From the IMG/VR virus record IMGVR_UViG_3300006175_000009, positions 1 through 64,000 of that record: 64,000 bases of DNA; one strand, written 5' to 3'. The notes under the pieces are model-generated. The model worked only from the letters and a program-made list of their open reading frames with translations. It did not search any database and was not told the origin of the DNA. This DNA comes from a virus. How positions within the stretch are numbered: position 1 is the stretch's first letter; every line of letters begins with the position of its first letter. Shown one piece after another: positions 1 through 64,000 of this stretch. The translations under genes and the position numbers were made by a program.

Positions 1-250
1 TGAGGATGTTGGTGAGGTAGTCGTCGGAATCGGTCCGAACGCGGCTGATGTTCGGGTTGATGCCGGTGTCGAAGGACTGGTAGCACAGGCGACCTGCGAA
101 CTCCACCAGGTCTTCACCATCGGGAGAGTGCTGGGTCTCAACACGGTACTGCCACTCCGCTCCGCCCTGATCGAGCAGGAAGTTCTCCATGGCATCCCAA
201 TCCAGGTCGGGACGGGAGATGACGTACAGCTCGGGCTTGACGCTCTTCAT
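1..250 (-). CDS. thyX: Flavin-dependent thymidylate synthase, N-terminal part (cut by window edge)
   Basis: ThyX makes dTMP from dUMP using methylene-tetrahydrofolate, FAD and NADPH. The visible 83 residues start at ATG 250 behind a GAAAGGA ribosome binding site. They contain LVEFAGRLCYQS near residue 50 and a following N-x-x-Y-x-x-NIL-like segment (DDYLTNIL), which match the first helix region of ThyX. The RHR flavin motif would lie beyond the left edge. It sits next to dUTPase, which supplies dUMP, so the two form a thymidylate pathway. The identification rests on the N-terminal third only. Confidence 0.8.
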   Translation of the reverse strand, partial: MKSVKPELYVISRPDLDWDAMENFLLDQGGAEWQYRVETQHSPDGEDLVEFAGRLCYQSFDTGINPNISRVRTDSDDYLTNIL

Positions 251-260
251 GAGGTTCCTT

Positions 261-431
261 TCAGGAGAGGTCGATCAGAACGATCGAGCTGTTGCGACTG
301 TACACCATACTTGCGTCCAGGTCAAACAGCTCGTTGTGATCTCCTTCGTTGAGGAGGATCTTCACAGGTGCGTCCCCGCCGACGAGCATGCGCCCCATCA
401 TCAGGTGCTCGATGAGCTTGTCCAGCGTCAT
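261..431 (-). CDS. Small conserved-looking protein, 56 aa
   Basis: The ATG at 431 overlaps the TGA of the dUTPase gene by four bases (ATGA), so translation is probably coupled. The product is acidic and soluble, with a motif VKILLNEGDHNELFDLDAS in the middle and no cysteines or membrane segment. Function is not recognised. Its position between dUTPase and ThyX suggests expression with nucleotide metabolism genes. Confidence 0.7.
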   Translation of the reverse strand: MTLDKLIEHLMMGRMLVGGDAPVKILLNEGDHNELFDLDASMVYSRNSSIVLIDLS

Positions 432-1111
432 GATCCACTACTCCCGAATCCTCCAGTGCCACGACGGCTCGGGTTGAGTGACGAGTTGGTTGACCAGCCA
501 GGTGTACGCCCGAAACCGACGTTCGGCATCAGGATGAGCTGGGCGATCCGCTGACCCTTCGCCAGGGACACCGAGTGCTGAGAGAGGTTCTGAACTGACA
601 CCTTGAGTTCACCCTGGTACCCGGAGTCAACGACGCCTGGAGCGACCAGAACACCGAACTCTCGGAGAGTGGACGAACGCCCGTTGATCAGGGCCCACTC
701 GTCAGGGAACAGCTCCACAGCAACGCCAGTTCCGACCAGACCATAGGAACCGGGGTCAAGCATGACGTTGTCCTGAAGGTACAGATCGTAACCAGCGTCT
801 TCAGGGTCTGACTTGCTCGGGAGAAGGGCGTCCTGCTCAAGAGCCCGGAACATCAGGGGGTACTTGGCAGGAGGAGTGGTCCTGCCGATCGAATCCACCA
901 TGGCCTTGACGGTGGTGATGGTCTCAAGGGCTTCGGGCCCTACGACGTAGTCAGCTGCCTGACGGAGGATCTGATCAGAGCGCTTGTTGGAGTTCTCATA
1001 CTGGTTGTACACCTCGAACCCACGAGACTCCAGATCGCGGCAGGCGAAGTCCGCGTAGGGCTGGAGAGCGATGGTGTCCTTGCGGATGAGAACGATGAGC
1101 TTCTTGGTCAT
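428..1111 (-). CDS. dut: dUTP pyrophosphatase with an extra N-terminal domain
   Basis: Hydrolyses dUTP to dUMP and pyrophosphate, keeping uracil out of DNA and feeding ThyX. All five trimeric dUTPase motifs are visible in the C-terminal half: DAGYDLY, GRSST, GVVDSGYQGELKV, KGQRIAQLIL and the P-loop-like RGTGGFGSSG at the C terminus. ATG 1111 is chosen; the open frame runs further upstream but that part overlaps the preceding gene. The 227-residue protein has about 95 residues before motif 1, much longer than a typical dUTPase of about 150 residues; this part (RKDTIALQPYADFACRDLES region) is unidentified. Confidence 0.92.
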   Translation of the reverse strand: MTKKLIVLIRKDTIALQPYADFACRDLESRGFEVYNQYENSNKRSDQILRQAADYVVGPEALETITTVKAMVDSIGRTTPPAKYPLMFRALEQDALLPSKSDPEDAGYDLYLQDNVMLDPGSYGLVGTGVAVELFPDEWALINGRSSTLREFGVLVAPGVVDSGYQGELKVSVQNLSQHSVSLAKGQRIAQLILMPNVGFGRTPGWSTNSSLNPSRRGTGGFGSSGS

Positions 1112-1112
1112 G

Positions 1113-1361
1113 TCAGTCCTCGAACAGGTCGCGGTAGGGGATGAAGGGCAGGCCACCAGCAAGGGAGGTGATGTAATCCTCCTGGCGGCCAAGACCCATG
1201 TCGTCGGTTGAGCAGGCATCGAACTTCGCCCCACACCCAGGGAGCTGGCTGTAGCCGTACTTGCTGCGCTTCGAGTGCGTCTTGTGGGAGAAGTTGGCGG
1301 AACCGCCACAGCTCGAACAACTGGACGAGGAGCGCCCGATGATCACCACATTGGCGCGCAT
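1113..1361 (-). CDS. Small cysteine-containing protein, 82 aa
   Basis: ATG 1361 follows a GAAAGGAATCCC ribosome binding site. The protein has a serine-rich start, a CSSCGG motif (Cys15/Cys18) and two more cysteines (LPGCGAKFDAC), which could bind one zinc. The stop lies one base before the dUTPase ATG, so it is first in the dut-thyX transcript. Function unknown. Confidence 0.65.
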   Translation of the reverse strand: MRANVVIIGRSSSSCSSCGGSANFSHKTHSKRSKYGYSQLPGCGAKFDACSTDDMGLGRQEDYITSLAGGLPFIPYRDLFED

Positions 1362-1386
1362 GGGATTCCTTTCGGGAAAGAGTGAA

Positions 1387-1410
1387 GCCCCACCAGGGGT
1401 CTGATGGGGC
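1387..1410 (-). terminator. Intergenic hairpin, possible terminator
   Basis: GCCCCA and TGGGGC arms of 6 bp close a 12-base loop between the membrane protein gene and the dut cluster. The T run after it on the minus strand is weak (TTCACTCTTT), so it may end or slow transcription, or protect RNA 3' ends. Confidence 0.45.
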
Positions 1411-1438
1411 CTACTCTATCACGGTATTGCGGTCCTGG

Positions 1439-1873
1439 CTAGCTGAGACCGATCAGTGCTGCTGCGATCAGCTCCCAGCCGTGGTGCCAAGACTGGTCCA
1501 GAGCGTACGCACCGCCCAGACCGTCCTTGCCGAACTCGTAGAAGTTGCCCTTGCCAAGCTTGCCCGCCAGCCACTTGAGCGGCGAACGGCGGTCAGCCCA
1601 GTAGTGCGTGATCCCGGAGAGCAGCAGGCCCAGGATCAAGTTGCCAGGGTGCGCCAGGAGGTTGTCCCCCGAAGCAACCCACAGGAGAGCGACGATGGCC
1701 AGACCCTGCGTGAGGACGTAGCCAACGACGTGCTTGGTGCAAGCCCAGTGGCCGGTGAAGCCTGGAAGGCCCTTGTGCTTGGCCTGGCAGTCCGACTGGA
1801 CCCAGTGATCAGCAACTGCTGCTGCCGCACGAATACCAGCGTAGGCCAGAGCCATGTGAGCGGAGTGGTCCAT
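1439..1873 (-). CDS. Predicted membrane protein, DUF3307-like
   Basis: The 144-residue product starts at ATG 1873 behind CGAAAGGGG. It begins MDHSAHMALAYAGIRAAAAV, then VADHWVQSDCQAKHKG, which resembles the H/D..Q pattern of the DUF3307 membrane family, followed by hydrophobic helices with GHWACTKHVVGYV and LSGITHYWADRRSP. The spaced histidines could be metal ligands. Function is unknown; the family link is from pattern only. Confidence 0.6.
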   Translation of the reverse strand: MDHSAHMALAYAGIRAAAAVADHWVQSDCQAKHKGLPGFTGHWACTKHVVGYVLTQGLAIVALLWVASGDNLLAHPGNLILGLLLSGITHYWADRRSPLKWLAGKLGKGNFYEFGKDGLGGAYALDQSWHHGWELIAAALIGLS

Positions 1874-1905
1874 GAGGAGCCCCTTTCGAGAGACCTTGGT
1901 GGCGG

Positions 1906-2496
1906 TCAGTCCTTGTTGGGCCAACCGTCCTTCTCGTGCACCCGCCTTGCCATCATAGCATAGCAGGTGAGGTCTTGCACGGTGTCCTCCGACACACGCT
2001 CGCCGTTGAGGATCGCGTTCTTCCAGCGGGACAGCTTGCCCTGCATGAAGAAGTAGATGCCCAGCTCCTGAGCTTCGGCCTTGGTGACGTTCTCACGGCC
2101 CATCAGGGTGGCGATCTCGCGCCCGGTGGTGACCAGGGCGTGGTTGCCGTACTCCTGGTACTTCTGGACTATCAGGATCGCGTCCTCGGCAGCCTTCTGG
2201 CCCCACCACTCCTTGAGGTCCGCGATCAGGTCACAGAGCGGGTCAGAAGCGACTGAGGTCGATCCCTGATAGACGGGGTGAGGCATCAGCTCGGGCCGCT
2301 CGCGGCTGGCGAACCAGTCGTCCTCCTCCGGAGTGACCTCGGGCAGGCTGATCTTGGCGGCTCGGGCGTGCAGTTCCGGATCGAACACGCGAGTCTGCCA
2401 CTCCGTGTTCTCGGGGCGTGTCATGCGGAATCCAATCGGAGAGTGCTTGGGCGGTGCTCCGGACGATGGCACGACGCCAGTTCCGGGGTAGTTCAA
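1906..2496 (-). CDS. MazG/NMAD1-like nucleotide-associated protein
   Basis: The C-terminal 110 residues have the all-helical pattern of the MazG-like and nucleotide-modification-associated (NMAD1, DUF1599-type) proteins: ILIVQKYQEYG, GREIATLM, FMQGKLSRWKNAI, then SEDTVQDLTCYAMMARRV. A role in dNTP housekeeping is inferred from this and from the nearby dut and thyX. The start is uncertain: the frame opens with TTG at 2496, and ATG 2424 is an internal alternative; neither has a clear ribosome binding site. An out-of-frame ATG at 2506 sits exactly six bases after a TAGACT box. Confidence 0.6.
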   Translation of the reverse strand: MNYPGTGVVPSSGAPPKHSPIGFRMTRPENTEWQTRVFDPELHARAAKISLPEVTPEEDDWFASRERPELMPHPVYQGSTSVASDPLCDLIADLKEWWGQKAAEDAILIVQKYQEYGNHALVTTGREIATLMGRENVTKAEAQELGIYFFMQGKLSRWKNAILNGERVSEDTVQDLTCYAMMARRVHEKDGWPNKD

Positions 2497-2526
2497 GGTT
2501 GTGCATGAATCCAGTCTAACTGAGCC

Positions 2527-2667
2527 TTATTTCGAAGGCGTTTCGTCGGTCTCGGCTTGCTTCTTGAGGGCGTCACGGAGACCCTGCTCGTACCCGTAGG
2601 CATAGTTCAGGTAGAACGCAAAGCCCACGACGAGCACAGCGACTACCCACATCAACCAGTGTGGCAC
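2527..2667 (-). CDS. Small single-pass membrane protein, 46 aa
   Basis: The GTG at 2667 lies six bases after AAAGGA and is preferred to the GTG at 2673, which has no spacing. The sequence is one hydrophobic helix (WLMWVVAVLVVGFAFYLNYA) followed by a charged tail ending DETPSK. Function unknown; small membrane proteins of this kind are frequent in phage genomes. Confidence 0.6.
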   Translation of the reverse strand: MPHWLMWVVAVLVVGFAFYLNYAYGYEQGLRDALKKQAETDETPSK

Positions 2668-2709
2668 AGACACTCCTTTGTACAACGTTGCGTATAGAGC
2701 AACGGCTTC

Positions 2710-3003
2710 TTACCGTTCGGGTCGCTGCGCGGCCTTTTGAGCCGGAACCGGAGAGAGATCCATAGCCCATTGCTCATCAGCAAAGGGCCCGTCCACCCAT
2801 TGGATCTTGGTGGCTCCGCCGTGGCCGTGGATGGCCTCGACGTCCTCCACCGAGTCATAGACGGCCGTCGAAGACTTGTCGGTGTTCCAGCGGATGACAG
2901 CGGTTCCGTCACGGAACTCGATGCCGTCAGCCACCCGGCCAACACCCGACGTGCCAGAGACGTCCTCGGAACGAACCAGAACGAACCTGCGGTGCATACT
3001 CAC
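2710..3003 (-). CDS. Hypothetical protein, 97 aa
   Basis: GTG 3003 overlaps the TGA of the upstream gene (GTGA), giving translational coupling. The sequence alternates strands (RRFVLVRSEDVSGTSGVG, GTAVIRWNTDKSST) and has HGHGGATKIQWVD near the end. It looks like a small beta-rich soluble protein; function not recognised. Confidence 0.65.
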   Translation of the reverse strand: MSMHRRFVLVRSEDVSGTSGVGRVADGIEFRDGTAVIRWNTDKSSTAVYDSVEDVEAIHGHGGATKIQWVDGPFADEQWAMDLSPVPAQKAAQRPER

Positions 3004-3338
3004 GAGTCCTCCTCGAACTGGCTGACCAGCTTGAGTCCGTAGTTCATGCCACGCTTGACGACTGTCCAGGTGCCGTCGATGACACCCTTGTCGATCACCG
3101 CAGCCTTGAGAGCGTCGCTCATGTCCGTAAGGAACATGGGGTAGCTGGAGTTGTCCTCGGTGTCAACCCAGAGGAAGAACGCAGCAGACCGGCCACGGTT
3201 GTAGCCGACCATCTTCATCTCGGCGTCCCACTCCTCGATTGGCTCCCAGACGAGGTTGTCCTGAGAGTACGGAGGGTAGTGCCAGAGTCCGCCATCCTTC
3301 TTGAATGGGGCCTGCCGCACCTCGCTGTTAGTAGTCAT
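3000..3338 (-). CDS. Hypothetical protein, 112 aa
   Basis: ATG 3338 shares bases with the TAA of the RuvC-like gene (TAATG). The protein has many aromatic residues (GGLWHYPPYSQDNLVWEP, AAFFLWVDTEDNSSY) and ends in a GTWTVVKRGMNYGLKLV strand pair. Function is unknown; coupling to the nuclease gene suggests a role in DNA metabolism, which is inference. Confidence 0.65.
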   Translation of the reverse strand: MTTNSEVRQAPFKKDGGLWHYPPYSQDNLVWEPIEEWDAEMKMVGYNRGRSAAFFLWVDTEDNSSYPMFLTDMSDALKAAVIDKGVIDGTWTVVKRGMNYGLKLVSQFEEDS

Positions 3339-3829
3339 TAGTAACCGTAGCCCTTCAGATCGTTGCGACGAACGAAGTGCAGTCCCAAGCACTCGCTGTC
3401 CTTGCAGTGGCCTCCATGGCCGAAGCTGACCCAGTCTCGCAGGGCCTTGTTCGGCGGCATGTAGTCGAGATTCTTGTACAGGGACTTGTGGACGGACGCC
3501 TGTACACCGTAGAAGGGGATTCCCGCCCTACGGCACAGGTGCCTCATCACACCGATCAGCTCTGCGGTACCGAACGTCGATCCAGTTTGCTGAGTCGCCT
3601 TGTTGTGGTACAACATGAAGATCTCATAGACGATCAGTTCGACCTCGCCAGAACTCATCCGAGGGATGAGCCAGTCTACCCACTCTTCCGGAGTGAACTC
3701 CCGCGCCCACTGAGGCTCTCGGCCCAGCCAGTAGGTCACACCGACATGGCGGTCTCCGGGGTCAACAGAAACCCAGTGACCCTCTGGAATCGGTGGGGTC
3801 TCGATCTTGGGCTTCTTGTAGACGACCAT
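3338..3829 (-). CDS. RuvC-like nuclease (RNase H fold)
   Basis: Probably a Holliday junction or branched-DNA resolvase. The N-terminal SVDPGDRHVGVTYW matches the first catalytic strand of RuvC-like enzymes (Asp in DPG..hhG). VELIVYEIFML gives the second acidic residue (Glu), and GTAELIGVMRHLCRRAGIPF follows as in RuvC/YqgF proteins. The C-terminal acidic motif is less clear; GHGGHCKDSECLGLHFVRR adds two Cys and two His that might bind metal. At 163 residues it is the normal size for the family. It heads an overlapping operon with the two genes after it. Confidence 0.75.
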   Translation of the reverse strand: MVVYKKPKIETPPIPEGHWVSVDPGDRHVGVTYWLGREPQWAREFTPEEWVDWLIPRMSSGEVELIVYEIFMLYHNKATQQTGSTFGTAELIGVMRHLCRRAGIPFYGVQASVHKSLYKNLDYMPPNKALRDWVSFGHGGHCKDSECLGLHFVRRNDLKGYGY

Positions 3830-3866
3830 GACAACCTCGGTGGTAGAGAAGATCCTTTCAGACCGA

Positions 3867-3896
3867 ACCCTACCACCGAAGTTGCCTTAACGTCAA
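3867..3896 (-). promoter_or_regulatory. Promoter for the RuvC-like operon
   Basis: TTGACG (3891-3896), 18-base spacer, TAGGGT (3867-3872) on the minus strand. The -35 box contains the TGA stop codon of the preceding 52-aa gene. Confidence 0.65.
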
Positions 3897-4051
3897 TGCC
3901 AGCAGAGCCAGGCGATCAGAAGCAGGTTGATGGTGATACCAACCAGCGCGTCGCTTGTGGTCTTCGGCTTGCGCGGCTTGCCGATCATGTCCCACTCGAT
4001 GACGCTGGAGAAGACGAGAAAGATCACCAGCAGAATGTCATACCAGGCCAC
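3893..4051 (-). CDS. Small two-helix membrane protein, 52 aa
   Basis: GTG 4051 lies six bases after GAAAGGA. Two hydrophobic helices (AWYDILLVIFLVFSSVIEW and ALVGITINLLLIAWLCWH) flank a short basic loop KPRKPKTT. The gene has its own promoter at 4100-4128. Function unknown; it could be a membrane toxin-like or superinfection protein, but nothing proves this. Confidence 0.65.
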   Translation of the reverse strand: MAWYDILLVIFLVFSSVIEWDMIGKPRKPKTTSDALVGITINLLLIAWLCWH

Positions 4052-4099
4052 GACTTTTCCTTTCGGGGAGTTGGGAGGTTGCCCTCCCTGTTGACTCCC

Positions 4100-4128
4100 A
4101 CCTTAGTACTACTTTGCTCCGAGCGCAA
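4100..4128 (-). promoter_or_regulatory. Promoter downstream of the polymerase gene
   Basis: TTGCGC (4123-4128), 17-base spacer, TAAGGT (4100-4105). The -10 box is identical to that of the promoter at 7779-7807. Confidence 0.6.
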
Positions 4129-4131
4129 GTC

Positions 4132-6471
4132 CTACTTCGGAAGCCAGAGGTCCGGAGCGATACCGAAGTCCATGATCCGGTTCCCACGGGCAGGGTGCTT
4201 GTAGTAGTTCTCGAACACCCGGTTGCCAATGTCGGAGACGAGCTGCGCCTGAGCACGGCCCTCATCGCTGTCCCGGTGGCGGGTGACGAGAGAGTCATGG
4301 ATCTGCCACAGCAGGACTCCGGGGATCTCGCGCTCCACCTCCCGCATCCACTGGTTGCAGGCTCGGGCCAGGTTGCCCTGGATGGACTGGTTAACGGCAC
4401 TGTTGGAGCGCTCGTTCAGGCCGTACCAGCGACGCCACCCGTCCAGCATGGTCAGGTAGCCACAGCCGCCGTTGTGACGCTCGACCTTGGCCGCAGCCTG
4501 CTCCGCCATACGACGGAATTCAGGGTATGCTCGGAAGAACGACTCACGGGCCTGCTTCGCACGGGCCATCGAGACCGGCTGCTTCGTGCCTGCCTCAAGC
4601 TGGTCCTTCAGGGCCATGACACCACCGCCGTAGAGGATGCAGAACGTCGCACCCTTACCGGCCTGGCGGTACATCTTGAACTTCGGGTGATCCTCATCAA
4701 CCCCGAACAGGGCCTTGGCGTTCATGGCGTGAACGTCCAGACCCTCATCCAGGGCATCCCAGAGGCGGTCGATACCCGCGAGCATCACAGCTACTCGGAA
4801 CTCGCCAGTAGCCAGGTCGTGTTCGTACTTCAGGTAACCTGGCTCCTCCTCGAAGAGCATACGAACCGACAGCGCACCTTCCGGGCACATGGCGTCCTTT
4901 GGGATCTGCTGCGTGTTCACCCTGGTAGAGGCAAGCCTTCCGGACTTGGTTCCGCCTGCCTGCTGCCCCGGACGCTCAAGGGTGGTTGCACACTGGCGGT
5001 AGCTGGTGCGGATACGGCCGTCCTCACCTGCCCGAAGAGCCCAACCCGTATACCACTTGGAGTCCGAGTTGCGACGCTTCGTCCAGTCCAGGTACTGCTG
5101 AGCGTACGGGTAGCCCTTCTGGTTCAGGTGGTGAAGGGCCATGATATCGAGCTGGGGAAGGCCAGTGGCCGTCCTGGTCAGAGGCTCCAGGCCGATGCCG
5201 TTCTTGCCCGCGCACTCCTCACAGTCCTTGGTGCAGAAGAAGCCTCCCGGAAGATCCGGATTGACCTCAACGCCCTTGTTCGGGCAGATCGGACCGAAGT
5301 AGAAGCGCTTGGCCTGAGCGGGCTTGCCGGGATCGAACGGCAGCTTCAGCCGCTCAATCTCGTTGATGGCACGCAGGCGCTCACCCTCGGCAAGGCTCTT
5401 CGTGACGTTGTAACCGGCCCCGCGACGCTCCATCCGGTAGAGGACGGTACGCAGCTCCAGTTCGTCCTTCAGGAGGTCCCAGAAGGCCGGTAGAACGGCT
5501 CCCTCTTCAGCGCACTGCATCTGGTACTCGAACAGGCGCAGAGTCAGGTTGGTGTCCTTGGCGGCATACCGACCCATGGCCGCGTAGGCTTCGAGCAGTT
5601 CCGCCTGACCGGTGAACGGGTCAGCACCCCACATGAGCAGGTCATAGCGCTTTGTCATGCCCGTGCCCATCTTGGCCAGCTCACCCTTCAGGCGAGCCTG
5701 CTCGTCACCCTCGTCCTCACCCCACAGGCGCTTCGAAGTGGGCTTGAGACTGGCCACCTCGATCGGGTCGATGAGCTGCTTCTGAGTGATCATGGTGCAG
5801 TGGATCTCACGACGGCGACGCGCCTCAGTGAGCTTCCGCTTGGTGGGCTCCATCAGCTCAATGCGCTGCCTGACGCCCGAACGCCACTGCCCTGGCTCAG
5901 AGTCCACGTCCCATGCGTGGAGGCCCTCAGGACCCCCATAGCCGCCCGCGTCAGCCCTCAGGCCAACTCGGAAGTGGTGCATGTCGTGAACGCTGTTGTG
6001 CATGACCAGCTTGTCACGGCGGTCGAGCCAGCGGATCAGGTTCTCGTAGTGGTCGGCAGCCCAGTTCCAGATATCGGACGGCAGCAGAACCTTGTTGAGC
6101 ACCTTGCCCATGGCCTTCAGGATGCGGTCCTGCTCAGCCTCGTCCAGAGGGGTGAAGGTACAAGCGCCTGTGATCTCGTCCTTGACCGGGCCACCAGGCT
6201 TGCCGATGACTGCCCCCTGGTCGAATGGCCAGGCGTAGTCGTGGATCTCTCCGGGCTCGAACTCTCCGAGCTTTTCGTTCCAGACGGGCCACCGGAAGCT
6301 GACCGAGACGACGCTGATGCGCGACTTGGGCTGAGCTGGGCGACCGGCAGAAGCGAAGGGATCACCATCGGGGTAGAGCCCAGAAGACTCTGTGTCAACC
6401 GCCACCGGCCATCCGTGTGGCAGCTCAGGTAGTCGGTCGTGTCCGACCAGGGTGAATTCGTCCATGTCCAC
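4132..6471 (-). CDS. polA: Family A DNA polymerase with 3'-5' exonuclease
   Basis: Replicative DNA polymerase, 779 residues. Exonuclease motifs: VDTESS (Asp26/Glu28), HNSVHD (Asn159, Asp163), YAAKD (Tyr302/Asp306). Polymerase motif A is HDLATGEFRV (Asp552), motif B RQAGKGATFCILYGGG (Arg602, Lys606, Tyr614), and motif C QIHDSLV (His725-Asp726). Motif C has Ser where almost all family A enzymes have Glu. An insertion around 393-425 has four cysteines (CPNKG, FFCTKDCEEC) that could form a zinc knuckle, just before the DNA-binding subdomain. GTG 6471 with GAAAGGA nine bases upstream is the start. Confidence 0.95.
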   Translation of the reverse strand: MDMDEFTLVGHDRLPELPHGWPVAVDTESSGLYPDGDPFASAGRPAQPKSRISVVSVSFRWPVWNEKLGEFEPGEIHDYAWPFDQGAVIGKPGGPVKDEITGACTFTPLDEAEQDRILKAMGKVLNKVLLPSDIWNWAADHYENLIRWLDRRDKLVMHNSVHDMHHFRVGLRADAGGYGGPEGLHAWDVDSEPGQWRSGVRQRIELMEPTKRKLTEARRRREIHCTMITQKQLIDPIEVASLKPTSKRLWGEDEGDEQARLKGELAKMGTGMTKRYDLLMWGADPFTGQAELLEAYAAMGRYAAKDTNLTLRLFEYQMQCAEEGAVLPAFWDLLKDELELRTVLYRMERRGAGYNVTKSLAEGERLRAINEIERLKLPFDPGKPAQAKRFYFGPICPNKGVEVNPDLPGGFFCTKDCEECAGKNGIGLEPLTRTATGLPQLDIMALHHLNQKGYPYAQQYLDWTKRRNSDSKWYTGWALRAGEDGRIRTSYRQCATTLERPGQQAGGTKSGRLASTRVNTQQIPKDAMCPEGALSVRMLFEEEPGYLKYEHDLATGEFRVAVMLAGIDRLWDALDEGLDVHAMNAKALFGVDEDHPKFKMYRQAGKGATFCILYGGGVMALKDQLEAGTKQPVSMARAKQARESFFRAYPEFRRMAEQAAAKVERHNGGCGYLTMLDGWRRWYGLNERSNSAVNQSIQGNLARACNQWMREVEREIPGVLLWQIHDSLVTRHRDSDEGRAQAQLVSDIGNRVFENYYKHPARGNRIMDFGIAPDLWLPK

Positions 6472-6493
6472 TTGACAGGTTCCTTTCAGGCAG

Positions 6494-6526
6494 AAAGGGG
6501 CCGCCTCCTGAGAGACGACCCCCTTC
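6494..6526 (-). terminator. Intergenic hairpin before the polymerase gene
   Basis: AAGGGG and CCCCTTT arms with inner pairs form an imperfect hairpin between the 37-aa gene and polA. It may reduce read-through into polA; there is no long T run. Confidence 0.45.
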
Positions 6527-6534
6527 GGGTTGTA

Positions 6535-6648
6535 CTAGCTGACGAGCCATCCGAGATCAGCATAGCCGCCGCCGATGACAGGCGTGTGCCCGTACATCCG
6601 GAGGTGCATGTCGGGGTCGCCGCCGTACTGCTTGCAGATGATGCACAC
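6535..6648 (-). CDS. Very small CxxC protein, 37 aa
   Basis: GTG 6648 follows GAAAGG with about nine bases between. The product begins VCIICKQYGGDPDMHL and ends GGGYADLGWLVS, so it could be a half zinc ribbon. It directly follows the promoter at 6687-6715, which supports that it is expressed. Confidence 0.5.
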   Translation of the reverse strand: MCIICKQYGGDPDMHLRMYGHTPVIGGGYADLGWLVS

Positions 6649-6686
6649 TAGCTTGCACCTTTCGGTTGGTTGCGGTGTGTACTTAC

Positions 6687-6715
6687 AGCTTAGCCGATCC
6701 TTGCTCCGTTGGCAA
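6687..6715 (-). promoter_or_regulatory. Promoter for the 37-aa gene and polA
   Basis: TTGCCA (6710-6715), 17-base spacer, TAAGCT (6687-6692). The -10 includes the TAA stop of the 160-aa gene, so the whole promoter is inside the last codons of that gene. Confidence 0.65.
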
Positions 6716-7172
6716 CCAGGCTTACGGCCCGAGTGCGGGTGTCGAGCTTGCGGACCGGCATCGGGTGTCGCCCGACGAGATCGGTGATCATCTTGAGTGA
6801 AGGGCCGTTCTCCCACTCACCCTTCGTCGGAGTTAGGGCCCGACAGACCCGGATACGCATGCGAGTGACATGGTTGCTGGAGCGCTCCTCCTCCGGAACC
6901 TCCTCCCAGACGATCCGGTACCACCAGCGATCACCCTTGGCCGACTTGTTCTCACCGGCCAGGAGCATCCGGCCCAGTTCCAGGGTGAAGGTCTTGCCCT
7001 TGTCCTCCCCCCAGCTCGCCTGAGTGTGCCAGCCCATCGACTTGGCGAAGGAGGCGAGCCGCTCAGCAGGCTCAGGAGTGAACCAGCCCATGGGGGAAGG
7101 GGTAGTCACACCTCGGGTGGCAGCACCCCGAGAGACGGACCCTCGCGAGGTCACGTTGCCAGAGACAGCCAT
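6690..7172 (-). CDS. Hypothetical protein, 160 aa
   Basis: ATG 7172 is preceded by GAAAGGAACTTATCAAG. A low-complexity Ser/Thr/Arg start (about 25 residues) leads to a folded part with TLELGRMLLAGENKS, RWWYRIVWEEVPEEE and THVTRMRIRV-like strands. No catalytic motif was recognised. It lies between the helicase and polymerase genes and may act in replication. Confidence 0.65.
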   Translation of the reverse strand: MAVSGNVTSRGSVSRGAATRGVTTPSPMGWFTPEPAERLASFAKSMGWHTQASWGEDKGKTFTLELGRMLLAGENKSAKGDRWWYRIVWEEVPEEERSSNHVTRMRIRVCRALTPTKGEWENGPSLKMITDLVGRHPMPVRKLDTRTRAVSLVANGARIG

Positions 7173-7196
7173 CTTGATAAGTTCCTTTCAGCGGTC

Positions 7197-7227
7197 GGCC
7201 CCTGTATCAACTTTCGACACAGGGGCC
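7197..7227 (-). terminator. Perfect 9-bp hairpin between genes
   Basis: GGCCCCTGT and ACAGGGGCC arms with a 13-base loop lie between the 37-aa gene ending at 7234 and the next gene's ribosome binding site. There is no T run, so RNA processing or stability is as likely as termination. Confidence 0.5.
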
Positions 7228-7233
7228 AGTCGT

Positions 7234-7347
7234 TCAGAGTTCGCGAGCGTCGCGGTTGGATTGCTCGTTGTCGTAGTCGTAGGGCCCGACAGTGTCGTGG
7301 TCCTTCTCGGTCAGGTCGCCCAGCGTGGGGCCCTGTTGCTCACTCAC
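7234..7347 (-). CDS. Very small acidic protein, 37 aa
   Basis: GTG 7347 has AGGAG seven bases upstream and overlaps the end of the preceding gene by eight bases. The product (VSEQQGPTLGDLTEKDHD then VGPYDYDNEQ) is acidic and probably disordered. Function unknown. Confidence 0.5.
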   Translation of the reverse strand: MSEQQGPTLGDLTEKDHDTVGPYDYDNEQSNRDAREL

Positions 7348-7723
7348 CGTTCTGCTCCTTGGCCTGGAAGTTGCGCTGGAACCGGCGAAGGCGGGAGATC
7401 TCCTTGTTCAGGTCCGCAATGTCGCTCTTGCTGTACCCGCCGTAACGGGACTCGTTCTTCCGGAACTCCGCACGGTACCTCGCGGCGAACTCGTAGAGGT
7501 CGTGGATCGGCTGCGGGTCCTGGCCGATCAGCTCGTTGTTGTCACTGCTCCAGCCGGTCTCCAGCGGCGAGTTGCAGGAGCAGCCCGCCTCGTCCACGAA
7601 GAACATGTCGCCCGTGGTGTCGTCCACCAGGAAGCTGAGCTGCGACCAGTCGTAGCCACCGCCGTCGTTGACGTAGCCCGTAACCCGCAGCTCACGGCCC
7701 TGCCACTTGACGATCTCGGTCAT
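7340..7723 (-). CDS. Hypothetical protein, 127 aa
   Basis: ATG 7723 follows GAAAGGAATGCACG; upstream in-frame ATGs lack a site. The N-terminal half is beta-rich (MTEIVKWQGRELRVTGYV) with a GCSCN cysteine pair, and the C-terminal part is a charged helix (SDIADLNKEISRLRRFQRNF). Function unknown. It is the first gene after the promoter at 7779-7807. Confidence 0.65.
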   Translation of the reverse strand: MTEIVKWQGRELRVTGYVNDGGGYDWSQLSFLVDDTTGDMFFVDEAGCSCNSPLETGWSSDNNELIGQDPQPIHDLYEFAARYRAEFRKNESRYGGYSKSDIADLNKEISRLRRFQRNFQAKEQNGE

Positions 7724-7744
7724 CGTGCATTCCTTTCGGGAAGA

Positions 7745-7768
7745 GGCGGGGCCTTGGTTGACCCCGCC
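7745..7768 (-). other. Hairpin in the 5' leader
   Basis: GGCGGGG and CCCCGCC arms (7 bp, 10-base loop) lie between the promoter at 7779-7807 and the ribosome binding site of the 127-aa gene, so the hairpin is part of the mRNA leader. Confidence 0.5.
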
Positions 7769-7778
7769 GTTGTTCCCA

Positions 7779-7807
7779 ACCTTAGTACAGCGTTGCCCTA
7801 CTGTCAA
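7779..7807 (-). promoter_or_regulatory. Promoter with -35 over the helicase stop codon
   Basis: TTGACA (7802-7807), 17-base spacer, TAAGGT (7779-7784). The TGA inside TTGACA is the stop codon of the helicase gene. Confidence 0.7.
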
Positions 7808-9567
7808 CGACCGAAGGGCGAGAACTCCGCGATGTGCTTGGACATGCCGTTCGACTTCCACCGGAGCTTCTTCGCCCGGCTGTCCGAGATGATGATCCGA
7901 CCGTTGTCCTGAACCTGGCGAACCAGGCGGCCGATGCCCTGAACCAGACGGGTCATCATGTCGTCCTCGTAGACCTTGTACCCGAACAGAGCCTGGGTGG
8001 CCTTGACCTCAAGGGTCGGAACCGCCCACGGCAGACGGTAGATGATGACCTGTCGCAGCGCCTCACCCGGAACGTCCACACCGGTCCACATGGACTGGAC
8101 GCCACCCATGACACCGTGGCCGTGCTTCTTGAACTCCGCCAGGTCCCGAGCGGTCTCCTGCGGATCGCCCTTGGTCTGCATGAAGACCGGAATGTCCCGA
8201 AGGCCAGCCTTGACCAGGGCCTTGTGAACGATCGGCATCACCAGCTCCATGTCCTTCCAGGACGTGAAGAGGATCAGCGTGCCACCACCACCCTGCTCGT
8301 GCGGACGACGCGCCATGTCCACGACAGCTCCGCAGACTTCCTGGATGCGCTTCCACTCGTCGTCCTGGTTCTTCGGGTCGAACGGGCTGATCGCGAGAAC
8401 CGAGTTCTGGTAGTTGAACGGGGTTCCGACGTCAACCGGGCGAACCGAACCGAGACCGAGCCGCGCGGGAAGCGAACCGGGGATGGTTCCGGAAACCAGA
8501 ACCGAGGGCTGCTGGGTCAGGATCTGACGAGTCCAGGACGAACCGTCCACACAGCGGCGGTTCAGAACCAGAACCTCGGAACCTTCCTTGTCCAGTTCCT
8601 TCGAAATGGTGGAGATGAACCGCTTGTCACCGGAGGTGCAGAAGTCGATGGCGCGCTGAAGGGCCTTCAGGTCCTTGCGGAGTTCCTTGATCTCGGCCTG
8701 GTTCTCCGGGGTGTGCTCCATTCCCGCCAGCAGGCTCTCAACACGGCCAGCCTCGCGAACCGCCTCCTCCATGATTCCGTGGAGTTCTTCGTCCTGGGAG
8801 GAGTCCACCAGAACCTCGTTCATCTTGACGAGCTTCTTCTCCTGGCTCAGAACCCAGTCCTTGAATCCATGAACCACGTCGTAGACCGTGGAGTTCTCGC
8901 CGATCGAGTCGGAGTTGCAGTTCTTCACAACCCCGTCGATCTCGTGGCACTCGTCAATGAACAGCGCCTGGTACGCCGGGAGCAGGTTCACCGCGCCGCC
9001 GGTCATCTGGTTCACCTTCAGGTCCCACAGGAGGACATGGCCATTGGTCACGATGACGTCCGACTTCTGGGCCTCCTTCTTGGCGTCCTGAAGGGCACAC
9101 AGGTCATCGAAGAGCGGGTTGCAATCTCCGGTGCAACCCCAGCCCTCCAGGCCCGCCTGAGACCACTCCATGAAGCCCTTCTGGCGGGCCTCCTGGTAGA
9201 TGCGGTTGGCGTCCGAGGGCTTCATCTTGCGAGCAGCGGCGGACTGGGTGCAGAGGTAGTTGTTGCGGCCCTTGATGTAGGAGAAGGTGCCACCGAGAAT
9301 CTTCCGAACCTCTGGAACGTCCTGGTTCACGTACTGGTCGATCAGGTTGTTCGTGGGGCAGACCACGACCGAGGGAGCCTTGTTGGCCTGTGCCGCCTCA
9401 AGGGCGATAGCCAGGATGAGCCAGGACTTACCGGTACCGGTGCCCGCCTGGACGAACGCGCCCGTCTCGCTGGCGATGGCCTCACGGGCGTACTTGGCGA
9501 GCAGGGTCTGCTGGGGACGAGCGGTGCGGCCGGAGCCCTCCATGAGGCGCTCGAACATTCCGGTCAT
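7804..9567 (-). CDS. dinG-like: DinG/XPD-type superfamily 2 DNA helicase with FeS cluster
   Basis: ATP-driven 5'-3' helicase probably acting in replication or recombination. The 587-residue protein has Walker A AGTGTGKS (41-48), a four-cysteine iron-sulfur cluster domain (Cys106, Cys145, Cys149, Cys157), the DECH box (205-208) and motif VI QGIGRLVR near the C terminus. Together these define the Rad3/XPD/DinG family. ATG 9567 with GAAGGAGAAGACG upstream is the start; the open frame continues about 30 codons upstream without a site. It has its own promoter containing a palindromic operator. Confidence 0.93.
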   Translation of the reverse strand: MTGMFERLMEGSGRTARPQQTLLAKYAREAIASETGAFVQAGTGTGKSWLILAIALEAAQANKAPSVVVCPTNNLIDQYVNQDVPEVRKILGGTFSYIKGRNNYLCTQSAAARKMKPSDANRIYQEARQKGFMEWSQAGLEGWGCTGDCNPLFDDLCALQDAKKEAQKSDVIVTNGHVLLWDLKVNQMTGGAVNLLPAYQALFIDECHEIDGVVKNCNSDSIGENSTVYDVVHGFKDWVLSQEKKLVKMNEVLVDSSQDEELHGIMEEAVREAGRVESLLAGMEHTPENQAEIKELRKDLKALQRAIDFCTSGDKRFISTISKELDKEGSEVLVLNRRCVDGSSWTRQILTQQPSVLVSGTIPGSLPARLGLGSVRPVDVGTPFNYQNSVLAISPFDPKNQDDEWKRIQEVCGAVVDMARRPHEQGGGGTLILFTSWKDMELVMPIVHKALVKAGLRDIPVFMQTKGDPQETARDLAEFKKHGHGVMGGVQSMWTGVDVPGEALRQVIIYRLPWAVPTLEVKATQALFGYKVYEDDMMTRLVQGIGRLVRQVQDNGRIIISDSRAKKLRWKSNGMSKHIAEFSPFGR

Positions 9568-9631
9568 CGTCTTCTCCTTCGGAGATCGTGGTGAGGGCCC
9601 GCGTCGCAGGCCCGGTGTCTTGATGAGTAGG

Positions 9632-9660
9632 ACTCTAGCAGCACAACCAGTTGTGCACAA
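9632..9660 (-). promoter_or_regulatory. Helicase promoter with palindromic operator
   Basis: TTGTGC (9655-9660), 17-base spacer, TAGAGT (9632-9637). The spacer holds the palindrome GCACAACCAGTTGTGC (9641-9656). A closely matching palindrome is in the primase promoter at 14936-14965, so both could answer to one repressor. Confidence 0.65.
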
Positions 9661-9670
9661 GTCCCATTGG

Positions 9671-9750
9671 AAAGCCCCTGCTCCTTCCAGGTGTCACAGG
9701 CTCAACCGTCGCGGGGGTTTAAGACTGTGAAGCCGGGAAGAGGCAGGGGC
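9671..9750 (-). terminator. Long imperfect hairpin after the SSB gene
   Basis: Arms 9674-9688 and 9736-9750 (GCCCCTGC with GCAGGGGC plus more pairs), then a second stem CACAG/CTGTG (9695-9699 with 9725-9729). On the minus strand it is followed by TTTCC. It probably ends the Sak4-SSB transcript; its 80-base size also allows an RNA role. Confidence 0.6.
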
Positions 9751-9762
9751 CTCCAGGTCTTA

Positions 9763-10257
9763 CTAGAACAGCGGCTTGCCCTCAGCAGCCGGAGCAGCGG
9801 CCGTAGCCTCCGCCTTGGCAGCCTCACGCTCGGCCTTGGCCTTCTCGTCCACGCCGGTCGGACCGTCCTTCGGCAGGAGGGCCTTGATCTCGTTGACCAG
9901 TTCACCCTCGCGCTTGCCGAACTTGGCGATCTTCTGAACGATGTTCAGGCGGATCTGCTGTCCGACCAGCTCCTCGGTGTCGGTCGCGGGGGACACGCCG
10001 AACGCCTCGAAGGTCTCCTTGAGCTTGAAGAAGGCGGCGTCAGACAGGGAGGTGTTGTGGTAGACCTTGCGGCCCGCACCCTCCTGGCCCTCAACGACCT
10101 CGAACAGCCAGCTCCAAACCGGAGCCTTCTGACCGTCCTTGACCGTGACGTCCTCGGTGAGACGAGCGAGGTAGATGCCGTCGTCCAGCAGCTTGAAGCC
10201 ACTGTTCGACTCGGCAGCCTCGACCTTCGCCGCAACCTCATCGTTCAGACGAGCCAT
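9763..10257 (-). CDS. ssb: Single-strand DNA-binding protein, DUF669-like
   Basis: 164 residues. The core (DDGIYLARLTEDV, VWSWLFEVVEG, KVYHNTSLSD, FKLKETFEAFGV, LVGQQIRLNIV) matches the OB-fold DUF669-type SSB proteins of siphophages. An alanine/lysine-rich linker follows, ending in a short hydrophobic tip GKPLF, as SSB tails that bind partners do. It lies directly downstream of the Sak4-like ATPase, the usual pairing of recombinase and SSB. Transcription starts at the promoter at 10404-10433, giving a leader of about 140 bases with a CAAAGC/GCTTTG hairpin. Confidence 0.8.
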   Translation of the reverse strand: MARLNDEVAAKVEAAESNSGFKLLDDGIYLARLTEDVTVKDGQKAPVWSWLFEVVEGQEGAGRKVYHNTSLSDAAFFKLKETFEAFGVSPATDTEELVGQQIRLNIVQKIAKFGKREGELVNEIKALLPKDGPTGVDEKAKAEREAAKAEATAAAPAAEGKPLF

Positions 10258-10403
10258 GGTGGTACTCCTTCACTTCTCCCCAACAAGAGGAGCATTGGTG
10301 TGATCTGTCTGCCCTTGCAAAGCCGGGCTTGCTTTGAACCTCAACGGTTCGGTTGGCGGGGGGCGGGTTTCGTGTTCGTCACCGCTCCCCTACCAACACT
10401 TAC

Positions 10404-10433
10404 AGCTTAGTCTACAGCTTGCGCCGCTGTCAA
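10404..10433 (-). promoter_or_regulatory. SSB promoter with structured leader
   Basis: TTGACA (10428-10433), 18-base spacer, TAAGCT (10404-10409). The TGA of the Sak4-like gene is inside the -35. The stretch 10258-10403 is an untranslated leader with one small hairpin (CAAAGC/GCTTTG); no gene is seen in it. Confidence 0.65.
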
Positions 10434-11200
10434 GCAGCTACGTCGTCCGTGGTCAGCTCGCCACCGACAACCTGGGTGATCCGGTGGAAGGTGGGCTCCA
10501 CCATGATCGTCGGCAGGCAGCCCATGCGATCCTTGCCACGGTACTTGCCGATCGGGGAAGTGGTGCCCAGGCGGACCAGCTCGCCGGTTTCAGCGTCCTT
10601 CTCGACCGAGGTGTGGACCACAATGTCCACGAAGCTCATCAGGTCGTTGGCGAACTTCGGGCCCAGAGCCGGACGGTAGAAGATCGACATGTCCTTGTCC
10701 TTGTCCTGCTTCTCCAGCGCGGTGAAGACCGTGTGGCAGGGCAGGTCACGAAGGTTGCGGGCGACTCGACGGAGCTGCTCGGTGACCTTACCGTGCTCGC
10801 CAAGCTCGACCTCGAACTCGTCGTCCACCATGCCAGCCTTGGTGCGCTTGTTGAAGCGGGCCAGGACCAGGTTGTCAGTGAAGCGCTTGGTCAGCTCCGT
10901 CATGGAGTCGATGACCACACCAGTGATGGCAGCAGGGTCCTGGGCCAGCGTGGCGGCGATGTTGGCCGTCAGCTCGGACAGCTCCTGGTAGGTGCGGACC
11001 TTGGCCACCATGATGTTGTCCACCGGGATGCCGAGGTTCTGAAGGGGCCGACGACGAACGCCCGCCTCAACGTCAACCACGATGATCTTGCCGCCAGCCA
11101 GAGCCATGCTCGCAGCGTGGGAAGTCTTCGCAGTACCCGGTTCGCCGTAGTACAGGACGTTGATGAACTCCTCGGAGTCCATGAGCGATTCGAGAGCCAT
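10430..11200 (-). CDS. Sak4-like RecA-fold ATPase
   Basis: Single-strand annealing or recombination ATPase, 256 residues. Walker A is GEPGTAKT (19-26), Walker B is the strand ITGVVIDSMTEL, and a later segment (PCHTVFTALEKQDKDKDM) matches phage AAA_24/Sak4 proteins. ATG 11200 follows GAAGGGG. It is the first protein gene after tRNA cluster 1, and the SSB gene follows it. Confidence 0.82.
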   Translation of the reverse strand: MALESLMDSEEFINVLYYGEPGTAKTSHAASMALAGGKIIVVDVEAGVRRRPLQNLGIPVDNIMVAKVRTYQELSELTANIAATLAQDPAAITGVVIDSMTELTKRFTDNLVLARFNKRTKAGMVDDEFEVELGEHGKVTEQLRRVARNLRDLPCHTVFTALEKQDKDKDMSIFYRPALGPKFANDLMSFVDIVVHTSVEKDAETGELVRLGTTSPIGKYRGKDRMGCLPTIMVEPTFHRITQVVGGELTTDDVAA

Positions 11201-11230
11201 AGGGCACCCCTTCGTTTCCCCACCGTTAAG

Positions 11231-11271
11231 CAGGGCATTTCGGACGATTCGACTGCGAATCCAGAGCCCTG
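11231..11271 (-). other. Two-step hairpin between tRNA cluster 1 and Sak4
   Basis: CAGGGC/GCCCTG outer stem and GATTCG/CGAATC inner stem on the minus strand, 30 bases ahead of the Sak4 start. It could be a processing site separating structured RNAs from the mRNA. Confidence 0.55.
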
Positions 11272-11293
11272 CCTCAACGACAGGGTTGGCGCG

Positions 11294-11361
11294 TGGGACC
11301 GAGAGGAGTTGAACCTCTCTAACACCACCTGATCAGAGTGGCTTATCAACCGGGCGGTCCC
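11294..11361 (-). tRNA. tRNA-Ile (GAU)-like, reduced D arm
   Basis: Acceptor GGGACCG/CGGTCCC (7 bp), anticodon arm CCACT-CTGATCA-GGTGG with GAT in the anticodon place, T arm AGAGG-TTCAACT-CCTCT. Only about 13 bases lie between acceptor and anticodon stem, so the D arm is very short (68 nt in all). C37 is unusual. CCA is not encoded. Confidence 0.5.
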
Positions 11362-11720
11362 TCAAGGAAGTTGGTGTGGATTCGAACCACCGCCCGCCGT
11401 CGCGGAAGAGCCTGTCCTTATCAGTCGCTCTCAGCCTAGCCGTAGGTCAATCGGACTCGAACCGAACTACTGCGCCCTGCTCCAACTTCCAGTGAGGCAG
11501 AGGGAATCGAACCCTCAAGACGGGACGCGCGCGCCGTCTGCGAACCTGCTACCTCGGGGGCCTAGGAACCCCAGTGGACACCGCTGGAGTCGAACCAGCG
11601 CATTCTCAACCCTAGGACCGACTCGGCCGACGTCGGTTTGGTAACTAACCATCCTAGAGCGTGGGTTGAAAATCATCCCCGTGCCCAAGTGGGTTCCTCA
11701 GGAGTCGAACCTGAGCGCTT
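11362..11720 (-). other. Array of five tRNA-like elements, not resolved
   Basis: Five further T arms with correct loops are visible on the minus strand: GTGG-TTCGAAT-CCAC, TCGG-TTCGAGT-CCGA, GAGGG-TTCGATT-CCCTC, GCTGG-TTCGACT-CCAGC and CTCAGG-TTCGACT-CCTGAG. Acceptor partners are imperfect or badly spaced: GAGGTA/TGCCTC leaves 33 bases, GGGTTCC/GGAACCC leaves only 25, and GGAAGTTGG/CCAACTTCC encloses about 120 bases with two T arms. I could not fold any of them as a normal tRNA. They may be degenerate tRNAs or unusual tRNA-like RNAs. Confidence 0.5.
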
Positions 11721-11975
11721 ACCTTAGTTGCCCAGTCTCGGAACCCAACTCCGCGTCAACGCTCGGCAAAGCGGAGCGGAGAAGACCAAGCGGTTCCTTG
11801 ACTGGGAGGAGGTCACCCCCATGCCCAGGGGCAGGTAAGCCTTCCTCGAACCCATGGTCGGGCAACCCCGTGGAGAACCCGACACCAACAGCTTAGAACC
11901 TAGGTCGGACAAGTCCTTCCCTGGGATGGGCCTTAGCCCCCTGCGACGGACTCCCGGTCCCTTGCTGCTGAAGCA
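11721..11975. other. Leader of tRNA cluster 1, no gene seen
   Basis: No convincing reading frame or cloverleaf. One GGGTTCGAG word resembles a T loop but has no matching stem. It lies between the promoter at 11976-12005 and the first T arm, so it is probably transcribed spacer. Confidence 0.4.
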
Positions 11976-12005
11976 AGTCTATCAAGACCGTGGGGTCTGG
12001 GTCAA
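11976..12005 (-). promoter_or_regulatory. Promoter for tRNA cluster 1 and Sak4
   Basis: TTGACC (12000-12005), 18-base spacer, TAGACT (11976-11981). Its upstream side is the repeated element 12000-12145. Confidence 0.65.
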
Positions 12006-12145
12006 GTCGCTAGGGCTGCTACGGCTACTGCGGCTGCAACGGTTGAATCCTTATTGTTCCTTCTACTTCTTACTACTTTTCTCTTGGGACTTTCTTCAAA
12101 AGAACCGTAGTAACCATAGAAAAGGGCCTCTGACCTGGGGTTTTG
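12000..12145 (+). repeat. Inverted repeat arm A (mate at 61450-61586)
   Basis: The reverse complement of 61450-61586 matches here in blocks: GGTCAAGT.GCTA, GGCTGCAACGGTTGAATCC versus GGTTGCAACGGTTGAATCC, TATTGTT.CTTCTA, CCGTAGTAACCATAGAAAA and CTCTGACCTG. Both copies end in the -35 box of a promoter reading away from the repeat, here leftwards. It is low in GC compared with the genes around it. No ORF is present. Confidence 0.75.
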
Positions 12146-12247
12146 TGCTCCTGGAGCTGATGCATCTGCTATGGCACCTACTGTAGCTGTCTCTCCCGGA
12201 TACCCTTCTGTTGTAGGAGTAGTTACAGGGTGTAGTCGTCCGGATAC
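12146..12247. other. Non-coding spacer with two CCGGATAC words
   Basis: No reading frame. CCGGATAC occurs at 12196-12203 and 12240-12247; CTGTAG and GTAGGAGTAGTTACAGGGTG words in between resemble part of the repeated upstream element. It may belong to the control region for cluster 1. Confidence 0.35.
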
Positions 12248-12287
12248 AAAAAAGAGCCCCCACTACGGCTGAACCGTAGCAGGGGTC
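12248..12287 (-). terminator. Rho-independent terminator of the primase operon
   Basis: Minus strand GACCCC-T-GCTACGG, loop TTCA, CCGTAG-T-GGGG, then TTTTTT. It begins six bases after the primase-helicase stop codon. Confidence 0.85.
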
Positions 12288-12292
12288 TTTCG

Positions 12293-14890
12293 TCAGGCAG
12301 CGATGCCAACGCCTCCGTAGAAGGTGGTGCGTACACCGTCGGTCATCTTCTGGGTCTTCTTCAGGCCCGGAACGGCGGCCATCAGCTTGACACCGAACTT
12401 GTTCTGTGCGCCAGGGTGGTGACCCTCAATCGCGCACCAGTCCTGCCAGTGCTTGAAGAGGCGGGCGCACGGGGTGTAGACCTCGGGCCTGATGACGCAC
12501 TTGTCCTTGAGGAACTTGGAGATCGGGCTGGCCACGTCGGCAGCCATCTCAACCAGGGTCTTGGAGGACTCGGGCTCGGTGAAGCGGTTGCGGGCCACCA
12601 GGCGGTCGAGACCGTCCAGAGCCCAGTTCAGGATGGCGGGAAGCTCCTTCAGCAGCCGCTGCTCAAGGGTGTGGTCCTCCTTGCCCAGGAAGCTCTGGGT
12701 CATGGTCAGGAGCAGCATGCGGTTGTTGATGGCCCCGGAGGAGTCCAGGAGCGAGGGGATCTCGTTGGACAGGAGCATCATGCGGGAGGTCAGCTTGCCG
12801 GTCCAGATGGACTGGTACTTGCGGTTGACGTCAAGGTAGTCCTCACCCGTGATCGAGAGAAGACGCTCGACAACCGTCTCACCGCCCTGCTTGGGCATGC
12901 GGGCGTCTGGGATGATCGCCATGGACTTGCCGATCAGGGGGCCCAGTCCGAAGTCGCTGACCAGGCTGCTCATGGTCGGGGAGGCGATGTTGGCCGAACC
13001 GATCAGAGCGGACAGAACTCGGGCGATGGTGCCCTTGCCGGAACGAGGCGGACCGATCAGGACGAACATCTTCTGAAGGTCGGTGCGACCCGAGATGATG
13101 TACCCGAACCACTCCTGGAGCAGAGCCCTCGCAGCGTCGTCGTTGCCCCAGACGTTGTTCAGGAACTCGATCCAGTTCGGGCACTCGGTGGCGTTCTCGT
13201 CGTACGCGAACGGAAGGCTGTTGGTGTTGAAGTAGCGCGGGTTGTGCGGGTGAAGCTTGCGCTCGACAGCGTCCAGCAGGCCGTTCGTGAAGGCAACGAG
13301 ACGGTCAGGGTGCTCTCCCTGCTCACCGGTCCAGGAACCATCCGTCAGGCTGTCAGCGATGGTCGTGAGGCTCTTGAGGGAGTTCGCAACGTCGTTGACC
13401 CGCGCGGTGTTCGGGTTCCAGTCCTTCCGCTTGACCGTGTCCTCGCCCCGCTCCTCGTACTTGGCGTCCTCCAGGCGACGGTAGATCAGGCCCTGGACGT
13501 GGTCCTTGGACAGGACGTCCCAGTGGGTCTGGGTCCAGCCGTACCAGGTGTCGTTCCAGCGGCGCAGGATCGGGGTGTTCTCCACCAGCCAGCCGTTCTC
13601 CAGCAGGTGTCGTGCGACCTTCTGGGGCTTCGACGGGTGGGGCACCATGGTCTCGCTCATGGCATCCTCCAGGGTGAAGGACAGAACCTCATCATTCGTG
13701 CTCCCTTCCGGAGTGGGGTTGGCAGTTCCATCGAAGCTGAACAGGGGGGTGAAGTCTTCCACGGTGTTCTCGGTCGCCTTTCGGGCGTTGTTGGGGGCCT
13801 CGGTGGAGGCTCGCTTGTAGTCCTCGTCGCGCTTGGGGGCCTGCATCGGGCTGTTCAGACCGGCTTCGTACCCGCGCAGTGCCACTGTAGCAGCATTGCC
13901 CTTTGAGTTGCCAAGCTGTTCGGCCGCGCGGATCAGCTCCTCACGGGCGAAACCGTCCGACAGCTCACCGCCAGCGACGTAGTTGCCGACCGCAGCACCC
14001 GCCTTGTAGATCTCCTGGTTCCTCTGACCAGCGCCCGCAGGCACGGCCACCAGACGCCCCAGGATGCCATTCAGAGCCCCGATGCCGTACTGGGTGCCCT
14101 TGGGGTCCAGGGAAGCCTTGAAGACGCCGGAGGAGGGCTTCTGAGCCTTCTTCTCGTCAATCCCCAGCGCCTTGATCATGTACTCAGCGCTGACACGCTC
14201 GAAGTCGGGGGCCGGAGCAGCGATCGGAGTGGCCTGGGAGGGTTCTTCCCGCTTGTTGTTGAAGCTGCCGGGCAGACGAAGAACCGCAGCCGCGTGGGTG
14301 ACGGCCTTGTCTCCGCCCAGGTGGGCGAACTTCTCGGCCAGCGCCCGGTTGATCATCTGAAGCTTGACCCCGTCGATCGGGGCAGCCAGTGGGATGACGT
14401 ACTGGAAGTTCCGGCCAGAGCCCGAGTTCCAGATGAACGCGCCCAGGTCGTATAGCCACTGGAGAGCCTCGTTCATGGCGTCCTCGCCAGGGAACTCGAC
14501 GTGGTTGACGTCGTTGTCGCCCCAGACCGCCCAGATCTTCTCCGAGGCGTTCGCCTTCTGGCGCTTCGAACGGAGCTGCGGACGGGCCTCAGCGTCGATC
14601 GGCTTGAAGGAGCCCGGAGAGAAGTACATCTCGCGAGTGGTCGCACCAGCCATCCAGTGGCCCCCGACCTGGGTCAGAGCGTCAGCCAGATTGGCCGGGA
14701 AGTAGTAGGTCTGGTACCAGCGACGCTGGAGCTTGCCGTCGATCAGGGTAACCTCGTGCTGGGGAAGGTCTTCGACAGCGACCCGGAGCTGAGGCAGGGA
14801 GGCGAGGGTGACCATACCCTCGGAGTTCGCGTGGATGGCGTCCAGCATGGTCAGCGCGATCGACGTGTCGATCATCGGCTTCTCGGTCAT
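12293..14890 (-). CDS. Primase-helicase: AEP-like domain plus D5/SF3 helicase
   Basis: 865 residues. The N-terminal part has AVWGDNDVNHV (about 121-131) and SGSGRNFQYVIPL, then RLPGSFNNK, the arrangement of archaeo-eukaryotic (RepB-like) primases. The C-terminal part is a D5-type superfamily 3 helicase: FNTNSLPFAYD, then Walker A GPPRSGKGT (613-621), and later SLLDSSGAINNRML. ATG 14890 follows GGGAGGGAAACC. The family primes and unwinds DNA at replication forks. Its promoter carries the same operator type as the helicase gene. Confidence 0.85.
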   Translation of the reverse strand: MTEKPMIDTSIALTMLDAIHANSEGMVTLASLPQLRVAVEDLPQHEVTLIDGKLQRRWYQTYYFPANLADALTQVGGHWMAGATTREMYFSPGSFKPIDAEARPQLRSKRQKANASEKIWAVWGDNDVNHVEFPGEDAMNEALQWLYDLGAFIWNSGSGRNFQYVIPLAAPIDGVKLQMINRALAEKFAHLGGDKAVTHAAAVLRLPGSFNNKREEPSQATPIAAPAPDFERVSAEYMIKALGIDEKKAQKPSSGVFKASLDPKGTQYGIGALNGILGRLVAVPAGAGQRNQEIYKAGAAVGNYVAGGELSDGFAREELIRAAEQLGNSKGNAATVALRGYEAGLNSPMQAPKRDEDYKRASTEAPNNARKATENTVEDFTPLFSFDGTANPTPEGSTNDEVLSFTLEDAMSETMVPHPSKPQKVARHLLENGWLVENTPILRRWNDTWYGWTQTHWDVLSKDHVQGLIYRRLEDAKYEERGEDTVKRKDWNPNTARVNDVANSLKSLTTIADSLTDGSWTGEQGEHPDRLVAFTNGLLDAVERKLHPHNPRYFNTNSLPFAYDENATECPNWIEFLNNVWGNDDAARALLQEWFGYIISGRTDLQKMFVLIGPPRSGKGTIARVLSALIGSANIASPTMSSLVSDFGLGPLIGKSMAIIPDARMPKQGGETVVERLLSITGEDYLDVNRKYQSIWTGKLTSRMMLLSNEIPSLLDSSGAINNRMLLLTMTQSFLGKEDHTLEQRLLKELPAILNWALDGLDRLVARNRFTEPESSKTLVEMAADVASPISKFLKDKCVIRPEVYTPCARLFKHWQDWCAIEGHHPGAQNKFGVKLMAAVPGLKKTQKMTDGVRTTFYGGVGIAA

Positions 14891-14935
14891 GGTTTCCCTC
14901 CCAGTTGGTGTCTTTCGGACTTGCTGACGAGGAAG

Positions 14936-14965
14936 ACTTAACCACAATCAGTTGTGCTCTGTCAA
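14936..14965 (-). promoter_or_regulatory. Primase promoter with palindromic operator
   Basis: TTGACA (14960-14965), 18-base spacer, TTAAGT (14936-14941). CACAATCAGTTGTG (14943-14956) lies in the spacer and matches the palindrome in the DinG-like promoter. Confidence 0.7.
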
Positions 14966-14971
14966 TCAAGA

Positions 14972-15000
14972 GAACCCCCTCCGGTTGGACCGGAAGGGGC
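14972..15000 (-). terminator. Terminator hairpin between the two primase genes
   Basis: CCCCTTCCGG-TCCAA-CCGGAGGGGG on the minus strand, one wobble pair, followed by TTCTCTTG. It lies just after the stop at 15006. Confidence 0.7.
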
Positions 15001-15005
15001 CTCTT

Positions 15006-17729
15006 CTAGCTGCCCGTAGCCTTTGACAGGATCAGGTCAGTGTAGCGACTCGGGATGGCGCGGTACTTCACGCTCAGGTCCCTGGTGACCGTGTTGCCCT
15101 GGCCGTCGTCCATCTCGACAGACTTGGCCTTGACGGGCGCTCGCTGCTCTGCGTTGACCCCACGTAGCTCGGTGTCGATACCAGCGGCGTCAGTGAGTGA
15201 TCGAGTGCGGTAGTCCTGGCGTCCCACCTGTGACCAAATGTCGGCCAGCTTGGGGACGTTGACCCTGAACTCTCCGTCGCGCTCGTTCCTGTAGACCGCC
15301 ATGACCAGACCGTGCTCACCGGGGCGAGTCGGGAACCCAAGGTGACGCCAGACGGTCGGGATGACCTCCAGGATGACGCTGGAAGCGTTCCCCAGATCCT
15401 CCTGAGAGCTGATCCACTCGTCTACCAGGCCGACCCACTTGGAGTCGCCTGTGAGGCTCTCCAGAACCCGCGCACCGGCCTTCAGGTAGCCGTAGGACTG
15501 ACCGACACGAGACGACCCGTCAACATCTCCGATGGCCTTGCTGTGGCACAGGATCGAAGCCACGAGGCTTCCGGCGATCTTGGTGAAGTCGTTGTTGAAG
15601 CGGGCCTTGAGGGGCTTGACGTCAACCTCGTACTGGTTCTTGCCAGGGTGGCGGAGCGACATGCGGTCCACGATCGTTGGCATGTCCAGCTTGATCAGTC
15701 GGTCACGGTTGGCCTTCTGGGAGTTGAAGTTGGTTGTCATGCCCTCGGACGAGATGATCGTAGCAGCGCGGAACTTGCCACCAGCGCGCTTGCTCGCGTT
15801 GGCCACGCTCATCTTGTTCTTGGCACCCTTGGTGATCGCCAGGCGGATCAACTGCTGTAGCTCTTCGTTGATGTGTACATCGTCAAACCAGACCACGCCG
15901 TTGTTGTTGGCCGTGTAGGCGTTCTCCGCAGACGCACGAGTCCAGGCACCACCTGAAGTGTCTACCCCGATCATCTGGAGTCCGGACTTGGTGTAGCTGG
16001 TCTTGCCCGACTCCGCAAGGCCCTCGATCTGGAGAGCGGGGAACATCTCTCCCTCGGTGAACTGGCCACGCAGGACGACCATGACGAGCCAGGAGCCCAG
16101 AACGGCAGCCACCTTCTCGTCGTGCCAGGTCAACCACTCCTTGAAGATGCTTACGGCCTCTTCGCACGACACTTCGAACCCGTAGGCGGACTTCGAGTTC
16201 TCCGTAGCGTACTCGGATGGCAGGCAGTCAGCGAAAGGTGCCAGTGCTGCTCGGCCAGGCTTGATCACACCTTCGTTGGTGATGAAGGCGTTGAAGATCT
16301 GGTTCCAGCCGGTGAAGCCGATCTCGGAGAGTTCAGGCAGGTCGAAGCTGTCCAGGAACATGGTGACCTGGTCCGCTGTCACGAACTGACCGTTCGCCTG
16401 GTTCGGAGGGTAGGTTGCCCCACCGAAGGCGCGCATCCACTTCTTGAACTCCCTCTCACCGATCAGCTCTTCGGAAGAGATCATCCGCTCGCCGATCAGC
16501 TCGCCAGAGCCCTTGAAGACGTTGACACGCCAGGCGCGACGGTCGGTGCTCATGATCACACGGGTAGGCACCAGGCTGAAGTTGGCCACAGGCGCGTACG
16601 CCACGGTCTTCTTCCCAGACTTGTCCTCCTGCATGAACCGAACGGTGAACTCGTCGTCCTGGATGCCCAGGAAGCCAGTGCGCTTGGTGAACTGCTCCGC
16701 GTTCGCAGGGATGGCCGGGTTCTCGGGCTTGTTGAAGATCGGGTTGCCTTCACGTTCACGCTTCTTGGCAACCTCCTTCGCCCAGAACCGCTGAAGCTGG
16801 CCCGTAACTATCTCGTCTGTCTGCGGCCTGCGGGAAGCACGCTCATAGTTCAGGACAAAGGCGAGAGCAGCCTCATAAGGAAGTCCGGCCTTGACGAACA
16901 TCTGGGCAACGCCACCAGCAACGGCAGTGCTGTTGTCGTTTCCTCGACCGGAAGCACCAGGAGAGGCGAGAGCCTTGACGTACCAGGGAGTTGAGGGATC
17001 GACTTCGTCCGGAATGTGGACCGAACCAGGCATGTCCTCGGGGAGAATCTCAAGATCGTCATTCTCCTTGACCTTGGGCAGGTTCTGAAGGTGGTCAACC
17101 CATGCCTGAGGAAGTTCCGGCAGTTCATCGACTCGCGGAACGCCTTCACTGACCTGACCGACTGGACCGTACCAGCGGTACTGGCGAACCTCTCCCGTGG
17201 TTTCGTTGACTACCTCGGAAGGCCAGGCGACCGCGTACCGATAGTTGTGCTGTACGAAGTCGATGAAACCCGTCTTGGAAGGCCACAGAAGCCCGCTGGG
17301 AACACGAAAGAACCGAATCCCTGACGGGTTGGCGAACCCGCGTGAGGTAGAGCGCCAGGTGGCGGGAAGGGCTCCGAGCTGCTCTTCGAGTTCCGCAAGC
17401 TGGTCTGCTCCATCCTTCTCGACACCCTTCTTCTCGTAGTGATCCACGTCGATGCCGATGACGTTCTCAGGCATGCGCAGAGCTACGTTGTTGTTGCTGT
17501 TGTGCGCCCACACGTGGATCTGGTGATCGGTCGGGTAGATCCCGGTGTTGACCATGCCAGTGAACCCCGAAGGAGGGGTCATCTTCTTCATGTGAGGCAG
17601 AGGAAGAACGCCACGCCACCCGAACTCGGTGTAGAGGTTGACGCTGCTGGCGTACGGACCCTTGCCCATGTCTGCGGAGAGCTGGCACCCGTCCTTAGTG
17701 CACGGAGCCTTAGTGGCTGTGTCGATCAT
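15006..17729 (-). CDS. Prim-Pol type primase fused to an AAA-type ATPase
   Basis: 907 residues from ATG 17729 (TTG 17738 is possible; neither has a clear ribosome binding site). Residues 30-190 look like a bifunctional primase-polymerase: VIGIDVDHY gives the DxD metal site, STSRGFANPSGIRFFRVP the basic strand, then VQHNYRYAVAWPS. The C-terminal part has GLAESGKTS (Walker A, about 570-578), VVWFDDVHI (Walker B) and ATIISSEGMTTNF (sensor 1). It resembles phage helicase-primases but is a different design from the adjacent D5-type protein. Confidence 0.8.
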   Translation of the reverse strand: MIDTATKAPCTKDGCQLSADMGKGPYASSVNLYTEFGWRGVLPLPHMKKMTPPSGFTGMVNTGIYPTDHQIHVWAHNSNNNVALRMPENVIGIDVDHYEKKGVEKDGADQLAELEEQLGALPATWRSTSRGFANPSGIRFFRVPSGLLWPSKTGFIDFVQHNYRYAVAWPSEVVNETTGEVRQYRWYGPVGQVSEGVPRVDELPELPQAWVDHLQNLPKVKENDDLEILPEDMPGSVHIPDEVDPSTPWYVKALASPGASGRGNDNSTAVAGGVAQMFVKAGLPYEAALAFVLNYERASRRPQTDEIVTGQLQRFWAKEVAKKREREGNPIFNKPENPAIPANAEQFTKRTGFLGIQDDEFTVRFMQEDKSGKKTVAYAPVANFSLVPTRVIMSTDRRAWRVNVFKGSGELIGERMISSEELIGEREFKKWMRAFGGATYPPNQANGQFVTADQVTMFLDSFDLPELSEIGFTGWNQIFNAFITNEGVIKPGRAALAPFADCLPSEYATENSKSAYGFEVSCEEAVSIFKEWLTWHDEKVAAVLGSWLVMVVLRGQFTEGEMFPALQIEGLAESGKTSYTKSGLQMIGVDTSGGAWTRASAENAYTANNNGVVWFDDVHINEELQQLIRLAITKGAKNKMSVANASKRAGGKFRAATIISSEGMTTNFNSQKANRDRLIKLDMPTIVDRMSLRHPGKNQYEVDVKPLKARFNNDFTKIAGSLVASILCHSKAIGDVDGSSRVGQSYGYLKAGARVLESLTGDSKWVGLVDEWISSQEDLGNASSVILEVIPTVWRHLGFPTRPGEHGLVMAVYRNERDGEFRVNVPKLADIWSQVGRQDYRTRSLTDAAGIDTELRGVNAEQRAPVKAKSVEMDDGQGNTVTRDLSVKYRAIPSRYTDLILSKATGS

Positions 17730-17782
17730 CCTTGTCAACCATTCTGCTTTGAGACCTTGATTCTAACGGTTGGCAATGACTC

Positions 17783-18007
17783 TCAGGCAGCCTCTTCCAC
17801 GTCCACAACAGTGAGAAGGTCGATGGGGTTGCAGCCAAGCATGTCGGCGATCTTGTTGATCGTAGGCAGTGTGGGGATTCGCTCGCCACGCTCGAAGTAG
17901 GTGGCCGTTCCGTTGGAACCAAGGATGCCTGACACGTTGGCCCGTGTCATTCCACGGCGCTCCCGAATGGCCTTCATGGCCTCACCGTTAAACTTCAGTT
18001 CCTGCAT
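17783..18007 (-). CDS. Small XRE-family transcription regulator
   Basis: 74 residues with a classic helix-turn-helix: MKAIRERRGMTRANVSGILG, then GTATYFERGERIPTLPTINK and IADMLGCNPIDLL. ATG 18007 follows GAAAGGACATACGAG. It is autonomous, without a second domain, like Cro or immunity-type repressors, and is the best candidate to bind the palindromes in the replication promoters. Its own promoter (18042-18071) is just upstream. Confidence 0.85.
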   Translation of the reverse strand: MQELKFNGEAMKAIRERRGMTRANVSGILGSNGTATYFERGERIPTLPTINKIADMLGCNPIDLLTVVDVEEAA

Positions 18008-18041
18008 CTCGTATGTCCTTTCGCGTGTCCTTGCGAGACAC

Positions 18042-18071
18042 AGTTAAGCACATACGTAGGAGTCCAGTCAA
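18042..18071 (-). promoter_or_regulatory. Promoter of the XRE regulator
   Basis: TTGACT (18066-18071), 18-base spacer, TTAACT (18042-18047). AGCACA and TGTGCT words flank the -35 and spacer as a wide inverted repeat, which might be an autoregulatory site. Confidence 0.6.
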
Positions 18072-18086
18072 GTGTGCTCTTTGGGC

Positions 18087-18126
18087 AAAAAGAAGGCCCT
18101 CCCAGGACGAGGATACCAGGAGGGCC
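18087..18126 (-). terminator. Rho-independent terminator of tRNA cluster 2
   Basis: GGCCCTCC and GGAGGGCC arms (18119-18126 with 18095-18102), then TTCTTTTT on the minus strand, directly after tRNA-Met. Confidence 0.9.
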
Positions 18127-18128
18127 GG

Positions 18129-18203
18129 TCGCTCAGGTTGGTCTCGAACCAACGCATCTCCCCGTTATGAGCGGGGTGCCTTAACCAGCTTGGCCACTGA
18201 GCG
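18129..18203 (-). tRNA. tRNA-Met (CAU)
   Basis: Acceptor CGCTCAG/CTGAGCG, anticodon arm CCCCG-CTCATAA-CGGGG with CAT, T arm GTTGG-TTCGAGA-CCAAC. CCA is not encoded. A CAU tRNA could also be the Ile2 type if C34 is modified. Confidence 0.85.
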
Positions 18204-18208
18204 AAGAG

Positions 18209-18287
18209 AGCGAACAGACGGAGTCGAACCGTGATCCACCTGGGTTGCAGCCAGGCCCCAGTTGCCCACTGAGTTAGGACTATCCGC
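18209..18287 (-). tRNA. tRNA-Cys (GCA)
   Basis: Acceptor GCGGATA with TGTTCGC (two wobble pairs), anticodon arm CCTGG-CTGCAAC-CCAGG with GCA, T arm with TTCGACT loop and one mismatch at its base. Discriminator is T. Confidence 0.75.
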
Positions 18288-18293
18288 AGAGCT

Positions 18294-18330
18294 GGGGAAG
18301 GCGGCTCGCCAGCCGTGCGTCCCTTACCCC
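18294..18330 (-). other. Hairpin between tRNA-Cys and the tmRNA-like RNA
   Basis: Minus strand GGGG-T-AAGG pairs with CCTTCCCC and encloses GGCT-GGCG-AGCC. It starts five bases after the 3' end of the tmRNA-like element, so it may direct 3' processing. Confidence 0.5.
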
Positions 18331-18334
18331 AACG

Positions 18335-18413
18335 TGGAGAATCTGGGAGTCGAACCCAGCTCCTGGAGCTTCCCTCGTGGGGCTTTGACTCCAGTCGAAA
18401 CCAACTATTCCCC
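18335..18413 (-). ncRNA. Minimal tmRNA-like (ssrA-like) RNA without tag
   Basis: The 5' end GGGGAAT-AGTTGGTTTCGACT and 3' end GGGTTCGACTCCCAG-ATTCTCC-A match the two ends of actinobacterial tmRNA (GGGG..GGTTTCGACT and TTCGA.TCCC..CTCCA). The acceptor pairs over 7 bp with G3:U70, the identity pair for alanyl-tRNA synthetase, and A73. CTGGAG/CTCCAG is like helix P2. Only 20 bases lie inside P2, where a tmRNA has tag ORF and pseudoknots; no anticodon arm with U33 can be drawn. Flanked by tRNA genes. Confidence 0.65.
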
Positions 18414-18472
18414 ATACCAGACACCTCTCGGGAAATCTCAAGGAGGTGGGCTTTTACTGTCTGATTGCCGCG

Positions 18473-18545
18473 AGCCCCCGACAGGATTCGAACCTGCGTC
18501 ACCGACTTACAAGGACGGTGCTAAACCAGCCTCAGCTACAGGGGC
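18473..18545 (-). tRNA. tRNA-Thr (UGU)
   Basis: Acceptor GCCCCTG/CGGGGGC, anticodon arm CCGTC-CTTGTAA-GTCGG with TGT (one T:T mismatch), T arm GCAGG-TTCGAAT-CCTGT (one G:T wobble at its base). Normal length. The 130 bases upstream (18546-18678) show no gene. Confidence 0.8.
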
Positions 18546-18678
18546 AGCATGCCAGTTTGTTTTGTCAAGCGAAGCTGACACTCTCCGCCTTGGAAGACAC
18601 GACCTGACCTACACCCGCGTTAGCGGTTAACAGGTAGTAATTGTAGCCGCAGATCATTACGACTTCATAGCGTGCCCG

Positions 18679-18746
18679 TGGACCCACGGAGAATCGAACT
18701 CCGCTGGAGTGCCTTGCAAAGGCTCCCTGTCACCTTGACCAGGCCC
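18679..18746 (-). tRNA. tRNA-Ala (UGC), reduced D arm
   Basis: Acceptor GGGCCTG with TGGGTCC, including the G3:U70 alanine identity pair; anticodon loop TTTGCAA gives TGC; T arm CGGAG-TTCGATT-CTCCG. The D region is only about 14 bases, so the gene is 68 nt. Confidence 0.7.
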
Positions 18747-18751
18747 AAAAA

Positions 18752-18814
18752 GCATCATAACCGGAACAGCTTGTCCACCGGTAGTGCCTCCCCATGAATC
18801 GAGGTCTTTGATGC
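18752..18814 (-). ncRNA. Structured spacer RNA between tRNA-Leu and tRNA-Ala
   Basis: Closing stem GCATCA/TGATGC (18809-18814 with 18752-18757) holds two inner hairpins, CCTC/GAGG and ACCGG/CCGGT, and is followed by TTTTT on the minus strand. It is too organised for plain spacer: either a terminator-like processing element or a small RNA. Confidence 0.5.
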
Positions 18815-18818
18815 TACG

Positions 18819-18901
18819 TACCGAAGGTGGGACTCGAACCCACAATCCCGAAGGCACTAGTTCCTAAGACTAGCGTGTATATCCAGTTCCACCACTCCGG
18901 C
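18819..18901 (-). tRNA. tRNA-Leu (UAG)
   Basis: Acceptor GCCGGAG/CTTCGGT, anticodon arm CTAGT-CTTAGGA-ACTAG with TAG, long variable arm TGCCTTCGGGAT, T arm GTGGG-TTCGAGT-CCCAC. A typical class II tRNA of 82-83 nt. Confidence 0.85.
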
Positions 18902-18917
18902 ATGTTCAGTTGTTGCG

Positions 18918-19012
18918 TGATCCGAGCAGGAATCGAACCTGCGTTACCCAGCCATCCTAAGCCTCAAGCCTAGGCATCAATCCGGGCGGCTTTCCATTTA
19001 GCCTATCAGACC
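18918..19012 (-). tRNA. tRNA-Ser (UGA)-like, long anticodon region
   Basis: Acceptor GGTCTGA/TCGGATC, D arm GGCT/AGCC, T arm GCAGG-TTCGATT-CCTGC. CCTAGG-CTTGAGG-CTTAGG gives TGA in a 7-base loop, but 13 extra bases lie between D and anticodon stems, so the fold is atypical and the identity uncertain. Confidence 0.55.
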
Positions 19013-19015
19013 AAG

Positions 19016-19119
19016 GGAGACGCAGACGCGGGGGGAGGATCTACGTCTCCACTAGAACCAGGTGGGGGGGCCCTGTGTTCGTGGTACTAGCTTAGCACAG
19101 TCCATAGCCCCCTCGTCAA
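19016..19119 (-). promoter_or_regulatory. Promoter and leader hairpin of tRNA cluster 2
   Basis: TTGACG (19114-19119), 19-base spacer, TAAGCT (19089-19094). The leader then forms GGAGACG/CGTCTCC (about 19016-19050) just before the first tRNA. Confidence 0.6.
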
Positions 19120-19126
19120 GCCAGAA

Positions 19127-20074
19127 TCAGTGTCGAGTGAAGTTTTGTGCGAAGCCCAGCTCAGCGAGGTTGCTCAGCTCCTCCTGGTCCCCGTACTTCC
19201 GGCCTCGAAGGCAAGCCTCGGTGAAGGAGCACATGTACTTGCAGGTGTCTTCCTTCGGAGTGCGCTCGTGCCGGTTGTCGAGTCCGTAAGCCTTCAGGAC
19301 GGTCGCTGTGGCCTCGCGTGCGATGGTGTCCAGCTCGGAGGGCATCCGGTCCATGTAAGTGCGGGAGAAGCGCTCTTCGGGGGACTGCATCTTTGGCCGG
19401 ACGCCAGCTCGTTCGCCAGCTTCCTTTCGAACTTCCCAGCGCTCGATCTCGCCAGGAATGTCGCCCTTGTTCATCTTGGTCTTGACGGCATTATGAACAG
19501 CCATGAAAGACGGGTTGCCCAGTTCCCGTAGGGCCCACAGGTAAAGGCTGAACTGGTCGCTCAGGGCGTAGTCCTGCTCCTTCGGAAGAGTGGAACAGGT
19601 CTTATGGTCAAGTACGAGAAGGCGGTTCTTCTCATCGCGGACGATCAGGTCGATGGAGCCCTTGAGGATGATCTCCCGCTGTCCTTCGAAAAGGGTCGGG
19701 AGGGGGACTCGGAACTTGTGTTCGACGGCTCGGATGTTCCAGAGGGAATCTCCGTAGTAGCGCTCGTGATAGCCTTCGAACATCCAACGGACAATAGCCA
19801 CAGCCTCCTCATCCGAGTCCGACTGTACTGGTACTGAGTCGAGTACATGATGAGCTGCCTTCACGCATTCCGCGAGAGGCTTTCCCTCCATTCGACCCAG
19901 ATAGTACTGCTCGACAACGGCATGGAAAAGGGTGCCCTTGCCCAGAGCTGTGTTCAGGTTGTTCTTCTTGGACCACCGCATCTTGTACTCAAGCATGTGC
20001 TTGTGAGGGCACGTGCGGTAGCTGTTGATCTCGGACCACGAGACAACTAGGGGCTCTGGGTTAGGGCTGGACAT
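19127..20074 (-). CDS. Cas4/RecB-like PD-(D/E)XK nuclease with FeS cluster
   Basis: 315 residues. LVVSWSEINSYRTCP gives the first cysteine (22). GTLFHAVVEQYY, GSIDLIVRDEKN and LLVLDHKTCS form the PD-(D/E)XK core (Asp in GSIDL, Asp and Lys in LDHKT); QFSLYLWAL is the QxxxY motif. CKYMCSFTEAC (278, 282, 288) supplies the other three iron-sulfur ligands. Such phage enzymes process DNA ends in recombination and replication. The gene seems leaderless: ATG is six bases after its -10 box. Confidence 0.88.
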   Translation of the reverse strand: MSSPNPEPLVVSWSEINSYRTCPHKHMLEYKMRWSKKNNLNTALGKGTLFHAVVEQYYLGRMEGKPLAECVKAAHHVLDSVPVQSDSDEEAVAIVRWMFEGYHERYYGDSLWNIRAVEHKFRVPLPTLFEGQREIILKGSIDLIVRDEKNRLLVLDHKTCSTLPKEQDYALSDQFSLYLWALRELGNPSFMAVHNAVKTKMNKGDIPGEIERWEVRKEAGERAGVRPKMQSPEERFSRTYMDRMPSELDTIAREATATVLKAYGLDNRHERTPKEDTCKYMCSFTEACLRGRKYGDQEELSNLAELGFAQNFTRH

Positions 20075-20080
20075 GATCCC

Positions 20081-20111
20081 AGTTTACCATGAGACCATGC
20101 CCAGCGCGCAA
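20081..20111 (-). promoter_or_regulatory. Leaderless promoter of the Cas4-like gene
   Basis: TTGCGC (20106-20111), 19-base spacer, TAAACT (20081-20086), six bases, ATG 20074. Confidence 0.6.
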
Positions 20112-20116
20112 CATCC

Positions 20117-20551
20117 CTACTGCTCCGGGTCGAACACCTGGATCTCGAAACCGTAGCCGTAGTAGAACGGGTTCCCGCAGGACCAGTTCACGGTCAGTTC
20201 CAGCACGTCACCCATGTCGGCGTAGATGTGCCAGGTGGTGTATCCGTCCGTGGTTCCCACGCCCATGATGATGTGGTCCACCATCTCCGGGTGCAGCAGG
20301 AAGGCTTCCAGGTCCGTGTAGGCGCAGCAGTCCCCCTGTCCTACTAGGAAGACCTGCTTCCCGTTGTCCAGGGTGATCTTCGGAGCGCGTGCCGATCGCC
20401 ACCACTCGTCCTCGTTGTACCCCGGAAGCAGGGCGTTCTTCTCAACGCTGACGATCTTGTGGCCGACGATCGCCTCTTCCAGCTTGGTCTTGCTCTCGAC
20501 CATCGTGCCGTCGTCGTCGTCACCGTCGAGGATCTCAGTCTTGTAGTGCAT
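20117..20551 (-). CDS. Conserved-looking phage protein, 144 aa (DUF7448-like)
   Basis: ATG 20551 follows GGAGGGAACATC. The sequence has IVGHKIVSVEKNALL, KITLDNGKQVFLVGQGDCCAY, HIIMGVGTTDGYTTWHIYAD and NWSCGNPFYYGYGFEIQV, a pattern I associate with the DUF7448 proteins of actinobacteria and their phages. The paired Cys in GDCCAY may be functional. Molecular role unknown. Confidence 0.65.
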   Translation of the reverse strand: MHYKTEILDGDDDDGTMVESKTKLEEAIVGHKIVSVEKNALLPGYNEDEWWRSARAPKITLDNGKQVFLVGQGDCCAYTDLEAFLLHPEMVDHIIMGVGTTDGYTTWHIYADMGDVLELTVNWSCGNPFYYGYGFEIQVFDPEQ

Positions 20552-20579
20552 GATGTTCCCTCCGTGTCGTTGTACCAAC

Positions 20580-20608
20580 ACCCTATCAGATGTTGTCAGG
20601 ATTGCCAA
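20580..20608 (-). promoter_or_regulatory. Promoter of the 144-aa gene
   Basis: TTGGCA (20603-20608), 17-base spacer, TAGGGT (20580-20585); the -35 lies in the last codons of the preceding gene. Confidence 0.6.
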
Positions 20609-21276
20609 CCCATCTTGCGCTCGCACTCAGGACCGATGTAGCGCTCCGAGCCGTCCTTGGCCTTGATGGTCGGGTTGAGCTGAGTGCCACACCGGACACA
20701 TGAGTGGGTCTCCTGGCCGAACTTCTTGGCCTGCTCGCGGGTGAGCTTGTGGTGCTTGCGGATCTTGTTGATACTGCCAGGGGCAGGCATGAACTTGTGG
20801 GTACGGACACCGTTGGAGATGTGCTCCGGGTGGGTCAGGGCCGTGAGAAGCATGGCGTAGAGGTAACCCCGCTCCGACCGGCGAACCTTGTAGATCGCGT
20901 CACTGATCATGTACAGACCTTCTTCGATCCCGATGGGGCTCTGGACGAGCGTCCGCAGTCGGTCGATCTCAGTGCTGGCGGACTTGCGGTTGAGCTTGGT
21001 CAGATCCAGAATCTCGCCAGTGGTGTCGATCAGTTCTTCCAGAAGGCGGATCTGGGCTTCGGTGGGCTCCAGAGCCTTCGCCTCGCGGGCACGCTCGATA
21101 CCCGTCTTGTTGCCGAGCGCCTTGGTGAGGAGGCCCGACGCCTGTCCCTTGGTCATGCTCTGAATGTCACTCTCGGAGGCCAGGCCCATCTTGCGGATGG
21201 TCTTGATCTGGGCGACCGTGGCAGCGTCATCCTGCCAATTACGGGAAGATGCGCCCAGGATGCTCTGGTTCGACAT
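20596..21276 (-). CDS. Hypothetical protein with C-terminal zinc motif (DUF6011-like)
   Basis: 226 residues from ATG 21276 (GAAAGGAACCCCC upstream). The helical N-terminal and middle parts include AATVAQIKTIRKMGLASES and QASGLLTKALGNKTG, like small DNA-associated domains. The C terminus has CVRCGTQLNP, then GSERYIGPECERKMG, a three- or four-ligand zinc motif of the DUF6011 type. Function is not known; single-strand or damaged DNA binding is a guess. Confidence 0.65.
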   Translation of the reverse strand: MSNQSILGASSRNWQDDAATVAQIKTIRKMGLASESDIQSMTKGQASGLLTKALGNKTGIERAREAKALEPTEAQIRLLEELIDTTGEILDLTKLNRKSASTEIDRLRTLVQSPIGIEEGLYMISDAIYKVRRSERGYLYAMLLTALTHPEHISNGVRTHKFMPAPGSINKIRKHHKLTREQAKKFGQETHSCVRCGTQLNPTIKAKDGSERYIGPECERKMGWQS

Positions 21277-21287
21277 GGGGGTTCCTT

Positions 21288-21491
21288 TCAGGAGAGGTCC
21301 GCGTAGCAAGCGGTACCACTGTAGTAGGTCTGGCTCACCGGTTCAAGCCATGGCTCGGGGTCGAACTTCCTGCGAGGAGAGTAGAGCACCTGCTCGTCGG
21401 TCTCCCACAGCTTGACCACCTCACCACGTCTGCGAGCCTCCTTGAGCTGCTGGCTCGCCTTGTTCTTGTCGGTGGGCTTCTTGCTGTTCAT
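21288..21491 (-). CDS. Small basic protein, 67 aa, leaderless gene
   Basis: ATG 21491 lies seven bases after the -10 box TACAGT, so no ribosome binding site is expected and none is seen. The product starts MNSKKPTDKNKASQQLKEAR, a lysine/arginine-rich helix, and ends with an aromatic tail (WLEPVSQTYYSG). Function unknown. Confidence 0.65.
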   Translation of the reverse strand: MNSKKPTDKNKASQQLKEARRRGEVVKLWETDEQVLYSPRRKFDPEPWLEPVSQTYYSGTACYADLS

Positions 21492-21498
21492 GGTCGTA

Positions 21499-21527
21499 AC
21501 TGTAGAGCCTCCTGGGTTGCCTGTCAA
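21499..21527 (-). promoter_or_regulatory. Leaderless promoter
   Basis: TTGACA (21522-21527), 17-base spacer, TACAGT (21499-21504), seven bases, ATG 21491. Confidence 0.7.
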
Positions 21528-21634
21528 GCAAAGAACCTCTCGCCGGGGGAGTTGGCAAGAGGTTCTAAGGGAGGTGCTGATGGAGGGGTTGGTCCATCGG
21601 AAGACTCCAAGTATTCAGTTGGGGAAGGGTGGAA

Positions 21635-21913
21635 CTAGGCGGTACGGCGCTCCCTGTTGACCTCCTGGTCGCGAGCCAGATCCTCATCCGAGATGTGGAA
21701 GACGTTGTCGCGGAGGTACTTGCCGAACTCCTTGGGGGTCTTGGAGAAGGCATCGAGAGCTTCGATGGGGTTAAGGCTGTAGACCTTAACGATCCGGTTG
21801 AACAGTTCACGACCAGGCATCCGGGTTCCGGAGCGGAGTCGCGAGGCGGTGGTGAAGTGGCACTCGACAGCGGCGGCGAAGCTGTAGAGCGTGACACGTG
21901 GATGATTCGTCAT
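21635..21913 (-). CDS. Second small helix-turn-helix protein, 92 aa
   Basis: SFAAAVECHFTTASRLRSG followed by MPGRELFNRIVKVYSLNPIE resembles an XRE-type helix-turn-helix with a helical C-terminal tail. ATG 21913 is six bases after the -10 box TAGCCT, so it is probably leaderless and made without a normal initiation site. It lies at the border between the replication and virion blocks and could regulate either. Confidence 0.65.
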   Translation of the reverse strand: MTNHPRVTLYSFAAAVECHFTTASRLRSGTRMPGRELFNRIVKVYSLNPIEALDAFSKTPKEFGKYLRDNVFHISDEDLARDQEVNRERRTA

Positions 21914-21919
21914 GGTAGT

Positions 21920-21949
21920 AGGCTATCAGTTGGGTTGACTGTGTGTCTA
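21920..21949 (-). promoter_or_regulatory. Leaderless promoter of the second HTH gene
   Basis: TAGACA (21944-21949), 18-base spacer, TAGCCT (21920-21925), six bases, ATG 21913. Confidence 0.55.
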
Positions 21950-22003
21950 GTTTAGGTGTAGAGGATCGTAGTTCGTAGACAATTCAACGAGGTTCTGGGT
22001 GTG

Positions 22004-22077
22004 AAAAAGGGGTTCACCAGACAGGTTCAGATGGTTCAGGTTGCCCCGAACTCTCCGTTCCGATCTTGGTGAACCCC
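22004..22077 (-). terminator. Main terminator of the virion-lysis block
   Basis: GGGGTTCACCA and TGGTGAACCCC arms (11 bp) enclose a 47-base loop and are followed by TTTTT on the minus strand. It lies 50 bases after the last gene of the block. The loop carries CTGAACC direct repeats. Confidence 0.85.
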
Positions 22078-22127
22078 CAGGTCACCGCCGGTTCATGCCC
22101 GGCTAGAACCCCCGAACTAGCCCTGAA

Positions 22128-22427
22128 CTACTTAGCCCCGACTGCCTGCCAGATGAGAGCCGCAGTACCTGCCACACCTGCCAGGATGGTCAAGACAGAA
22201 TGTGGCATACGGCGCTCTTCCAGCGAGCGGATTCGAGCCTCGAAATCTGGGAGACGCTCGGCAAGCCGGTGACGCTCTAGATCGCGTAGGCGCGGCTCCA
22301 GGTCGGACATGCCCGACAGGCGGGCCTCGATCCTCTGAAGCGCGTCATGAATAGTGCGAACCTCCGCATATACCTGGCTCAGGTCGATCTGAACGACCGG
22401 CTGCTGAGCGCTTTGCTGGTTAGTCAC
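22128..22427 (-). CDS. Holin-like protein, coiled coil plus C-terminal membrane helix
   Basis: 99 residues. An N-terminal Gln-rich stretch and a coiled coil (YAEVRTIHDALQRIEARL, LRDLERHRLAERL) lead to one hydrophobic helix (SVLTILAGVAGTAALIWQAV) at the C terminus, the layout of XhlA-type phage lysis membrane proteins. GTG 22427 follows AAAGGAG. It is the gene directly after the endolysin, which supports a lysis role. Confidence 0.65.
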   Translation of the reverse strand: MTNQQSAQQPVVQIDLSQVYAEVRTIHDALQRIEARLSGMSDLEPRLRDLERHRLAERLPDFEARIRSLEERRMPHSVLTILAGVAGTAALIWQAVGAK

Positions 22428-22463
22428 GGGTGGCTCTCCTTTAGGTAGTTCGGGGAGTCCCTA

Positions 22464-23468
22464 CTAGGGAGCCATCCATGTCATGAGCCAGGTGATCGGA
22501 CCAACGATCCCATCGACCTGGAGTCCGTGACGCTGCTGGAACTCACGGGTCAGTTCCTGGCAGTGAGGGCCGAAGTAGCCATCGACACCGTTCACAGCCC
22601 ACGTACGGTCAGTCATCTTCTGCTGCCAGGTGACAGCCGCAGAATCCTTTCCGTGGTAGGTTCCAGTCCACTGGAGGGTGTGCTGGAAGGCAGGAACGTT
22701 GCCGGTCCAGAGCAGCTTGCGCATGCTGGTCGGGCCAGGGACACCGTCAGCGTCTCCGCCCGAGTAGCCGAGCTTCTGCTGCCACGCCTGGTAGGCTGCG
22801 GTGGTGTGGTCGCCCCACTGGCCGTCAACGCCCTGAGGGTCACAGCCCTGGTTGGCCAGAAGCTGCTGGGCCTGGGAGACCTGCGCGCCAGAAGCCCCGT
22901 AGCCGTAGTCCTGACCGTCGATGGTCACTCGCTGCCGTGGGAGGGACGGCGCAGGTGTCGGGTCTGGAGTGGGCTGTGGCTGACCGCCCGATGGACGTGG
23001 CATGCCAGCCTGAACCCAGGCGTACAGCTTCTCGCCGGGGCAGTCGGTGTTGAAGCCGTCTCGGTGGCCGTGCTTGGAGAGCGTGCGACCAGTCCGTGAA
23101 CAGGCGAGGTCGTACAGGTCATCGCAGGCCGACAGCGCGGCATCCGATGGGTCCTGGTCTCCACCGATGGCGATCTGCACACCGAAGGCGGAACGGTTGT
23201 GGTTCGGGCAGTGGGCACCCTGGAGGTCCCAGCCGCGACCCTCGAAGACGTTTCCGTCCTGATCGACTACGAAGTGGTAGCCGATTCCAGCCCAGCCGTT
23301 CCCCTTGTGCTCAGCGTCGATGCGCTGAGGAACCTGGTTGCCGGTGATGTTGATGTGGGAGCCTCCGTCGTAGTGGACGTAGAACTCCGTGCGCTCACTC
23401 AGGTCAACGTGGTTCGGAGAGCCATCCCACCCTGTGAAGCCCCAATCGGAGCGGGAGATGATGTTCAT
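22464..23468 (-). CDS. Endolysin: N-acetylmuramoyl-L-alanine amidase with two peptidoglycan-binding domains
   Basis: 334 residues. Residues 1-150 form an Amidase_2/PGRP zinc amidase: His32 in YVHYDGG, GWAGIGYHFVV, and KHGHRDGFNTDCPG (His135 and Cys143 as zinc ligands). A Pro-rich linker (about 160-180) follows. Two PF01471-type binding domains come next (VSQAQQLLANQG...GVDGQWGDHT and WQQKMTDRTW...GVDGYFGPHC, then GLQVDGIVGPITW). It cuts the bond between muramic acid and the stem peptide. ATG 23468 has GAAAGAGG upstream. Confidence 0.93.
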   Translation of the reverse strand: MNIISRSDWGFTGWDGSPNHVDLSERTEFYVHYDGGSHINITGNQVPQRIDAEHKGNGWAGIGYHFVVDQDGNVFEGRGWDLQGAHCPNHNRSAFGVQIAIGGDQDPSDAALSACDDLYDLACSRTGRTLSKHGHRDGFNTDCPGEKLYAWVQAGMPRPSGGQPQPTPDPTPAPSLPRQRVTIDGQDYGYGASGAQVSQAQQLLANQGCDPQGVDGQWGDHTTAAYQAWQQKLGYSGGDADGVPGPTSMRKLLWTGNVPAFQHTLQWTGTYHGKDSAAVTWQQKMTDRTWAVNGVDGYFGPHCQELTREFQQRHGLQVDGIVGPITWLMTWMAP

Positions 23469-23510
23469 TGAAACCTCTTTCTCTACGGGTCAAGATTAGA
23501 CCGTTTTGAT

Positions 23511-23541
23511 AACTGACGGTAGTCGGTGGGGGGTGTCAGTT
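23511..23541. other. Inverted repeat upstream of the endolysin
   Basis: AACTGAC and GTCAGTT arms (7 bp, 17-base loop with a G run). Followed by TTTTC on the plus strand, it might stop plus-strand transcripts or be a binding site. Confidence 0.4.
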
Positions 23542-23573
23542 TTCTGCCAGGCAGGCATATGTCGCACTCTTGA

Positions 23574-23942
23574 CTAGATGAGCTTCGCTGGCACGAGGGC
23601 GTTGGTGTCGTGGTGGTAGACAGCGCAGAGGCGGTGGAACCCGTCAGCGATGACCAGCTTGTCGGCACGGATCAGCAGGACGGGGCTCAGGGCCTCGCCC
23701 TTCTTGATCTTCTCCAGATCCTTGGCCACGTGAGGGTCGGTGGCTGGCAGGACGCGAAGCTCGGAAGCCCGAAGAATGTCCTTCGCCTTCTTCTTGACCG
23801 GGTCCACGTTCTCCAGGGCCTCGATCACCTGGTCAACGGCCTCGTCTGGAATGGCCAGAAGGCCCAGGTAGTCCTTGGCCGCCGGGTAGTCGTGGGCCTC
23901 GGGAGCGTCGAGCCACTTGATCTCGGAGGGGGAGTGTGTCAT
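23574..23942 (-). CDS. ParB/Srx-fold protein, 122 aa
   Basis: ELRVLPATDPHVAKDLEKI, then LSPVLLIRADKLVIADGFHR and LCAVYHHD, follow the ParB N-terminal pattern in which a GxHR-type loop binds nucleotide. There is no helix-turn-helix, so it is not a partition protein. A related fold occurs inside the giant portal fusion. ParB-like phage proteins can be nucleases or NTP-using enzymes; activity cannot be told from sequence. Confidence 0.7.
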   Translation of the reverse strand: MTHSPSEIKWLDAPEAHDYPAAKDYLGLLAIPDEAVDQVIEALENVDPVKKKAKDILRASELRVLPATDPHVAKDLEKIKKGEALSPVLLIRADKLVIADGFHRLCAVYHHDTNALVPAKLI

Positions 23943-23945
23943 GTC

Positions 23946-24143
23946 CTACTTCCAGTGAGTGAGAGTGAGATAGAGGTTGACCAGCATGGTCAGTGCGCTG
24001 ACTGCGGAAAGGGTGAACTGAAAGGACGTGTGCTTCCGAACCAGTTCCGCTTCCTTGGCGGCCTTGATGGCTTCCTGGGCTTCCCGCCAGGATTCCAGCT
24101 TATCCAGCCTGTGTTCCAGGCTCGTGAGGTCGTCCGCAGCCAT
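23946..24143 (-). CDS. Small coiled-coil membrane protein, 65 aa
   Basis: ATG 24143 overlaps the TAA of the HNH gene (TAATG). A charged coiled coil (LEHRLDKLESWREAQEAIK) is followed by one membrane helix (LSAVSALTMLVNLYLTLTHW). The layout resembles the holin-like protein at 22128; it may be a second lysis membrane protein. Confidence 0.65.
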   Translation of the reverse strand: MAADDLTSLEHRLDKLESWREAQEAIKAAKEAELVRKHTSFQFTLSAVSALTMLVNLYLTLTHWK

Positions 24144-24595
24144 TAGTCGATCAGGTGCTTCACGAAGTGCTGACCCTCGAAGTCGGAAGCCGATGCTACG
24201 TGAGCGCCTCCGTGCCCCCGATGGTGGAACTGGCAGAGGAACACAAGGTTTTCGTCAGACTCGATCCAGTGACCCAGTTCGTTTGCGTCTGTGATCTCCG
24301 GGTACTGGTGGCGAACCATTTCGAGATCGACTTCGTTTTGGAGAGCCCACTCGATGTGCGCGTGGTGCAGCTCCAGCGGCTTGTCCAGGGTGCAGTCGGA
24401 CATGTCGCCACGGCGCTTTCCGACAGCGCAGACGTACAGTGAGGGGTCCTTCTTCGCGCGCTTGCGGAAGTGCTCGAACTCCTTGTAGTACGGGTCTTCC
24501 TCTCGGGTTCCGTGCTCAGGGAAGTGCACGTTGTAGTGAGAGGAGTGAGGCTGCTCGTGAGCGGCTGTGACGTGGCCTGGCGTGCTGTTAGTCAT
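24143..24595 (-). CDS. HNH endonuclease-like protein
   Basis: 150 residues. YVCAVGKRRGDMSDC gives two cysteines, PLELHHAHIEWAL the catalytic His-His core, and ENLVFLCQFHHRGHGGAH the third block, the order of HNH nucleases with a structural zinc. It may nick DNA during packaging or act as a free-standing homing type enzyme. It overlaps the genes on both sides and so belongs to the lysis-side operon. Confidence 0.75.
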   Translation of the reverse strand: MTNSTPGHVTAAHEQPHSSHYNVHFPEHGTREEDPYYKEFEHFRKRAKKDPSLYVCAVGKRRGDMSDCTLDKPLELHHAHIEWALQNEVDLEMVRHQYPEITDANELGHWIESDENLVFLCQFHHRGHGGAHVASASDFEGQHFVKHLID

Positions 24596-24962
24596 TGGAC
24601 CCCTTCGAGTATGACGGGTGGAGCATGATGGACTCGATCCGGTCGAGCTTGTTAGCGATGTACGTCAGAGCCTCATGGTCGGCATCTGCCTTGGCCGTGG
24701 ACTTGACGTCAAGCTCGTTCTGGCGTCGCTGGAGAGCGGGGAGTGCCCACCACTGAATCCAGTTGCCGGACAGAACCATCAGGCCAGCCCTGGCCCAAGC
24801 TGGCATTGGGAGGATGACCAGAGGGGCGATCATGGCTGTGTAGAACATGACTGGAGAGGCCAGAACCTTGTCGGCAACCCAGGACATGAAGCGGTCAGAC
24901 TTCTCTTCCAGCGAGTGGAATGGATGCTTGACCGCGTCGTGCGTGCGAAGGAGGTTTGACAT
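24588..24962 (-). CDS. Membrane protein with C-terminal helix, 124 aa
   Basis: Two hydrophobic segments (SPVMFYTAMIAPLVILPMP and ARAGLMVLSGNWIQWWALP) precede a charged helix with ADADHEALTYIANKLDRIE. The order and the Q/N-rich turn recall the small low-affinity iron permease-like (PF04120) membrane family, but similarity is only impressionistic. A holin role is possible from position. Confidence 0.6.
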   Translation of the reverse strand: MSNLLRTHDAVKHPFHSLEEKSDRFMSWVADKVLASPVMFYTAMIAPLVILPMPAWARAGLMVLSGNWIQWWALPALQRRQNELDVKSTAKADADHEALTYIANKLDRIESIMLHPSYSKGSND

Positions 24963-24982
24963 ATGACTCCAAGTCTAGCGTA

Positions 24983-27529
24983 TTAAGCGATCTGCACCAG
25001 CCCGGACGGGAAAGATCCACCGCCAGCCAGTGTGTTGTACGTCATCTGTGTGATAGGTGCGAAGGTCGGAACGCACTCGGGCGAAAAGAGCATCATGATC
25101 GAGTTGATGTAGAGGCTCTGCCCGCTTGCCAGGCTCTGCACCAGAGGAACGATTCGAGCGAACCTCGCTCCGGCCACAGGGTTGTAGAAAGCGACCTGGT
25201 CCTTCCACGTGTTCGCTGGAATGTTGAAGGTGGTGTAGTTCGAGGTGCTGATGTAGTTGCCGTTGGAATCGTACCAGTCAACGGACAGGTCGATCTGCTG
25301 ATTTGCCACGGTGCAGTAGAACTTGCACGCAACCATGTAGAAGAAGGAGTTGAACGATGAGTTCGCATCTCCCACTTCGGAAGCCCAACTTGTGACCACT
25401 GGCAGGAATTCGGACTGAACCTTGCTCTGGGCGGTTCCGGTCGAAAGGATTCGGCCTGATAGACCACTGACTCCGGTTGCCGGAGATGGTGAGGACACCA
25501 CTGAGAACGTAGCTCCACCAATTGGGGTGTAGTACGTGGTTCCGGCCAGGAAGAGCGGGTCGCGGTTCAGTGGCGTCAGGTTGCTCATGGTCCCTTCTGC
25601 AACCCCGGTGACCAGGTTCTTGTAGTTCTTGGTCCAGGTGGTGGCCTTGCTTGCCAGGTGCTGTAGATTTGAGTAGCGATTGAAGTCGTTACCCGGAGAG
25701 AGGAGGTAGTCCTCCCATGTGTGAACCAGCTTGGAAGGGACTCCCGCTGCGGTGTAGGTCTGGGCACCCTGGCTGAATAGTCCGATGGGGATAGCCACAG
25801 GAGTGTTCAACGGGTTGCCGTTTTGCCCGATGACAGTTACCGAACTCCAGGCTCCGTCCACGTCGTTGTTGTTGAAGTGACGGGTTCGCTGAAGAGCATT
25901 GGAAAGGTTCTGAACTCCATTGGCGAACCCCACCTGAACGTATGAACTTGAGTCCACTCCAGGGCCTACCTGAACCACGATATGGTAGGTAGTACCTGAA
26001 ACCAGCGAGTAGTTGTAGTCAGGCAGGGGGACGGAAATACGTGGAACTGGACTGAGGGTTGCCGAGATGATGGTTCCGGAGTTCGGGGCCATTCGAAACA
26101 ACTGCCACTGGCCGGAGTTTCCGGTCTGGAATGCAGCCCAAGGCGCGACAATTGCCTCAGTCCAGCGGAACATTTCCCACTGCGGGGCGAAGTCTCCATT
26201 GGCGGCAGTAAGAACCTGACAGAAGCTGGTGTTTCCAGAGCCACCTGAGCTGACTAGGCCCCCCATAAGGGCAATGCAGGAGTCGGTGACGACAAAGCTC
26301 GACTGACCGCCGCCCTGGGCAACTACACCGATTGGGAGGGTAGGGCCCTTCTGCCAGGTTCCGATGATGTTTCCGGTCACCGGGTCTAGGTTGGCGATCC
26401 AGACGTTGGTGACACCAGCTCCACCACCGCCACCAGTGATGCTTGTAGCGCCTCCGGCGTAGATCAGGAAGTTGCCCAGAACGGCCATGTAGCCACCCCA
26501 GGTAGCAACCGGCACAGTCGGACCGCTGTTCCAGGAACTGATCTGCCCGTTGGACGGAGTGGTGTAGTAGACGTTCGAGTTGACGTTACCCGCCGTGTCC
26601 ACGCCACCCGCGATATAGACCGTGTTCGTAACGGGGTTGACCGCCGACACGGAGTAGTTCATCACGGAGGGAAGGGACGCCTGAGCCGACCAGGACCCGA
26701 TGACACCCGTCAGGTTGGACCAGGAGGCCGTGTAGACGGTGTTCAGGGCGCTGGAGTTGGTCCGTCCACCCATGTAGACCACCGTGTTGCTAGTGGCCGC
26801 CAGAGCGCCTCCGTAGGACGCTGAAGGGATGGCTGGCATGGCGATGGCTCCACCCATGGTGGTTCCACCGAGGTACTGAGCTACAGCGGTTGTGGTGGTC
26901 GGGTTACCGCCTGAGTCCTGTCCGCCAGCCATGAGGAAGAAGTTGCCGCTGTAGGTGGATGAGCTGAAGCCTGATGAAGACGAACCGGAGGTCGATGAAG
27001 GGCCAACCCAGTTCGAAGAAGTGGCTCCACCAGCCAGTGCCATGGTGTTGAACATCGGGTGCGCCAGGGGTCCGCCCTGAGAAAGGCCGTACTGCGCACC
27101 GAGGTTGGCCAGCCAGTTGGCAGGAATGAGAGTCTGGGCAAGTGGGGCCGCGACGTTAGGTGATGTTCCTCCGCCGTTGTCTGTGCACAGGCTGACCTTG
27201 ACTGGCGCACCGTTGTTGATGGCCAGCAAGGGAAGCGTTACCCGAAAGACAGTTCCCGTGAAGCCACTGGGGAGAACGAACGGCTGGGTGTAGTCCAGGG
27301 TCGCCTTGTTGGTTACCCAGGTGAAGTTGGTTCCGCCGGTCACAGGGGTTGTCGGAGCCACGGGATCGCCGATGTAGCACGGCACGTTCGTGTGAGTGCC
27401 GAGGAACTGGTTGATGTGGTCAGACTTGTTCGTCCCGGTCACGTCGGTGGTTCCGGTCGGGCGAACTAGGCCATTGTGGGCTGCCTGCCAGTACGGAGGG
27501 TTGTTGGGCGATCCCGAGATGTAAGTCAT
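24983..27529 (-). CDS. Large tail fibre or receptor-binding protein with kelch-like repeats
   Basis: 848 residues. The N-terminal part has KSDHINQFLGTH, similar to the two tail proteins at 29045 and 29873. The middle carries kelch-like repeats: VVYMGGRTNSSALNTVYTAS, TVYIAGGVDTAGNVNSNVYY, LIYAGGATS, each with paired Gly and Tyr/Trp, suggesting a beta-propeller. The C-terminal part (FLPVVTSWASEVGDANSSF onward) looks like a carbohydrate-binding beta-sandwich. It is the last tail gene and likely the host recognition protein. Confidence 0.75.
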   Translation of the reverse strand: MTYISGSPNNPPYWQAAHNGLVRPTGTTDVTGTNKSDHINQFLGTHTNVPCYIGDPVAPTTPVTGGTNFTWVTNKATLDYTQPFVLPSGFTGTVFRVTLPLLAINNGAPVKVSLCTDNGGGTSPNVAAPLAQTLIPANWLANLGAQYGLSQGGPLAHPMFNTMALAGGATSSNWVGPSSTSGSSSSGFSSSTYSGNFFLMAGGQDSGGNPTTTTAVAQYLGGTTMGGAIAMPAIPSASYGGALAATSNTVVYMGGRTNSSALNTVYTASWSNLTGVIGSWSAQASLPSVMNYSVSAVNPVTNTVYIAGGVDTAGNVNSNVYYTTPSNGQISSWNSGPTVPVATWGGYMAVLGNFLIYAGGATSITGGGGGAGVTNVWIANLDPVTGNIIGTWQKGPTLPIGVVAQGGGQSSFVVTDSCIALMGGLVSSGGSGNTSFCQVLTAANGDFAPQWEMFRWTEAIVAPWAAFQTGNSGQWQLFRMAPNSGTIISATLSPVPRISVPLPDYNYSLVSGTTYHIVVQVGPGVDSSSYVQVGFANGVQNLSNALQRTRHFNNNDVDGAWSSVTVIGQNGNPLNTPVAIPIGLFSQGAQTYTAAGVPSKLVHTWEDYLLSPGNDFNRYSNLQHLASKATTWTKNYKNLVTGVAEGTMSNLTPLNRDPLFLAGTTYYTPIGGATFSVVSSPSPATGVSGLSGRILSTGTAQSKVQSEFLPVVTSWASEVGDANSSFNSFFYMVACKFYCTVANQQIDLSVDWYDSNGNYISTSNYTTFNIPANTWKDQVAFYNPVAGARFARIVPLVQSLASGQSLYINSIMMLFSPECVPTFAPITQMTYNTLAGGGSFPSGLVQIA

Positions 27530-28017
27530 TAGTTGTGAATCCTGATGGCTGTGATCTTGGTGGAGGTGTTGTTGATCGTTAGGTTTGCACCTGTGACCTG
27601 GTACGGATACATCTCGAAGTAGTCGGAGGTCCCATTGAAGAAGGACACTCCAGAGCAGTTCATGACGCTGTGGTAGTACGAATCCGTGATGGTAGGCAAT
27701 GCCTGAGCAGCAAAGGCACCTGCGGCTCCCAGGTTACCATTCTTCTTCAGGTCAACGTCACGTCCGGAGTTGTTGCTTGTCTGAAAGTCTAGCTGCCCGA
27801 TTACCAGGTAGTAACCAGCGAGACGGGGAGTGATCCTGGTCGGAGTTCCAGCAGACCACATGCCATAGGGATCGACGTTTGGTGCAGGCCAAGTCAGAGG
27901 CGTGTTGACATAACCCGATGGCCAGCTAACGGCGGAGCCCAGGACGATCTGGATGAAGGGCTGAGATGCCAGCGTGTCGATCTGGGTCGAGTGGATCAGC
28001 TCAAGCGGAGAAGGCAT
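27529..28017 (-). CDS. Tail-associated protein, paralogue 3 of 3
   Basis: 162 residues starting MPSPLELIHSTQIDTLASQP. The pattern DPYGMWSAGTPTRITPRLAGYYLVIGQ, then SGVSFFNGTSDYFEMYPYQ, is shared with the next two genes and recalls C1q/TNF-like jelly-roll proteins on phage fibres. The ATG overlaps the previous stop (TAATG). Confidence 0.7.
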   Translation of the reverse strand: MPSPLELIHSTQIDTLASQPFIQIVLGSAVSWPSGYVNTPLTWPAPNVDPYGMWSAGTPTRITPRLAGYYLVIGQLDFQTSNNSGRDVDLKKNGNLGAAGAFAAQALPTITDSYYHSVMNCSGVSFFNGTSDYFEMYPYQVTGANLTINNTSTKITAIRIHN

Positions 28018-28532
28018 TAGACGTGCACCTTTACGAGGTTCAGAGAAGTTCGTCCCGCGTCGATGGTGGTGTTGGCTCCAGAGAACTGCCAGCCATAGAC
28101 CTCCATGTAGTCGTTGACTCCGTCGAAGAAGCCAATTCCACTCATGGTCATGGTGAAGATGAAGGCGTTGTCGGTGAACGGCGAGATGGTGTTCTGGACG
28201 AAAGTGCTCACGCCGCCGTTGCCTGCTCCGGTTCCACCACCATTCTTGTTCAGGTTGATGATCCGGGAGCCTGATGCAGCTCCGGTGTCGGCCCAGTCGA
28301 TAACGCAAGTCGCCAGGTAGTAACCAGCCACTGGGGGCTTGATTCGAGTCGGTGAGCCCGAGGACCACATTCCATAGGGGTCGAAAGGTGCGGAGTCCCA
28401 GGGGAGAGGCTGATTCGGGCTGACGAACCCTGTGGTGAAGGTGTGGCTGGCCGTCGTGATGACGCGGCACATCGGAGGTGCGGACAGCACGTCGATCTGG
28501 GTCTGGTGGAAGAGTTCCATCGTGGAAGCCAT
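28017..28532 (-). CDS. Tail-associated protein, paralogue 2 of 3
   Basis: 171 residues starting MASTMELFHQTQIDVLSAPP. FDPYGMWSSGSPTRIKPPVA and GIGFFDGVNDYMEVYGWQF align with its neighbours. Coupled by TAATG to the gene before it. Probably a trimeric jelly-roll on the tail tip; inference from sequence style. Confidence 0.7.
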   Translation of the reverse strand: MASTMELFHQTQIDVLSAPPMCRVITTASHTFTTGFVSPNQPLPWDSAPFDPYGMWSSGSPTRIKPPVAGYYLATCVIDWADTGAASGSRIINLNKNGGGTGAGNGGVSTFVQNTISPFTDNAFIFTMTMSGIGFFDGVNDYMEVYGWQFSGANTTIDAGRTSLNLVKVHV

Positions 28533-29035
28533 TAGACGTGAATCCTCAGGATAGAAATCTTGGTCTGGGGGGCATTCAGGTTCAGGTTGCTGCCTGTGCC
28601 CTGATAGACGGCTAGCTGGACGAAGTCTGTTGTGCCGTTGAAGAAATCCACTCCAGAGCAATTTACGACGTTGTCATAGTTGTTGTCGCTTGCAGGCGCT
28701 CCGACCACCTGTCCGATGGTCTGAGTTCCCGCACCGCCGTTCTTGGAGATGTTCAGGATTCGAGATCCTGTGGCGTTCTGAGCGAAGGCGACCTGGCCGA
28801 TGACCAGATAGTAACCGGAAATCTGTGGCGTGTACTTGGTCGGGTCCAGTGAGGACCAACCGTTATAGGAGTCGAGATCTGGTGTCGGCCAGGAGACCTT
28901 CGGAACGGATGAAATCGGGGTCGAGGAAGTCACGCTCGCCACGGACTGGGTTGATGCCAGCTTGGCCAAGAACATGGGCTCGGAGATCAGGAGGTCAATC
29001 TGAGCGTGATTGATGAATTCCAGGGTGGCTACCAA
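28532..29035 (-). CDS. Tail-associated protein, paralogue 1 of 3
   Basis: 167 residues starting MVATLEFINHAQIDLLISEP. LDSYNGWSSLDPTKYTPQIS and SGVDFFNGTTDFVQLAVYQ match paralogues 2 and 3. The three genes arose by tandem duplication and have since diverged in their loops. Confidence 0.7.
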   Translation of the reverse strand: MVATLEFINHAQIDLLISEPMFLAKLASTQSVASVTSSTPISSVPKVSWPTPDLDSYNGWSSLDPTKYTPQISGYYLVIGQVAFAQNATGSRILNISKNGGAGTQTIGQVVGAPASDNNYDNVVNCSGVDFFNGTTDFVQLAVYQGTGSNLNLNAPQTKISILRIHV

Positions 29036-29044
29036 CTCAACTCC

Positions 29045-29872
29045 TTAGGTGACGATGGTGAGAACTCCAGCAGAAGTGCTGACGTTGTTTCGGTAGGACT
29101 GGACATAGCTCATGATTCCAGCCTGCCCGGCCGTATATTCGTAGACAGACGTGATGAAGTTGTTGACGGGGGCAGTTCCGGAAGTCTTACGGAACTGAAC
29201 CGTCCAACGCTGACCTCCGTCTTCCCAGGTTCCCACGATGGATGACCCAAGGTTCTGGACGGAAAGAGGAACCTGATCGTAGATGGCATACGCCAGACCG
29301 AATGCCTGAGCAGTCCACGTGGTTCCGTTGGAAGAGGTCGAGCAAACTCCTCCAGAAGTGGTGGTCGCCTGGACGATTCGGTAGTTGACTCCATCGTTGG
29401 GTCCTGGAGTCGTCACAACCCAGTACTTGGTAGAAGGTGTCAGTCCGGTAACGGGGATCGGAATCAGAAGCGGATAAGGGGCCTGAAAGACAAACTCTCG
29501 GGTCAGGGTGGTGAGAACCAGTGGAGAAGTGATGACCGGGGAGTTCGACCCCGAATCCGGATACAGGCCAACGGTGATCGGTAGCGAGGTTGTTGGGCTT
29601 CCAGGGTTCGAGCAGATCATGTTCAGCGAGATGTAGCCAACCGTGGTCTGAGTCGAAGTGGTGGTGAACGGAATGCCGACATACAGGTTCGTGCACGTCT
29701 GGTTAGTCGTGGTAACAGTGGCTGCGGACGACTGGGCTCGGATGTTCGCCTGGTAGAGAATGGACGCCTGGTGCCCACCCATGAACTGGTTCACCTGGCC
29801 AGCGAAGAGGGCTGAACCCGCGTTGGCTCCAACCCAATCGGGCGTCTGCGGAACGATGAAATTTCCGGGCAT
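29045..29872 (-). CDS. Minor tail protein
   Basis: 275 residues. ALFAGQVNQFMGGHQASILY near the start recalls the NQFLGTH part of the kelch protein. The rest is Thr/Ser-rich beta structure with FQAPYPLLIPIPVTGLTPST. ATG 29872 abuts the stop of the upstream gene. Likely part of the tail tip or fibre. Confidence 0.7.
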   Translation of the reverse strand: MPGNFIVPQTPDWVGANAGSALFAGQVNQFMGGHQASILYQANIRAQSSAATVTTTNQTCTNLYVGIPFTTTSTQTTVGYISLNMICSNPGSPTTSLPITVGLYPDSGSNSPVITSPLVLTTLTREFVFQAPYPLLIPIPVTGLTPSTKYWVVTTPGPNDGVNYRIVQATTTSGGVCSTSSNGTTWTAQAFGLAYAIYDQVPLSVQNLGSSIVGTWEDGGQRWTVQFRKTSGTAPVNNFITSVYEYTAGQAGIMSYVQSYRNNVSTSAGVLTIVT

Positions 29873-30733
29873 CTAGAGCACCTGAGTCTGGAAGGAGTTC
29901 TGGGAAAGACTGATCGACCTGATGGTCTGGACGTACGTCCTGTTGTTGGAAATCTGTCCAGGCCAGTACTCGTAGTAGCTCGATGCGATGGAACCAATGG
30001 CTCCGTTGCGATAGAAGAGCATGTAGGGGGAATTGTCCCCACCGCCATCGAGAGCAACCCAGGCCAGAAGACCTGTGACGTCGCTGGTGAAGAACTGGAC
30101 GTACATTCCACCGGTCTGGTTCGTCCAGGTGGAACCGGAGTTGGTCGAGGTGGAGTAGTACTGGTTGACGTCGGCTGTGGTCTGGTACTGCCAGAAGTAG
30201 TTCTCGGTTCCGGAACTTGTCCTGGTTCCGCTGATGACTACCCAGTAGAACTGCCCGGACACAACGGAAGTCGAAGGGATGCTGACTGGAACCATGAGGG
30301 TCAGTGGAGTCGCGTACAGGTACTCCTGGGTCATGGTCATCTTGGGAGACTGGGGCGTGATCGGTGCTCCAGGCTTCCCGGCGACGTCGGTCCAAATCTG
30401 CACGCTTACCGGGTCTAGCGAGCCATCAGGGTAAGTACCGAGACCAAAGTTGGTCAGGATGTACCCGATGGACGACCCGTTGGACTGAAAGCGCTGAGCA
30501 ACCCATAGGCCAGTGGTACCGCCAGTGAATGACAAGGTGTTGGTGGGGTTGGCGTTGATCGTGGTCGGACCGATCCCCTGGTAGTACGGGATCATTCCAT
30601 GGGTGAGCAGGAGCTGGTTGGCGTGAGCAGCCAGAGCAGGCTGGGCAGTTCCACCACTTGTCAGCAGTGGTGTGTTGACGTTCCAGCCGTTTCCGGTGGC
30701 CGACTGGTAGTTCGCGTTGTTGACATTTGGCAT
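29873..30733 (-). CDS. Minor tail protein, relative of the next gene
   Basis: 286 residues. AAHANQLLLTHGMIPYYQG and YLYATPLTLMVPVSIPSTSV align in style and order with the 275-aa protein, so the two are probably duplicates. Its last third has YMLFYRNGAIGSIASSYYEY, matching FRKTSG..ITSVYEY in the neighbour. Tail tip or fibre component. Confidence 0.7.
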   Translation of the reverse strand: MPNVNNANYQSATGNGWNVNTPLLTSGGTAQPALAAHANQLLLTHGMIPYYQGIGPTTINANPTNTLSFTGGTTGLWVAQRFQSNGSSIGYILTNFGLGTYPDGSLDPVSVQIWTDVAGKPGAPITPQSPKMTMTQEYLYATPLTLMVPVSIPSTSVVSGQFYWVVISGTRTSSGTENYFWQYQTTADVNQYYSTSTNSGSTWTNQTGGMYVQFFTSDVTGLLAWVALDGGGDNSPYMLFYRNGAIGSIASSYYEYWPGQISNNRTYVQTIRSISLSQNSFQTQVL

Positions 30734-31299
30734 TACTGCCCCAGGAGGTTGAACGTGGCCTGAAGGATCAGGGTGTTCGGGTTGGTGACGGTCACGGTCG
30801 GGGTGAAGACCCAGTGGTCCAGGAGGATGCCAGCGGTCTGCACGTTGGCGTTGCTGGAAGTGCCATTGGCGAAGACTCCCGCCTCACCTACCGTGTAGCT
30901 TGTGGCTGGAGTTGGGAAGTAGAACGTCCAAGTGGCCTGAGAAGCGATCGTAGGGGTGGCTGGAGCGCTTGAACCGGCCCCTACGGTCACTCGTGCCAGT
31001 TCGGCCCCCAGAAGGACGTCAGCGGCCGTTGCAGCCGTTGTGGACGACCCGATAGCCCCCCAGAGCGGGGTCAGGTAGTACGAGGTGGTGACGCCCAGGT
31101 TCGCGGCCTGGTCCTGGATGCCGGAGTACACCAGCGCGTTGGCAATGGCTGTCATGCCTGCCGTACACATGGTGTTCTTGCCATGTCGCTCGTCCACGAC
31201 ATTTCCGTCAGGATCAACGACGTAGACGGACAGGCGTCCCTCGAAACCGATGAAGGCGTCTAGCCCCACGTCACCATTCCCCACTGTCCCATGTCCCAC
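30733..31299 (-). CDS. Tail protein, 188 aa
   Basis: LSVYVVDPDGNVVDERHGKN, AIANALVYSGIQD and the C-terminal FTPTVTVTNPNTLILQATF are typical of phage tail-tip proteins carrying small ligand-like domains. The ATG 31299 start overlaps the previous gene by 40 bases; GTG 31269 would overlap by 10 and is an alternative. It lies in the tail operon. Confidence 0.65.
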   Translation of the reverse strand: MGHGTVGNGDVGLDAFIGFEGRLSVYVVDPDGNVVDERHGKNTMCTAGMTAIANALVYSGIQDQAANLGVTTSYYLTPLWGAIGSSTTAATAADVLLGAELARVTVGAGSSAPATPTIASQATWTFYFPTPATSYTVGEAGVFANGTSSNANVQTAGILLDHWVFTPTVTVTNPNTLILQATFNLLGQ

Positions 31300-31469
31300 T
31301 TCGGATTCGCCCTTACGTTGGTGGTCATCGTGTCCGAGACCGTTGAGTTCTCATTCGGCTGGGCGAAGTAGCCCTGGAGCGGAACGATAGAGCCCTGGAA
31401 CGACTGACTCTGCTCATTCAGCTGATTGATGATATCAGGAAGGGTATACGGGCGGACAAGTCCCGGCAT
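31260..31469 (-). CDS. Small tail protein, 69 aa
   Basis: ATG 31469 has TAGGAG upstream. LPDIINQLNEQSQSFQGSI suggests a short helix, then YFAQPNENSTVSD and a Trp-rich end DMGQWGMVTWG. Position points to a tail-tip component. Confidence 0.6.
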   Translation of the reverse strand: MPGLVRPYTLPDIINQLNEQSQSFQGSIVPLQGYFAQPNENSTVSDTMTTNVRANPKWDMGQWGMVTWG

Positions 31470-31478
31470 GTTGTACTC

Positions 31479-32906
31479 CTAGATTCGTACAGCCTTGATG
31501 GAGCAAATCTTGTAGCCCCCCTGGATGAACTGAATGCTGTTCCCGATCACGATGAAAGTCTGATTCGTCAGACCCCAACTGTAGTTGGTTCGGTCGTCCG
31601 GGATGAAGCTGGAGGTGAGCTGGAAGGTCTGTCCTGCCTGAATCCAGCCGAGCCATTCCGGTGAGGTCGAGAAGTTGATGCGCTCCGCCACGAAGGCATA
31701 TTCCTGACGCTGCCGCATGGCACGAGCCTGAGCCATCGGAACCGTGGTCAGAGAGCTGTCGGAGATGTACTCCATGAACACGCCCCCGTTCGGCCCGGTG
31801 TACGTGGTCTGCGAGTTCACGTCGTTCGCCTGAGCGATGATCGGAACCTGGTAGTCGTACCAGAGCTTGATCGTCTGACCACCGGCAGGAGCGCCTGTAG
31901 GTGAGTTCAGGAACCATGAACCGATGACGTTCTGGGCAATGGACCAGCCGGTTCCGGTGAATGAACCACCAGCCGAAACCAGGGTGACAGGGGTGACCGT
32001 GTTGTTCACGGTGAGAACCGGAGAGCCCGTTACGGTGTACCGCAGGGGCCAGGACCGCTGGATTCCATCTGTCAGCCAGGTGTCAGTCGGGTTGTTCTGA
32101 CGGTAGTTCCCGTACTTGATGATCTGGGTCGCACCCTGAACCAGAATGCGGTTACGAACCGATGCTCCGTCCCATTCGTATCCATAGCTGTTTTCGAAGG
32201 AGATGTGTCCTTCGGTCAGGTTCGGAGTGGATGAACCGACGTACGTTGGGTTTGTCGTGAACGTGACACCAGAAGGCTGGGCAGTGGTCTGGTCATAGAA
32301 GTGAAGCTGACGATTCTGGTCTACATACCATCCGTAAGGAGTGGTCTGAGTGGCGAACTTGGCCAGCTTCACCCACGCGGAAGACAGGGTGGAGTAGTTC
32401 AGAACGAAGGACTGAATCAGGGGTGCTGGAGTGACGAATCCGGGAGCACCTGGCGTTGACTGGGAAGTCTGAATGGCCGTGATGCCACAGTTGGCCTGCT
32501 GAGTGAGAGCAACGATGATCTGATCAATCGTCATGCCGATGAAGGTGCCCTGCACGATTGCGTTATCCGCATAGAAGGCGTAGTCTGTGCAGCTCAGGTT
32601 CCAGTAGTTGATGCCATTGAGCGAGTCCAGTGTGACGTGGGTGATCACGCCCGCGAACATGGAGACGTTGGCGGTGTTATCGAAGAACGAAACCTGAGAG
32701 AGAGGCTTGATCACGAACGCCGGGGTACCTGTTGTCGAGTAGTCGTCAACGAGCGTGAAGGTGGCGGTCGAGCCCTGTCGTCCGAAGTTCTGGTTGATGG
32801 TCGGAGAAGCAGCACCCGACCATGCCAGATTGTTCGTGTAGGCCGTGGCCGATCCGCCAGGTGGTGTGACTGTGAACGTCAGTGACGGTGTGGGGATCAG
32901 ACTCAT
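31479..32906 (-). CDS. Minor tail protein (tail tip, baseplate hub-like)
   Basis: 475 residues. TPSLTFTVTPPGGSATAYTN at the start, then ATFTLVDDYSTTGTPAF, MTIDQIIVALTQQANCGI and RNRILVQGATQIIKYGNY fit the hub-type minor tail proteins that follow the tape measure in actinophages. It is the first or second gene after the tape measure, a conserved place for distal tail and hub proteins. Confidence 0.7.
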   Translation of the reverse strand: MSLIPTPSLTFTVTPPGGSATAYTNNLAWSGAASPTINQNFGRQGSTATFTLVDDYSTTGTPAFVIKPLSQVSFFDNTANVSMFAGVITHVTLDSLNGINYWNLSCTDYAFYADNAIVQGTFIGMTIDQIIVALTQQANCGITAIQTSQSTPGAPGFVTPAPLIQSFVLNYSTLSSAWVKLAKFATQTTPYGWYVDQNRQLHFYDQTTAQPSGVTFTTNPTYVGSSTPNLTEGHISFENSYGYEWDGASVRNRILVQGATQIIKYGNYRQNNPTDTWLTDGIQRSWPLRYTVTGSPVLTVNNTVTPVTLVSAGGSFTGTGWSIAQNVIGSWFLNSPTGAPAGGQTIKLWYDYQVPIIAQANDVNSQTTYTGPNGGVFMEYISDSSLTTVPMAQARAMRQRQEYAFVAERINFSTSPEWLGWIQAGQTFQLTSSFIPDDRTNYSWGLTNQTFIVIGNSIQFIQGGYKICSIKAVRI

Positions 32907-32924
32907 AAGCCTATGGTATCTCTC

Positions 32925-35900
32925 TTAGTAGTGGATTCGTACTCCCGCCTGAGGCAGAGTCTTGACAGCAACCTGCTCACCGATGCGGCGAACGAGATCC
33001 TGCATGCCCTGCTGTCCGGCGATCACAGCGTTACCGAGGTCAACGTGAACGTGAACGTCTCCGCCGCCAGCAGCTCCCGCTGTCATTCCGCCAGAGGTCA
33101 GCCCCAGGCCAGTTGCCATGACTGTGCCAGCAGCGTTCAGACCATTGACACCGATGTTAACTGCACCCTTGACACCGATGGCCTGTGGTAGCTTACCAGC
33201 CATGTCCGCTACAGCGTTGACTGCCTCACTGGTGTGGGCCACAACGCCCTGAGCGACACCGTGAGGAATCCACTTACCAACTTCCGACGCGAAGAGCCTT
33301 GACGGAGAGCTGATGCCTAGGAAAGACTTAGCCGCGTCGAGAGCGGAGTGAGCCAGATCCTTCAGCTTGCTGAGCAGCGCCCCGCCCGCGTTCTCGACAC
33401 CGGAAATGATACCGTGGACGATGTTCGAGCCCACGCTCATGAACCAAGATCCGATTCCCGAAAGGAAGCTCAGGATGCTGTTGAACCCACCGGAAATCGC
33501 GTTGCCAATGCTGCCCATGAGGCTGGCCAGCTCGTTGTAGGCTTCGCGGAATGGGTTGATGATGTAGCCCTTGACCGAGTTCCAGGCTGAGCTGGCTGCG
33601 GACGCCACGTAGTTCCAGGCAGATGACAGTGTGCTGCCAATGGCGTTACCGATCGAAACCAGGACATTCCAGGCAGACTTGATCGGATTTACGATGTATT
33701 CCTTGATCAAGTTCCAGGCAGCCTGCGCTCCTTCCTTCAGGCCATCCCAGATCATGACAAAGAAGTCCTTGATCGCATTCCAGACGGTCTTGGCCACAGA
33801 AGTGATCGTCTCGTGGAAGTGATTCCAGATCGAGACCAGAACCGCGATCGGGAAGGCGAAGATCACCAGAAGCAGCGGCCACCACTTCTCGAAAAAGCCC
33901 TTGATCGCATCGAACACGGATACGATTCCGCTCCAGATCGCCTGAGCTGCGCCCATCACGGCGGAGACCACTGCGTTCCAGGCAGTTTCGAGTGCATGCC
34001 AAACTGCCAGCGTGGCGGACTTAACTGCTTCGTACGCAGTTTCGATTCCGTGCCACATTGGTAGGATGCCGTTGTCGTAAACCCAGACGGCCGCAGCGGC
34101 GATGGCGTGGAAGGCTGCCTCCAGACCGTGCCAGGTGGCCATCGCTCCTTCCTTGAGCCCGTTCCAGACCGTGTTGACGAAATCGTGGAACCACTTGAAG
34201 TGGTTGTAGGCGTAGACGACACCGACACCGAGAGCCACAAGGGCGGCGATGACAAGCTCGATGGCCAGAACGATGGCACCCAGAGGGTTGGCATCTGCGG
34301 CAGCGTCGAAGGCTACCATGCCAGCCGTACCAGCCTCTTCGGCGGTGGTGAAGAGACCCATGGCAGCACTCAGCACACCGAAGGCGGCACTCAGGGCCTT
34401 GACGGTCTCCGCGACCACCATGAGGGCCTTGAAGCCTGCGACCATGGTGACGACAGCCGCAGCAGCTCCGACAAGAAGCTTGACCAGAGTCTGGTGATGC
34501 TGGATCAGAGTGGCCAGCTTCTCGACCCAAGGCAGGATTGCCTGAACGATCTTGGTGACGATCGGAAGCAGCGTTGTGCCTAGGACGATGCCCGCTGCCG
34601 CGAACGCCTCCTTGGCCTGCTTCATCTTGAAGTTGAGAGTCTCCTGAGTCTGGTTCCAGCCCTGGATCTTACCGTTGGCAGTCCCGGCCGCCCCGGAGAT
34701 CTCGTCCGTCTTGCTCTTAAAGTCCGCCAGGTGGCTACCGGTCAGCATAAGAGCTGCCTGCATGGTGTTCTGGTCACCTGTGGTAGCCTTCAGCGCGGCA
34801 TCGAAGTCCGCGAATCCTGGCTTACCAGACTTCAGCGCGTCGTTGAAGCCGTTGGCCTTCTCGGCTAGAGAGAGGAACTGTGCACCCTGGCCAGCGCCCT
34901 GAGCACCCATCTCCTTGACGGCCTTGGTGTACTCCTTCGCCCCAAGGTTACCGTCCAGGAACTTCTGGGACAGGGCCTGAAGGTTCGGGCTCATGCTCTG
35001 AAGCATGCTGTTCAGCGCGGAACCCGCGTCGGCGGACTGCTTGAACGCCTTCGCCGCGTCCTCTCCACCGGGAGCGATCTTCAGGGCAGCCTGAGTCGCC
35101 AGGTCGAGTGCAGCCGCAAGACCACCAGGACCGTGAAGAGTGTCGGTCATCTGCTGAGCTGTGATGCCAGCCTGGTTCCACGCATTACGCATGGTGTCAG
35201 TGGGTGCCTGGAGCTTCTGAATGGTGTGCGCAAGCTCCTGGGAAGCCTGCTGAGCGCTCATACCCTGCTTGGTCATGACACCAAGCGCTGCGGCGACTTC
35301 TGACAGGCTGACGCCAGCGGAAGACGCGAAAGGCAGAACGGACGAGAGGCTGTTGCCAAGATCCTGCATGGACATACCACCGACCTCGACGGCCTGACCC
35401 AGGATGTTGGACACCTGAGCAGCCGATCCAGCCTTCTCGCCATAGCTGTTCATGGCGTCAGCCACGGACTTCACTGTGGTGGCAAGGTCTGCATGGTGAA
35501 CCTGGGCCATCTCGGAGGCCGAGGTCATGATCTCCATGGACTTGGTGACGTCGCCGGTACGCGAGTTCACCTGGAAGAAGCCGTCAGACAGCTCCTTCGT
35601 AGACACACCAGCCTGTACGGACAGGTCCAGGAGGTACTTTCGCACTTCGTCAATGCGGTCAGCAGAGACACCGGCACCGGTTACAAGGGTGGTGGTGCTC
35701 GCCTGGAAGTCTCCGGCCAGCTTGACGGAAGCCCCGGCAGCGACAAGAATGCCTGCTGAAGCGAGAGTAGCCGCCTTACCGGCAGCCATGATGCCATCCT
35801 TGACCACGGTGCCAGCGTTGGCCACGACGAGGTTCGCGTCGGCAAGGTTTCGCTGAGCACCCTCAAGCTCCCGCGCGGACACAGCAGCAGCGGTCTCAGC

Positions 35901-36245
35901 GTTTCGGACGCCCACCATGGCAGCCTCTAGCTGGGAGGCGTCACCAGCCATGAGGGCAGCATTAAGACGCGCCTGAGCATCTGCCAGAGCACTGGTGGTC
36001 AGTGCCGCATTCTCCTGGGCACGAGTCAGGTTTTCTTCAACGGCTGACATCTTGACAGCGTCGATCTCCCCGCGAGCGTAGGCCGCGTTGAGGCGGTCCA
36101 TGGCTGCTGTTGAGGAGTCCGACGCTGCGTTGATGGTCGAACCGAGGTTACGGAAGACGTCAGCAACACTCTTGAGGACGTTGGTTGCCTGGTCCTGAGC
36201 TTCAACGACGGCAAGAAGTGTCATCACTTCGGCTGTGGAAGGCAT
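32925..36245 (-). CDS. Tape measure protein
   Basis: 1106 residues, sets tail length and forms the channel filler. The N-terminal coiled coil (LLAVVEAQDQATNVLKSVAD) is followed by a TP901-type core (ATTLVTGAGVSADRIDEVRK, GVSTKELSDGFFQVNS, MTKQGMSAQQASQELAHTIQ). Hydrophobic segments (LIQHHQTLVKLLVGAAAAVV) and a repeated WHGLEAAF, WHGIETAY, WHALETAW region come next. The C terminus ends in a VHVHVDLG strand. ATG 36245 has GAGGAT upstream. Confidence 0.93.
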   Translation of the reverse strand: MPSTAEVMTLLAVVEAQDQATNVLKSVADVFRNLGSTINAASDSSTAAMDRLNAAYARGEIDAVKMSAVEENLTRAQENAALTTSALADAQARLNAALMAGDASQLEAAMVGVRNAETAAAVSARELEGAQRNLADANLVVANAGTVVKDGIMAAGKAATLASAGILVAAGASVKLAGDFQASTTTLVTGAGVSADRIDEVRKYLLDLSVQAGVSTKELSDGFFQVNSRTGDVTKSMEIMTSASEMAQVHHADLATTVKSVADAMNSYGEKAGSAAQVSNILGQAVEVGGMSMQDLGNSLSSVLPFASSAGVSLSEVAAALGVMTKQGMSAQQASQELAHTIQKLQAPTDTMRNAWNQAGITAQQMTDTLHGPGGLAAALDLATQAALKIAPGGEDAAKAFKQSADAGSALNSMLQSMSPNLQALSQKFLDGNLGAKEYTKAVKEMGAQGAGQGAQFLSLAEKANGFNDALKSGKPGFADFDAALKATTGDQNTMQAALMLTGSHLADFKSKTDEISGAAGTANGKIQGWNQTQETLNFKMKQAKEAFAAAGIVLGTTLLPIVTKIVQAILPWVEKLATLIQHHQTLVKLLVGAAAAVVTMVAGFKALMVVAETVKALSAAFGVLSAAMGLFTTAEEAGTAGMVAFDAAADANPLGAIVLAIELVIAALVALGVGVVYAYNHFKWFHDFVNTVWNGLKEGAMATWHGLEAAFHAIAAAAVWVYDNGILPMWHGIETAYEAVKSATLAVWHALETAWNAVVSAVMGAAQAIWSGIVSVFDAIKGFFEKWWPLLLVIFAFPIAVLVSIWNHFHETITSVAKTVWNAIKDFFVMIWDGLKEGAQAAWNLIKEYIVNPIKSAWNVLVSIGNAIGSTLSSAWNYVASAASSAWNSVKGYIINPFREAYNELASLMGSIGNAISGGFNSILSFLSGIGSWFMSVGSNIVHGIISGVENAGGALLSKLKDLAHSALDAAKSFLGISSPSRLFASEVGKWIPHGVAQGVVAHTSEAVNAVADMAGKLPQAIGVKGAVNIGVNGLNAAGTVMATGLGLTSGGMTAGAAGGGDVHVHVDLGNAVIAGQQGMQDLVRRIGEQVAVKTLPQAGVRIHY

Positions 36246-36266
36246 TGCTATCCTCGCAAAGAGTTG

Positions 36267-36475
36267 CTAGACTCGGTGTTGTCCCTGAGGGGCGGGACGG
36301 GACTGGCGTTCGCGCTGAGCCTGCTCTTCCCTCTGGATGAGTTCGATGAAGAACATGTAGTCCTTGATCTCCTGCGCTGGTCGTTCCATCAGATCTTCGC
36401 GCCTGAGGCCAAGGCGCTTGAACATCTCAGCCTCAAGCAGGAAGGTTGCCAGAGAGGGAACGTTATGCCGAGTCC
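36267..36475 (-). CDS. Tail assembly chaperone, frameshifted extension
   Basis: This frame has no good start of its own and reads GTRHNVPSLATFLLEAEMFK, LGLRREDLMERPAQEIKDYM, then a Gln/Arg tail. It fits the second half of a tail assembly chaperone made by ribosomal frameshift from the 36463-36867 gene. The frame change needed is +1, and GGGG at 36474-36477 allows tRNA-Gly to slip. ATG 36479 is an alternative independent start. Confidence 0.65.
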
Positions 36476-36867
36476 CCATCCGAATTGCCGCTGAGGCTTC
36501 CGACGCGAAAGGTGGCCTGCTCCTCCGGAGTGCGCTTGCCGTTGTCCTGGTTGATGGAGTTGAAGATCGTGTTGAACACCGAGATCGGAAGGCGAGCAAC
36601 CGACTGAGCATTGATGGGCCAGATGTGACCGTTCTCGTCGTCCAGGTTCCAGTCGTCAATGGCAGCGAGGACCAGTTCCTTGCGGTACTTCGCAATGTCT
36701 GGCTCGGAGACCAGCTCACCACTCACACTCTTGGTCTTCAGAAGGCAGGCTTCGGCCTTCTCCTGGGCACCCTGAGTCAGGTACTTCTTGATATCAACCC
36801 AGTACTTGCCTTCCGGGTCGCCGACCTGAACGCGAGTAGTGCCTGTGTAGGCGGAGAGAAATCCCAT
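36463..36867 (-). CDS. Tail assembly chaperone
   Basis: 134 residues. MGFLSAYTGTTRVQVGDPEG, then VDIKKYLTQGAQEKAEACLL and AAIDDWNLDDENGHIWPINA, SVARLPISVFNTIFNSINQ, match the shorter chaperone found between the tail tube and tape measure genes of siphophages. It keeps the tape measure soluble during tail growth. About 200-residue fused form is expected from frameshift. Confidence 0.8.
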   Translation of the reverse strand: MGFLSAYTGTTRVQVGDPEGKYWVDIKKYLTQGAQEKAEACLLKTKSVSGELVSEPDIAKYRKELVLAAIDDWNLDDENGHIWPINAQSVARLPISVFNTIFNSINQDNGKRTPEEQATFRVGSLSGNSDGDSA

Positions 36868-36933
36868 GATCGCACCTTAGGGTAGAGAGATTGAGCGGTG
36901 GCGGGCCAATCCGAAGATCAGCCCGCCTCCATG

Positions 36934-38592
36934 TTACAGCGAGAGGTACTGCGAGTTCGAGATGATCGCCGTGATGGTGTTCAGGTAGTTGCCTGCCACC
37001 GGCTTGGTTGCCTCGAACGAGAGGGAAGACAGGACCACGTCTTCCATCTTAATGTCGTTGCCGTACTTGGACAGAACGACCTGCGGAAGGAAGATCGTCA
37101 CGGTTCCGCCATTGGACGGGTGAGTGAACGACAGGGTGAGCTGGCCCAGGGTGCCGTTCTGCATGTTGACGAAGTCGCCGTAGACCGGGTCGTTCAGGCT
37201 CGACCACACGACCTCGAAGGTACCGGACACATGCAGAGTCACCGGAGTGATGAAGCTCGGGCCGTGGTTGTTCGAGTAGGTGTAGGTGGTCTTCAGTCCG
37301 TTGTCGATGGTGACGTTGACGTTGCGGACTTCAGTGCGAGCGTTGTTGAACAGGGTCAGGTTCGCCTCAGCGAAGACGAACGGGTTCTCGTTGGTAACGG
37401 AAACCGCTGTCGGGGTTGAGAGGATCTGGACCGAGCGACCAGTCATGTCGGCTGTAATGTCGATCGGGTTGTTACCGACCGGAGCCTTCAGGTCGAGCTT
37501 ACCGATCTTGCAACCGGCGAACTGGAGCGACTGGAACCCACCGATGTTCTTCTCAACCGTGAAAGACGACAGGGACTGTGCATCCTGAATGGTGTGAGTG
37601 AACGGGGTGGAGACGACCGTAACGACCGCTCCAGAGGCGTGAGCGTAGGTCAGAGGCTGGTCCAGGGTCACGGTGGTGGTGACCACGTTGGTGACCTTGC
37701 GAACCTCGCTGGTGAACCCTCCAGTGACGCTGTTGACGTCGATCTGGATGATGGTTCCCTGGGTGATGCCGGTTGCAGAGGTCACGGTGACCGTGGTTGC
37801 AGTGGCGATCGACGGGGCAGACAGGGTGGTGGTGTTCGCTGTGACTGCCGGGACCAGAGTGTTGTGAGCCAGGAAGAAGCCCTGGTCAACGGTGATCACA
37901 TTGACAGCCACGTTGGTGATGCGGCGAGTTTCGGCGAGAGCGCCCACGTCAACCGTGATGAACTGGCCAACGGCGAAACCGGTGGCGGAGGTCAGGGTGA
38001 CGGTGGTTGCGCCAGCAGTGGTGGAACCGTTGACAGTGGTCGAGGTCAGACCGTTGGTGGTGACGGCCACGCCTGAGATGTGGTTCTGGCTGAAGGCCGA
38101 GTCCACGGTGATGTTCAGACCGGAGATGGACGCGATGCGCTTGGTCTCCGCGTTGATGCCAGAGTCCACAGTGATGGTCTGGCCGACTGCGAACCCGGTG
38201 GCGGAGGTGACAGCCACGACGGTAGCAGGGGTGACGATCGCTGCTGTGGTGGTGGTGCTGACGGCCGCTGTGACGAACGGCGTGCCGGTGACACCCAGAC
38301 CAATCTGAGCGTCGAACCCGATGGCTCCAGTGAGGAACTGGATACCGTTGGTTGGGAAGAGTGGACCGTTGATCGCACCGACGAACTTGGCCTCACCGTA
38401 CAGGTTGTAGATCTGTAGGGCGCGGTTGTTCTGCATGACGTGCGGCGAGAACCAACCTGGATCGAAGTCCATGGAGTTGGACAGCATCGGCAGGAAGGAC
38501 GTTGCGGTCACCGGAGTGCCAGGAGTGGTCTCCTTGGCTAGACCGGTAGCAGAGAGCGAACCATAGCGCTCTGTGACCGTTGGGAATGCCAT
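36934..38592 (-). CDS. Major tail tube protein with three repeat insertion
   Basis: 552 residues. The outer parts (YGSLSATGLAKETTPGTPVT at the start, FTVEKNIGGFQSLQFAGCKI near the end) look like a tail tube protein. Between residues of about 115 and 340 three repeats occur, each with VTSATGFAVGQ.ITVD (or VTSATGITQGTIIQID), then a KRI/RRI strand and an ITVDSAF-like strand. They are probably surface domains on the tube. ATG 38592 has GGAG upstream. Confidence 0.82.
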   Translation of the reverse strand: MAFPTVTERYGSLSATGLAKETTPGTPVTATSFLPMLSNSMDFDPGWFSPHVMQNNRALQIYNLYGEAKFVGAINGPLFPTNGIQFLTGAIGFDAQIGLGVTGTPFVTAAVSTTTTAAIVTPATVVAVTSATGFAVGQTITVDSGINAETKRIASISGLNITVDSAFSQNHISGVAVTTNGLTSTTVNGSTTAGATTVTLTSATGFAVGQFITVDVGALAETRRITNVAVNVITVDQGFFLAHNTLVPAVTANTTTLSAPSIATATTVTVTSATGITQGTIIQIDVNSVTGGFTSEVRKVTNVVTTTVTLDQPLTYAHASGAVVTVVSTPFTHTIQDAQSLSSFTVEKNIGGFQSLQFAGCKIGKLDLKAPVGNNPIDITADMTGRSVQILSTPTAVSVTNENPFVFAEANLTLFNNARTEVRNVNVTIDNGLKTTYTYSNNHGPSFITPVTLHVSGTFEVVWSSLNDPVYGDFVNMQNGTLGQLTLSFTHPSNGGTVTIFLPQVVLSKYGNDIKMEDVVLSSLSFEATKPVAGNYLNTITAIISNSQYLSL

Positions 38593-38602
38593 TCAAGGCT
38601 CC

Positions 38603-38845
38603 TTAGCTTACTGGTGTGGCCTGGTCAGAAGTGGTGTCCTTCTTGGCCTTGGATGGCGTAGAAGGCGGAGCAACAACAGGCTCCGGCTCCGGGGCGGGAT
38701 CTGGTGCTAGGGAAATGTCGCCGCGAGAGAGATAAGCCTCTGCCTGGTCGTCAGGAACCGAGAATGCGTCTCCCGGATGAACCTCTAGATTGAGACTCAT
38801 GAAGGCGATCGAGGTGTTGCCGTCGTAGACGAGTCGTGTCGTCAC
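38603..38845 (-). CDS. Small protein next to the tail tube gene, 80 aa
   Basis: GTG 38845 overlaps the upstream TAG. LEVHPGDAFSVPDDQAEAYL resembles the short hydrophilic proteins between the tail completion and tube genes. The C terminus is Pro/Glu- and Lys-rich and likely disordered. Function unknown. Confidence 0.6.
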   Translation of the reverse strand: MTTRLVYDGNTSIAFMSLNLEVHPGDAFSVPDDQAEAYLSRGDISLAPDPAPEPEPVVAPPSTPSKAKKDTTSDQATPVS

Positions 38846-39291
38846 TACTCTTCTACCTCCTTAGAGATGTTCGCTGCCAGCCTCTCCATGATCCACGGCC
38901 TGAGAGTCTGAAGGGCCTTGCGTGGAAATGGATTCGGACGAGTGCCCGGATGGTTTACCGAGCGTGCGAATACATCTCGTCCACCTTCCATCCAGTGTAG
39001 TGCGCGTGCGTTCCTAGGTTCAATACGGTGCGCCCTCGAACCATCGGTTACCACACGAGCATAGGGAGCATCTGAGAGGTATCGGAGCTGAAGTCCTGCT
39101 CCCTGCCCACGCTGCTCATATCGAATGGAAGAGCGCAGGCGTCCTCCGCCTTCCTTGGGAGAAAGGGGCGCTCGCCTGCGGATTTCCGTGGCAATGACGG
39201 GGCCGATCTCGGCAGCCCAGGTGTTCAGGGCGACTTCGAGTTCTCCGCCTGTGAGCTTGTTCTTCGTCTTGACGGTCATCGTGAACGTCAT
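38845..39291 (-). CDS. HK97 gp10-like tail completion protein
   Basis: 148 residues from ATG 39291 (TAATG overlap). GPVIATEIRRRAPLSPKEGG, LRSSIRYEQRGQGAG and DAPYARVVTDGSRAHRIEP match the HK97-gp10 family, with the conserved Gly/Arg/His pattern and the late HPGTRPNPF. It joins the head-tail interface. Confidence 0.82.
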   Translation of the reverse strand: MTFTMTVKTKNKLTGGELEVALNTWAAEIGPVIATEIRRRAPLSPKEGGGRLRSSIRYEQRGQGAGLQLRYLSDAPYARVVTDGSRAHRIEPRNARALHWMEGGRDVFARSVNHPGTRPNPFPRKALQTLRPWIMERLAANISKEVEE

Positions 39292-39797
39292 TACGCCTGC
39301 ACCACCTCGTAGACGTTCATGCCGATTCGAGCTGAGTAGTACAGCATTCGAAGGGTATTCGGAGTGCGCTCCGGAAGCATTTCCAGATCCCACTCTTCAC
39401 CGACAGCCTGAATCTGAGAGACGACTCCGGTGAGCGGATCGGTGATGAACGTCGGCATGGGAACGGTCCACAGCTTCGCCAGAACGGCATCCACAATAGC
39501 CGGGAACTCCTGATCGGCCGTAACCGAATCGGGCGTAGTTTCGTACGCCAGGTAGATATCCACAGTCCAGTCGAGGTGCTTGAAGCCTGACTTTCCAGTT
39601 CCGATTCCCGCTGTTGTTCGAGGAGCCGTCTGACGACGACCGCGACAACGCCCGCCCCAGACGTAAGCCTTTGGTCGATCAAGATCTTCGACGGTTGGAG
39701 GGGTGATGTATGCCTCCAGTGGTCGAGTCCCGCCAATGGGGACTTCGAGTCCGTCAATCTGGTTGGCGATGAACTGCTGAACGCTGTTCAGTGGCAT
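39291..39797 (-). CDS. Tail terminator-like head-tail joining protein
   Basis: 168 residues. LEAYITPPTVEDLDRPKAYV, HLDWTVDIYLAYETTPDS and VDAVLAKLWTVPMPTF fit the small terminator proteins placed between connector and tail tube genes. Its ribosome binding site GGAGGG is inside the 3' arm of a hairpin (39802-39852), which should limit translation. Confidence 0.65.
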   Translation of the reverse strand: MPLNSVQQFIANQIDGLEVPIGGTRPLEAYITPPTVEDLDRPKAYVWGGRCRGRRQTAPRTTAGIGTGKSGFKHLDWTVDIYLAYETTPDSVTADQEFPAIVDAVLAKLWTVPMPTFITDPLTGVVSQIQAVGEEWDLEMLPERTPNTLRMLYYSARIGMNVYEVVQA

Positions 39798-39801
39798 AGA
39801 G

Positions 39802-39852
39802 CAACCCTCCTCTCACATACTGTCGTGCCAATAGTACACGAGGGGAGGGTTG
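39802..39852 (-). promoter_or_regulatory. Hairpin that hides a ribosome binding site
   Basis: CAACCCTCC (from 39852) pairs with GGAGGGTTG (39802-39810), with CT/AG and TACT/AGTA pairs further in. The 3' arm contains the GGAGGG of the terminator-like gene. Confidence 0.6.
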
Positions 39853-39869
39853 TCAAGGAAGAACAACTC

Positions 39870-40166
39870 CTACCACTGGTGGTGAGGTGCGTTGACCGCG
39901 TGAACGGACGAGCCTCCCATAGTGCTACGGCGCTGACCTGGGGCGTTTACGCTGCGTAGACCGGAGATGTGCGCTCCGGCATCCTCGCGACGCTTCTTGC
40001 CTGTCGCGGAAGGGGCGTTGACAGTCTTCAGGCGGGTGGCATGAGTTCCTAGACGCTTGGTGGTCACAAGAGTTCCAGCAGCTCGACGTGAGGCCGCTAC
40101 CGCTCTCCGGGGACCGCCGTTGTGCTTAGCTGTCGCCACAGCTCGACGGTTTGTTGCCTTGGTCAT
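39870..40166 (-). CDS. Small basic protein, 98 aa
   Basis: ATG 40166 is eight bases after AGGAG; the ATG at 40172 is too close. Very rich in Arg, Lys, Ala and His (ATNRRAVATAKHNGGPRRAV), with the repeated word VNAP three times. It may bind DNA or RNA or be an internal head protein. It lies between two head-tail connector genes. Confidence 0.55.
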   Translation of the reverse strand: MTKATNRRAVATAKHNGGPRRAVAASRRAAGTLVTTKRLGTHATRLKTVNAPSATGKKRREDAGAHISGLRSVNAPGQRRSTMGGSSVHAVNAPHHQW

Positions 40167-40177
40167 GTACATGACTC

Positions 40178-41119
40178 CTAGATGACGCGCTTGTACGGAG
40201 CGAGAAGAAGATCCGCTTCGAGCAGGAGATCGTGAATGCCCTTACCTCCAGAGGTCATGGAACCCGGGATGTTCTGGATCGAGACGGACGTGATGCCCGC
40301 TTCGAGAGCCTGAGCAGTGGCGTACAGCATGGTGGCCCAGATGATGGAACCCGGAAGCGTTGAGGCCACAGTACCACTCACGTGGTTGAACGCAAGGGGT
40401 GCAGAGAGAGTGAGTGTGCCGGGACCTGACGGGACGGTTCCGATGTTGTTCGGCAGGGCCAAAGGGGTGGTCGCAGTGACGGAGGTGACCGTGAATGATT
40501 CGCGGTTGTCTGAGTCGTAGAGAGTGCCGACAGCTCCAAGCCAACCCGTAACGTCGTCCACGTGGAGCACACTGTCCCCAATGGATGCAGCCTGAGTCAG
40601 CGAGGTGTGGGGCCATCCGTTCTCGTACGAGATCAGGTACCGGAAGCCATCACGGCCCTGATACCAGCCACCATAACCGGGGGCCACCATGATTGTCTGG
40701 CCACCATCGGCGGAACCTGTCGGGGCAGAGGACTGATAGAGGCCAAGCACTGGGTGGTCAATATCGTACATCCCGGCTGGAATGGTCTTCCACTGTCGGG
40801 GAAAGACGGCATTCGCTGAAACCTGAATGGCCAGAATGCTCGTGACGGGCCAGCGGTTCAGAATGATGCGGGTGTTGCCCGTTCCGTTTTCCATCTGAAC
40901 TCGGTAGCTGCCTGGGCCGGAAAGCTGCTCATTGTCCACGGTGCAGCGTGCAACCTGGTTCAGATACCCATCGACAATCGCTGTCGCACGAGTACAGATG
41001 TTGGTCTGCTCGGAAAGCTGCTGAGCAGTGGTCGCCTTGGGGAAAGGAATGATCGACCACGAAACGCCAGTGGGCGCGTTGATCAGCATGTTTGGCGTCA
41101 CGTATGGAGTGAGGGCCAA
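40178..41119 (-). CDS. Head-tail connector (adaptor) protein
   Basis: 313 residues from TTG 41119 (AAGGAG nine bases upstream). The N-terminal helical part (LSEQTNICTRATAIVDGYLN) and strands TRIILNRWPVTSILAIQVSA fit gp6-like adaptors; the C terminus IHDLLLEADLLLAPYKRVI is the usual last helix. A central insertion includes ASIGDSVLHVDDVTGW, similar in style to the tail-tube repeats. Confidence 0.72.
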   Translation of the reverse strand: MALTPYVTPNMLINAPTGVSWSIIPFPKATTAQQLSEQTNICTRATAIVDGYLNQVARCTVDNEQLSGPGSYRVQMENGTGNTRIILNRWPVTSILAIQVSANAVFPRQWKTIPAGMYDIDHPVLGLYQSSAPTGSADGGQTIMVAPGYGGWYQGRDGFRYLISYENGWPHTSLTQAASIGDSVLHVDDVTGWLGAVGTLYDSDNRESFTVTSVTATTPLALPNNIGTVPSGPGTLTLSAPLAFNHVSGTVASTLPGSIIWATMLYATAQALEAGITSVSIQNIPGSMTSGGKGIHDLLLEADLLLAPYKRVI

Positions 41120-41204
41120 GGCTAGCGCTCCTTCTGGCTAAATGAAAGTAGACCTCCCACCGATCATCTCACAGAGAAAGGCAGGAGGTCTACTGACGAT
41201 GGTC

Positions 41205-41801
41205 TTACTCGCCCTGTAGGCGGCTGATCAGAGTGGCCTTGGAGATGTTGCCCTTGGCGGGTACTCCACGCTCCTCTGCGAGGGCCTTGAGCTGCTGGAG
41301 AGTCATGTCCTCAAGGGGAAGATGCCCGAAGCCTCCAGCCTCTTCCGGAATGACAACGTCAGCTCGCAGGCCACATTCACCGCAGAACTTGGCGTCGTCC
41401 TTCATGGCCTCACCACAGCCCGTGCAAGTACGGGTGCTGGCCTTCTTCTGAGTGTGCTCAGGATTGGCGAACATCTGGGCTAGCTGAGCGATAGCCGCAG
41501 GAAGGTCACCGAGCGAACCAAGCTTGGCCAGGGCTTCGGCGGTCTGGTTCTGCTGATCCTGACGGCCCTTCACTTCCTGGTCCTCGCGGTACGCCTTCTC
41601 GTCGGGGGTCTCCGGAATTCCAGAGATCGTGCGAGACCAGTGGGGGTCCTCAATGAGGTGTGTCTCGCAGTTGTCGCACTCCAGAGTCCAGAGCTTGACA
41701 GGTGCTCCCTTGTCTACGGGTCGGCTGTGAGTGTTTCCACAACCTCCGTGCGCAGGGGAAATGGACACGGCCGAAACGTCGGACCGCGCGTGCATTGCCA
41801 T
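41205..41801 (-). CDS. Zinc-ribbon and SAP-domain protein
   Basis: 198 residues. CDNCETHLIEDPHW in the N-terminal half and CTGCGEAMKDDAKFCGECGL in the C-terminal half are zinc ribbons. The last 35 residues (DMTLQQLKALAEERGVPAKG) form a SAP-like helix-extended-loop-helix that binds DNA in other proteins. It is placed with head genes, so a link between capsid and DNA is possible. Confidence 0.72.
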   Translation of the reverse strand: MAMHARSDVSAVSISPAHGGCGNTHSRPVDKGAPVKLWTLECDNCETHLIEDPHWSRTISGIPETPDEKAYREDQEVKGRQDQQNQTAEALAKLGSLGDLPAAIAQLAQMFANPEHTQKKASTRTCTGCGEAMKDDAKFCGECGLRADVVIPEEAGGFGHLPLEDMTLQQLKALAEERGVPAKGNISKATLISRLQGE

Positions 41802-41813
41802 GGAGGAACTTCC

Positions 41814-42131
41814 TTAGTTGGGAGCTGAAGTGGTAGCCGAGATGATTGCGGTACCACCGATTCCTGTTCCGTACAGAGTCTGAGCCACTGCACCGAGGGG
41901 AACGTTGATGGTGATGCTCTGACCAGCGTTGACGATGGCTCCATTTCCCGTCGCCAGGGAAGCCTGGTTGGGGCCGTAGGACACCGCAGCGCCAGACGTG
42001 TAGGCGTTCAGAATGACCTGTACGGGGCCCGCTGGAACGTCAATGATCTTGGTGGCATTCACGCCAGCGGGGGTAAGCGAACTTGCCGCTCCACCACTGT
42101 TCAGGAATACCTGTTCTACTCGGATCGTCAT
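41814..42131 (-). CDS. Small beta-rich structural protein, 105 aa
   Basis: ATG 42131 overlaps the previous TAG/TAA region (TAATG). Composition is Ala/Gly/Thr/Val-rich (IIDVPAGPVQVILNAYTSGA), typical of virion surface or decoration proteins. No enzyme motif. Confidence 0.65.
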   Translation of the reverse strand: MTIRVEQVFLNSGGAASSLTPAGVNATKIIDVPAGPVQVILNAYTSGAAVSYGPNQASLATGNGAIVNAGQSITINVPLGAVAQTLYGTGIGGTAIISATTSAPN

Positions 42132-42454
42132 TAGGGAACGTACTCCTCTAGGGTCGCTTCACGAACAGCTTCACGATCCTCCGGAACCGTTTCCCCACCG
42201 CACTTGCTGCATGTCTTGTTCCATGCGTTCCAGAGACGGTTGCAGGGTGGACACCAGCGACCATTCGACGTGCCGAAGCTTGTTGACTGCTTGGCGGAAA
42301 TGAAGCCCTGCTTCGCGTACTCACCCTTGTTGATGTGAGCGGCGTGCTTGTCGGAGACCTCTACCGATCCACCGGACTTCTTGGCGGTATACTTCGTTCC
42401 GTCTCGGGCTTCGAAGCCATAGCAGCCAGGAGGTAGGTTCACCTTCACACCCAT
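42131..42454 (-). CDS. Zinc-ribbon protein, 107 aa
   Basis: MGVKVNLPPGCYGFEARDGT at the start, then WCPPCNRLWNAWNKTCSKCG, a CxxC...CxxC zinc ribbon. The N-terminal half KYTAKKSGGSVEVSDKHAAH resembles small proteins of the head operon. Role unknown. Confidence 0.65.
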   Translation of the reverse strand: MGVKVNLPPGCYGFEARDGTKYTAKKSGGSVEVSDKHAAHINKGEYAKQGFISAKQSTSFGTSNGRWCPPCNRLWNAWNKTCSKCGGETVPEDREAVREATLEEYVP

Positions 42455-42502
42455 AGCGCACCTCTATTCGTAGACTTACCTCCTGGCAGTATAGCGCAAG
42501 GG

Positions 42503-43120
42503 CTAGAACTCAAGCCAGGTGAGACTGATGTTCCATCGCTGGGCAATGTCGCCAGCCAGGGTACGCATGACAAAGCCCTCACCCGGCAGAATTTCGGCCA
42601 GGGCGGCTGAAGAAGCAGGAGTGAAGGCTGCGGACGCGGAGCCACCGCCACCAGTAGCGAAAGGTGGGGTTGACGGAGCGACGGGAATCCCGGTTCCCAG
42701 AAGCGTGACGGTCGGGTTGTTGATCCGAACCTCTGCCACGGTGTCCGGTTCAAGGGTGATGTACTTGGTGACCGAACTGAAGGGAATCAGCGTTCCACCG
42801 GAAGCTGCCGTTGTTCGGTAGCCCGCCATCGAGTTCGGTGAACCCGTGTTGGTGGTCGCGTAGGACTCAATGGCCAGAGACAGCAGGGACATTTGCCGAA
42901 TGCTGCCAACAGGGTTGAAGACGCTGATGAAGTTGTTGGTTGCGACTACACCAGGGACGTCGATGATGGTGAAGTTGTAGACCGAACCTGCTGGGAAGTA
43001 GTTCGGAACGTCACCATGCGTGTCTGTTAATGCAAAGACGCTGGTATGCGAACCGGGCTGGAGCTGTAGCGATACATTTCCAGACCCGTTCGCTGTGACC
43101 AGGCTCGGGTTACGAGCCAT
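42503..43120 (-). CDS. Structural protein, 205 aa
   Basis: ATG 43120 follows AAGGGTGG. Beta-rich sequence with SHTSVFALTDTHGDVPNYFP, VKYITLEPDTVAEVRI and a Gly/Ser/Ala linker (FATGGGGSASAAF). It looks like a virion accessory or decoration protein. Confidence 0.62.
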   Translation of the reverse strand: MARNPSLVTANGSGNVSLQLQPGSHTSVFALTDTHGDVPNYFPAGSVYNFTIIDVPGVVATNNFISVFNPVGSIRQMSLLSLAIESYATTNTGSPNSMAGYRTTAASGGTLIPFSSVTKYITLEPDTVAEVRINNPTVTLLGTGIPVAPSTPPFATGGGGSASAAFTPASSAALAEILPGEGFVMRTLAGDIAQRWNISLTWLEF

Positions 43121-43132
43121 CAAGGACCACCC

Positions 43133-43639
43133 TTAGGAGGCGACTACCACATAACTGATGAGGTAGGTGTGAGCAGCAGTCAGAGCTGGCGCAGCAATAC
43201 TGAAGCCAGTGGTCGAGAAGGTGCCCGCACCGCACGCTGTGGTCAGGATGGGTGAACCTGTGGTGTCGGTCAGGGTGGCCACGACAGCAACCGGAGCGGC
43301 AGCCAGAGCGGTTCCGAACGTGATGGTGGCAACCACACCGGCAGCAGGAGTACCCGCAGTGGTCAGGACGAAGGAGCCTCCGAGATCGTGACCCTTGAAG
43401 CTACCGACAGAGGAACCGACACCGGCACCAGCGGTGACAGCAGCAGGAGTGGGAGCGGGGCCAGTTCCATTGAGGGTCTGACCCGTCAGAGCACCAGTTG
43501 TGGCAACGGCACCTGTCGAGGTGAACGTTCCCTGAACGGTGACAGGAGCTGAACTGGTGAAAGTAACCGGTCCGTCGAAGGTGGTGGCACTCTCAACAAG
43601 AGCGGTGCCGGGTGGCTGAAGAGTTCCCGCCAGAGACAA
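43133..43639 (-). CDS. Structural protein, head fibre-like, 168 aa
   Basis: TTG 43639 has GGAG seven bases upstream. Low-complexity Ala/Thr/Gly N-terminal part (TFDGPVTFTSSAPVTVQGTF) and a C-terminal domain with VVATITFGTALAAAPVAVVA and HTYLISYVVVAS, the usual end of small trimeric fibre domains. Likely capsid or tail decoration. Confidence 0.65.
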   Translation of the reverse strand: MSLAGTLQPPGTALVESATTFDGPVTFTSSAPVTVQGTFTSTGAVATTGALTGQTLNGTGPAPTPAAVTAGAGVGSSVGSFKGHDLGGSFVLTTAGTPAAGVVATITFGTALAAAPVAVVATLTDTTGSPILTTACGAGTFSTTGFSIAAPALTAAHTYLISYVVVAS

Positions 43640-43648
43640 GGGATTCTC

Positions 43649-43918
43649 CTAGAAGACAGATGGAACGACGCTGAGGAATGGGGCACCAGTTCCGACAGCC
43701 CCGACCCCATAAATGGCAAATGGCACGCGGTTGAGAGTTACCTTGTCCCCCGGAAGAATGGGCAGCCCAACGGATGAGGTGACTCCGGTCTGTCCGATGT
43801 AGGCAATGTCCTTGCCCTCATTGAAAATCGTCACAGAGTCTCGTACGCCGATGGGCTGGTAAACCAGAGTGGCAGAGGTGCCCAGCTGAGTGGGCTTCTT
43901 TTCCCCGACTGCTGACAC
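43649..43918 (-). CDS. Small beta-sandwich structural protein, 89 aa
   Basis: GTG 43918 is taken as start because GTG 43930 touches the AGGAAAGG site. SATLVYQPIGVRDSVTIFNE, YIGQTGVTSSVGLPILPGDK align with the next gene (DVTIENAGSVTVYLGGSTVT, TGLPLASG), so the two are tandem paralogues. Common phage capsid-associated fold. Confidence 0.62.
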   Translation of the reverse strand: MSAVGEKKPTQLGTSATLVYQPIGVRDSVTIFNEGKDIAYIGQTGVTSSVGLPILPGDKVTLNRVPFAIYGVGAVGTGAPFLSVVPSVF

Positions 43919-43938
43919 GCGGCTGGGCACCTTTCCTG

Positions 43939-44262
43939 CTAGTCTACGATGTTGACGGTCGCTAGACCGGACACGACGGTGGCAGTACCGGACGCTGTGA
44001 TGGCGTAGATGGCGGTACCACCCGAACCGGCTGGGGTTGAAGATCCCTCGAAGGTGACCTGAACACCAGAAGCCAGCGGGAGACCAGTCGCGGTGGTCAC
44101 GGTCGAACCACCCAGGTAGACGGTCACCGAACCAGCGTTCTCGATGGTGACGTCCTTGAGCGGACCGGCGAGAGTTGAGAAGGGAGCAGCGTTCGGGTTG
44201 AAGACTGCGGTAGCAGAGTTGCCGACCGAAGTGGTCTGCACATTGTTGCCAAAGATGGCCAC
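43939..44262 (-). CDS. Small beta-sandwich structural protein, 107 aa
   Basis: GTG 44262 is seven bases after AGGAG and gives VAIFGNNVQTTSVGNSATAV at the N terminus. Paralogue of the 89-aa protein downstream. It is the first gene after the major capsid gene, where decoration proteins are often found. Confidence 0.65.
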   Translation of the reverse strand: MAIFGNNVQTTSVGNSATAVFNPNAAPFSTLAGPLKDVTIENAGSVTVYLGGSTVTTATGLPLASGVQVTFEGSSTPAGSGGTAIYAITASGTATVVSGLATVNIVD

Positions 44263-44287
44263 CAGGGTTCTCCTGTTCGTGGAAAGA

Positions 44288-44320
44288 GCCGGGGTGATTG
44301 GGTGCGACAACCACCCCGGC
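44288..44320 (-). terminator. Hairpin after the capsid gene, second of two
   Basis: GCCGGGGTG and CACCCCGGC, a perfect 9-bp stem with 15-base loop. No T run. Confidence 0.5.
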
Positions 44321-44338
44321 AGCTTGTGTTAGGCTCAG

Positions 44339-44366
44339 CCAGAAAGGGCCCGAAGGCCCTCGCTGG
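44339..44366 (-). terminator. UUCG hairpin directly after the major capsid gene
   Basis: AGGGCC-TTCG-GGCCCT with TTT following and CCAG/CTGG outside. Partial termination or 3'-end protection would give capsid mRNA in excess over later genes. Confidence 0.65.
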
Positions 44367-46211
44367 TTAGCTGAACGGTGTTACGTCCGAGACCTGGAGA
44401 CCCTGGAGGATGCCCGAGTACTGCGGAGCGTGAGCGACCATCGCGCCGTACATGAAGATGCTGTAGCGGAAGGTCGCGTCCACGACAGGCCACGCGATGG
44501 ACATGTAGTCCTGGACCACGGTCATCTCCCAGGCGTTGGCCACGTTCGACCAGGTCTGTGGGAGCTGGTAGCTCATCAGCATGGCGGTACCCTGGGTGAG
44601 CCACGGGTGGACAACCAGCTTCAGAACCGAGCGGGTGATCGGGTTCTGGAACTCGGAGACCGCAGCGCCAACGCGGACGCCACCAACGTCAGGCTGGTCC
44701 AGGAAGAGACGGTAGTTGGTCGCCGCGCCCTGAGAGATCACGTCGTTCGAGAGGCGCATGATATCGCCACCCTCACCCACGATCTCCGCCGGGTCGGCAC
44801 GGAACGCGCCTGGGTTGTTACCGGCACCCTGAGCGCCATCCCACAGACCCTGGAGGGCGGTGTAGAGAGCGTTGAAGCTCAGGTGGGTACCCACGTTGGT
44901 GTTGACGTAGCCGCCCTGCCAGTTCGACGGGTAGACGCCGGAAGCGGCGCTCTTACCAGTCAGGGTCGGGATCAGACCCTCCATGCGGTTGTTGTTACCG
45001 GTACCGGTGTCCGCAGCCGGAGGGTTCGCACCAGAGCCCGGAGGAGTTCCCTGGATGGTGTACTTGGAGCCACCGACACCAGCCTTGACCAGGAAGGCGT
45101 TCGCACGGGTTGGCGAAGCGTTGGTCGAGACGTAGATGTTGAACTGCTGTCCACCGGCTGGTAGGGTTGCGTTCAGGTCAACAACCTGACCCGAAGTGGT
45201 GGAGATGGTGCTGGACTGCGCAGCCACGGTCTCACCGTAGTAGTTCGTCGCGGTGACGAACACGGTGAAGTTGGTGTTGGCACCAACGGTGGTCTCACCG
45301 GAACCGGCGGTACGGGCAGTCAGGGAGACGATGGTCGGAGCGCTCAGCGTGGTGCTGGAGCCCGCGATCATCTGGTACTCCTCGCCCAGCATGAACTCCT
45401 GAAGGAGGATCAGGTTGGCGAGAGCAGAAATGTCCTCGAAGCCCTGACCGGCGAACTGAGCCAGCCACGAGAGCGACTCGGTCATACCGAAGAACTTGTA
45501 CGGAACGTTGAGGGTGACCTCAGTCTGCGCACCCGCAGGCGGCAGGTTCAGTGGCCACTGAGAAGAGCTGAGACCAGCACCGGACTGCACAAGCTCCGGG
45601 ATCGAGATGTCAACAACACCCTGACCACCGGTCTGAGAGCCGGAGATACCGGTGAAGACCTTCTCGATGCGGCTGGTGCCCTGACCCTGAGGGCGAGGCA
45701 GCTTGTTGCGGAAGACCGTGTACATCGGGTAGATGAGACGGCTTGGCGCGAGCAGGTCGAACGGAACCAGGCCGTAGATCGAGCCGATGCCCAGGTTGCC
45801 TGCGGTGAAGGACTTGACGGCGTCCGCACCACCCGGCATACCACCGACGAGCTGCATGACCTGGTCACCGATGGACGGTGCGGTCAGCGCGCTCTTCAGG
45901 TAGCCGAACTGGTTCAGGAAGCCCTGGTTCATGCCCTTGACGACCTGCTGCTTGTCCGAGTAGCCCTGGTAGGTGCTCGTACGAAGGTCCAGTGTCGCCT
46001 GGTGCGCCTTGGTGACGATCTGAGACTCGTCAACCAGCGGTGTGTTACCGCCAGGCTTGGCGAATCCAGCGCCCTTGACTAGGCCGGACATGCGGTTCTT
46101 CAGCATGTCGCCAGCGTAGGTGAAGCGTCCAGCGTCCCGAGCGGCGTCGTTCATGACACCGTTGGCTCCCGCTGGCGCAATGTTCTCTGCGGAGAGAAGC
46201 TCCATTGCCAT
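44367..46211 (-). CDS. Major capsid protein with inserted Ig-like domain
   Basis: 614 residues. TYAGDMLKNRMSGLVKGAGF, SIYGLVPFDLLAPSRLIYPM, EKVFTGISGSQ and the C-terminal WPVVDATFRYSIFMYGAMVA fit an HK97-fold capsid protein. Around residues 285-405 an inserted domain reads IVSLTARTAGSGETTVG, NFTVFVTATNYYGETVAAQS, INIYVS-like QFNIYVSTNA, resembling bacterial Ig-like or fibronectin folds exposed on capsids. ATG 46211 has AAAGGG upstream. Confidence 0.85.
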   Translation of the reverse strand: MAMELLSAENIAPAGANGVMNDAARDAGRFTYAGDMLKNRMSGLVKGAGFAKPGGNTPLVDESQIVTKAHQATLDLRTSTYQGYSDKQQVVKGMNQGFLNQFGYLKSALTAPSIGDQVMQLVGGMPGGADAVKSFTAGNLGIGSIYGLVPFDLLAPSRLIYPMYTVFRNKLPRPQGQGTSRIEKVFTGISGSQTGGQGVVDISIPELVQSGAGLSSSQWPLNLPPAGAQTEVTLNVPYKFFGMTESLSWLAQFAGQGFEDISALANLILLQEFMLGEEYQMIAGSSTTLSAPTIVSLTARTAGSGETTVGANTNFTVFVTATNYYGETVAAQSSTISTTSGQVVDLNATLPAGGQQFNIYVSTNASPTRANAFLVKAGVGGSKYTIQGTPPGSGANPPAADTGTGNNNRMEGLIPTLTGKSAASGVYPSNWQGGYVNTNVGTHLSFNALYTALQGLWDGAQGAGNNPGAFRADPAEIVGEGGDIMRLSNDVISQGAATNYRLFLDQPDVGGVRVGAAVSEFQNPITRSVLKLVVHPWLTQGTAMLMSYQLPQTWSNVANAWEMTVVQDYMSIAWPVVDATFRYSIFMYGAMVAHAPQYSGILQGLQVSDVTPFS

Positions 46212-46276
46212 TGATGAAACCCTTTGCTATGCTTGCAAGTGAGAGGAGTTGGTTGGGGCTATGACCCCTGAAAGGA

Positions 46277-48979
46277 CTAGGCCATGCCCCGCATCTTCAT
46301 GAGTGACGACCATGCAGCCTCCCGCTGCGCTGGGTCGGGGCTGGTGCGGAACTGAGACTCCAGCTCGCGCATCATCATCATCTGAGTCTGCTCCGCAGTC
46401 TCCGCGATGGTGCGAACAGGTGTGGCGCTCTTGTTGACTGGGTGAGAAAGAGCAACACCCTTGAACGCTGCTACAGACGGATCTGGCATGCTGGCCATTG
46501 AATCCAGAGTGGACTGTAGCTTGTCATTACGCTTGCGCTCTGCCTTCAGCGACTTGGTGACGGTGCGCAGCTCCGCTGCAAACTCGTCCTTCATCTGCTG
46601 GAACAGGGCAGTCAGGTCGGTCACCTGTGGGGTAGCCGCCTTTACAACATCAACTGTATCCGACTTGCTGGCCGGAGAGCCAACAGGCTGCGGAATCTCA
46701 GTCTCGCCCATTGGCACGTGGCCAAGGTCCTTCACGCCGCCCGGTGAGCCCATTGGGCACAGGTCTGGGAAGGTGTGGCTGATGTGGTCGTGGATCGCGT
46801 TCATCGCAGCCTTGGCGGCCTGACGAGAAGCGTCACTGTAGTCAACCGGCTTGACGACGCCAGTCTGGGATGGGTACTTGATCGGACGTGGGTCCATGCT
46901 CTTGTTCGACGGAGACTCGTCCGAGTGACCCGAAGACAGATATCCACCAGTGAAGTCAGACGCGGCGATCGAGCCAGACGGAACATCGTGAGTGTTCGGT
47001 CCCTCGGCACCAGGCGAACGACGAGCGTGCCCCTCCTGGATGAATGGGCGCTTGAACTGGCCTGCACGTGGCTGAGTCGGGACCGGAGCAGTGCCCGGAC
47101 CCATCTGAGCATCTGAGAACGCCTTGTGAAGTTCCATGCGGGCTTCGGTCAGCTCGGAGACGTGGTTCGTCGCCATGTTCTTCAGAGTCTCAGCAGCCTG
47201 CCAACGCTCGGTCGCACGGGCAGCCTCATCGAGAGGGGCTACGGAAGCAGCGTGAAGGGCCTCGTTCTGCCAGTAGCTCACGTCGATCGACTTGAGGGAG
47301 TGCGCTGGGTGGCACTTCTCGGCGTCGGCCGGGTGGAAGCCATCGCAGGTGAGGTCGTGGAGAGCACCGAGGTCAGAAGGCACGTTCAGGCTCTTCAGCA
47401 GCATGGCTGTGACCATCACGTGATCGTCGCTCTTGGTGGCTGGCAGACCATCTGGAGTAGGCGTCTTTCCGGGAACCGGAACCTTGCCGTTCTTCTTGGG
47501 CTTCTTCTCGTAGTACTCGGTGTCCGAGTCCAGAGACTTCGGCTTGCCCTGCTTCTTCGGCTTCTTCTTGGCGTCCTTGACAGGGGTGACCGCAGTGGTC
47601 TCCTGTGGCTCGCCAACAGTCTTGGAGCCAGGGACGTCAGCCTTCATGGCACCTGGCTGAGGAGCACCCTCGATGGGCATCTGGACTGTCATGTGGCCGT
47701 TCGCGTCGGTCGGGTCGGCTGGTGCCCCCTGGTCTGGAGTGGCACCCTTATCTGAGCTGTCAACTGGAGCACCGCACATAGGGCAGAAGTTCATGCCCGG
47801 ACCAACATCATGTCCGGTCTGGTCCATGTGATCCTTGGCGAGAATTGCACCAGAAGGAGCGTTCGGGTCCGCCGGAGCTGCCGCAGGATCGTGTGCAGGA
47901 GGAGCTGTGTGGCCTGTAGGGGCCGCCTGAGCCTGCGGAGTCGGGTGCTGAGGGGTTACCTGCCCTGGGGCCCCGTGAGGCGCTGGACGAGGTGCCTGAG
48001 CCTGTGCGTGGGCCGGTGGCGTAGGAGCTGCACCCGGAGTCGGTGGTGTGTGAGGTGGCATGCCACCCTGTGGAGCTGGAGTACTCATGGCACCCTTCTC
48101 GGCGCTGTCGTTTGACCAGGAATCAGGAAGGGCCGACTCGAAGCCCTTGCGACGCGCGATTGAGGTCAGGCGACGCTGGAACTTCTCCATGGGAATCTGG
48201 GGCTTGGCCCGCCCATATGAGCTTACCGCGTCGGAAACATCTGCCGCAGTAACGACCGGGAATCGACGGCCCTTGGGGTCAACGAAGTCCTCGGAAGGGA
48301 TCTTGTCCCGATCGACTCCACCGCCAACATCCGGGTCCATGTCCCGCTTCTCGGCAACACGACGGTGCTCCAGGAGCTTGGCCAGATCGGACGGCGAGAA
48401 TGTACCCGCAGCCTTCTGGACAGTCTCCTCTTCGGGGCCCTCGTGCAGGATGCCGGTGATGGCAGCGTTCGCCCCAGCAGCCTTGGCCAGCTCTAGGTAG
48501 CTCGAAGGGTTGGCCGGACGGTCCACGATGGACAGCTCGGAAAGCTCGCCACCACAGATGATACCACCACGTGCACGGCCAGTTGGGTCGCGCTTGATGA
48601 CTGGGTGCGAGATGCCAACGGAGTAGGCGCGAAGAACACCCTTCTCAACGAGGCGCTGTGCAGTCGGGTCCACAATGACGGACTTGACCCAGTGCTTGCC
48701 ATCGCCGTCTCGGTCGATCTCAACCGAAAGGCCCTTGCCGACCGGGCGCTGAGCGTCATGGCTCATGCGGACATTTCCACCGGTCTCAAGCCACTTGGCG
48801 AGCGCTCCGGCAGACCAATCGGGGTCTACGATCTGGTAGTCGCTGTCAACAGAACCGTCAGTGGCCACGCCCTTGACGATTAGGTCGCCATCCGCATCCT
48901 TCTCCATCTTGGAAATGGGGAAGCTGACCGTGATGGTTTCGACCTGTGTCGATTCGACTTCGGTTAGCGTGGTGGCCAC
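46277..48979 (-). CDS. Prohead protease fused to a long scaffold region
   Basis: 900 residues. The first 190 form an S78-type serine protease: SHDAQRPVGKGLSVE (His74), RAYSVGISHPVIKR (Ser120), ELSIVDRPANPSS. The rest is a Pro/Ala/Gln-rich linker with a small zinc knuckle (FCPMCGAPVDS), a Lys-rich patch, and a C-terminal coiled coil (LTALFQQMKDEFAAELRTVT, KAERKRNDKLQSTL). It should scaffold the prohead and then cleave itself and the capsid. GTG 48979 follows AGGAG. Confidence 0.85.
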   Translation of the reverse strand: MATTLTEVESTQVETITVSFPISKMEKDADGDLIVKGVATDGSVDSDYQIVDPDWSAGALAKWLETGGNVRMSHDAQRPVGKGLSVEIDRDGDGKHWVKSVIVDPTAQRLVEKGVLRAYSVGISHPVIKRDPTGRARGGIICGGELSELSIVDRPANPSSYLELAKAAGANAAITGILHEGPEEETVQKAAGTFSPSDLAKLLEHRRVAEKRDMDPDVGGGVDRDKIPSEDFVDPKGRRFPVVTAADVSDAVSSYGRAKPQIPMEKFQRRLTSIARRKGFESALPDSWSNDSAEKGAMSTPAPQGGMPPHTPPTPGAAPTPPAHAQAQAPRPAPHGAPGQVTPQHPTPQAQAAPTGHTAPPAHDPAAAPADPNAPSGAILAKDHMDQTGHDVGPGMNFCPMCGAPVDSSDKGATPDQGAPADPTDANGHMTVQMPIEGAPQPGAMKADVPGSKTVGEPQETTAVTPVKDAKKKPKKQGKPKSLDSDTEYYEKKPKKNGKVPVPGKTPTPDGLPATKSDDHVMVTAMLLKSLNVPSDLGALHDLTCDGFHPADAEKCHPAHSLKSIDVSYWQNEALHAASVAPLDEAARATERWQAAETLKNMATNHVSELTEARMELHKAFSDAQMGPGTAPVPTQPRAGQFKRPFIQEGHARRSPGAEGPNTHDVPSGSIAASDFTGGYLSSGHSDESPSNKSMDPRPIKYPSQTGVVKPVDYSDASRQAAKAAMNAIHDHISHTFPDLCPMGSPGGVKDLGHVPMGETEIPQPVGSPASKSDTVDVVKAATPQVTDLTALFQQMKDEFAAELRTVTKSLKAERKRNDKLQSTLDSMASMPDPSVAAFKGVALSHPVNKSATPVRTIAETAEQTQMMMMRELESQFRTSPDPAQREAAWSSLMKMRGMA

Positions 48980-49026
48980 TGGACTCCTAGCGGGATTGGT
49001 CAGAGTACAAACCCTGACTGTGATGA

Positions 49027-49055
49027 TGTTAAAGCCTAGAGTTAGGTCTTGACAA
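49027..49055 (-). promoter_or_regulatory. Promoter before the protease-scaffold gene
   Basis: TTGTCA (49050-49055), 17-base spacer, TTAACA (49027-49032). It would raise expression of protease, capsid and tail genes relative to the portal. Confidence 0.55.
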
Positions 49056-49084
49056 CTCCGGCTGCCATTTGAATTTTACAAAGA

Positions 49085-49117
49085 CGGGCGGGCTGACCCG
49101 AATGAGCCAGCCCGCCC
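49085..49117 (-). terminator. Terminator after the portal fusion gene
   Basis: GGGCGGGCTG and CAGCCCGCCC (10 bp) followed by GTCTTTG on the minus strand. Confidence 0.7.
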
Positions 49118-49123
49118 CCTTTC

Positions 49124-52100
49124 CTAGTTTCCTCCGCCTGCACCGGAAGGAGCCTGGTGGACAAGCCCTGAGGCATCCTGACCGGTCATGTTTCCGTAGC
49201 GGACCTGGCAGAACGTACGCGAATTCTCCAGACCGAGCGTCTGTGTAGCCAGGGTTACACAACGGCCAATGTCGCCAGTGGTTCCCCACTTGATCTGGGC
49301 GGCACCAGCTCCGGTCTCGAAGAAGTCGATCAGAGTCGGGTCCTGCATCATGATCGACTCGTCAACAACGCCCTGCTGGGAGACGTGCTGCTCAGGAGCT
49401 GGGGCAACTGTCGGTGTGGCAGCAGGAGCCGACTGTCCTCCACCTAGCTGCTCGTGGATTGCCATGCCCATGCCCTTGTCGGCCTTGATGGCATCCCACT
49501 CATCGCACACGTCTTCAGCCTTGATCAGGCCCTCGACCAGAGTGCAGGAACCCGAAGGCAGGAACATGCTGCACGTTCCACAGCGCTTGTTCGGGTTGTC
49601 CGACTCACGGTAGTCAACGGACTCCTTGGAGACCTTCTGACCCTTCTCCGCGTCCGGTCGTGCAACCGTAGCAGAACCAGACTGCTTGCCATCCTTGGCG
49701 AACTGGTAACTGTGCGTCTGCTCCCAGCGATCGTCGTCTTCTGGAACGAATCCCAGGTAAGTGACGAACGGGCGACCAAGCTTCTTGTAGGCAAGCACGC
49801 GGTGGTGCCCGTCCACAATCTTGATTCGGCTGTCACCTTCGGTCTGACGGATGCTGATTCCAGGCTTGAGTTCCTTGCCCTTCTTCAGCTTCTTGGCCAT
49901 CTCCGCCACGGACTCAGGTTCGTTCGCAGCAGCCCAGTTGTCCGCGTCATCAAAGTCGATGCGCTCCAGTGGAACTTCCACCGGTCCGACCCAGCGAGCA
50001 TCCTTGACCCACTTGAGACCCTTGTCATCGAAGTCTCCGCGCATCATGTTCAGCACGTGAGTCTCAGCAACAGGGTTCGGGTCGTCAAGATCCTTGGCAC
50101 CCTTGCCAACTGCATCTCCGGAGACATGCATGTCGTTGACGTCATGAGGCTGAAGCTCGTAGCCTCCGTGCGTGTAGTCTCCAGGACGCCAGTCCCCGAT
50201 GAGATCCTTCCAGAACACCTGACCAGCAGAATCCACGAGGCGCTGCTGACGGACCATCTCCACAGCCTGGTCAACCTCTGCACCCTTGGCCATGTACTCG
50301 TTGATCCGAGCAAGCACATCACTGCTCAGGTGGCGTGGTTCCCAGTCGGAGACCTGACGCCCCTTCTTGACGTGGCGAGCCATCGACTCCAGCTCGGAGA
50401 GAATCGCTCGTGTCTTGCTGGCGAACACCCGAGCCACATCGGCATCGCTGACGTCCTGCGCCTTGACCGACTGCGGTGGAAGCTTTCCGGAAGCGCGTAC
50501 GCGGCCGTTGATCAGCTCCGCAACGCGGTCCTTCATGTCTCCACGGGACAGCTCGGTCATGCCACGGTCCTCGTGAGGCTTTGTGGCAGTGTCCTTCCGC
50601 TTTGCCTCCGAGTACTCAAGAGAGCAGTTGCAACGCGGCCCACCCTCACAGATATCCCCGAAAGCGCCGTCACCCGGGTATCCCGGTAGCTCGCTCAGGG
50701 AGAAGGTCTGACCATCGCGGTCGATGCACAGAGCGCAGTTCTCGCCAGAGCCCAGGTGCCAAGTGGCTTCCCACTCACCCCCGCTTGCCCTGACAGCATC
50801 ACCATACGCCTTGTTGTACGCGAACTGCAAGCTCTGCGCATAAATGCCGATGCGACCCTTGAGCTTCTTGTCAGGCTTGGCGATGGCCGTCTGGATCAGA
50901 CCGTCCAGCCACTGACGCTGACCCTCAGCCAGCTTCCACTCCTGCTCGTGACCTGCGCTGTTTCCAGTGTAGTCCAGCTCAAGATCGTCGGTGGCGTCGT
51001 CTACGGCCTTGGACATGACGTCCTTGTAGCCCGCCGTGAGGAACGTGACCCCAAGGTGCACAGCCTTGTTGCGGTCGATCTTGCCATCCCGAACAGACTC
51101 TACAAGCTGCTCAAGCTGGTCGCCGACCTTCTCTGTGAACTTGTCGATCCGCTTGGTGCGGCGGTCCTGGAACTTGTTCCCACCCTTGACGATCTCAGGC
51201 TCTTCGCCCTTGGCCATCGGAAGCGGAACCTCTGGGGTGTCAGCACCGGCAGTGGCAGCGTGATGACCTGGAGTCATCTCAGGCTCGCCAGCCGGAACCT
51301 CAACACCACCGGCAGGAGAAGCCAGATCGGGGGTCGAAGGCTCAGCGGGATCACCCGGAACAGGCTCGCCTGAGTCTGCCGAAGCACCGGCCCCAGAAGG
51401 ACCGCCAGGGCCTGTTGCAGGCATACCGTCCGGGCTGACGAAGACAGAGCCTTCCTGGGCACCTGTACGGGCCGCAGCGATGGCCTCTGTGAGCGGAGTC
51501 CAGCCAGTAGCGGTCGCCCAACCTGGGTCGCTGGTCTCAGGCAGGCCCCAAGGCTGAAGGTCAAGCTCCTCGCGAGCCTCGTCAATCGAGCGGAGAGCGG
51601 AGCCAACCTGGTCAATCAGGATCTGAGTCTTGATCTGCTCGTCTTCGCCCTCTTCCAGACCCTCGAACATGAAGCGCATGTCCGACTGGCCGCAGACCTC
51701 CTGAATGATCACATTCATAATGTCGGCGACGAAGGAGAGGAAAGGCTTGGTGGCCTTGCGCTCGTGAATGTTCTGGCTCGACTTGCTCATCTGGTTGGCT
51801 GCGCCAGGCGAAACGGTGGTCGAGACCTTCGGCATGATGCCCAGCTCCATTGGCTGAACGTCAAATGCCATGCAGACCTGGTTCATCACGATCTCATCGA
51901 ACTGGTCCGCAAGCTGGCCCTGCTTCTGCGGCATGACCTTCGAGTCGGCAGGCAGAACGATGATCTTGTGCTTCCATGCCGGGTCACCAGCAATCGCGTT
52001 CAGGGCGTCCTGAAGCTCGCGAATCTGGTTCGGGGTCATGTTCGCATTCGCACCACCAGGAGAGATGTAGACGGCCGGAACCGTTCCCTCACGGTAGTAG

Positions 52101-53107
52101 TCAAGCTGGAAGCCCTGCTTCTGGAGACCGGCCATGACCGGAATCAGAGCGCGCTCAACTGGCGGGAATCCATAAGGAGTCCAACGACGTGCCACCATCG
52201 GCAGGTACAGAAGCTGACCAGCGTGGAACTGGCTCACCTCGGAGCCATTCAGTCGGCCGTCGTCCAGATCCCTTTCGGTGATCAGGGACATGAGATCAAC
52301 GCGAGGAACTCCGTACAGATACTGCTGGTAAGCGGGCGCTGGTGGACGTGGGCGCTCACCGTGCATGCCGAATAGCGGCCTGATGGTCGGGCCGGAGATC
52401 AGCGAAAGAGAGTCAAGGTCGGACCCAAGAAGCCCATGCCCATGACCACGAGCCCACTTGGGCCGGATAAGCAGAGACAGCGCATCGAAGACGAAGACCT
52501 CTTCGGAAAGCGCGTCCAGGAAAGAGGCCCAGTTGAAGAAGTCCGGGTCGGGACGCTTGAAGAACTTGACGACCTCCGCCCTGCGAGAACCGAAGCTCTT
52601 GGCCAGGGACGGGCTTCCTCGCATGGCCTTGGAGGCGTCACGGGTCGGCAGAATGTCCCACTCGACACCACGGACCTCGTTCTTGCGGAGTTGAATGCAG
52701 GCACGTGCGACCGAATACAGATCGGCCAGAGTCTTGAGAGTGGAGAAGTCGGCGAGCTTTACGCCCTCAGAGCCAGGCTGGCCTACCGGAAGGTTCCAAC
52801 CTACCTGGTATTCCTGGAGACGTGGCTCGGAAAAGCCACTGTCCTGTGAGGGAACATCGACCGGAACCGGAAGAATCGGGTTCTGCGGACCGAATGAACC
52901 ATCGGAGAAGATGGACGGATCACGAGGAAGGACTAGGCTGCCACTTCCGTATGCGTGACCCCAGCTCATGGTGTCCATGCTGTTGGCCATGGCGGCTGCG
53001 CCATTACCCCAAGCGCCACCCGAAACAGGAGCCCCGCCCATGCCAGACATTCCACCTGGAGATGGAAATGCCTTGTTGGCTGCGAGGATTGACTTGCGAC
53101 TTGCCAC
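49124..53107 (-). CDS. Giant fusion: portal, MuF-like, ParB-like and Cys-cluster domains
   Basis: 1327 residues from GTG 53107 (GGAGG eight bases upstream). About 60-560: portal (LADLYSVARACIQLRKNEVR, RLNGSEVSQFHAGQLLYLP, MELGIMPKVSTTVSPGAANQ). About 560-640: Pro/Ala/Gly linker. About 700-845: MuF-type head morphogenesis domain (WHLGSGENCALCIDRDGQTF, then GPRCNCS). About 1050-1140: ParB/Srx fold (VPLERIDFDD, IKIVDGHHRVLAYKK). About 1178-1207: four-cysteine module (RCGTCSMFLPSGSCTL, DVCDEW). The C terminus has a further paired-Cys module (GRCVTLATQ, TFCQVRYGNMTG). Confidence 0.88.
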   Translation of the reverse strand: MASRKSILAANKAFPSPGGMSGMGGAPVSGGAWGNGAAAMANSMDTMSWGHAYGSGSLVLPRDPSIFSDGSFGPQNPILPVPVDVPSQDSGFSEPRLQEYQVGWNLPVGQPGSEGVKLADFSTLKTLADLYSVARACIQLRKNEVRGVEWDILPTRDASKAMRGSPSLAKSFGSRRAEVVKFFKRPDPDFFNWASFLDALSEEVFVFDALSLLIRPKWARGHGHGLLGSDLDSLSLISGPTIRPLFGMHGERPRPPAPAYQQYLYGVPRVDLMSLITERDLDDGRLNGSEVSQFHAGQLLYLPMVARRWTPYGFPPVERALIPVMAGLQKQGFQLDYYREGTVPAVYISPGGANANMTPNQIRELQDALNAIAGDPAWKHKIIVLPADSKVMPQKQGQLADQFDEIVMNQVCMAFDVQPMELGIMPKVSTTVSPGAANQMSKSSQNIHERKATKPFLSFVADIMNVIIQEVCGQSDMRFMFEGLEEGEDEQIKTQILIDQVGSALRSIDEAREELDLQPWGLPETSDPGWATATGWTPLTEAIAAARTGAQEGSVFVSPDGMPATGPGGPSGAGASADSGEPVPGDPAEPSTPDLASPAGGVEVPAGEPEMTPGHHAATAGADTPEVPLPMAKGEEPEIVKGGNKFQDRRTKRIDKFTEKVGDQLEQLVESVRDGKIDRNKAVHLGVTFLTAGYKDVMSKAVDDATDDLELDYTGNSAGHEQEWKLAEGQRQWLDGLIQTAIAKPDKKLKGRIGIYAQSLQFAYNKAYGDAVRASGGEWEATWHLGSGENCALCIDRDGQTFSLSELPGYPGDGAFGDICEGGPRCNCSLEYSEAKRKDTATKPHEDRGMTELSRGDMKDRVAELINGRVRASGKLPPQSVKAQDVSDADVARVFASKTRAILSELESMARHVKKGRQVSDWEPRHLSSDVLARINEYMAKGAEVDQAVEMVRQQRLVDSAGQVFWKDLIGDWRPGDYTHGGYELQPHDVNDMHVSGDAVGKGAKDLDDPNPVAETHVLNMMRGDFDDKGLKWVKDARWVGPVEVPLERIDFDDADNWAAANEPESVAEMAKKLKKGKELKPGISIRQTEGDSRIKIVDGHHRVLAYKKLGRPFVTYLGFVPEDDDRWEQTHSYQFAKDGKQSGSATVARPDAEKGQKVSKESVDYRESDNPNKRCGTCSMFLPSGSCTLVEGLIKAEDVCDEWDAIKADKGMGMAIHEQLGGGQSAPAATPTVAPAPEQHVSQQGVVDESIMMQDPTLIDFFETGAGAAQIKWGTTGDIGRCVTLATQTLGLENSRTFCQVRYGNMTGQDASGLVHQAPSGAGGGN

Positions 53108-53185
53108 TCTATTGGCCTCCGGCCGTGTTGTGGACTCAACGTCTCCGACGCCAAGCCTCTTGACTAAAGACCTACTCTACAGCCG

Positions 53186-53317
53186 TTAGGTTCCAAGTGG
53201 AAGCTGGAGAGCTATGGTTGCTGGCTGGACTACCACGGGGTCAGTCGTTTGTGCGAGAACTGGAACGGTCGGTAGACGCAGAGTGATCCCACTCGCGGTA
53301 ATGGACACAACCGGCAT
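53186..53317 (-). CDS. Very small structural-type protein, 43 aa
   Basis: ATG 53317 overlaps the TAA of the fibre gene (TAATG), the same coupling used elsewhere in this operon. The product MPVVSITASGITLRLPTVPV continues with VVVQPATIALQLPLGT, beta-prone and without charge clusters. It resembles tiny virion proteins with repeated hydrophobic strands. Confidence 0.55.
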   Translation of the reverse strand: MPVVSITASGITLRLPTVPVLAQTTDPVVVQPATIALQLPLGT

Positions 53318-54111
53318 TAGATGGCCGTCCAAACGGTTCCATCAGAAATCAGGGTGACCTTGGCTCCGGCAGACGACAGAACCAGTGACGACAGACCGTC
53401 GATCAGCGCTCCGCCGACAGGAACCTGGACCGTAACCGTGTTGAGGGAGGTGTCTACCTTCTTGATGACGACCTGCATCGACGGAGGCGCGGAAGGGGGC
53501 AGCGTAACGACAATGGGCGCAGTGAGAGCGTTGGCCTTGACAACGTCCCAGAAGTTCGCAGTGACCGACACATTGACATTCCGAACGAAGTAGAGCGGAA
53601 CGCCACCGAGATTCGCCAGAGCAGTCGAAGGAGCTGTCAGGTCTGAAAGGTTGTTGGCCTTCTGAGTGGCATTCACGATTCGGGGATCATTGCCCGCTGC
53701 AATCGTTCCAGGCCCAGTTCCAACCTGAACGACCTGAACCCAGATAGCAGCACCTGGCGTGGCATTGGTGCAGATATACGCGGTCGAGGTCACCGTGTTC
53801 ATCCACAGCGAGGCCACTCCGTAGCCCTGGGTGGAGTCATTGGCGACAGTCGGATTGACCTTGCTCTGAAGGTTGCAGGCACCTGTTCCGGTTACGAACT
53901 GACGCAGGTTTCCCCAGTACCCCTGAACCTTCGGGCCGTAGAAACCTGCGTAGTTGTTGCTGTCGATGTAGAAGTCGCCGTCGTTGCCAACGGTTCCCGG
54001 ATCTGGAACTCCCTGTCCTACGAGCCAGCTAACACCGGTTGCCACTGGACTTGGCCCCACAATCACATTCGCGCCAGAAACACTGACGAGTCCACTCTGA
54101 ACGGCTGCCAT
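53317..54111 (-). CDS. Fibre-like structural protein, 264 aa
   Basis: GVPDPGTVGNDGDFYIDSNN and the C-terminal DGLSSLVLSSAGAKVTLISD, then GTVWTAI, are typical of phage fibre proteins that end in a small trimer domain. NATQKANNLSDLTAPSTALA is the usual fibre linker repeat. Its place upstream of the portal suggests a head fibre. Confidence 0.72.
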   Translation of the reverse strand: MAAVQSGLVSVSGANVIVGPSPVATGVSWLVGQGVPDPGTVGNDGDFYIDSNNYAGFYGPKVQGYWGNLRQFVTGTGACNLQSKVNPTVANDSTQGYGVASLWMNTVTSTAYICTNATPGAAIWVQVVQVGTGPGTIAAGNDPRIVNATQKANNLSDLTAPSTALANLGGVPLYFVRNVNVSVTANFWDVVKANALTAPIVVTLPPSAPPSMQVVIKKVDTSLNTVTVQVPVGGALIDGLSSLVLSSAGAKVTLISDGTVWTAI

Positions 54112-54491
54112 TACTGGGCCATCGCGATCTGCTGAGCGAAGGCAGTCCCTGATACCCAGGCCGTAGCGTCAGAGAGACCGGGGTCCATCCACAGCGAGTA
54201 GACGTAGCCCTTCTGGGTCAGTGCTCCGGTAGCAGTAGGGGACAGGATCACCTGCACGGTCATCTTGTTCGTGTCCACCACGATGGAACCAGCAGCACTG
54301 GAGGCAGAGGATAGAACCTTGATTGCAGGGGTCACCGAAGAAGCCTCGGAAGGGTCGTTTCGAACGACGAATTCCCAGGTCTTGCCCGTGATGTTGAACG
54401 GAGTGCCGTCAGAGTTCTGAATGGTGTAGGTCTGAGACCACTGGGAACCGATGCCCACATTGATACTCAGGGCGTTTGGTAGAGCCGCCAT
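54111..54491 (-). CDS. Fibre or baseplate N-terminal domain protein, 126 aa
   Basis: SQWSQTYTIQNSDGTPFNIT, GKTWEFVVRNDPSEASS and GYVYSLWMDPGLSDATAW resemble the N-terminal domain of BppU-like upper baseplate or fibre proteins. It abuts the fibre-like gene and may be its attachment partner. Confidence 0.65.
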   Translation of the reverse strand: MAALPNALSINVGIGSQWSQTYTIQNSDGTPFNITGKTWEFVVRNDPSEASSVTPAIKVLSSASSAAGSIVVDTNKMTVQVILSPTATGALTQKGYVYSLWMDPGLSDATAWVSGTAFAQQIAMAQ

Positions 54492-54506
54492 CCTACCCCC
54501 TCCTTG

Positions 54507-54803
54507 TTATGGTGCTGCTGTTGGAGTTGCGGGCGGAGAAGTGATCCCGGCCTGCTGTTGCACTAGGGTGACCGCGTCAGAATCTGCCCAGTTTAGCGTC
54601 TTACAGCTTAGCAGTGACGGGTCCTGATTGGAATTGTACTGCTGCTGACAGTAAGCGTTGAACGTTGCCGTGAAAGCTACCAGGGCTGACGGGTCAAAAT
54701 ACGGAAACGGTGGGACCAGTGCTACCGGAGTCCCCGTAATCGGGTTGTCCATGTAGTAAACGTAAGTAGGTGAATTGTTGCCGGACACGAGCTTGTTAGC
54801 CAT
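54507..54803 (-). CDS. Hypothetical protein, 98 aa
   Basis: ATG 54803 overlaps the previous stop by eight bases. MANKLVSGNNSPTYVYYMDN, then a helix VAFTATFNAYCQQQYNSNQD; the last residues are Thr/Ala/Pro-rich. Likely a small virion or assembly protein. Confidence 0.58.
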   Translation of the reverse strand: MANKLVSGNNSPTYVYYMDNPITGTPVALVPPFPYFDPSALVAFTATFNAYCQQQYNSNQDPSLLSCKTLNWADSDAVTLVQQQAGITSPPATPTAAP

Positions 54804-55050
54804 GGCTGCGCGTACCAATCCAGTCGTTAACCCAACCGGTAGCCTTGATCTCGGTCACGTCGATGACGCCCATGCGCCAAGCCAGTTCGCAATACTGGCC
54901 CACCAGGCTTTCGAAATGCGTCAGCTCATCGCCCCGATCGAATCCGAAAGGAGGGCTCAGCGTGATGTCACTTCGAGTGACAGGGTTCTGGAGCTTTTCG
55001 ACCTTGAAGCGATAGGGCTCCCCCGTGCTCATATTGATCAGATCGGACAT
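54796..55050 (-). CDS. Hypothetical protein, 84 aa
   Basis: MSDLINMSTGEPYRFKVEKL at the N terminus, then THFESLVGQYCELAWRMGVI and WVNDWIGTRSHG. Helical, acidic. Located between TerL and portal, where connector or packaging helpers occur. Function unknown. Confidence 0.6.
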   Translation of the reverse strand: MSDLINMSTGEPYRFKVEKLQNPVTRSDITLSPPFGFDRGDELTHFESLVGQYCELAWRMGVIDVTEIKATGWVNDWIGTRSHG

Positions 55051-55053
55051 GCC

Positions 55054-55356
55054 TTACTCGTCCTCCAGCAGGTCTGGCTGTGACAGAATGCCAAGCTCCC
55101 AAGCCTGTCGAGGTTCCCAGAATTCGACCCTGGTCACAGTCCCACCGGCCCCAAACTCCATACTCTTCAGTCGGGGGCAGGGCTGCCTGTCGAGAGGGAC
55201 GTTGGGTACGAGGGAATGGATGCCCGCACACCAGATACAGATCGTGTGGTCTTCCAGCTTCTTCGCTGGCTCGACCTCTGGTTCTTCGGGTACCGGCCAG
55301 GCTCCTACTGTGGTAGGATCTTCCCGCTCAGCCAGATCCGTGATCGTCGCCACCAT
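55054..55356 (-). CDS. CxxC-containing small protein, 100 aa
   Basis: DHTICIWCAGIHSLVPN has a CxxC with a nearby His, and PCPRLKSMEF one more Cys, so it may bind zinc. The start overlaps the previous gene by about 50 bases, unusual here; an internal start cannot be excluded. Role unknown. Confidence 0.55.
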   Translation of the reverse strand: MVATITDLAEREDPTTVGAWPVPEEPEVEPAKKLEDHTICIWCAGIHSLVPNVPLDRQPCPRLKSMEFGAGGTVTRVEFWEPRQAWELGILSQPDLLEDE

Positions 55357-55655
55357 GAGGCGTCCTTGGCTCCTTCAGACTTGTTCAGCAGGTATCGCAG
55401 GACGTGTACGCCACGAACACCTGAATCCTGCGTAGGCATCATGATCGTGGCCATGATGACATGGGCTCCCGTGAATGCCGCAAGAGCCTGAGTGTCATTG
55501 TCGAGATCGACACCCATCTCCCGGAAGGTCTCACGAACTCCCGCACACCACTGGTCGCGCTGCGCAACAGGGATCGAGGCCAGAGGAACTCCGCAGAACT
55601 CCTCCAGCTTCTCTACGCCAGTGCGAGCCTGGTCCCGTAGGGTCACTTCGCTCAC
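55305..55655 (-). CDS. Hypothetical protein, 116 aa
   Basis: GTG 55655 overlaps the TAA of the gene before. LRDQARTGVEKLEEFCGVPL, then AAFTGAHVIMATIMMPTQD, and a basic end WWRRSRIWLSGKIL. Helical soluble protein of the packaging region; function unknown. Confidence 0.58.
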   Translation of the reverse strand: MSEVTLRDQARTGVEKLEEFCGVPLASIPVAQRDQWCAGVRETFREMGVDLDNDTQALAAFTGAHVIMATIMMPTQDSGVRGVHVLRYLLNKSEGAKDASWWRRSRIWLSGKILPQ

Positions 55656-55909
55656 CTCTTAGCCACCAGCAATCCCGAGTGTTCCGCCTGGCCAAGCACG
55701 GAGATGATTCCTGCGCTTGCCTCACGGGCCGAACAGAAGACCTCGTGAGCCTGACGCTGCTTCACTGCCTCATCGTACTCCGGCCACGAGTTGGCAATCC
55801 AAAGCCTGCCGCAGAAGTTGATATCCGCCTGACAGAGAAGGACGGTCGGAATGGTGCGAGGAGTCCCGTAGACAACCTCACCCTGAGAGATCGGGGCAGT
55901 CTTTACCAT
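55652..55909 (-). CDS. Small leaderless-gene protein, 85 aa
   Basis: ATG 55909 lies six bases after the -10 box TACCAT and has no ribosome binding site. The product starts MVKTAPISQGEVVYGTPRTI and contains CQADINFCGRLWIANSWPEY and VFCSAREASAGI. Function unknown. Confidence 0.62.
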   Translation of the reverse strand: MVKTAPISQGEVVYGTPRTIPTVLLCQADINFCGRLWIANSWPEYDEAVKQRQAHEVFCSAREASAGIISVLGQAEHSGLLVAKR

Positions 55910-55915
55910 GGGACT

Positions 55916-55944
55916 ATGGTATGGGTTATTCGCCTCATGGTCAA
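55916..55944 (-). promoter_or_regulatory. Leaderless promoter after TerL
   Basis: TTGACC (55939-55944), 17-base spacer, TACCAT (55916-55921), six bases, ATG 55909. The -35 directly follows the TerL stop codon. Confidence 0.7.
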
Positions 55945-57399
55945 TTACGCAGCGCTCTCGAACACGTGCGGGTCGCCACACTTCGGGCAGCGAAGCGGGT
56001 TGGTCTTGAGTACGAAGGGCCTGTCACAGCCCCCACAGCGCACTACCCCATAGGCGGACGACCAAGACCCTCCAGATAGACCTGTTAGGCCCGTGATGGC
56101 CCACACAAGGGCGTCCAGACGGTCAGGAGACTTGCCGCTGACTCCGGGAATCCAGTCGCACATCTCGTCTTCGAGCTGAGTGAGCATGCCAATGTGGTGG
56201 ATGCGCTTCTGCTCATACAGCGACGCCACTGGCTCAGCACGGATTTCCTTACCGCGCGAGGCTCGAACAGTCTTGAACGGAACATGTGGATCGACGTGTC
56301 GAAGCACGGACCCGATGTAGTCACCACCGTTGTTGACCTCAGCCACCACCGAGTCAGCATGGAACTCGTGGTAAGCCTTGACGGCTTCCCGCATTGCAGC
56401 TTCCGGAGAAGCCTTCACTGAGCGGTCTGCAAGCACATACCCATGACCACGATCATCGGAAGCAACAACGACAATGCCAGTGAGGTCAGAGCTTTCGTCA
56501 CTAGTGACAGCAGGGTCCACAGCAACCACCACCTGGACGAGATCCTCAGGAACCTCATCGCGGGTGATTCGTGCATCGTCAATATCGACACGCTTGAAAA
56601 GCGCGCCCTCAATGTCCTCAAGAAGGACACCGTACAACTCCTGCTGACCTAGTCGTGTTCCGTCGTATCGACGCTTTAGTTCGTCCAGCGCAACCGCTGA
56701 AAGGTGCTCGCGATTGTCGAATGAGGAACCGCGAGTCAGGTGGACCGTGCCGTCACGTCGGCTGTACAGATCCTTGACGAGTGGGGTTGGTCGTGGGGTG
56801 GTGGTCACCACGATCCGGGGGTGGTCGCCCTTACGTACGGCGGGGACGATTCCCTCATACCAGATCTCGGGGCGACGCCAGGAACCGATCTCGTCGGCCC
56901 AGACACCCCAGAGATTCAGACCACGCGCGCGCTCAGGTTCGTCAGCCGAGATGCCGTGAATCTTGGAGCCGTTGGTCAGCTTGATCTGAAGCTCATTGCG
57001 GAGATACTGCTGCATCTCCCCTTCGTTGAACCGCTTCAGAATTCCGGAGTCACCTTCGAAACAGGTTCGCTGGACGTCACGGAATGTCGGAGCAACTACG
57101 AGCCATTCCGAGTTTGGGATGGAGAGAGCCTGGTGAACAATCCACGACGCCCCAACAAACGTCTTTCCGAATCCACGCCCAGCAAGCAGTAGCCAGATGT
57201 TCCACGAATCGTCGGGAACTCCGTCGCAGGAGGGGCAGGCGTGTCGTTCGTCGTCTGGTGGGAACTGGGCAGCACGGGCTGTGGCTGAGTACTCACGGTC
57301 AGTGAACTCAGGAGCGCTAAGAGCATCCAGTTCATCCCGAAGGCGCTTCAGCTCTTCTAGCTGAGCTAGCTTGGCCTTCAGCAGGGGTGACTGTGACAT
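55945..57399 (-). CDS. terL: Terminase large subunit with terminal zinc ribbon
   Basis: 484 residues, DNA packaging motor and nuclease. Walker A AGRGFGKT (73-80), Walker B GVWADEIG (165-170), coupling motif TTTPRPTPL. Nuclease acidic residues in VVVAVDPAVTSDES and DRLDALVWAITG. Two extra metal motifs: CPSC (55-58) near the N terminus and CGGCDRPFVL...CPKCGD at the C terminus, beyond the usual end of TerL. Confidence 0.94.
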   Translation of the reverse strand: MSQSPLLKAKLAQLEELKRLRDELDALSAPEFTDREYSATARAAQFPPDDERHACPSCDGVPDDSWNIWLLLAGRGFGKTFVGASWIVHQALSIPNSEWLVVAPTFRDVQRTCFEGDSGILKRFNEGEMQQYLRNELQIKLTNGSKIHGISADEPERARGLNLWGVWADEIGSWRRPEIWYEGIVPAVRKGDHPRIVVTTTPRPTPLVKDLYSRRDGTVHLTRGSSFDNREHLSAVALDELKRRYDGTRLGQQELYGVLLEDIEGALFKRVDIDDARITRDEVPEDLVQVVVAVDPAVTSDESSDLTGIVVVASDDRGHGYVLADRSVKASPEAAMREAVKAYHEFHADSVVAEVNNGGDYIGSVLRHVDPHVPFKTVRASRGKEIRAEPVASLYEQKRIHHIGMLTQLEDEMCDWIPGVSGKSPDRLDALVWAITGLTGLSGGSWSSAYGVVRCGGCDRPFVLKTNPLRCPKCGDPHVFESAA

Positions 57400-57421
57400 A
57401 CCCTTAGCGCTCCTGTGCTAC

Positions 57422-57745
57422 TTACTTCTTGGCCGGGTTGACGGTCTCAGCGCTGGCGAGATCGCTCTCCACCACAGCCTTGGCCGCAACAACATCCGCC
57501 TTGACCTCGTCCGCGACCTTCACGGCATCGGCCTTGACCTCAGCCACGATGGGCTTCTCCTCGGCAGCGACCTGAGCCGCGTCAGCCTTGACTTCAGCCA
57601 CAACGGCCTCCGAATCGTGCTTGAAGTGGTCACGCAGGTGGCCCAGGGCGTTCTCCAGCTTGGTGGTCTGGGTGTGGCCCTCGCTCTTCAGCCAGTCAAC
57701 GACTGCCTGGATATCGGCCTCAATGGCCTTGAAAGGGTTGCTCAT
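57422..57745 (-). CDS. Helical repeat protein, 107 aa
   Basis: The C-terminal 70 residues are built on VKAD/VEAD-like repeats (VVAEVKADAAQVAAEEKPI, VAEVKADAVKVADEVKAD) predicted to form a long amphipathic helix. The N-terminal FKAIEADIQAVVDWLKSEGH is also helical. It sits just upstream of TerL in the transcript. Similar Ala/Lys/Glu repeat proteins occur as structural or membrane-surface proteins; function unknown. Confidence 0.65.
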   Translation of the reverse strand: MSNPFKAIEADIQAVVDWLKSEGHTQTTKLENALGHLRDHFKHDSEAVVAEVKADAAQVAAEEKPIVAEVKADAVKVADEVKADVVAAKAVVESDLASAETVNPAKK

Positions 57746-57806
57746 GTTTCTCCTCGGGGGTTAGGTACCTACCGCAGACAATTGTACTTGTACACCAAGC
57801 ACATCG

Positions 57807-57944
57807 CTACATCTGATTGTGGTTATCCCATGCTGCCTTGGCGACGGCTACCAGAATCGCAGACCCCAGCAGAAGATCACCTATGACGAGCATCGTCCAC
57901 TGGGTCATGGCCGCCGGTAGCTGTCCGACGAACGTCCCGATCAA
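57807..57944 (-). CDS. Small membrane protein, 45 aa
   Basis: Start TTG 57944 has GGGAG seven bases upstream; ATG 57908 is an alternative giving 33 residues. One hydrophobic helix (MLVIGDLLLGSAILVAVAKA) precedes WDNHNQM. It overlaps the next small membrane gene in another frame. Confidence 0.45.
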   Translation of the reverse strand: MIGTFVGQLPAAMTQWTMLVIGDLLLGSAILVAVAKAAWDNHNQM

Positions 57945-58023
57945 ACTTCCACTCCCGGTAGAACGAAACGGTGAGGCAGACGCCACACAGGACAAGCACG
58001 GACCAGGCGATCCAAAACCACAT
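57877..58023 (-). CDS. Small membrane protein, 48 aa
   Basis: ATG 58023 is next to the TAG of the peptidase-like gene. MWFWIAWSVLVLCGVCLTVS is a membrane helix; a charged tail with EWKFDRDVRRTATG follows. With the 45-aa protein it may form a two-component membrane pair, like a spanin or holin system, but this is only a guess. Confidence 0.5.
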   Translation of the reverse strand: MWFWIAWSVLVLCGVCLTVSFYREWKFDRDVRRTATGGHDPVDDARHR

Positions 58024-58025
58024 GG

Positions 58026-58532
58026 CTACTCGAACTTCAGGAAGTCCGCAGGAACCACGTAGCCTGGCCATTCGCCCTCGAACAGAGGCTTGCCGATCCG
58101 GCGGTAAACCTCCGCGATGAGCTGTGAGCAGATCTGGTGGCCAGAGCCGGTGACACGGTTCTTGACCCACGGAAGGTTGATCTTGAAGTGGTGCAAGATG
58201 ATGGCGATGTAGTCCAGGAAAGAGTACTTGACACCGAGCATCTTGCTGGCCTCGTTGCCAATCTGAGCCTGCTCCTCATCAGTCAGTTCCATCGGACGAA
58301 CCCAGAGGATCTTCTCGCCTTCGTAACGCGAGCTGACGCGACTGATCACAGCACCACCAGGCTGACCCTCAAGCGCCCAGTCGGTTCCCACGCAGAGCAT
58401 CGAGTGCTCCCACTTCGCGTCCTTCCAGCTCGATCCGTTGAGCCACTGGCCGACGCGGATGAACCACCCAGTCAGTCCACGAACCTTCACGAGACCGATA
58501 TCCCCCGTGCGGGGAATCTCAACAGCAGTCAT
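58026..58532 (-). CDS. NlpC/P60-like (YiiX-type, permuted papain) peptidase
   Basis: 168 residues from ATG 58532. RTGDIGLVKVRGLTGWFIRV, then KWEHSMLCVGTDWALEGQ gives the catalytic His, and GSGHQICSQLIAEVYRRIG the Cys, in the permuted order of YiiX/C92-type NlpC/P60 proteins. Such enzymes cut peptide bonds in cell wall or amide links. The gene lies between TerS and TerL rather than beside the lysis genes, so a virion role at DNA entry is possible. Confidence 0.72.
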   Translation of the reverse strand: MTAVEIPRTGDIGLVKVRGLTGWFIRVGQWLNGSSWKDAKWEHSMLCVGTDWALEGQPGGAVISRVSSRYEGEKILWVRPMELTDEEQAQIGNEASKMLGVKYSFLDYIAIILHHFKINLPWVKNRVTGSGHQICSQLIAEVYRRIGKPLFEGEWPGYVVPADFLKFE

Positions 58533-58698
58533 TCTCCACCTGTTCCATTCGAAGCCAGTTGACCACGTTGTCCATCTCAGTGCCCTCAAGAGGCGGCAGG
58601 CCGAGACGAGCACGTGCTTCGTTGATTGTAAGGTCTCCGAAGTAGACTGCGTCAGTCATCTCTTCGAGGAGATCCTGATCCTGCTGGTAGTCCTTCAC
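58519..58698 (-). CDS. Small protein, 59 aa
   Basis: GTG 58698 overlaps the previous TGA (GTGA) and GAGGG is six bases upstream. DLTINEARARLGLPPLEGTE is a short helix-turn common at the end of phage portal or small head proteins; DNVVNWLRMEQVENDCC ends it. Overlaps the peptidase gene by 14 bases. Confidence 0.6.
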   Translation of the reverse strand: MKDYQQDQDLLEEMTDAVYFGDLTINEARARLGLPPLEGTEMDNVVNWLRMEQVENDCC

Positions 58699-59069
58699 TT
58701 CTTCACCCTCAAGAGTCGAAGTTCAGCCACCGCCAGTTGATCGGCGAGCTGTCGGTTACGCGCCTGCTCTTCGTCCAGAGCATCGGTGAGAACAGCCATC
58801 TCTGCCGGATACTCCTTGACGTCCTCTCGAAGCTTTTCGATGGTGACGTAGAGCGTTCCGACCTTGGAATTTAGACCACCAAGGGTCCGCTTGAGCTGTT
58901 GGAGTTCAGTCTCCGCCTCTTCTGCTACAGCCGAAGCCAGTGCAGCCAGAGCGTGAAGGTCGCCCGCAGTCCAAGACGAGCCTTCTTCGTACGAGTAGAG
59001 CGCATCGGCAATACTCCTTATCTTGTCATGGAGCAGCGTCTTCTGTGGATTGGGCTTCCTTCTGCTCAT
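58695..59069 (-). CDS. Coiled-coil protein, 124 aa, leaderless gene
   Basis: ATG 59069 is six bases after TACTGT and lacks a ribosome binding site. After MSRRKPNPQKTLLHDKIRSI comes a long coiled coil (AVAEEAETELQQLKRTLGGL, VTIEKLREDVKEYPAEMAVL, LDEEQARNRQLADQLAVAEL). Function unknown; first gene after TerS. Confidence 0.65.
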   Translation of the reverse strand: MSRRKPNPQKTLLHDKIRSIADALYSYEEGSSWTAGDLHALAALASAVAEEAETELQQLKRTLGGLNSKVGTLYVTIEKLREDVKEYPAEMAVLTDALDEEQARNRQLADQLAVAELRLLRVKK

Positions 59070-59075
59070 GGGTAC

Positions 59076-59105
59076 ACAGTACCACAGTTGTTGCACCTGT
59101 GGCAA
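59076..59105 (-). promoter_or_regulatory. Leaderless promoter downstream of TerS
   Basis: TTGCCA (59100-59105), 18-base spacer, TACTGT (59076-59081), six bases, ATG 59069. Confidence 0.7.
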
Positions 59106-59110
59106 GACTA

Positions 59111-59141
59111 AAGCCCGCCTCCTCAGCTCACGGGAGACGGG
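59111..59141 (-). terminator. Terminator after TerS
   Basis: GCCCG-T-CTCC and GGAG-G-CGGGC arms, then TTTAG, 55 bases after the TerS stop codon. Confidence 0.65.
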
Positions 59142-59195
59142 CCCTAGTGGAAGGAAACCCAACCCCAGGCGTCCTTCGCTTCTTCCGCAATGATC

Positions 59196-59711
59196 CTAGC
59201 CGACGATCTCCGCATCCACAACCGGAGCTTCAAGGGCTGGCCTCCCGGAACGGGCAGCGATCTCTGCCTTCAGGCGTTCGATCTCGGCATTGACGGTCTG
59301 CATCTCGACCACTTCGACCTGGGTCTTGATCGCGGCCTCGACACCTGTAAGCTTGGCGATACGCTCCGACACCTTCACGGCAATGTCGATGGCCCTGGTG
59401 TTGCCACGCTCGATGCCCGTCTGGAGCGAGTTGTACAGCGTGTTGAGGCGCTTCAGCTCGATCATGCGAAGGACTTCCTGGGACGTGCGCTCGTTGTGGA
59501 GATACTCTTCCTCCAGCGCATCGTGTACGTCCTTTGCAGCAGCCTCGGCTGTGCCGTAGCCGAGCTGGTAGGAAATCTCCGCGTAGTCATAGCCCTGGAT
59601 TCGCATCTCCATGGCCTGGCGTGTCTTGCCCAGGCGCTTGGCTGCCGCCTCCTTGGCTAGAGCGCGGTCCTCGGAGTCGTCGTACTCTTCATCGAATTCA
59701 AGCTTTGCCAT
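59196..59711 (-). CDS. terS: Terminase small subunit
   Basis: 171 residues. KRLGKTRQAMEMRIQGYDYA then EISYQLGYGTAEAAAKDVHD is a helix-turn-helix; MIELKRLNTLYNSLQTGIER and AIDIAVKVSERIAKLTGVEA form the oligomerising helices seen in small terminases. It recognises the packaging site and stimulates TerL, encoded 1.8 kb downstream. ATG 59711 has GAAGGG upstream. Confidence 0.8.
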   Translation of the reverse strand: MAKLEFDEEYDDSEDRALAKEAAAKRLGKTRQAMEMRIQGYDYAEISYQLGYGTAEAAAKDVHDALEEEYLHNERTSQEVLRMIELKRLNTLYNSLQTGIERGNTRAIDIAVKVSERIAKLTGVEAAIKTQVEVVEMQTVNAEIERLKAEIAARSGRPALEAPVVDAEIVG

Positions 59712-59745
59712 GTCGCACCCTTCTAGTGGTGCTTATAGCATAGAA

Positions 59746-59790
59746 CGAGGGGCCAGGCGGGAGCTATCCTCAACCAGTCCTGACCCCTCG
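59746..59790 (-). terminator. Hairpin before TerS
   Basis: CGAGGGG-TC-AGG and CCT-GG-CCCCTCG arms separate TerS from the genes to its right; a TATGCT/TATAAG region follows and could be a -10, but no convincing -35 is seen. Confidence 0.5.
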
Positions 59791-59862
59791 TAGTGTTGGA
59801 GCCGGGCCTCCCCCAAAGTGGCTCACACAACACCGATTCGATGATAGACCATCAGATGGCCT

Positions 59863-60210
59863 TTAGGCAACATCCTTTGGACCATTGCAGAGGCACTCCC
59901 TGCACGACCCGGATGCACCATGGTTGTCCACGAAGTGCTTGCACACCGAACACCTTGCCCCCACGACTGCATCGTTGACCTGGAGGTCTCGGACCGGCTG
60001 GAGGATTCCACCAGGCTTGCTGAACCTGACGGCCTTGTCCGTCACAGGAAGTGAAGGCTCGCTGGCTTCAGCCGAGGCAATAGATGCCCACATCTGAGCC
60101 ATCTGGCAGTTGTACTCCCGCATACGCTCGTAGTTCAGACCCGAACGTTCCGCGTCCTTGGCATACCGATGAGCGTTGGTGAGAGCCTCGTTCCAGCCGT
60201 CCCAACTCAC
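59863..60210 (-). CDS. Zinc-binding small protein, 115 aa
   Basis: GTG 60210 overlaps the previous TGA (GTGA). A helical N-terminal part (NEALTNAHRYAKDAERSGLN) is followed by CSVCKHFVDNHGASGSCREC and LCNG, five cysteines and a His giving one or two zinc sites. Function unknown. Confidence 0.65.
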   Translation of the reverse strand: MSWDGWNEALTNAHRYAKDAERSGLNYERMREYNCQMAQMWASIASAEASEPSLPVTDKAVRFSKPGGILQPVRDLQVNDAVVGARCSVCKHFVDNHGASGSCRECLCNGPKDVA

Positions 60211-60851
60211 TGAGTGACCTCCTTGATACGGGCAGTCAGGGCATCGTGCTCCTTGTCGCCATCCTGAAGAGCCTTGAAGCTGTCGTCCTGCTTGCCGGAG
60301 ACACACAGGGTGCCAGCCAGCTTGTAGTCGTTCAGCATGGCAACGAAGTGCTTCTGGGTCTCCTCGTCTGGAGCAGGCTTGGACTGGTCCATCGCCTTCT
60401 GGACGTCGGTGACCATGCTCGGGCAGAAAATCTGCTGGCTCATCTCGTTGGTCCGATAGTCTCCAGACTTCATCGCACCCTGGTCCATGACCACGGCCAT
60501 GAGGGGGCCCAGCTCGTCCATCTGCCACTTGGACAGGTTGGCCTTCGTCTCAGCCTTGCTCGGAGCGGAAGCGACCACCGACACGGAAGCAGAGGGCTTC
60601 GCCGCCGGAGCAGGAGACTTCTTGTCCGAACCGCTGAGTGCCCAGAGTCCACCGACACAGAGGGCAGCTACTGCAACCAGGGTAGCTCCCCGGAGAACTG
60701 TGCTGCTGCGTCGAGGCTTGGGTGTTCCCTCGGACCACGGACCAGCACTGTAGGTGGTCTCTGCGGCCTTCTGGTAGACGTTGGCGACAGGGTGCTGGCG
60801 GTGATCCTTCATCAGACCGTCGCGTAGCTCGTCGTCGGAATGGTCGTTCAC
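60207..60851 (-). CDS. Membrane-anchored extracytoplasmic protein, 214 aa
   Basis: GTG 60851 follows AAGGAGACAC. A cytoplasmic N-terminal part of about 60 residues, one membrane helix (TLVAVAALCVGGLWAL), a Ser/Ala/Pro linker and an outer domain with DELGPLMAVVMDQGAMKSG and two Cys (QIFCPSMVTD, GTLCVSGKQD) that could form a disulfide. The layout is like anti-sigma or secreted actinobacterial proteins. Phage role unknown; superinfection control is possible. Confidence 0.65.
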   Translation of the reverse strand: MNDHSDDELRDGLMKDHRQHPVANVYQKAAETTYSAGPWSEGTPKPRRSSTVLRGATLVAVAALCVGGLWALSGSDKKSPAPAAKPSASVSVVASAPSKAETKANLSKWQMDELGPLMAVVMDQGAMKSGDYRTNEMSQQIFCPSMVTDVQKAMDQSKPAPDEETQKHFVAMLNDYKLAGTLCVSGKQDDSFKALQDGDKEHDALTARIKEVTQ

Positions 60852-60922
60852 GTGTCTCCTTGGGTTGTCGTTACGGGAGAAGCCTCCCACAACAGTTGTC
60901 CTACTGTCAAGTACAAGGGCAT

Positions 60923-60959
60923 GAAGAAACCCCCAGCCATGGGAGTGACCAGGGGCTTC
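60923..60959 (-). terminator. Hairpin and possible terminator
   Basis: AAGCCCC...GGGG pairs over a loop and is followed by TTTCTTC on the minus strand, just after the stop of the 131-aa gene. TTGACA (60905-60910) beyond it lacks a good -10; a palindrome ACAACAGTTGT (60889-60899) lies in the expected spacer. Confidence 0.5.
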
Positions 60960-60967
60960 CTCGAAGT

Positions 60968-61363
60968 TCACCGGTTGCGCTGATCCACACGCACAGAAAC
61001 GTTTATCGGTGAGGCGTTGTGTCGGCCGCCCGATGAACCTCGCATATAGGCTAGCACCCCGATGATCCCGAGGATCAAGCCCAGAGCAGTTGTGGCCTTT
61101 GCAAGGGCCTCAAACATGAAGCTCAGACCCCATGCAGCAGCGCCAAGACCAGCAAGAGCAAAACCAGCTCCGGCAAGACGCTGAGCAAGAGGATCAATCC
61201 CAGGACGCCCAGATACTTCACGAACTTCATGGGTTTCGTAACGGGGTCGGACATGGCGAACTCCTCGGTCGGTTGCCCGGAAAGGCTCCAGCTCTCGCTG
61301 CGCAGCCTCTCGATAGTCCACGAGAAGAGCGTCTAGCTGCTCTCGGAGATCAACATCGTTCAT
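60968..61363 (-). CDS. Membrane protein, 131 aa, leaderless gene
   Basis: ATG 61363 is six bases after the -10 TAACGT. A charged N-terminal half (LREQLDALLVDYREAAQREL) leads to two hydrophobic helices (RLAGAGFALAGLGAAAWGL and TALGLILGIIGVLAYM). It is the first gene of the leftward block, right beside the divergent control region. Function unknown. Confidence 0.65.
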   Translation of the reverse strand: MNDVDLREQLDALLVDYREAAQRELEPFRATDRGVRHVRPRYETHEVREVSGRPGIDPLAQRLAGAGFALAGLGAAAWGLSFMFEALAKATTALGLILGIIGVLAYMRGSSGGRHNASPINVSVRVDQRNR

Positions 61364-61369
61364 GCAACC

Positions 61370-61398
61370 ACGTTACTACCTACTTGTTCCCGTGTCAA
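61370..61398 (-). promoter_or_regulatory. Leaderless promoter at the divergence point
   Basis: TTGACA (61393-61398), 17-base spacer, TAACGT (61370-61375), six bases, ATG 61363. Confidence 0.75.
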
Positions 61399-61449
61399 GG
61401 GTTTCCGGCAGCTATGGCAGTGCCATGGTTGGATCTAGGGTTTTCGGAG

Positions 61450-61586
61450 GGTGTTTCCGCAGGTCAGAGCCTGTTTTCTATGGTTACTACGGTACTAGGG
61501 AAGAAGTAGTAGACAAAGAAGTACACAACTAGAAGAAACAATAGGGATTCAACCGTTGCAACCGATGCAGCCGTAGCAACTTGACT
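61450..61586 (-). repeat. Inverted repeat arm B (mate at 12000-12145)
   Basis: Read on the minus strand it matches 12000-12145 with blocks up to about 19 bases identical (CCGTAGTAACCATAGAAAA). It lies between the leftward and rightward genes and ends in the -35 of the rightward promoter. No ORF; AT-richer than the genes. Confidence 0.75.
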
Positions 61587-61609
61587 CCTACCGCAGTAGC
61601 ACCTACACT
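61581..61609 (+). promoter_or_regulatory. Rightward promoter for the HNH gene operon
   Basis: TTGACT (61581-61586), 17-base spacer, TACACT (61604-61609) on the plus strand. Confidence 0.75.
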
Positions 61610-61648
61610 GGAACCTCACCCCTGAACTCCTCGAAAGGAACCTGAACC

Positions 61649-62347
61649 GTGTCGAACCACCGCTTCCTGATCCCACTGGACGAAGATGAACTGGATGAAC
61701 TCCAGTCGAACGACGACGTATGGAGGCCCTGCCCGAACTACCCTGGCTACGACGCCTCATGGAATGGCTGGGTTCGTTCATGGACCGTTCCGAACCACAC
61801 GGTTCACGGCTACTACTACGAGGTTCATCGCGTGAACCCCAAGGTGAACGGCCAGGTTCTGAACCGGCACCGTGGTCAGCTCGTGGCCGACGCCTTCCTG
61901 GTTCAGCCCGAACCGCAGTGGAACCTGACCTGGGAGGACGGAAACAAGCTGAACCATGCAGCCAAGAACCTCTCATGGGAGGACAGGCTGACCAGGGTTC
62001 AGCGGGCGAACCAGGCTGCTAAGCTGAACGGCAACCGTCCGCACAAGAGTCACTGCATCTGGGGACATGAACTGTCAGGGGACCTGGTTAGGATCACGGG
62101 TGACGGTTCCAACATGTGCATCGTCTGTTCACGTGCGCACGCCTCCCGGTACCAGGAGATCAGGACCCTGAAGAAGAAGGGCCTTCCGTATGACCATGTC
62201 ACCCATGAGTACGTCCTGAAGCGTAAGGGCGTGTGGGTACCGGAAGACCAGCGACCTGAGGGTGCCCGGAAGAGGCCCCGATCCAACAAGCGAAACCAGA
62301 AGCTCAGGGAAGGACGTATCACTCATGGCTCGGATGCTGCTTCGTGA
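61649..62347 (+). CDS. NUMOD4/HNH endonuclease with C-terminal zinc motif
   Basis: 232 residues from GTG 61649 (GAAAGGA upstream). WRPCPNYPGYDASWNGWVRS is a NUMOD4-type start; NRHRGQLVADAFLVQPEPQW, then EDGNKLNHAAKNLSWEDRLT is the HNH-like core with Asn-rich signature. The C-terminal HCIWGHELSGDLV, then MCIVCSRAHASRYQ, could hold zinc. Homing-type phage endonuclease; the DNA is rich in GTTC/GAAC words. Confidence 0.82.
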   Translation: MSNHRFLIPLDEDELDELQSNDDVWRPCPNYPGYDASWNGWVRSWTVPNHTVHGYYYEVHRVNPKVNGQVLNRHRGQLVADAFLVQPEPQWNLTWEDGNKLNHAAKNLSWEDRLTRVQRANQAAKLNGNRPHKSHCIWGHELSGDLVRITGDGSNMCIVCSRAHASRYQEIRTLKKKGLPYDHVTHEYVLKRKGVWVPEDQRPEGARKRPRSNKRNQKLREGRITHGSDAAS

Positions 62348-62513
62348 GGCGAAGCGCCACCACCACTACTGCTGTCCCGGTCACACTGCTAAGGGCTTCG
62401 ATGCCCAGAACGCGAGGTCTCGTGAGCGCAATGTATGGCGCAAGGATGCTCGGTACCTTCTCGGCTCCAACCTGCCCAAGCTGCCGGAGGTCTTCGGGGC
62501 TGGACTGCGCTGA
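62325..62513 (+). CDS. Small His/Cys protein, 62 aa
   Basis: ATG 62325 has AAGGAC upstream and overlaps the HNH gene by 23 bases. MARMLLREAKRHHHYCCPGH, then RSRERNVWRKDARYLLGS. HHHYCC may bind metal. Basic, perhaps nucleic-acid binding. The reading may continue into the next stretch by +1 frameshift (GGGG near its end). Confidence 0.6.
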   Translation: MARMLLREAKRHHHYCCPGHTAKGFDAQNARSRERNVWRKDARYLLGSNLPKLPEVFGAGLR

Positions 62514-62598
62514 GATCGCACGGGCCAAGCAGGCTCAGCGACAGTACGAGAAGCGATCATGGCGGAAGGAGGTTGCACAACAGCGGGAAGAGGTGTAA
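62514..62598 (+). other. Coding-like stretch without its own start
   Basis: Reads EIARAKQAQRQYEKRSWRKE then VAQQREEV and a TAA stop, in the +1 frame relative to the 62-aa gene. No start codon fits. Either the C terminus of that gene reached by frameshift, or a remnant. Confidence 0.45.
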
Positions 62599-62601
62599 GC
62601 T
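62573..62601 (+). promoter_or_regulatory. Promoter for the small membrane operon
   Basis: TTGCAC (62573-62578), 17-base spacer, TAAGCT (62596-62601) on the plus strand; -10 includes the TAA stop of the stretch before it. Confidence 0.65.
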
Positions 62602-62629
62602 TGTCATCAGGACAAGGCAAGGAGGACAA

Positions 62630-62803
62630 GTGCTCCACTTCATCTACAACACCCTGGCAGTCATCGGGGGCTTCTCGGTGGTGATCTTCCTCTGGCAGTT
62701 CATCGTGGCGATCGTCACCGTGATCGAGCTGGACCGGAAGGCCACTGCCGACAAGGCGGCCGAGGAGAACGAGATCCGCGAGAACCTGGAGAACGTGCGA
62801 TGA
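62630..62803 (+). CDS. Small membrane protein, 57 aa
   Basis: GTG 62630 follows AAGGAGG. One membrane helix (TLAVIGGFSVVIFLWQFIVA) and a charged tail DKAAEENEIRENLENVR. Its TGA overlaps the next ATG (ATGA). Function unknown. Confidence 0.7.
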   Translation: MLHFIYNTLAVIGGFSVVIFLWQFIVAIVTVIELDRKATADKAAEENEIRENLENVR

Positions 62804-62964
62804 CCATCGACACCTTCATGACGGGCTCTCTCGCTGTCATCATGGGCATCCTCGTCCTCGCGTTCGTGTACTGGGGCTGGAAGTTCGCCTCTCTCGCGTA
62901 CTACGAGGAGAAGCTCAAGCTGGAGCAGAAGTACAAGGCCGAAGAGCCGAAGGACCAGAAGTGA
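62800..62964 (+). CDS. Small membrane protein, 54 aa
   Basis: MTIDTFMTGSLAVIMGILVL and AFVYWGWKFASLAYYEEKLK: one membrane helix plus a lysine/glutamate helix. Coupled to genes on both sides by ATGA and GTGA overlaps. Confidence 0.7.
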   Translation: MTIDTFMTGSLAVIMGILVLAFVYWGWKFASLAYYEEKLKLEQKYKAEEPKDQK

Positions 62965-63185
62965 ACGGCCCGCTCATCGGTGTTATGGCCGTGATTGTGG
63001 CTGCCTTCGTGGTGGCCATGATCTGGGAGGGCATCAAGGAGTACCGCAAGATGAAGGCTTGGGAGCACGACTTCCAGGCCAGACTGGACGCGGTCCGTCG
63101 TGAGCACGTAGCAATGCGTGATCAGATGTACCTCGACCACTTCAACCGCAAGATGAGTGACAGGCTCTCCAAGGAGGAGAAGTGA
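62961..63185 (+). CDS. Membrane protein with cytoplasmic helix, 74 aa
   Basis: GTG 62961. PLIGVMAVIVAAFVVAMIWE is a membrane helix, followed by charged helix EYRKMKAWEHDFQARLDAVR. Third of four membrane proteins in a row; they may form a complex. Confidence 0.7.
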   Translation: MNGPLIGVMAVIVAAFVVAMIWEGIKEYRKMKAWEHDFQARLDAVRREHVAMRDQMYLDHFNRKMSDRLSKEEK

Positions 63186-63592
63186 AGGTCAAGTACGACG
63201 AGGTCGGCACCGTGACGGTCAGTGGCCGTGTCGTGCTGGGTCTGGCTGCTACGGTTGTGGCAGTCGGTGCGATCGGGTACGGTAGCTACGAACTGTTCTG
63301 GGACGTGAAGTCCAACACCACCGACCGGAACGCCCAGATCGGCCGCCAGAACCTTGCGTTCCAGCAGAGCCGCATGGACGAGATCAGCCGCAAGCTCAAC
63401 GAGAAGACCGCGCTGGAGAACGCTCTCGGCTCCGATGCCTCCCCGGAGGACGTGGCCAAGAACAAGGCGCAGGTCACCGCCATCCGCGACCAGATCTGCT
63501 CCGACTACGGGGATCTGACCACCTCGTACAAGAACACACTGAACCCGGAGCGCTACTCCACTCTGGTACAGCTCTGCGAGGTGCAGAAGTGA
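63182..63592 (+). CDS. Membrane protein, 136 aa
   Basis: GTG 63182 overlaps the previous TGA. One helix near the N terminus (VVLGLAATVVAVGAIGYG), then a mostly helical outer or inner domain (SRMDEISRKLNEKTALENAL) with two cysteines (QICSDYG, VQLCEVQK). Function unknown. Confidence 0.7.
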   Translation: MKVKYDEVGTVTVSGRVVLGLAATVVAVGAIGYGSYELFWDVKSNTTDRNAQIGRQNLAFQQSRMDEISRKLNEKTALENALGSDASPEDVAKNKAQVTAIRDQICSDYGDLTTSYKNTLNPERYSTLVQLCEVQK

Positions 63593-63816
63593 GCGCCATC
63601 AAGGAACTGAAGCCGTGCCACAACAAGAAGTGTGACCGGCACTACGAGGAGGCCAACACCCTCTTCTGCTGCAACAACTGCGCCAAGGCTGACGAATGGA
63701 TGCTGAACCTGGCAGACGTTCTGATCTCCGAGGACCCGCGCGTCGAGAACGTCCGCGAGTTCGAGAACGAGCTTCCCCACAAGCACTCGCCTGAGTGCCT
63801 GGCTCCCGCTTCCTGA
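63589..63816 (+). CDS. Zinc-cluster protein, 75 aa
   Basis: GTG 63589. CHNKKCDRHYEE, then FCCNNCAKADEW, and a late HKHSPEC give enough Cys and His for two zinc ions. Similar small zinc proteins are common in actinophages; role unknown. Confidence 0.7.
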   Translation: MSAIKELKPCHNKKCDRHYEEANTLFCCNNCAKADEWMLNLADVLISEDPRVENVREFENELPHKHSPECLAPAS

Positions 63817-64000
63817 TGAGCCGCAAGGACTGGACTGCCCGGCAGCATATCGAGAGAGCTTTCCATGTCTCCTTCATGCTGCCGGAGCAGGCGGCCCAAC
63901 TGCTTGACGAGTATCGGGCCGAGGTTCGTGCCGAAGCCTTCCAAGAGGCCGTTGACTTCGTAAGGTCAGGGCCGGTTCCGAAAGAATCCGGGCGTCACTG
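63816..64000 (+). CDS. Unidentified protein, N-terminal part (cut by window edge)
   Basis: ATG 63816 overlaps the TGA before it. The visible residues MSRKDWTARQHIERAFHVSF continue with PEQAAQLLDEYRAEVRAEAF. Helical, soluble. The right edge cuts the gene. Confidence 0.65.
   Translation, partial: MSRKDWTARQHIERAFHVSFMLPEQAAQLLDEYRAEVRAEAFQEAVDFVRSGPVPKESGRH

Follow-up and report, generated by a model that had tools for sequence, protein, structure and literature searches.

An Inverted Pair of AT-Rich, Promoter-Bearing Non-Coding Elements in a Viral Genome: Possible Replication Origins

Phage P4 encodes a P4-family primase-helicase and has two separate cis sites, ori and crr, both of which contain iterons. 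The Bacillus phage SPP1 has two origins, oriL and oriR, of similar organisation, each with repeats and an AT-rich unwinding tract; the direct repeats are bound by gp38 and the helicase is of the DnaB type (PMC6316719). For pRN1, a required region 3′ of the prim-pol/SF3 gene orf904 and a large stem-loop on which pRN1 relies have been described, and the site proposed for the Bordetella phage BIP-1 is likewise found immediately 3′ of such a prim-pol/SF3 gene, past its terminator. This region is present in one copy, and the authors state that they have no direct proof of origin function (PMC4234260).

Here, we analyse a stretch of bacteriophage DNA of 64,000 nucleotides (the window; positions 1 to 64,000 of IMG/VR record IMGVR_UViG_3300006175_000009) that contains two inverted copies, A and B, of a non-coding element. 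We will argue that A and B are paralogous cis-acting elements of the replication-origin type, with a promoter attached at each downstream edge, a reading to which we give close to an even chance, and we compare it with the known origin systems and with several rival explanations.

The best non-self match in a comparison of the window with itself is 12017-12140 against 61578-61457 (125 columns, 80% identity, E 3.9e-18), the second-best having an E value of 8.6e-5. The core of copy A (12017-12140) is thus read on the minus strand and that of copy B (61457-61578) on the plus strand, and a search of the whole virus record of 78,117 bases gives no third place. The inverted copies some 49 kb apart, which had been predicted from an initial inspection of the sequence, are therefore real. 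The null hypothesis named with that prediction, chance similarity of AT-rich spacers, can be rejected, since the local alignment of the cores scores 73.5 compared to a maximum of 20.5 across 300 dinucleotide shuffles (0/300). Intergenic gaps of 90 bp or more number 32, and only the two holding A and B score above 18. A weaker collinear homology extends ca 70 bp upstream of the cores, between 12158-12231 (minus strand) and 61367-61435 (plus strand), with a score of 16.5 that is equalled by 1 of 1000 shuffles; the flank of B almost touches the start of a leftward gene at 61363. Downstream of the core, no homology is found between the flanks of A and B (473/1000 shuffles), and the similarity breaks off at the −35 box.

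Both copies end at TTGAC, as was originally predicted. At the downstream edge of A, the promoter-like site TTGACC-18-TAGACT (12005-11976, minus strand) fires to the left and is the sole match in 11200-12400, and at that of B, TTGACT-17-TACACT (61581-61609, plus strand) fires to the right and is the sole match in 60900-61750. Both are good, ordinary sigma70-like promoters. Such sites number 15 in the record, and the fact that 11 of them are intergenic indicates that the promoter class is real. The promoter occupies the same position in both copies, as in a shared promoter control region, and "control region" is thus a fair name for the element. This anatomy gives good support to the idea that a single control element, present twice, precedes the two operons. 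Its regulation by one activator or phage sigma-like factor, as originally suggested, is conjectural, the promoters being of the ordinary sigma70-like kind. The operons do not face each other, as had been supposed, but diverge outwards from the 49-kb interval. The first protein gene downstream of A encodes a Sak4-like recombinase (10430-11200, minus strand; phrog_124, E 3e-33), and the first gene downstream of B an HNH endonuclease (61649-62347, plus strand; phrog_1492, E 5.8e-12). B lies in a divergent gap, from which an open reading frame for a small protein of unassigned function (60968-61363, minus strand) runs leftward, with no PHROG or Pfam match. A tRNA cluster proposed next to A could not be confirmed, as ARAGORN finds no tRNA at 11.29-11.96 kb and Rfam gives only a sub-threshold tRNA-Sec. 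Six T-arm-like motifs are present in this stretch.

We turn now to the surroundings of A. A P4-family primase-helicase gene (12293-14947, minus strand) is followed by an intrinsic terminator (12257-12285, minus strand) with a 13-pair stem and a T run, and A comes directly after this. The protein, a candidate initiator, has the Pfam domains D5_N and DUF5906 and passes the curated TIGR01613 cut-off with 177.8 bits against 108.7. It is adjoined by a Prim-Pol protein (15006-17738, minus strand; PF09250, E 2.9e-16), so that the Prim-Pol and SF3 parts are two separate genes in the window. The location of A, 3′ of a replication gene and past its terminator, resembles that described for the orf904 region of pRN1 and the BIP-1 site (PMC4234260); B is located elsewhere.

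Both copies contain an AT-rich core upstream of the attached promoter, at 12043-12122 in A (GC 0.34, purine-rich on the minus strand) and 61474-61553 in B (GC 0.36, purine-rich on the plus strand). These cores rank 1 and 2 for low GC in the 64-kb window at lengths of 50, 80 and 120 bp, and for purine asymmetry they rank 13 (A) and 4 (B) of 12788. A candidate AT-rich unwinding tract, as in the iteron-type origins of SPP1 and P4, is thus found in both. The repeats of such origins are not: enriched 4-mer words are not significant (A 49/500, B 131/500 shuffles), and neither are flanking dyads (A 85/200, B 18/200 shuffles). GTAG/CTAC is nowhere as dense as in A and B, but these words were dropped as iterons because family-wise shuffles give them no support. 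The transcribed strand of A folds better than its shuffles (z −3.0), and B folds like its shuffles (z −0.4). A large stem-loop of the pRN1 type is absent, A ranking only 416 of 1704 stretches, and third-position and GC skew give no replication signal. Compared to SPP1, there are likewise two elements of similar organisation with an AT-rich tract, but direct repeats for a gp38-type protein have no significant counterpart (PMC6316719). The large stem-loop on which pRN1 relies also has no equivalent in A or B (PMC4234260). Like P4, the window combines a P4-family primase-helicase with two separate cis sites, the difference being the iterons of the P4 sites, of which none is significant in A or B.

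Searches for relatives of the element itself gave little. Distant blastn against phages, and megablast of 40-64 kb against phages, return no match, and no close protein relatives are found in viral contigs for three proteins. The two-block pattern of the element has no match in viral contigs or genome contigs. Two single-block patterns hit at least 80 and 10 loci, and among the 93 loci listed the element is found only in three from the window's own record. The best other of these loci (E 2e-4) was taken as chance, since it had been picked by its 16-mer, and an 18-mer considered as a conserved motif was discarded because its many hits mostly encode RFYGYYGG of an unrelated protein of ca 430 residues.

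Comparable pairs do exist in other phages. In the Streptomyces phage Hiyaa, a distant relative, two paralogous non-coding elements form such a pair (347 columns, 71%) with no annotated feature underneath, and in Hiyaavirus the element is at two places in 4/4 genomes. The gene contexts match those of A and B, one copy following the primase and the other lying between an FtsK/small-gene block and the terminase, and AT-rich tracts are present in both phages. The Hiyaa pair differs in being direct rather than inverted and in having clear GTTACCCC iterons around its AT-rich tracts, holding 19 of the phage's 21 GTTACCCC/GGGGTAAC words. Unlike the primase-helicase of the window, the Hiyaa primase combines Prim-Pol with PriCT_1 and has no D5_N. 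No DNA similarity of A or B to the Hiyaa or Galactica elements was found. Together with an SF3-type primase, phiC31, Quenya (Microbacterium) and London (Arthrobacter) also have remote two-copy intergenic pairs with an AT-rich stretch, but these are direct and away from the primase. Flanking dyads are clear in the phiC31 and Quenya pairs, and strong hairpins are seen in those of London and Quenya. Among the genomes sampled, clean remote pairs occur in no more than 4 of the 8 that have such a replicase and in 0 of 3 SF3-negative actinophages, in a small, hand-picked set from which no frequency can be quoted. None of the actinophage records examined carries a replication origin annotation. In the literature searched, outside which most subscription literature lies, we recognised no description of such pairs as origins, and we do not claim that they are unpublished. 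The AT ranks of the cores, the adjoining primase gene and the origin-like pairs in related phages had escaped the original prediction.

The strongest rival is a purely transcriptional one, in which a duplicated control region, present as A and B, lies upstream of two operons that share one regulator, from the phage or its host, and plays no role in replication. We consider this quite conceivable, although we lean away from it. It would account for each copy ending at the −35 box of the sole promoter-like site in its region, for the largely intergenic placement of these sites and for the position of B between divergent genes; moreover, the comparable pair of phiC31 lies ahead of gene 1 and of the tRNA-Thr/HNH end, and repeated intergenic motifs are common among actinophages (PMC7302621). 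It does not readily explain why the AT-rich tract upstream of the promoter is the most extreme of the window, why the element is absent from the nine other intergenic promoter-like sites, or why the phiC31 and Quenya pairs have no sigma70-like site.

The remaining explanations are far less probable. Antiterminator systems of the put/nut kind have two copies ahead of two operons, and an RNA leader of this type, common to both operons, would fit that layout and the folding of A. The promoter-like sites are however downstream of the element, which would place it outside those transcripts, and B, besides folding no better than its shuffles, has no Rfam match; we regard this option as very improbable. 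Slightly less credit still is due to a remnant of duplicated coding sequence: an open frame of 89 codons does run across the element in A, but it has no start codon, is broken in B, and nearly all A/B differences within it alter the residue (judged by eye from the alignment). The least probable is the suggestion in the original prediction that the copies act as recombination arms inverting the intervening 49 kb. Their inverted orientation and distance would suit it, but it finds no support in two copies that are 80% identical, differ by indels and share no identical block longer than 20 bp; there is no recombinase among the proteins scanned and no sign of a flipped isomer, and the pair in Hiyaa is direct.

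For the origin reading speak the AT ranks, the purine asymmetry, the adjacency of A to the primase gene, the pairs in other phages and the parallels with SPP1 and pRN1. Against it stand the missing significant iterons and dyads, large stem-loop and skew signal, the homology that ends exactly at the −35 box in the fashion of a promoter region, the clean pairs in only half of the sampled replicase genomes and the lack of DNA similarity to Hiyaa and Galactica. If A and B are origins, the P4-family primase-helicase, perhaps with the adjacent Prim-Pol protein, would bind and assemble on the conserved blocks, melt the AT-rich, strand-asymmetric core and prime DNA synthesis. Initiation at both copies would provide two start sites ca 49 kb apart, between which there may be a division of labour. 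From each copy, the outward-firing sigma70-like promoter would start the next operon, and its transcription may aid the opening.

More generally, we tentatively propose, at somewhat less than an even chance, that two distant, paralogous, AT-rich non-coding origins are common among actinophages whose replicase is of the P4-family or Prim-Pol type. The window would then represent an inverted, iteron-poor, promoter-bearing variant, to be set beside the direct pairs, with their iterons or dyads, of phiC31, London, Quenya and Hiyaavirus. Should the pairs act as promoters and nothing more, what the comparison yields is the definition of a common control element. If they are origins, there would be a route to locating origins from sequence only, the repeated non-coding elements of well-studied phages such as phiC31 would be explained, and dual-origin replication, known from SPP1, would become testable in laboratory Streptomyces phages.

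Comparison of the 64-kb window with itself reveals two inverted copies of a non-coding element, called A (core 12017-12140, minus strand) and B (core 61457-61578, plus strand). A aligns with the reverse complement of B over 125 columns at 80% identity (E 3.9e-18). This is the best non-self match of the window, the runner-up having an E value of 8.6e-5, and A and B are the only two places of the element in the 78,117-base virus record. The core alignment scores 73.5, far beyond the maximum of 20.5 in 300 shuffles. Chance similarity is thus rejected, and the matching inverted blocks placed by the original prediction at about 12.0 and 61.5 kb are real. The conserved blocks are GGTCAGAG, TTTTCTATGGTTACTACGGT (identical over 20 bp), one whose end is GGATTCAACCGTTGCA, and GCCGTAGCA, and between them lies a purine-rich linker with indels. 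The upstream flanks are also homologous (score reached by 1 of 1000 shuffles), while the stretch past the core shows no homology (score matched in 473 of 1000). Another alignment extends the match across a 9-base gap to TTGAC, the -35 box at which both copies had been predicted to end. Taken together, the flank, core and TTGAC alignments define a homologous unit bounded on one side by the -35 box and extending, on the other, to the immediate neighbourhood of the leftward gene, which begins at 61363.

A contains an open frame of 89 codons that lacks a start codon and is broken in B. An 18-mer of the element is common to many viral contigs, where it encodes RFYGYYGG of a different protein. A search of Rfam matched nothing in B and, in A, nothing of relevance, and RNA folding is better than in shuffles for A (z -3.0) and not for B (z -0.4). 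The best-folding 150-nt stretches of the window for their GC are 21976-22125 and 59026-59175 (-), with z of -4.8 and -4.2.

Whether stretches of 50, 80 or 120 bp are compared, A and B come first and second in the window for AT-richness. At 80 bp their GC is 0.34 and 0.36, compared with 0.41 for the third-ranked stretch and a window mean of 0.60 (sd 0.045). B is also the 50-bp GC minimum of L003, a stretch of the same record reaching beyond the window (0.34, next 0.40). Purine asymmetry is strong in both copies (A rank 13, B rank 4 of 12,788), and the AT-rich tracts lie upstream of the promoters. On a larger scale, third-position GC in the virion-gene half (24000-60000) is 0.69-0.72, below most of the rest of the window (0.75-0.86).

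According to gene calls and ORF lists, genes run leftward over 1-61363, save one 38-residue call on the opposite strand, then rightward over 61649-68406 and leftward again over 68444-77851. B sits in the divergent gap. A sits between a tRNA-like stretch and the terminator of the primase-helicase gene (12293-14947, minus strand), whose product scores above the NCBIfam cut-off for 'phage/plasmid primase, P4 family'. Downstream of the tRNA-like stretch follow Sak4, a phrog_2300 protein, a helicase and a DNA polymerase. With a threshold of at least 9 of 12 matches, the whole record has 15 promoter-like matches, 11 of them intergenic, with one just after A and one just after B. Both of these are directed outwards from the 49-kb interval, so that the two operons do not face each other as had been proposed.

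The tRNA-like stretch itself (11295-11720, minus strand) holds six T-arm-like motifs in a row, which ARAGORN and Rfam reject as tRNAs. One of them, 11361-11295, pairs at 7 of 7 positions of the acceptor stem, and its anticodon loop, judged by eye, is that of Ile(GAT); the motifs are possibly divergent or damaged tRNA genes. Past the window, two RNA ligases and a polynucleotide kinase (L003 11380-14664, record 70379-73663) are RNA-repair genes that occur together with a tRNA-bearing genome.

DNA, protein and motif-pattern searches of phages, viral contigs and genome contigs returned no close relatives. The window helicase shares 39.5-40.6% identity with its counterparts in the Streptomyces phages Hiyaa, Spocter, Keanu and Galactica, and the genes come in a comparable order (terminase, portal, tape measure, endolysin, recombinase/exonuclease, primase, helicase, polymerase, dUTPase, FtsK). 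In the window, the 1327-residue portal protein (49124-53107, minus strand) has a ParB-like stretch at residues 1044-1113 and is apparently a fusion. A 900-residue protein (46277-48979, minus strand) matches head maturation proteases over its first 170-180 residues only.

Hiyaa, compared with itself, has a non-coding pair of 347 columns at 71%. One copy lies right after the primase, and its partner separates the FtsK/small-gene block from the terminase; these positions correspond to those of A and B. GTTACCCC/GGGGTAAC occurs 21 times in Hiyaa, 9 times in the first element and 10 in the second, around AT-rich tracts, and enrichment of 5-, 6- and 8-letter words in the first element exceeds all 200 shuffles. 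A 401-base query finds two places in each of five records, representing four distinct phages; Galactica and Keanu were inspected directly. No DNA similarity between A/B and these elements is detectable.

We have also considered a small, hand-picked sample of genomes, each compared with itself. A long remote intergenic pair is present in phiC31 (133 bp, 75%), Quenya (117 bp, 83%), London (203 bp, 79%) and Hiyaa, i.e. a clean pair in four of the eight genomes with a P4/SF3-type or Prim-Pol primase. In the Hiyaa primase, Prim-Pol, PriCT_1 and a weak match to DUF927 are seen. No clean remote pair turned up in BPP-1, in LMAVpH or in the part of DT1 that was compared (12.8 kb), and PHTowN has several repeated intergenic stretches instead of a single pair. 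In PHTowN (L097), a phage of the same primase family, 19600-25089 contains several repeats of 190-330 bp, some intergenic. Since Hiyaa too has further repeated intergenic stretches, such repeats as such are not rare. None of three SF3-negative actinophages (mu1/6, D29, Min1) has a remote pair, the two repeats of Min1 falling in annotated genes; SF3-negative means that tblastn with four SF3 queries found nothing.

The AT ranks of the pairs at 60 bp are 1 and 2 in London and in the window, 3 and 2 in phiC31, outside the top 40 and 1 in Quenya, and 2 and 1 of its two halves in Hiyaa. Flanking dyads go beyond shuffles in phiC31-1, Quenya-1 and Hiyaa-2 (each 0/200) and Quenya-2 (1/200), are borderline in phiC31-2 (9/200), and are not significant in A (85/200) or B (18/200). 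Hairpins exceed shuffles strongly in London and Quenya, less so in phiC31, moderately in A and barely in Hiyaa and B. In the DT1 part, the AT-richest 80 bp immediately follow the 3' end of the primase gene, and in BPP-1 they come ca 550 bp beyond that end; those of phiC31, Quenya and LMAVpH are not placed in this way.

Known origins offer several comparisons. P4 has ori and crr, and in Streptococcus thermophilus phages the origin adjoins the primase. In the passages searched, a P4-satellite paper (PMC8628076) makes no mention of crr. That a tailed phage can have a pair of origins is shown by SPP1, whose two are similarly organised and contain AT-rich tracts for unwinding (PMC6316719). In pRN1, the replication protein joins a prim-pol and an SF3 helicase, and the region 3' of its gene is required; the authors suggest the same for Bordetella phage BIP-1, but in the form of a large stem-loop and without directly proving that it acts as an origin (both PMC4234260). 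Tests of A and B for the iterons of SPP1/P4 origins and for the large stem-loop of pRN1 were negative, and the two copies are therefore not assigned to either family.

Recombination between the copies, inverting 49 kb, had been envisaged and is dropped. The shared transcriptional control proposed in the original prediction explains the boundary of the homology at a promoter at least as well as an origin does; we consider it possible, if on balance doubtful, that A and B are a common control region of this kind. Our best reading, tentative and close to an even chance, is that A and B are two origin-type elements with promoters attached. The claim concerns a putative origin-like function of the two copies, and not membership of the SPP1/P4 or pRN1 type.

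Follow-up and report, generated by a model that had tools for sequence, protein, structure and literature searches.

A phage RNA gene that has both ends of a tmRNA and none of its tag frame raises two questions: what the molecule is, and what use a phage could have for it. Such an element lies on the minus strand of the window, by which we mean the whole 64,000-nt stretch analyzed here, part of a virus record of 78,117 bases. The initial annotation, which left the strand unstated, had described a 79-nt tmRNA-like RNA with both ssrA ends; the minus-strand sequence, GGGGAAUAGUUGGUUUCGACUGGAGUCAAAGCCCCACGAGGGAAGCUCCAGGAGCUGGGUUCGACUCCCAGAUUCUCCA, bears this description out, and its cmscan match to the tmRNA family RF00023 lies above the gathering cut-off of 47 bits. 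We set out below the fold of the element, its distribution among phages and the selection acting on it, and then weigh the functions it may have.

Structure of the 79-nt element

The element and its parts, all on the minus strand, are:

18335..18413, minus strand: mini-tmRNA (tRNA-like domain of tmRNA, without tag frame); RF00023 50.5 bits, E 1e-18; family model R2 61.7 bits, E 3e-14
18407..18413, minus strand: acceptor stem 5' strand GGGGAAU, including G3; 7/7 pairs with 18336-18342, from the sequence
18395..18406, minus strand: D-loop region AGUUGGUUUCGA, with U-C-G-A corresponding to U17 C18 G19 A20 of E. coli tmRNA, from the sequence
18388..18394, minus strand: P2 5' strand CUGGAGU; 7/7 pairs with 18363-18369, the stem covarying family-wide
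18370..18387, minus strand: P2 cap, made of an A-rich bulge CAAAG, a hairpin CCC-CACGA-GGG (one extra C) and AA; from family hairpin counts
18363..18369, minus strand: P2 3' strand GCUCCAG; pairing and family covariation, as for the 5' strand
18360..18362, minus strand: linker GAG, its A the counterpart of E. coli A334; A in 56/59 members at a position unconstrained in the search
18343..18359, minus strand: T-arm CUGGG-UUCGACU-CCCAG; sequence and cmscan alignment
18335..18342, minus strand: acceptor 3' strand AUUCUCC, including U70, and discriminator A; from the sequence

The ends are of tmRNA type: a 7-bp acceptor, a D-loop (GGNUUCGAC, within a region that contains GGUUUCGAC) with no D stem, and a T-arm with a 5-bp stem and the loop UUCGACU. 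Alanine identity is present as the discriminator A and as the G3:U70 pair of GGGGAAU/AUUCUCC, which had been pointed out earlier. A P2 helix replaces the anticodon arm; this stem, CUGGAG/CUCCAG, is present as first described (6 bp, or 7 pairs counting the flanking U:G) and the same stem covaries in the family. All 19 model pairs are intact. CCA is not encoded, the last stem base being followed by ACGU.

With only 20 bases inside the 6-bp P2, a tag frame with resume codon and stop is absent, and PK1-PK4 are missing as well: the cmscan alignment runs over RF00023 model positions 1-374 with 308 of them deleted, in agreement with the earlier statement that tag and pseudoknots are gone. The gene thus has the standard order reduced to the tRNA-like domain, its 5' and 3' ends contiguous and not permuted into two pieces. 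No other RF00023 match over the cut-off occurs in the whole virus record, so neither a second tmRNA nor a separate coding piece was found there. The tRNA model RF00005 gives nothing at 18335-18413 at E<=1, though it detects the neighbors and two weaker places, which upholds the claim that no anticodon exists; ARAGORN calls tRNAs on both sides and leaves the element itself uncalled. The window element is the tRNA-like domain of a tmRNA, without tag frame, pseudoknots or anticodon. Its folding energy is unremarkable (z -1.1); since the folding energy of a single sequence is uninformative, the case for the element rests on homology, including its score with the family covariance model R2, which was built without the window sequence, and on covariation.

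A family of mini-tmRNAs in phages

The breadth of the family was assessed with two pattern scans. The first, over the 2.9 million viral contigs of IMG/VR, required only GGNTTCGAC and, after a gap of 25-55, the T-arm; among the viral matches listed, 92/121 have a perfect 7-bp acceptor, and match lengths, among those listed, peak at 58-59 (58 in the window). The same pattern in 257 Gb of bacterial and archaeal genomes yields a perfect acceptor in 5/121 among the matches listed, and three of those five loci, again among the matches listed, lie near phage-like genes. The second scan, complete over IMG/VR, required the cap hairpin CCGCAYGCGGA and the T-arm but set no condition on acceptor, D-loop or P2; it found 88 places with 61 distinct sequences, of which 59/61 have GGG...UCC ends and 59 have 7/7 acceptor pairs. 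Both scans together give at least about 155 viral contigs with a mini-tmRNA. From the scan overlap (21/48 contigs fitting both) we extrapolate, as a rough estimate that leaves out carriers outside both patterns, to about 350-400 carrier contigs in IMG/VR. One mini-tmRNA lies in a Phycisphaerales genome contig (L218, 4824-5474 and 6928-6988) near a CI-like repressor, from which it follows that temperate phages or prophages can carry the element.

An exact-type pattern of the window's own P2 has no match in IMG/VR, and BLAST with its own 79 nt returns T-arm or partial matches only. When other family members serve as BLAST queries, full-length copies come up in Streptomyces phages GiJojo, LuckySocke and pSt2308, in the Karimac/StarPlatinum group and in Pontimonas phage phiPsal1. 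Model R2 finds copies in Streptomyces phage BRock (75.9 bits) and in Stenotrophomonas phage Jojan60 (79.8 bits), the latter with a cap, CCCCACGAGGG, identical to that of the window. Matches to the Karimac form occur in 82 Streptomyces phage records. In the gene tables of named carriers the matches coincide with no feature, with a hypothetical protein or with the edge of a neighboring tRNA, and an ARAGORN call overlaps only 3/73 mini-tmRNA loci. A tRNA gene lies within 1 kb at 17/73 loci only. No fixed partner gene was found in the neighborhoods, where capsid and protease genes, replication genes and tRNA arrays are all seen; some loci lie between protease and capsid genes, and others among replication genes.

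Selection on fold and alanine identity

In an alignment of 36 sequences made by MAFFT without a model (A4), 97.2% of pair cells hold standard pairs, as against 70.8% in shuffled and 38-55% in slid controls, and covariation is scored at 0.66, as against 0.13 in the control. A second alignment of 62 distinct sequences, mostly from scan 2 (A6), scores 0.75 over the whole structure against 0.15 shuffled, with the proviso that it was fitted to the model, which favors structure. Its third acceptor pair is G:U in 61/62 sequences, and acceptor pairs 4, 5 and 6 show both-sided changes in 29, 25 and 17 sequences, respectively; the sole G:C case at the third pair (L339, 36 bits) is probably a non-member. 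G3:U70 and A73 occur in essentially every scan-2 member, while the neighboring acceptor pairs and P2 vary by compensation. Stems also change by compensation within alignment A5, which takes in phiPsal1 and a series of Streptomyces phages that have the element after a tRNA-Val gene (covariation 0.50 against 0.18, again in an alignment fitted to the model and to that extent favoring structure). Pair counts were taken from A4, A5 and A6 and not from a further MAFFT alignment, A3, where the acceptor 5' strand is out of place in members whose linkers are longer.

A cap hairpin of at least 3 bp is present in 94% of 67 members, as compared with 50% of shuffles, and is preceded by an A-rich bulge. Covariation together with a shared cap is not what one would expect of unrelated deletion relics. 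As judged from these alignments, we show family-wide selection for the fold, for G3:U70 and for A73. The strict alanine identity would probably mean that the mini-tmRNA is charged and used.

SmpB-contact bases and phages with two tmRNAs

The contact with SmpB in E. coli tmRNA involves U17, G19 and A334, and the change G19C blocks binding (PMC8363625). Counterparts of all three are present in the window element. The search behind A3 and A4 makes their D-loop motif invariant by design, and conservation of the motif is therefore judged on scan 2 only, where UCGA stands at 17-20 in 50/59 members and the A334 counterpart in 56/59, neither being constrained by the search. None of 50 carrier records, many of which are fragments, yielded an SmpB gene, the control being positive in 10 bacteria; host SmpB would thus be needed.

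A full tmRNA of about 270-280 nt coexists with the mini-tmRNA in 6/6 phages checked for this, Karimac, Yaboi, Riptide, EGole, Paradiddles and Mildred21, which belong to the subfamily Boydwoodruffvirinae and kin. In the Streptomyces phage Karimac the mini-tmRNA and the complete tmRNA are separate genes (L276 5001-5078 and L297 753-1031). No second tmRNA over the cut-off was found in the other carriers checked. In the mini forms of the dual carriers the D-loop is degraded (GGUGU-GAC, GGUAU-AAG) and UUCGAC is lost; G3:U70 is kept, and P2 and acceptor covary. The degraded D-loop fits the idea that a phage with a tmRNA of its own should not soak up SmpB. It also shows that, at least in the Boydwoodruffvirinae lineage, the mini form is maintained and of some use even where the standard SmpB motif is lacking, and a simple sponge model does not predict dual carriage with a degraded motif.

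Comparison with known systems

A molecule of this kind is on record. Mycobacterium phage DS6A has a tmRNA described as 'TLD only' (tmID 11587; PMC4131195 and PMC11915505), which we liken to the window element by description only; in these papers it is reported as a single case, and inhibition of tmRNA was reported for DS6A only. According to PMC4131195, which cites Mao et al. 2009, a DS6A-like molecule strongly inhibits tmRNA whether chargeable or not, perhaps via SmpB titration, and the 2025 tmRNA database paper (PMC11915505) describes the DS6A form as an inhibitor of endogenous tmRNA in E. coli. This inhibition by DS6A-type molecules, as given in the two papers, is outside support for the decoy role that had been suggested for the window element and that we consider plausible on the present analysis.

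The database paper counts 9 'standard, no CDS' forms among 97,179 sequences, including plastid forms of about 65 bp. Like the phage mini-tmRNA, these have the standard gene order, tRNA-like ends and no tag frame, but the phage family is far larger, and its P2 is capped and covarying. Full-length phage tmRNAs (Streptomyces phage Forrest, with the tag ANSNFALAA; Karimac, 97752-98030; the mycobacteriophage Bxz1 group) share the ends and the alanine identity of the mini-tmRNA and differ in having a tag frame and pseudoknots. Two-piece permuted tmRNAs such as that of Melnitz (PMC9004378) are likewise encoded by phages; they have a permuted gene and a coding piece, whereas the window element is not permuted and has no coding piece. 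Tag-less mitochondrial tmRNAs (e.g., in jakobids) are also tmRNA-derived and without a tag frame. They differ in being organellar, in having a gene that is usually permuted and in the presence of a mitochondrion-targeted SmpB. No description of a phage mini-tmRNA family was found in the literature searched, which left most subscription journals and preprints outside. One such molecule being known already, it is the breadth of the family, the conserved cap hairpin and the selection on alanine identity that appear to be new.

A proposed role in trans-translation and its alternatives

We propose, with a probability of roughly one half, that the mini-tmRNA is an alanylated, tag-less mimic of tmRNA that relies on host SmpB and disturbs trans-translation. 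Host alanyl-tRNA synthetase would charge it with alanine, and host SmpB and EF-Tu would bind the charged form. The mini-tmRNA, not host tmRNA, would then enter ribosomes stalled at mRNA ends, and trans-translation would stop there for want of a resume codon or tag. SmpB and stalled ribosomes would be diverted from host tmRNA, and nascent (phage) proteins may escape the degradation tag. We infer this function, and with it that the RNA is transcribed and charged, binds SmpB, enters ribosomes and has the net effect on the host set out here. Homology, the intact fold, family-wide selection on fold and alanine identity, retention of most SmpB-contact bases, the lack of a phage SmpB among the carrier records and the reported inhibition of tmRNA by a DS6A-like molecule speak for this proposal. 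Against it stand the reported charging-independent inhibition, which leaves the invariant G:U pair unexplained, the coexistence of full and mini tmRNA in 6/6 Boydwoodruffvirinae and kin, and a patchy presence among the closest kin of the window. We take the invariant alanine identity, which inhibition by titration would not call for, as a sign that the function includes charging and hence probably entry into the ribosome; for this reason we favor a charged, tag-less substrate in competition with host tmRNA for stalled ribosomes.

Were the RNA a pure sponge, folding and SmpB binding would suffice, host tmRNA would be inhibited by titration and charging would be irrelevant; the inhibition by a similar molecule, chargeable or not (PMC4131195), and the mostly retained UCGA and A334 counterpart agree with this. 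We nevertheless consider a pure sponge distinctly improbable, given that G3:U70 and A73 are invariant while adjoining pairs drift by compensation, and that in one subfamily the D-loop decays and the alanine identity does not. Another reading is a role outside trans-translation, in which an anticodon-less Ala-tRNA mimic would feed non-ribosomal alanyl transfer or occupy a defense that targets tRNA or tmRNA, such as the CoCoNuTs, for which SmpB-like domains are predicted (PMC11090510). Alanine identity is the most constant feature of the family and is retained even in members with a degraded SmpB motif, and the neighborhoods have no fixed protein partner. Yet no link to an alanyl-transferase or a defense was seen and most members keep the SmpB-contact bases, which makes such a role quite unlikely.

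Entry into the ribosome might also end in release. Ala-mini-tmRNA with SmpB would enter the stalled ribosome and accept the peptide, and the complex would fall apart, so that ribosomes are freed and phage proteins are left unmarked for proteolysis. Such tag-less rescue is unlikely. Charging would matter to it, as the invariant G3:U70 and A73 imply, and mitochondrial tmRNAs without a tag are conserved together with SmpB, a part in rescue being ascribed to them (PMC11915505); on the other hand, replacement of the resume codon by a stop left an H. pylori tmRNA unable to sustain growth (PMC2584231), so that bacteria may not manage rescue if the resume codon is missing. Blocked rescue and rescue without a tag are both compatible with the sequence. 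That the element is a non-functional deletion relic of a tmRNA gene, a possibility raised in the initial annotation, is very improbable. Four Hiyaavirus relatives are without it, and the copy of one relative, in the same place, has diverged. These points have to be set against the 19 intact pairs, family covariation far above shuffles and slid controls, and compensatory stem changes inside one syntenic phage lineage; the recurrence of the same capped architecture in many phages with compensatory base changes likewise tells against a relic. Least credible is the reading that an ordinary or degenerate tRNA looks like a tmRNA by accident. The element does lie in a tRNA cluster of a phage with other irregular tRNA-like genes. 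This reading is refuted by the comparison of the Infernal tmRNA and tRNA models that had been proposed as a check, the former matching with E 1e-18 and the latter not at all at E<=1.

More tentatively still, at somewhat under even odds, phages of Actinobacteria, Proteobacteria and probably other hosts may share a large, unrecognized class of capped mini-tmRNAs that serve as host-alanylated, tag-less substrates of trans-translation; ribosome rescue would then be under viral control through an RNA that selection maintains. What was a one-off in DS6A becomes a recurrent phage gene, mostly missed by ARAGORN and left blank or entered as 'hypothetical protein' in the annotations examined. It raises the question of whether an RNA mimic switches off or redirects ribosome rescue, and why some phages have a complete tmRNA too. 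The question is approachable in culturable phages, namely Streptomyces phages GiJojo, LuckySocke and Karimac and Stenotrophomonas phage Jojan60.

Genomic setting and closest relatives

The element was said to sit among tRNA genes, and ARAGORN places Met, Thr, Leu and Ile tRNAs around it:

18096..18113, minus strand: hairpin and T run resembling a terminator, downstream of the cluster; consensus scan, weak, about 1 expected by chance
18127..18203, minus strand: tRNA-Met(CAU), same cluster; ARAGORN
18472..18545, minus strand: tRNA-Thr(UGU), same cluster; ARAGORN
18818..18901, minus strand: tRNA-Leu(UAG), same cluster; ARAGORN
18917..19012, minus strand: tRNA-Ile(GAU), same cluster; ARAGORN

The DNA polymerase of the window shares 52-55% identity with its counterpart in Streptomyces phages of the genus Hiyaavirus, and the gene order Cas4-like exonuclease, tRNA gene(s), primase is common to both; the host is therefore likely to be an actinobacterium. 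No relatives came up in searches with single window proteins; they did once alignments with Hiyaavirus proteins were used as queries. Conservation of the element is thus a divided matter: it is kept in phages elsewhere, and among close kin it is patchy. Four Hiyaavirus genomes have no tmRNA match, and in record G002, a relative at greater distance, a diverged candidate stands in the same place, between Cas4 and primase (R2 35.4 bits, E 8.8e-7), in which G3:U70, P2 and the cap hairpin are kept and UUCGAC is not.

Several tRNA-like genes of these phages are irregular. The tRNA-Ile(GAU) at 18917-19012 (minus strand) is 96 nt long, with about 27 bases in the anticodon-loop region that could form a hairpin of their own and may be an insertion or an intron-like element. 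Two more tRNA-like genes that ARAGORN does not call, at 18210-18287 and 18680-18746 (both minus strand), appear by eye to be tRNA-Cys(GCA) and tRNA-Ala(UGC), the tRNA-Ala(UGC) with a G3:U70 pair. A second tRNA-like cluster at window positions 11290-11790 (minus strand) has about six T-arm motifs, near 11294, 11378, 11453, 11503, 11586 and 11701, none of them called by ARAGORN or Rfam; some have 7-bp acceptors, but they span only 57-68 nt and their D and anticodon parts are irregular. In a relative of the window (record G013; L030, 1300-1690), tRNA 3' halves adjoin 5' halves in an unusual order and one tRNA is interrupted by extra sequence; these halves might be split, permuted or decayed tRNAs.
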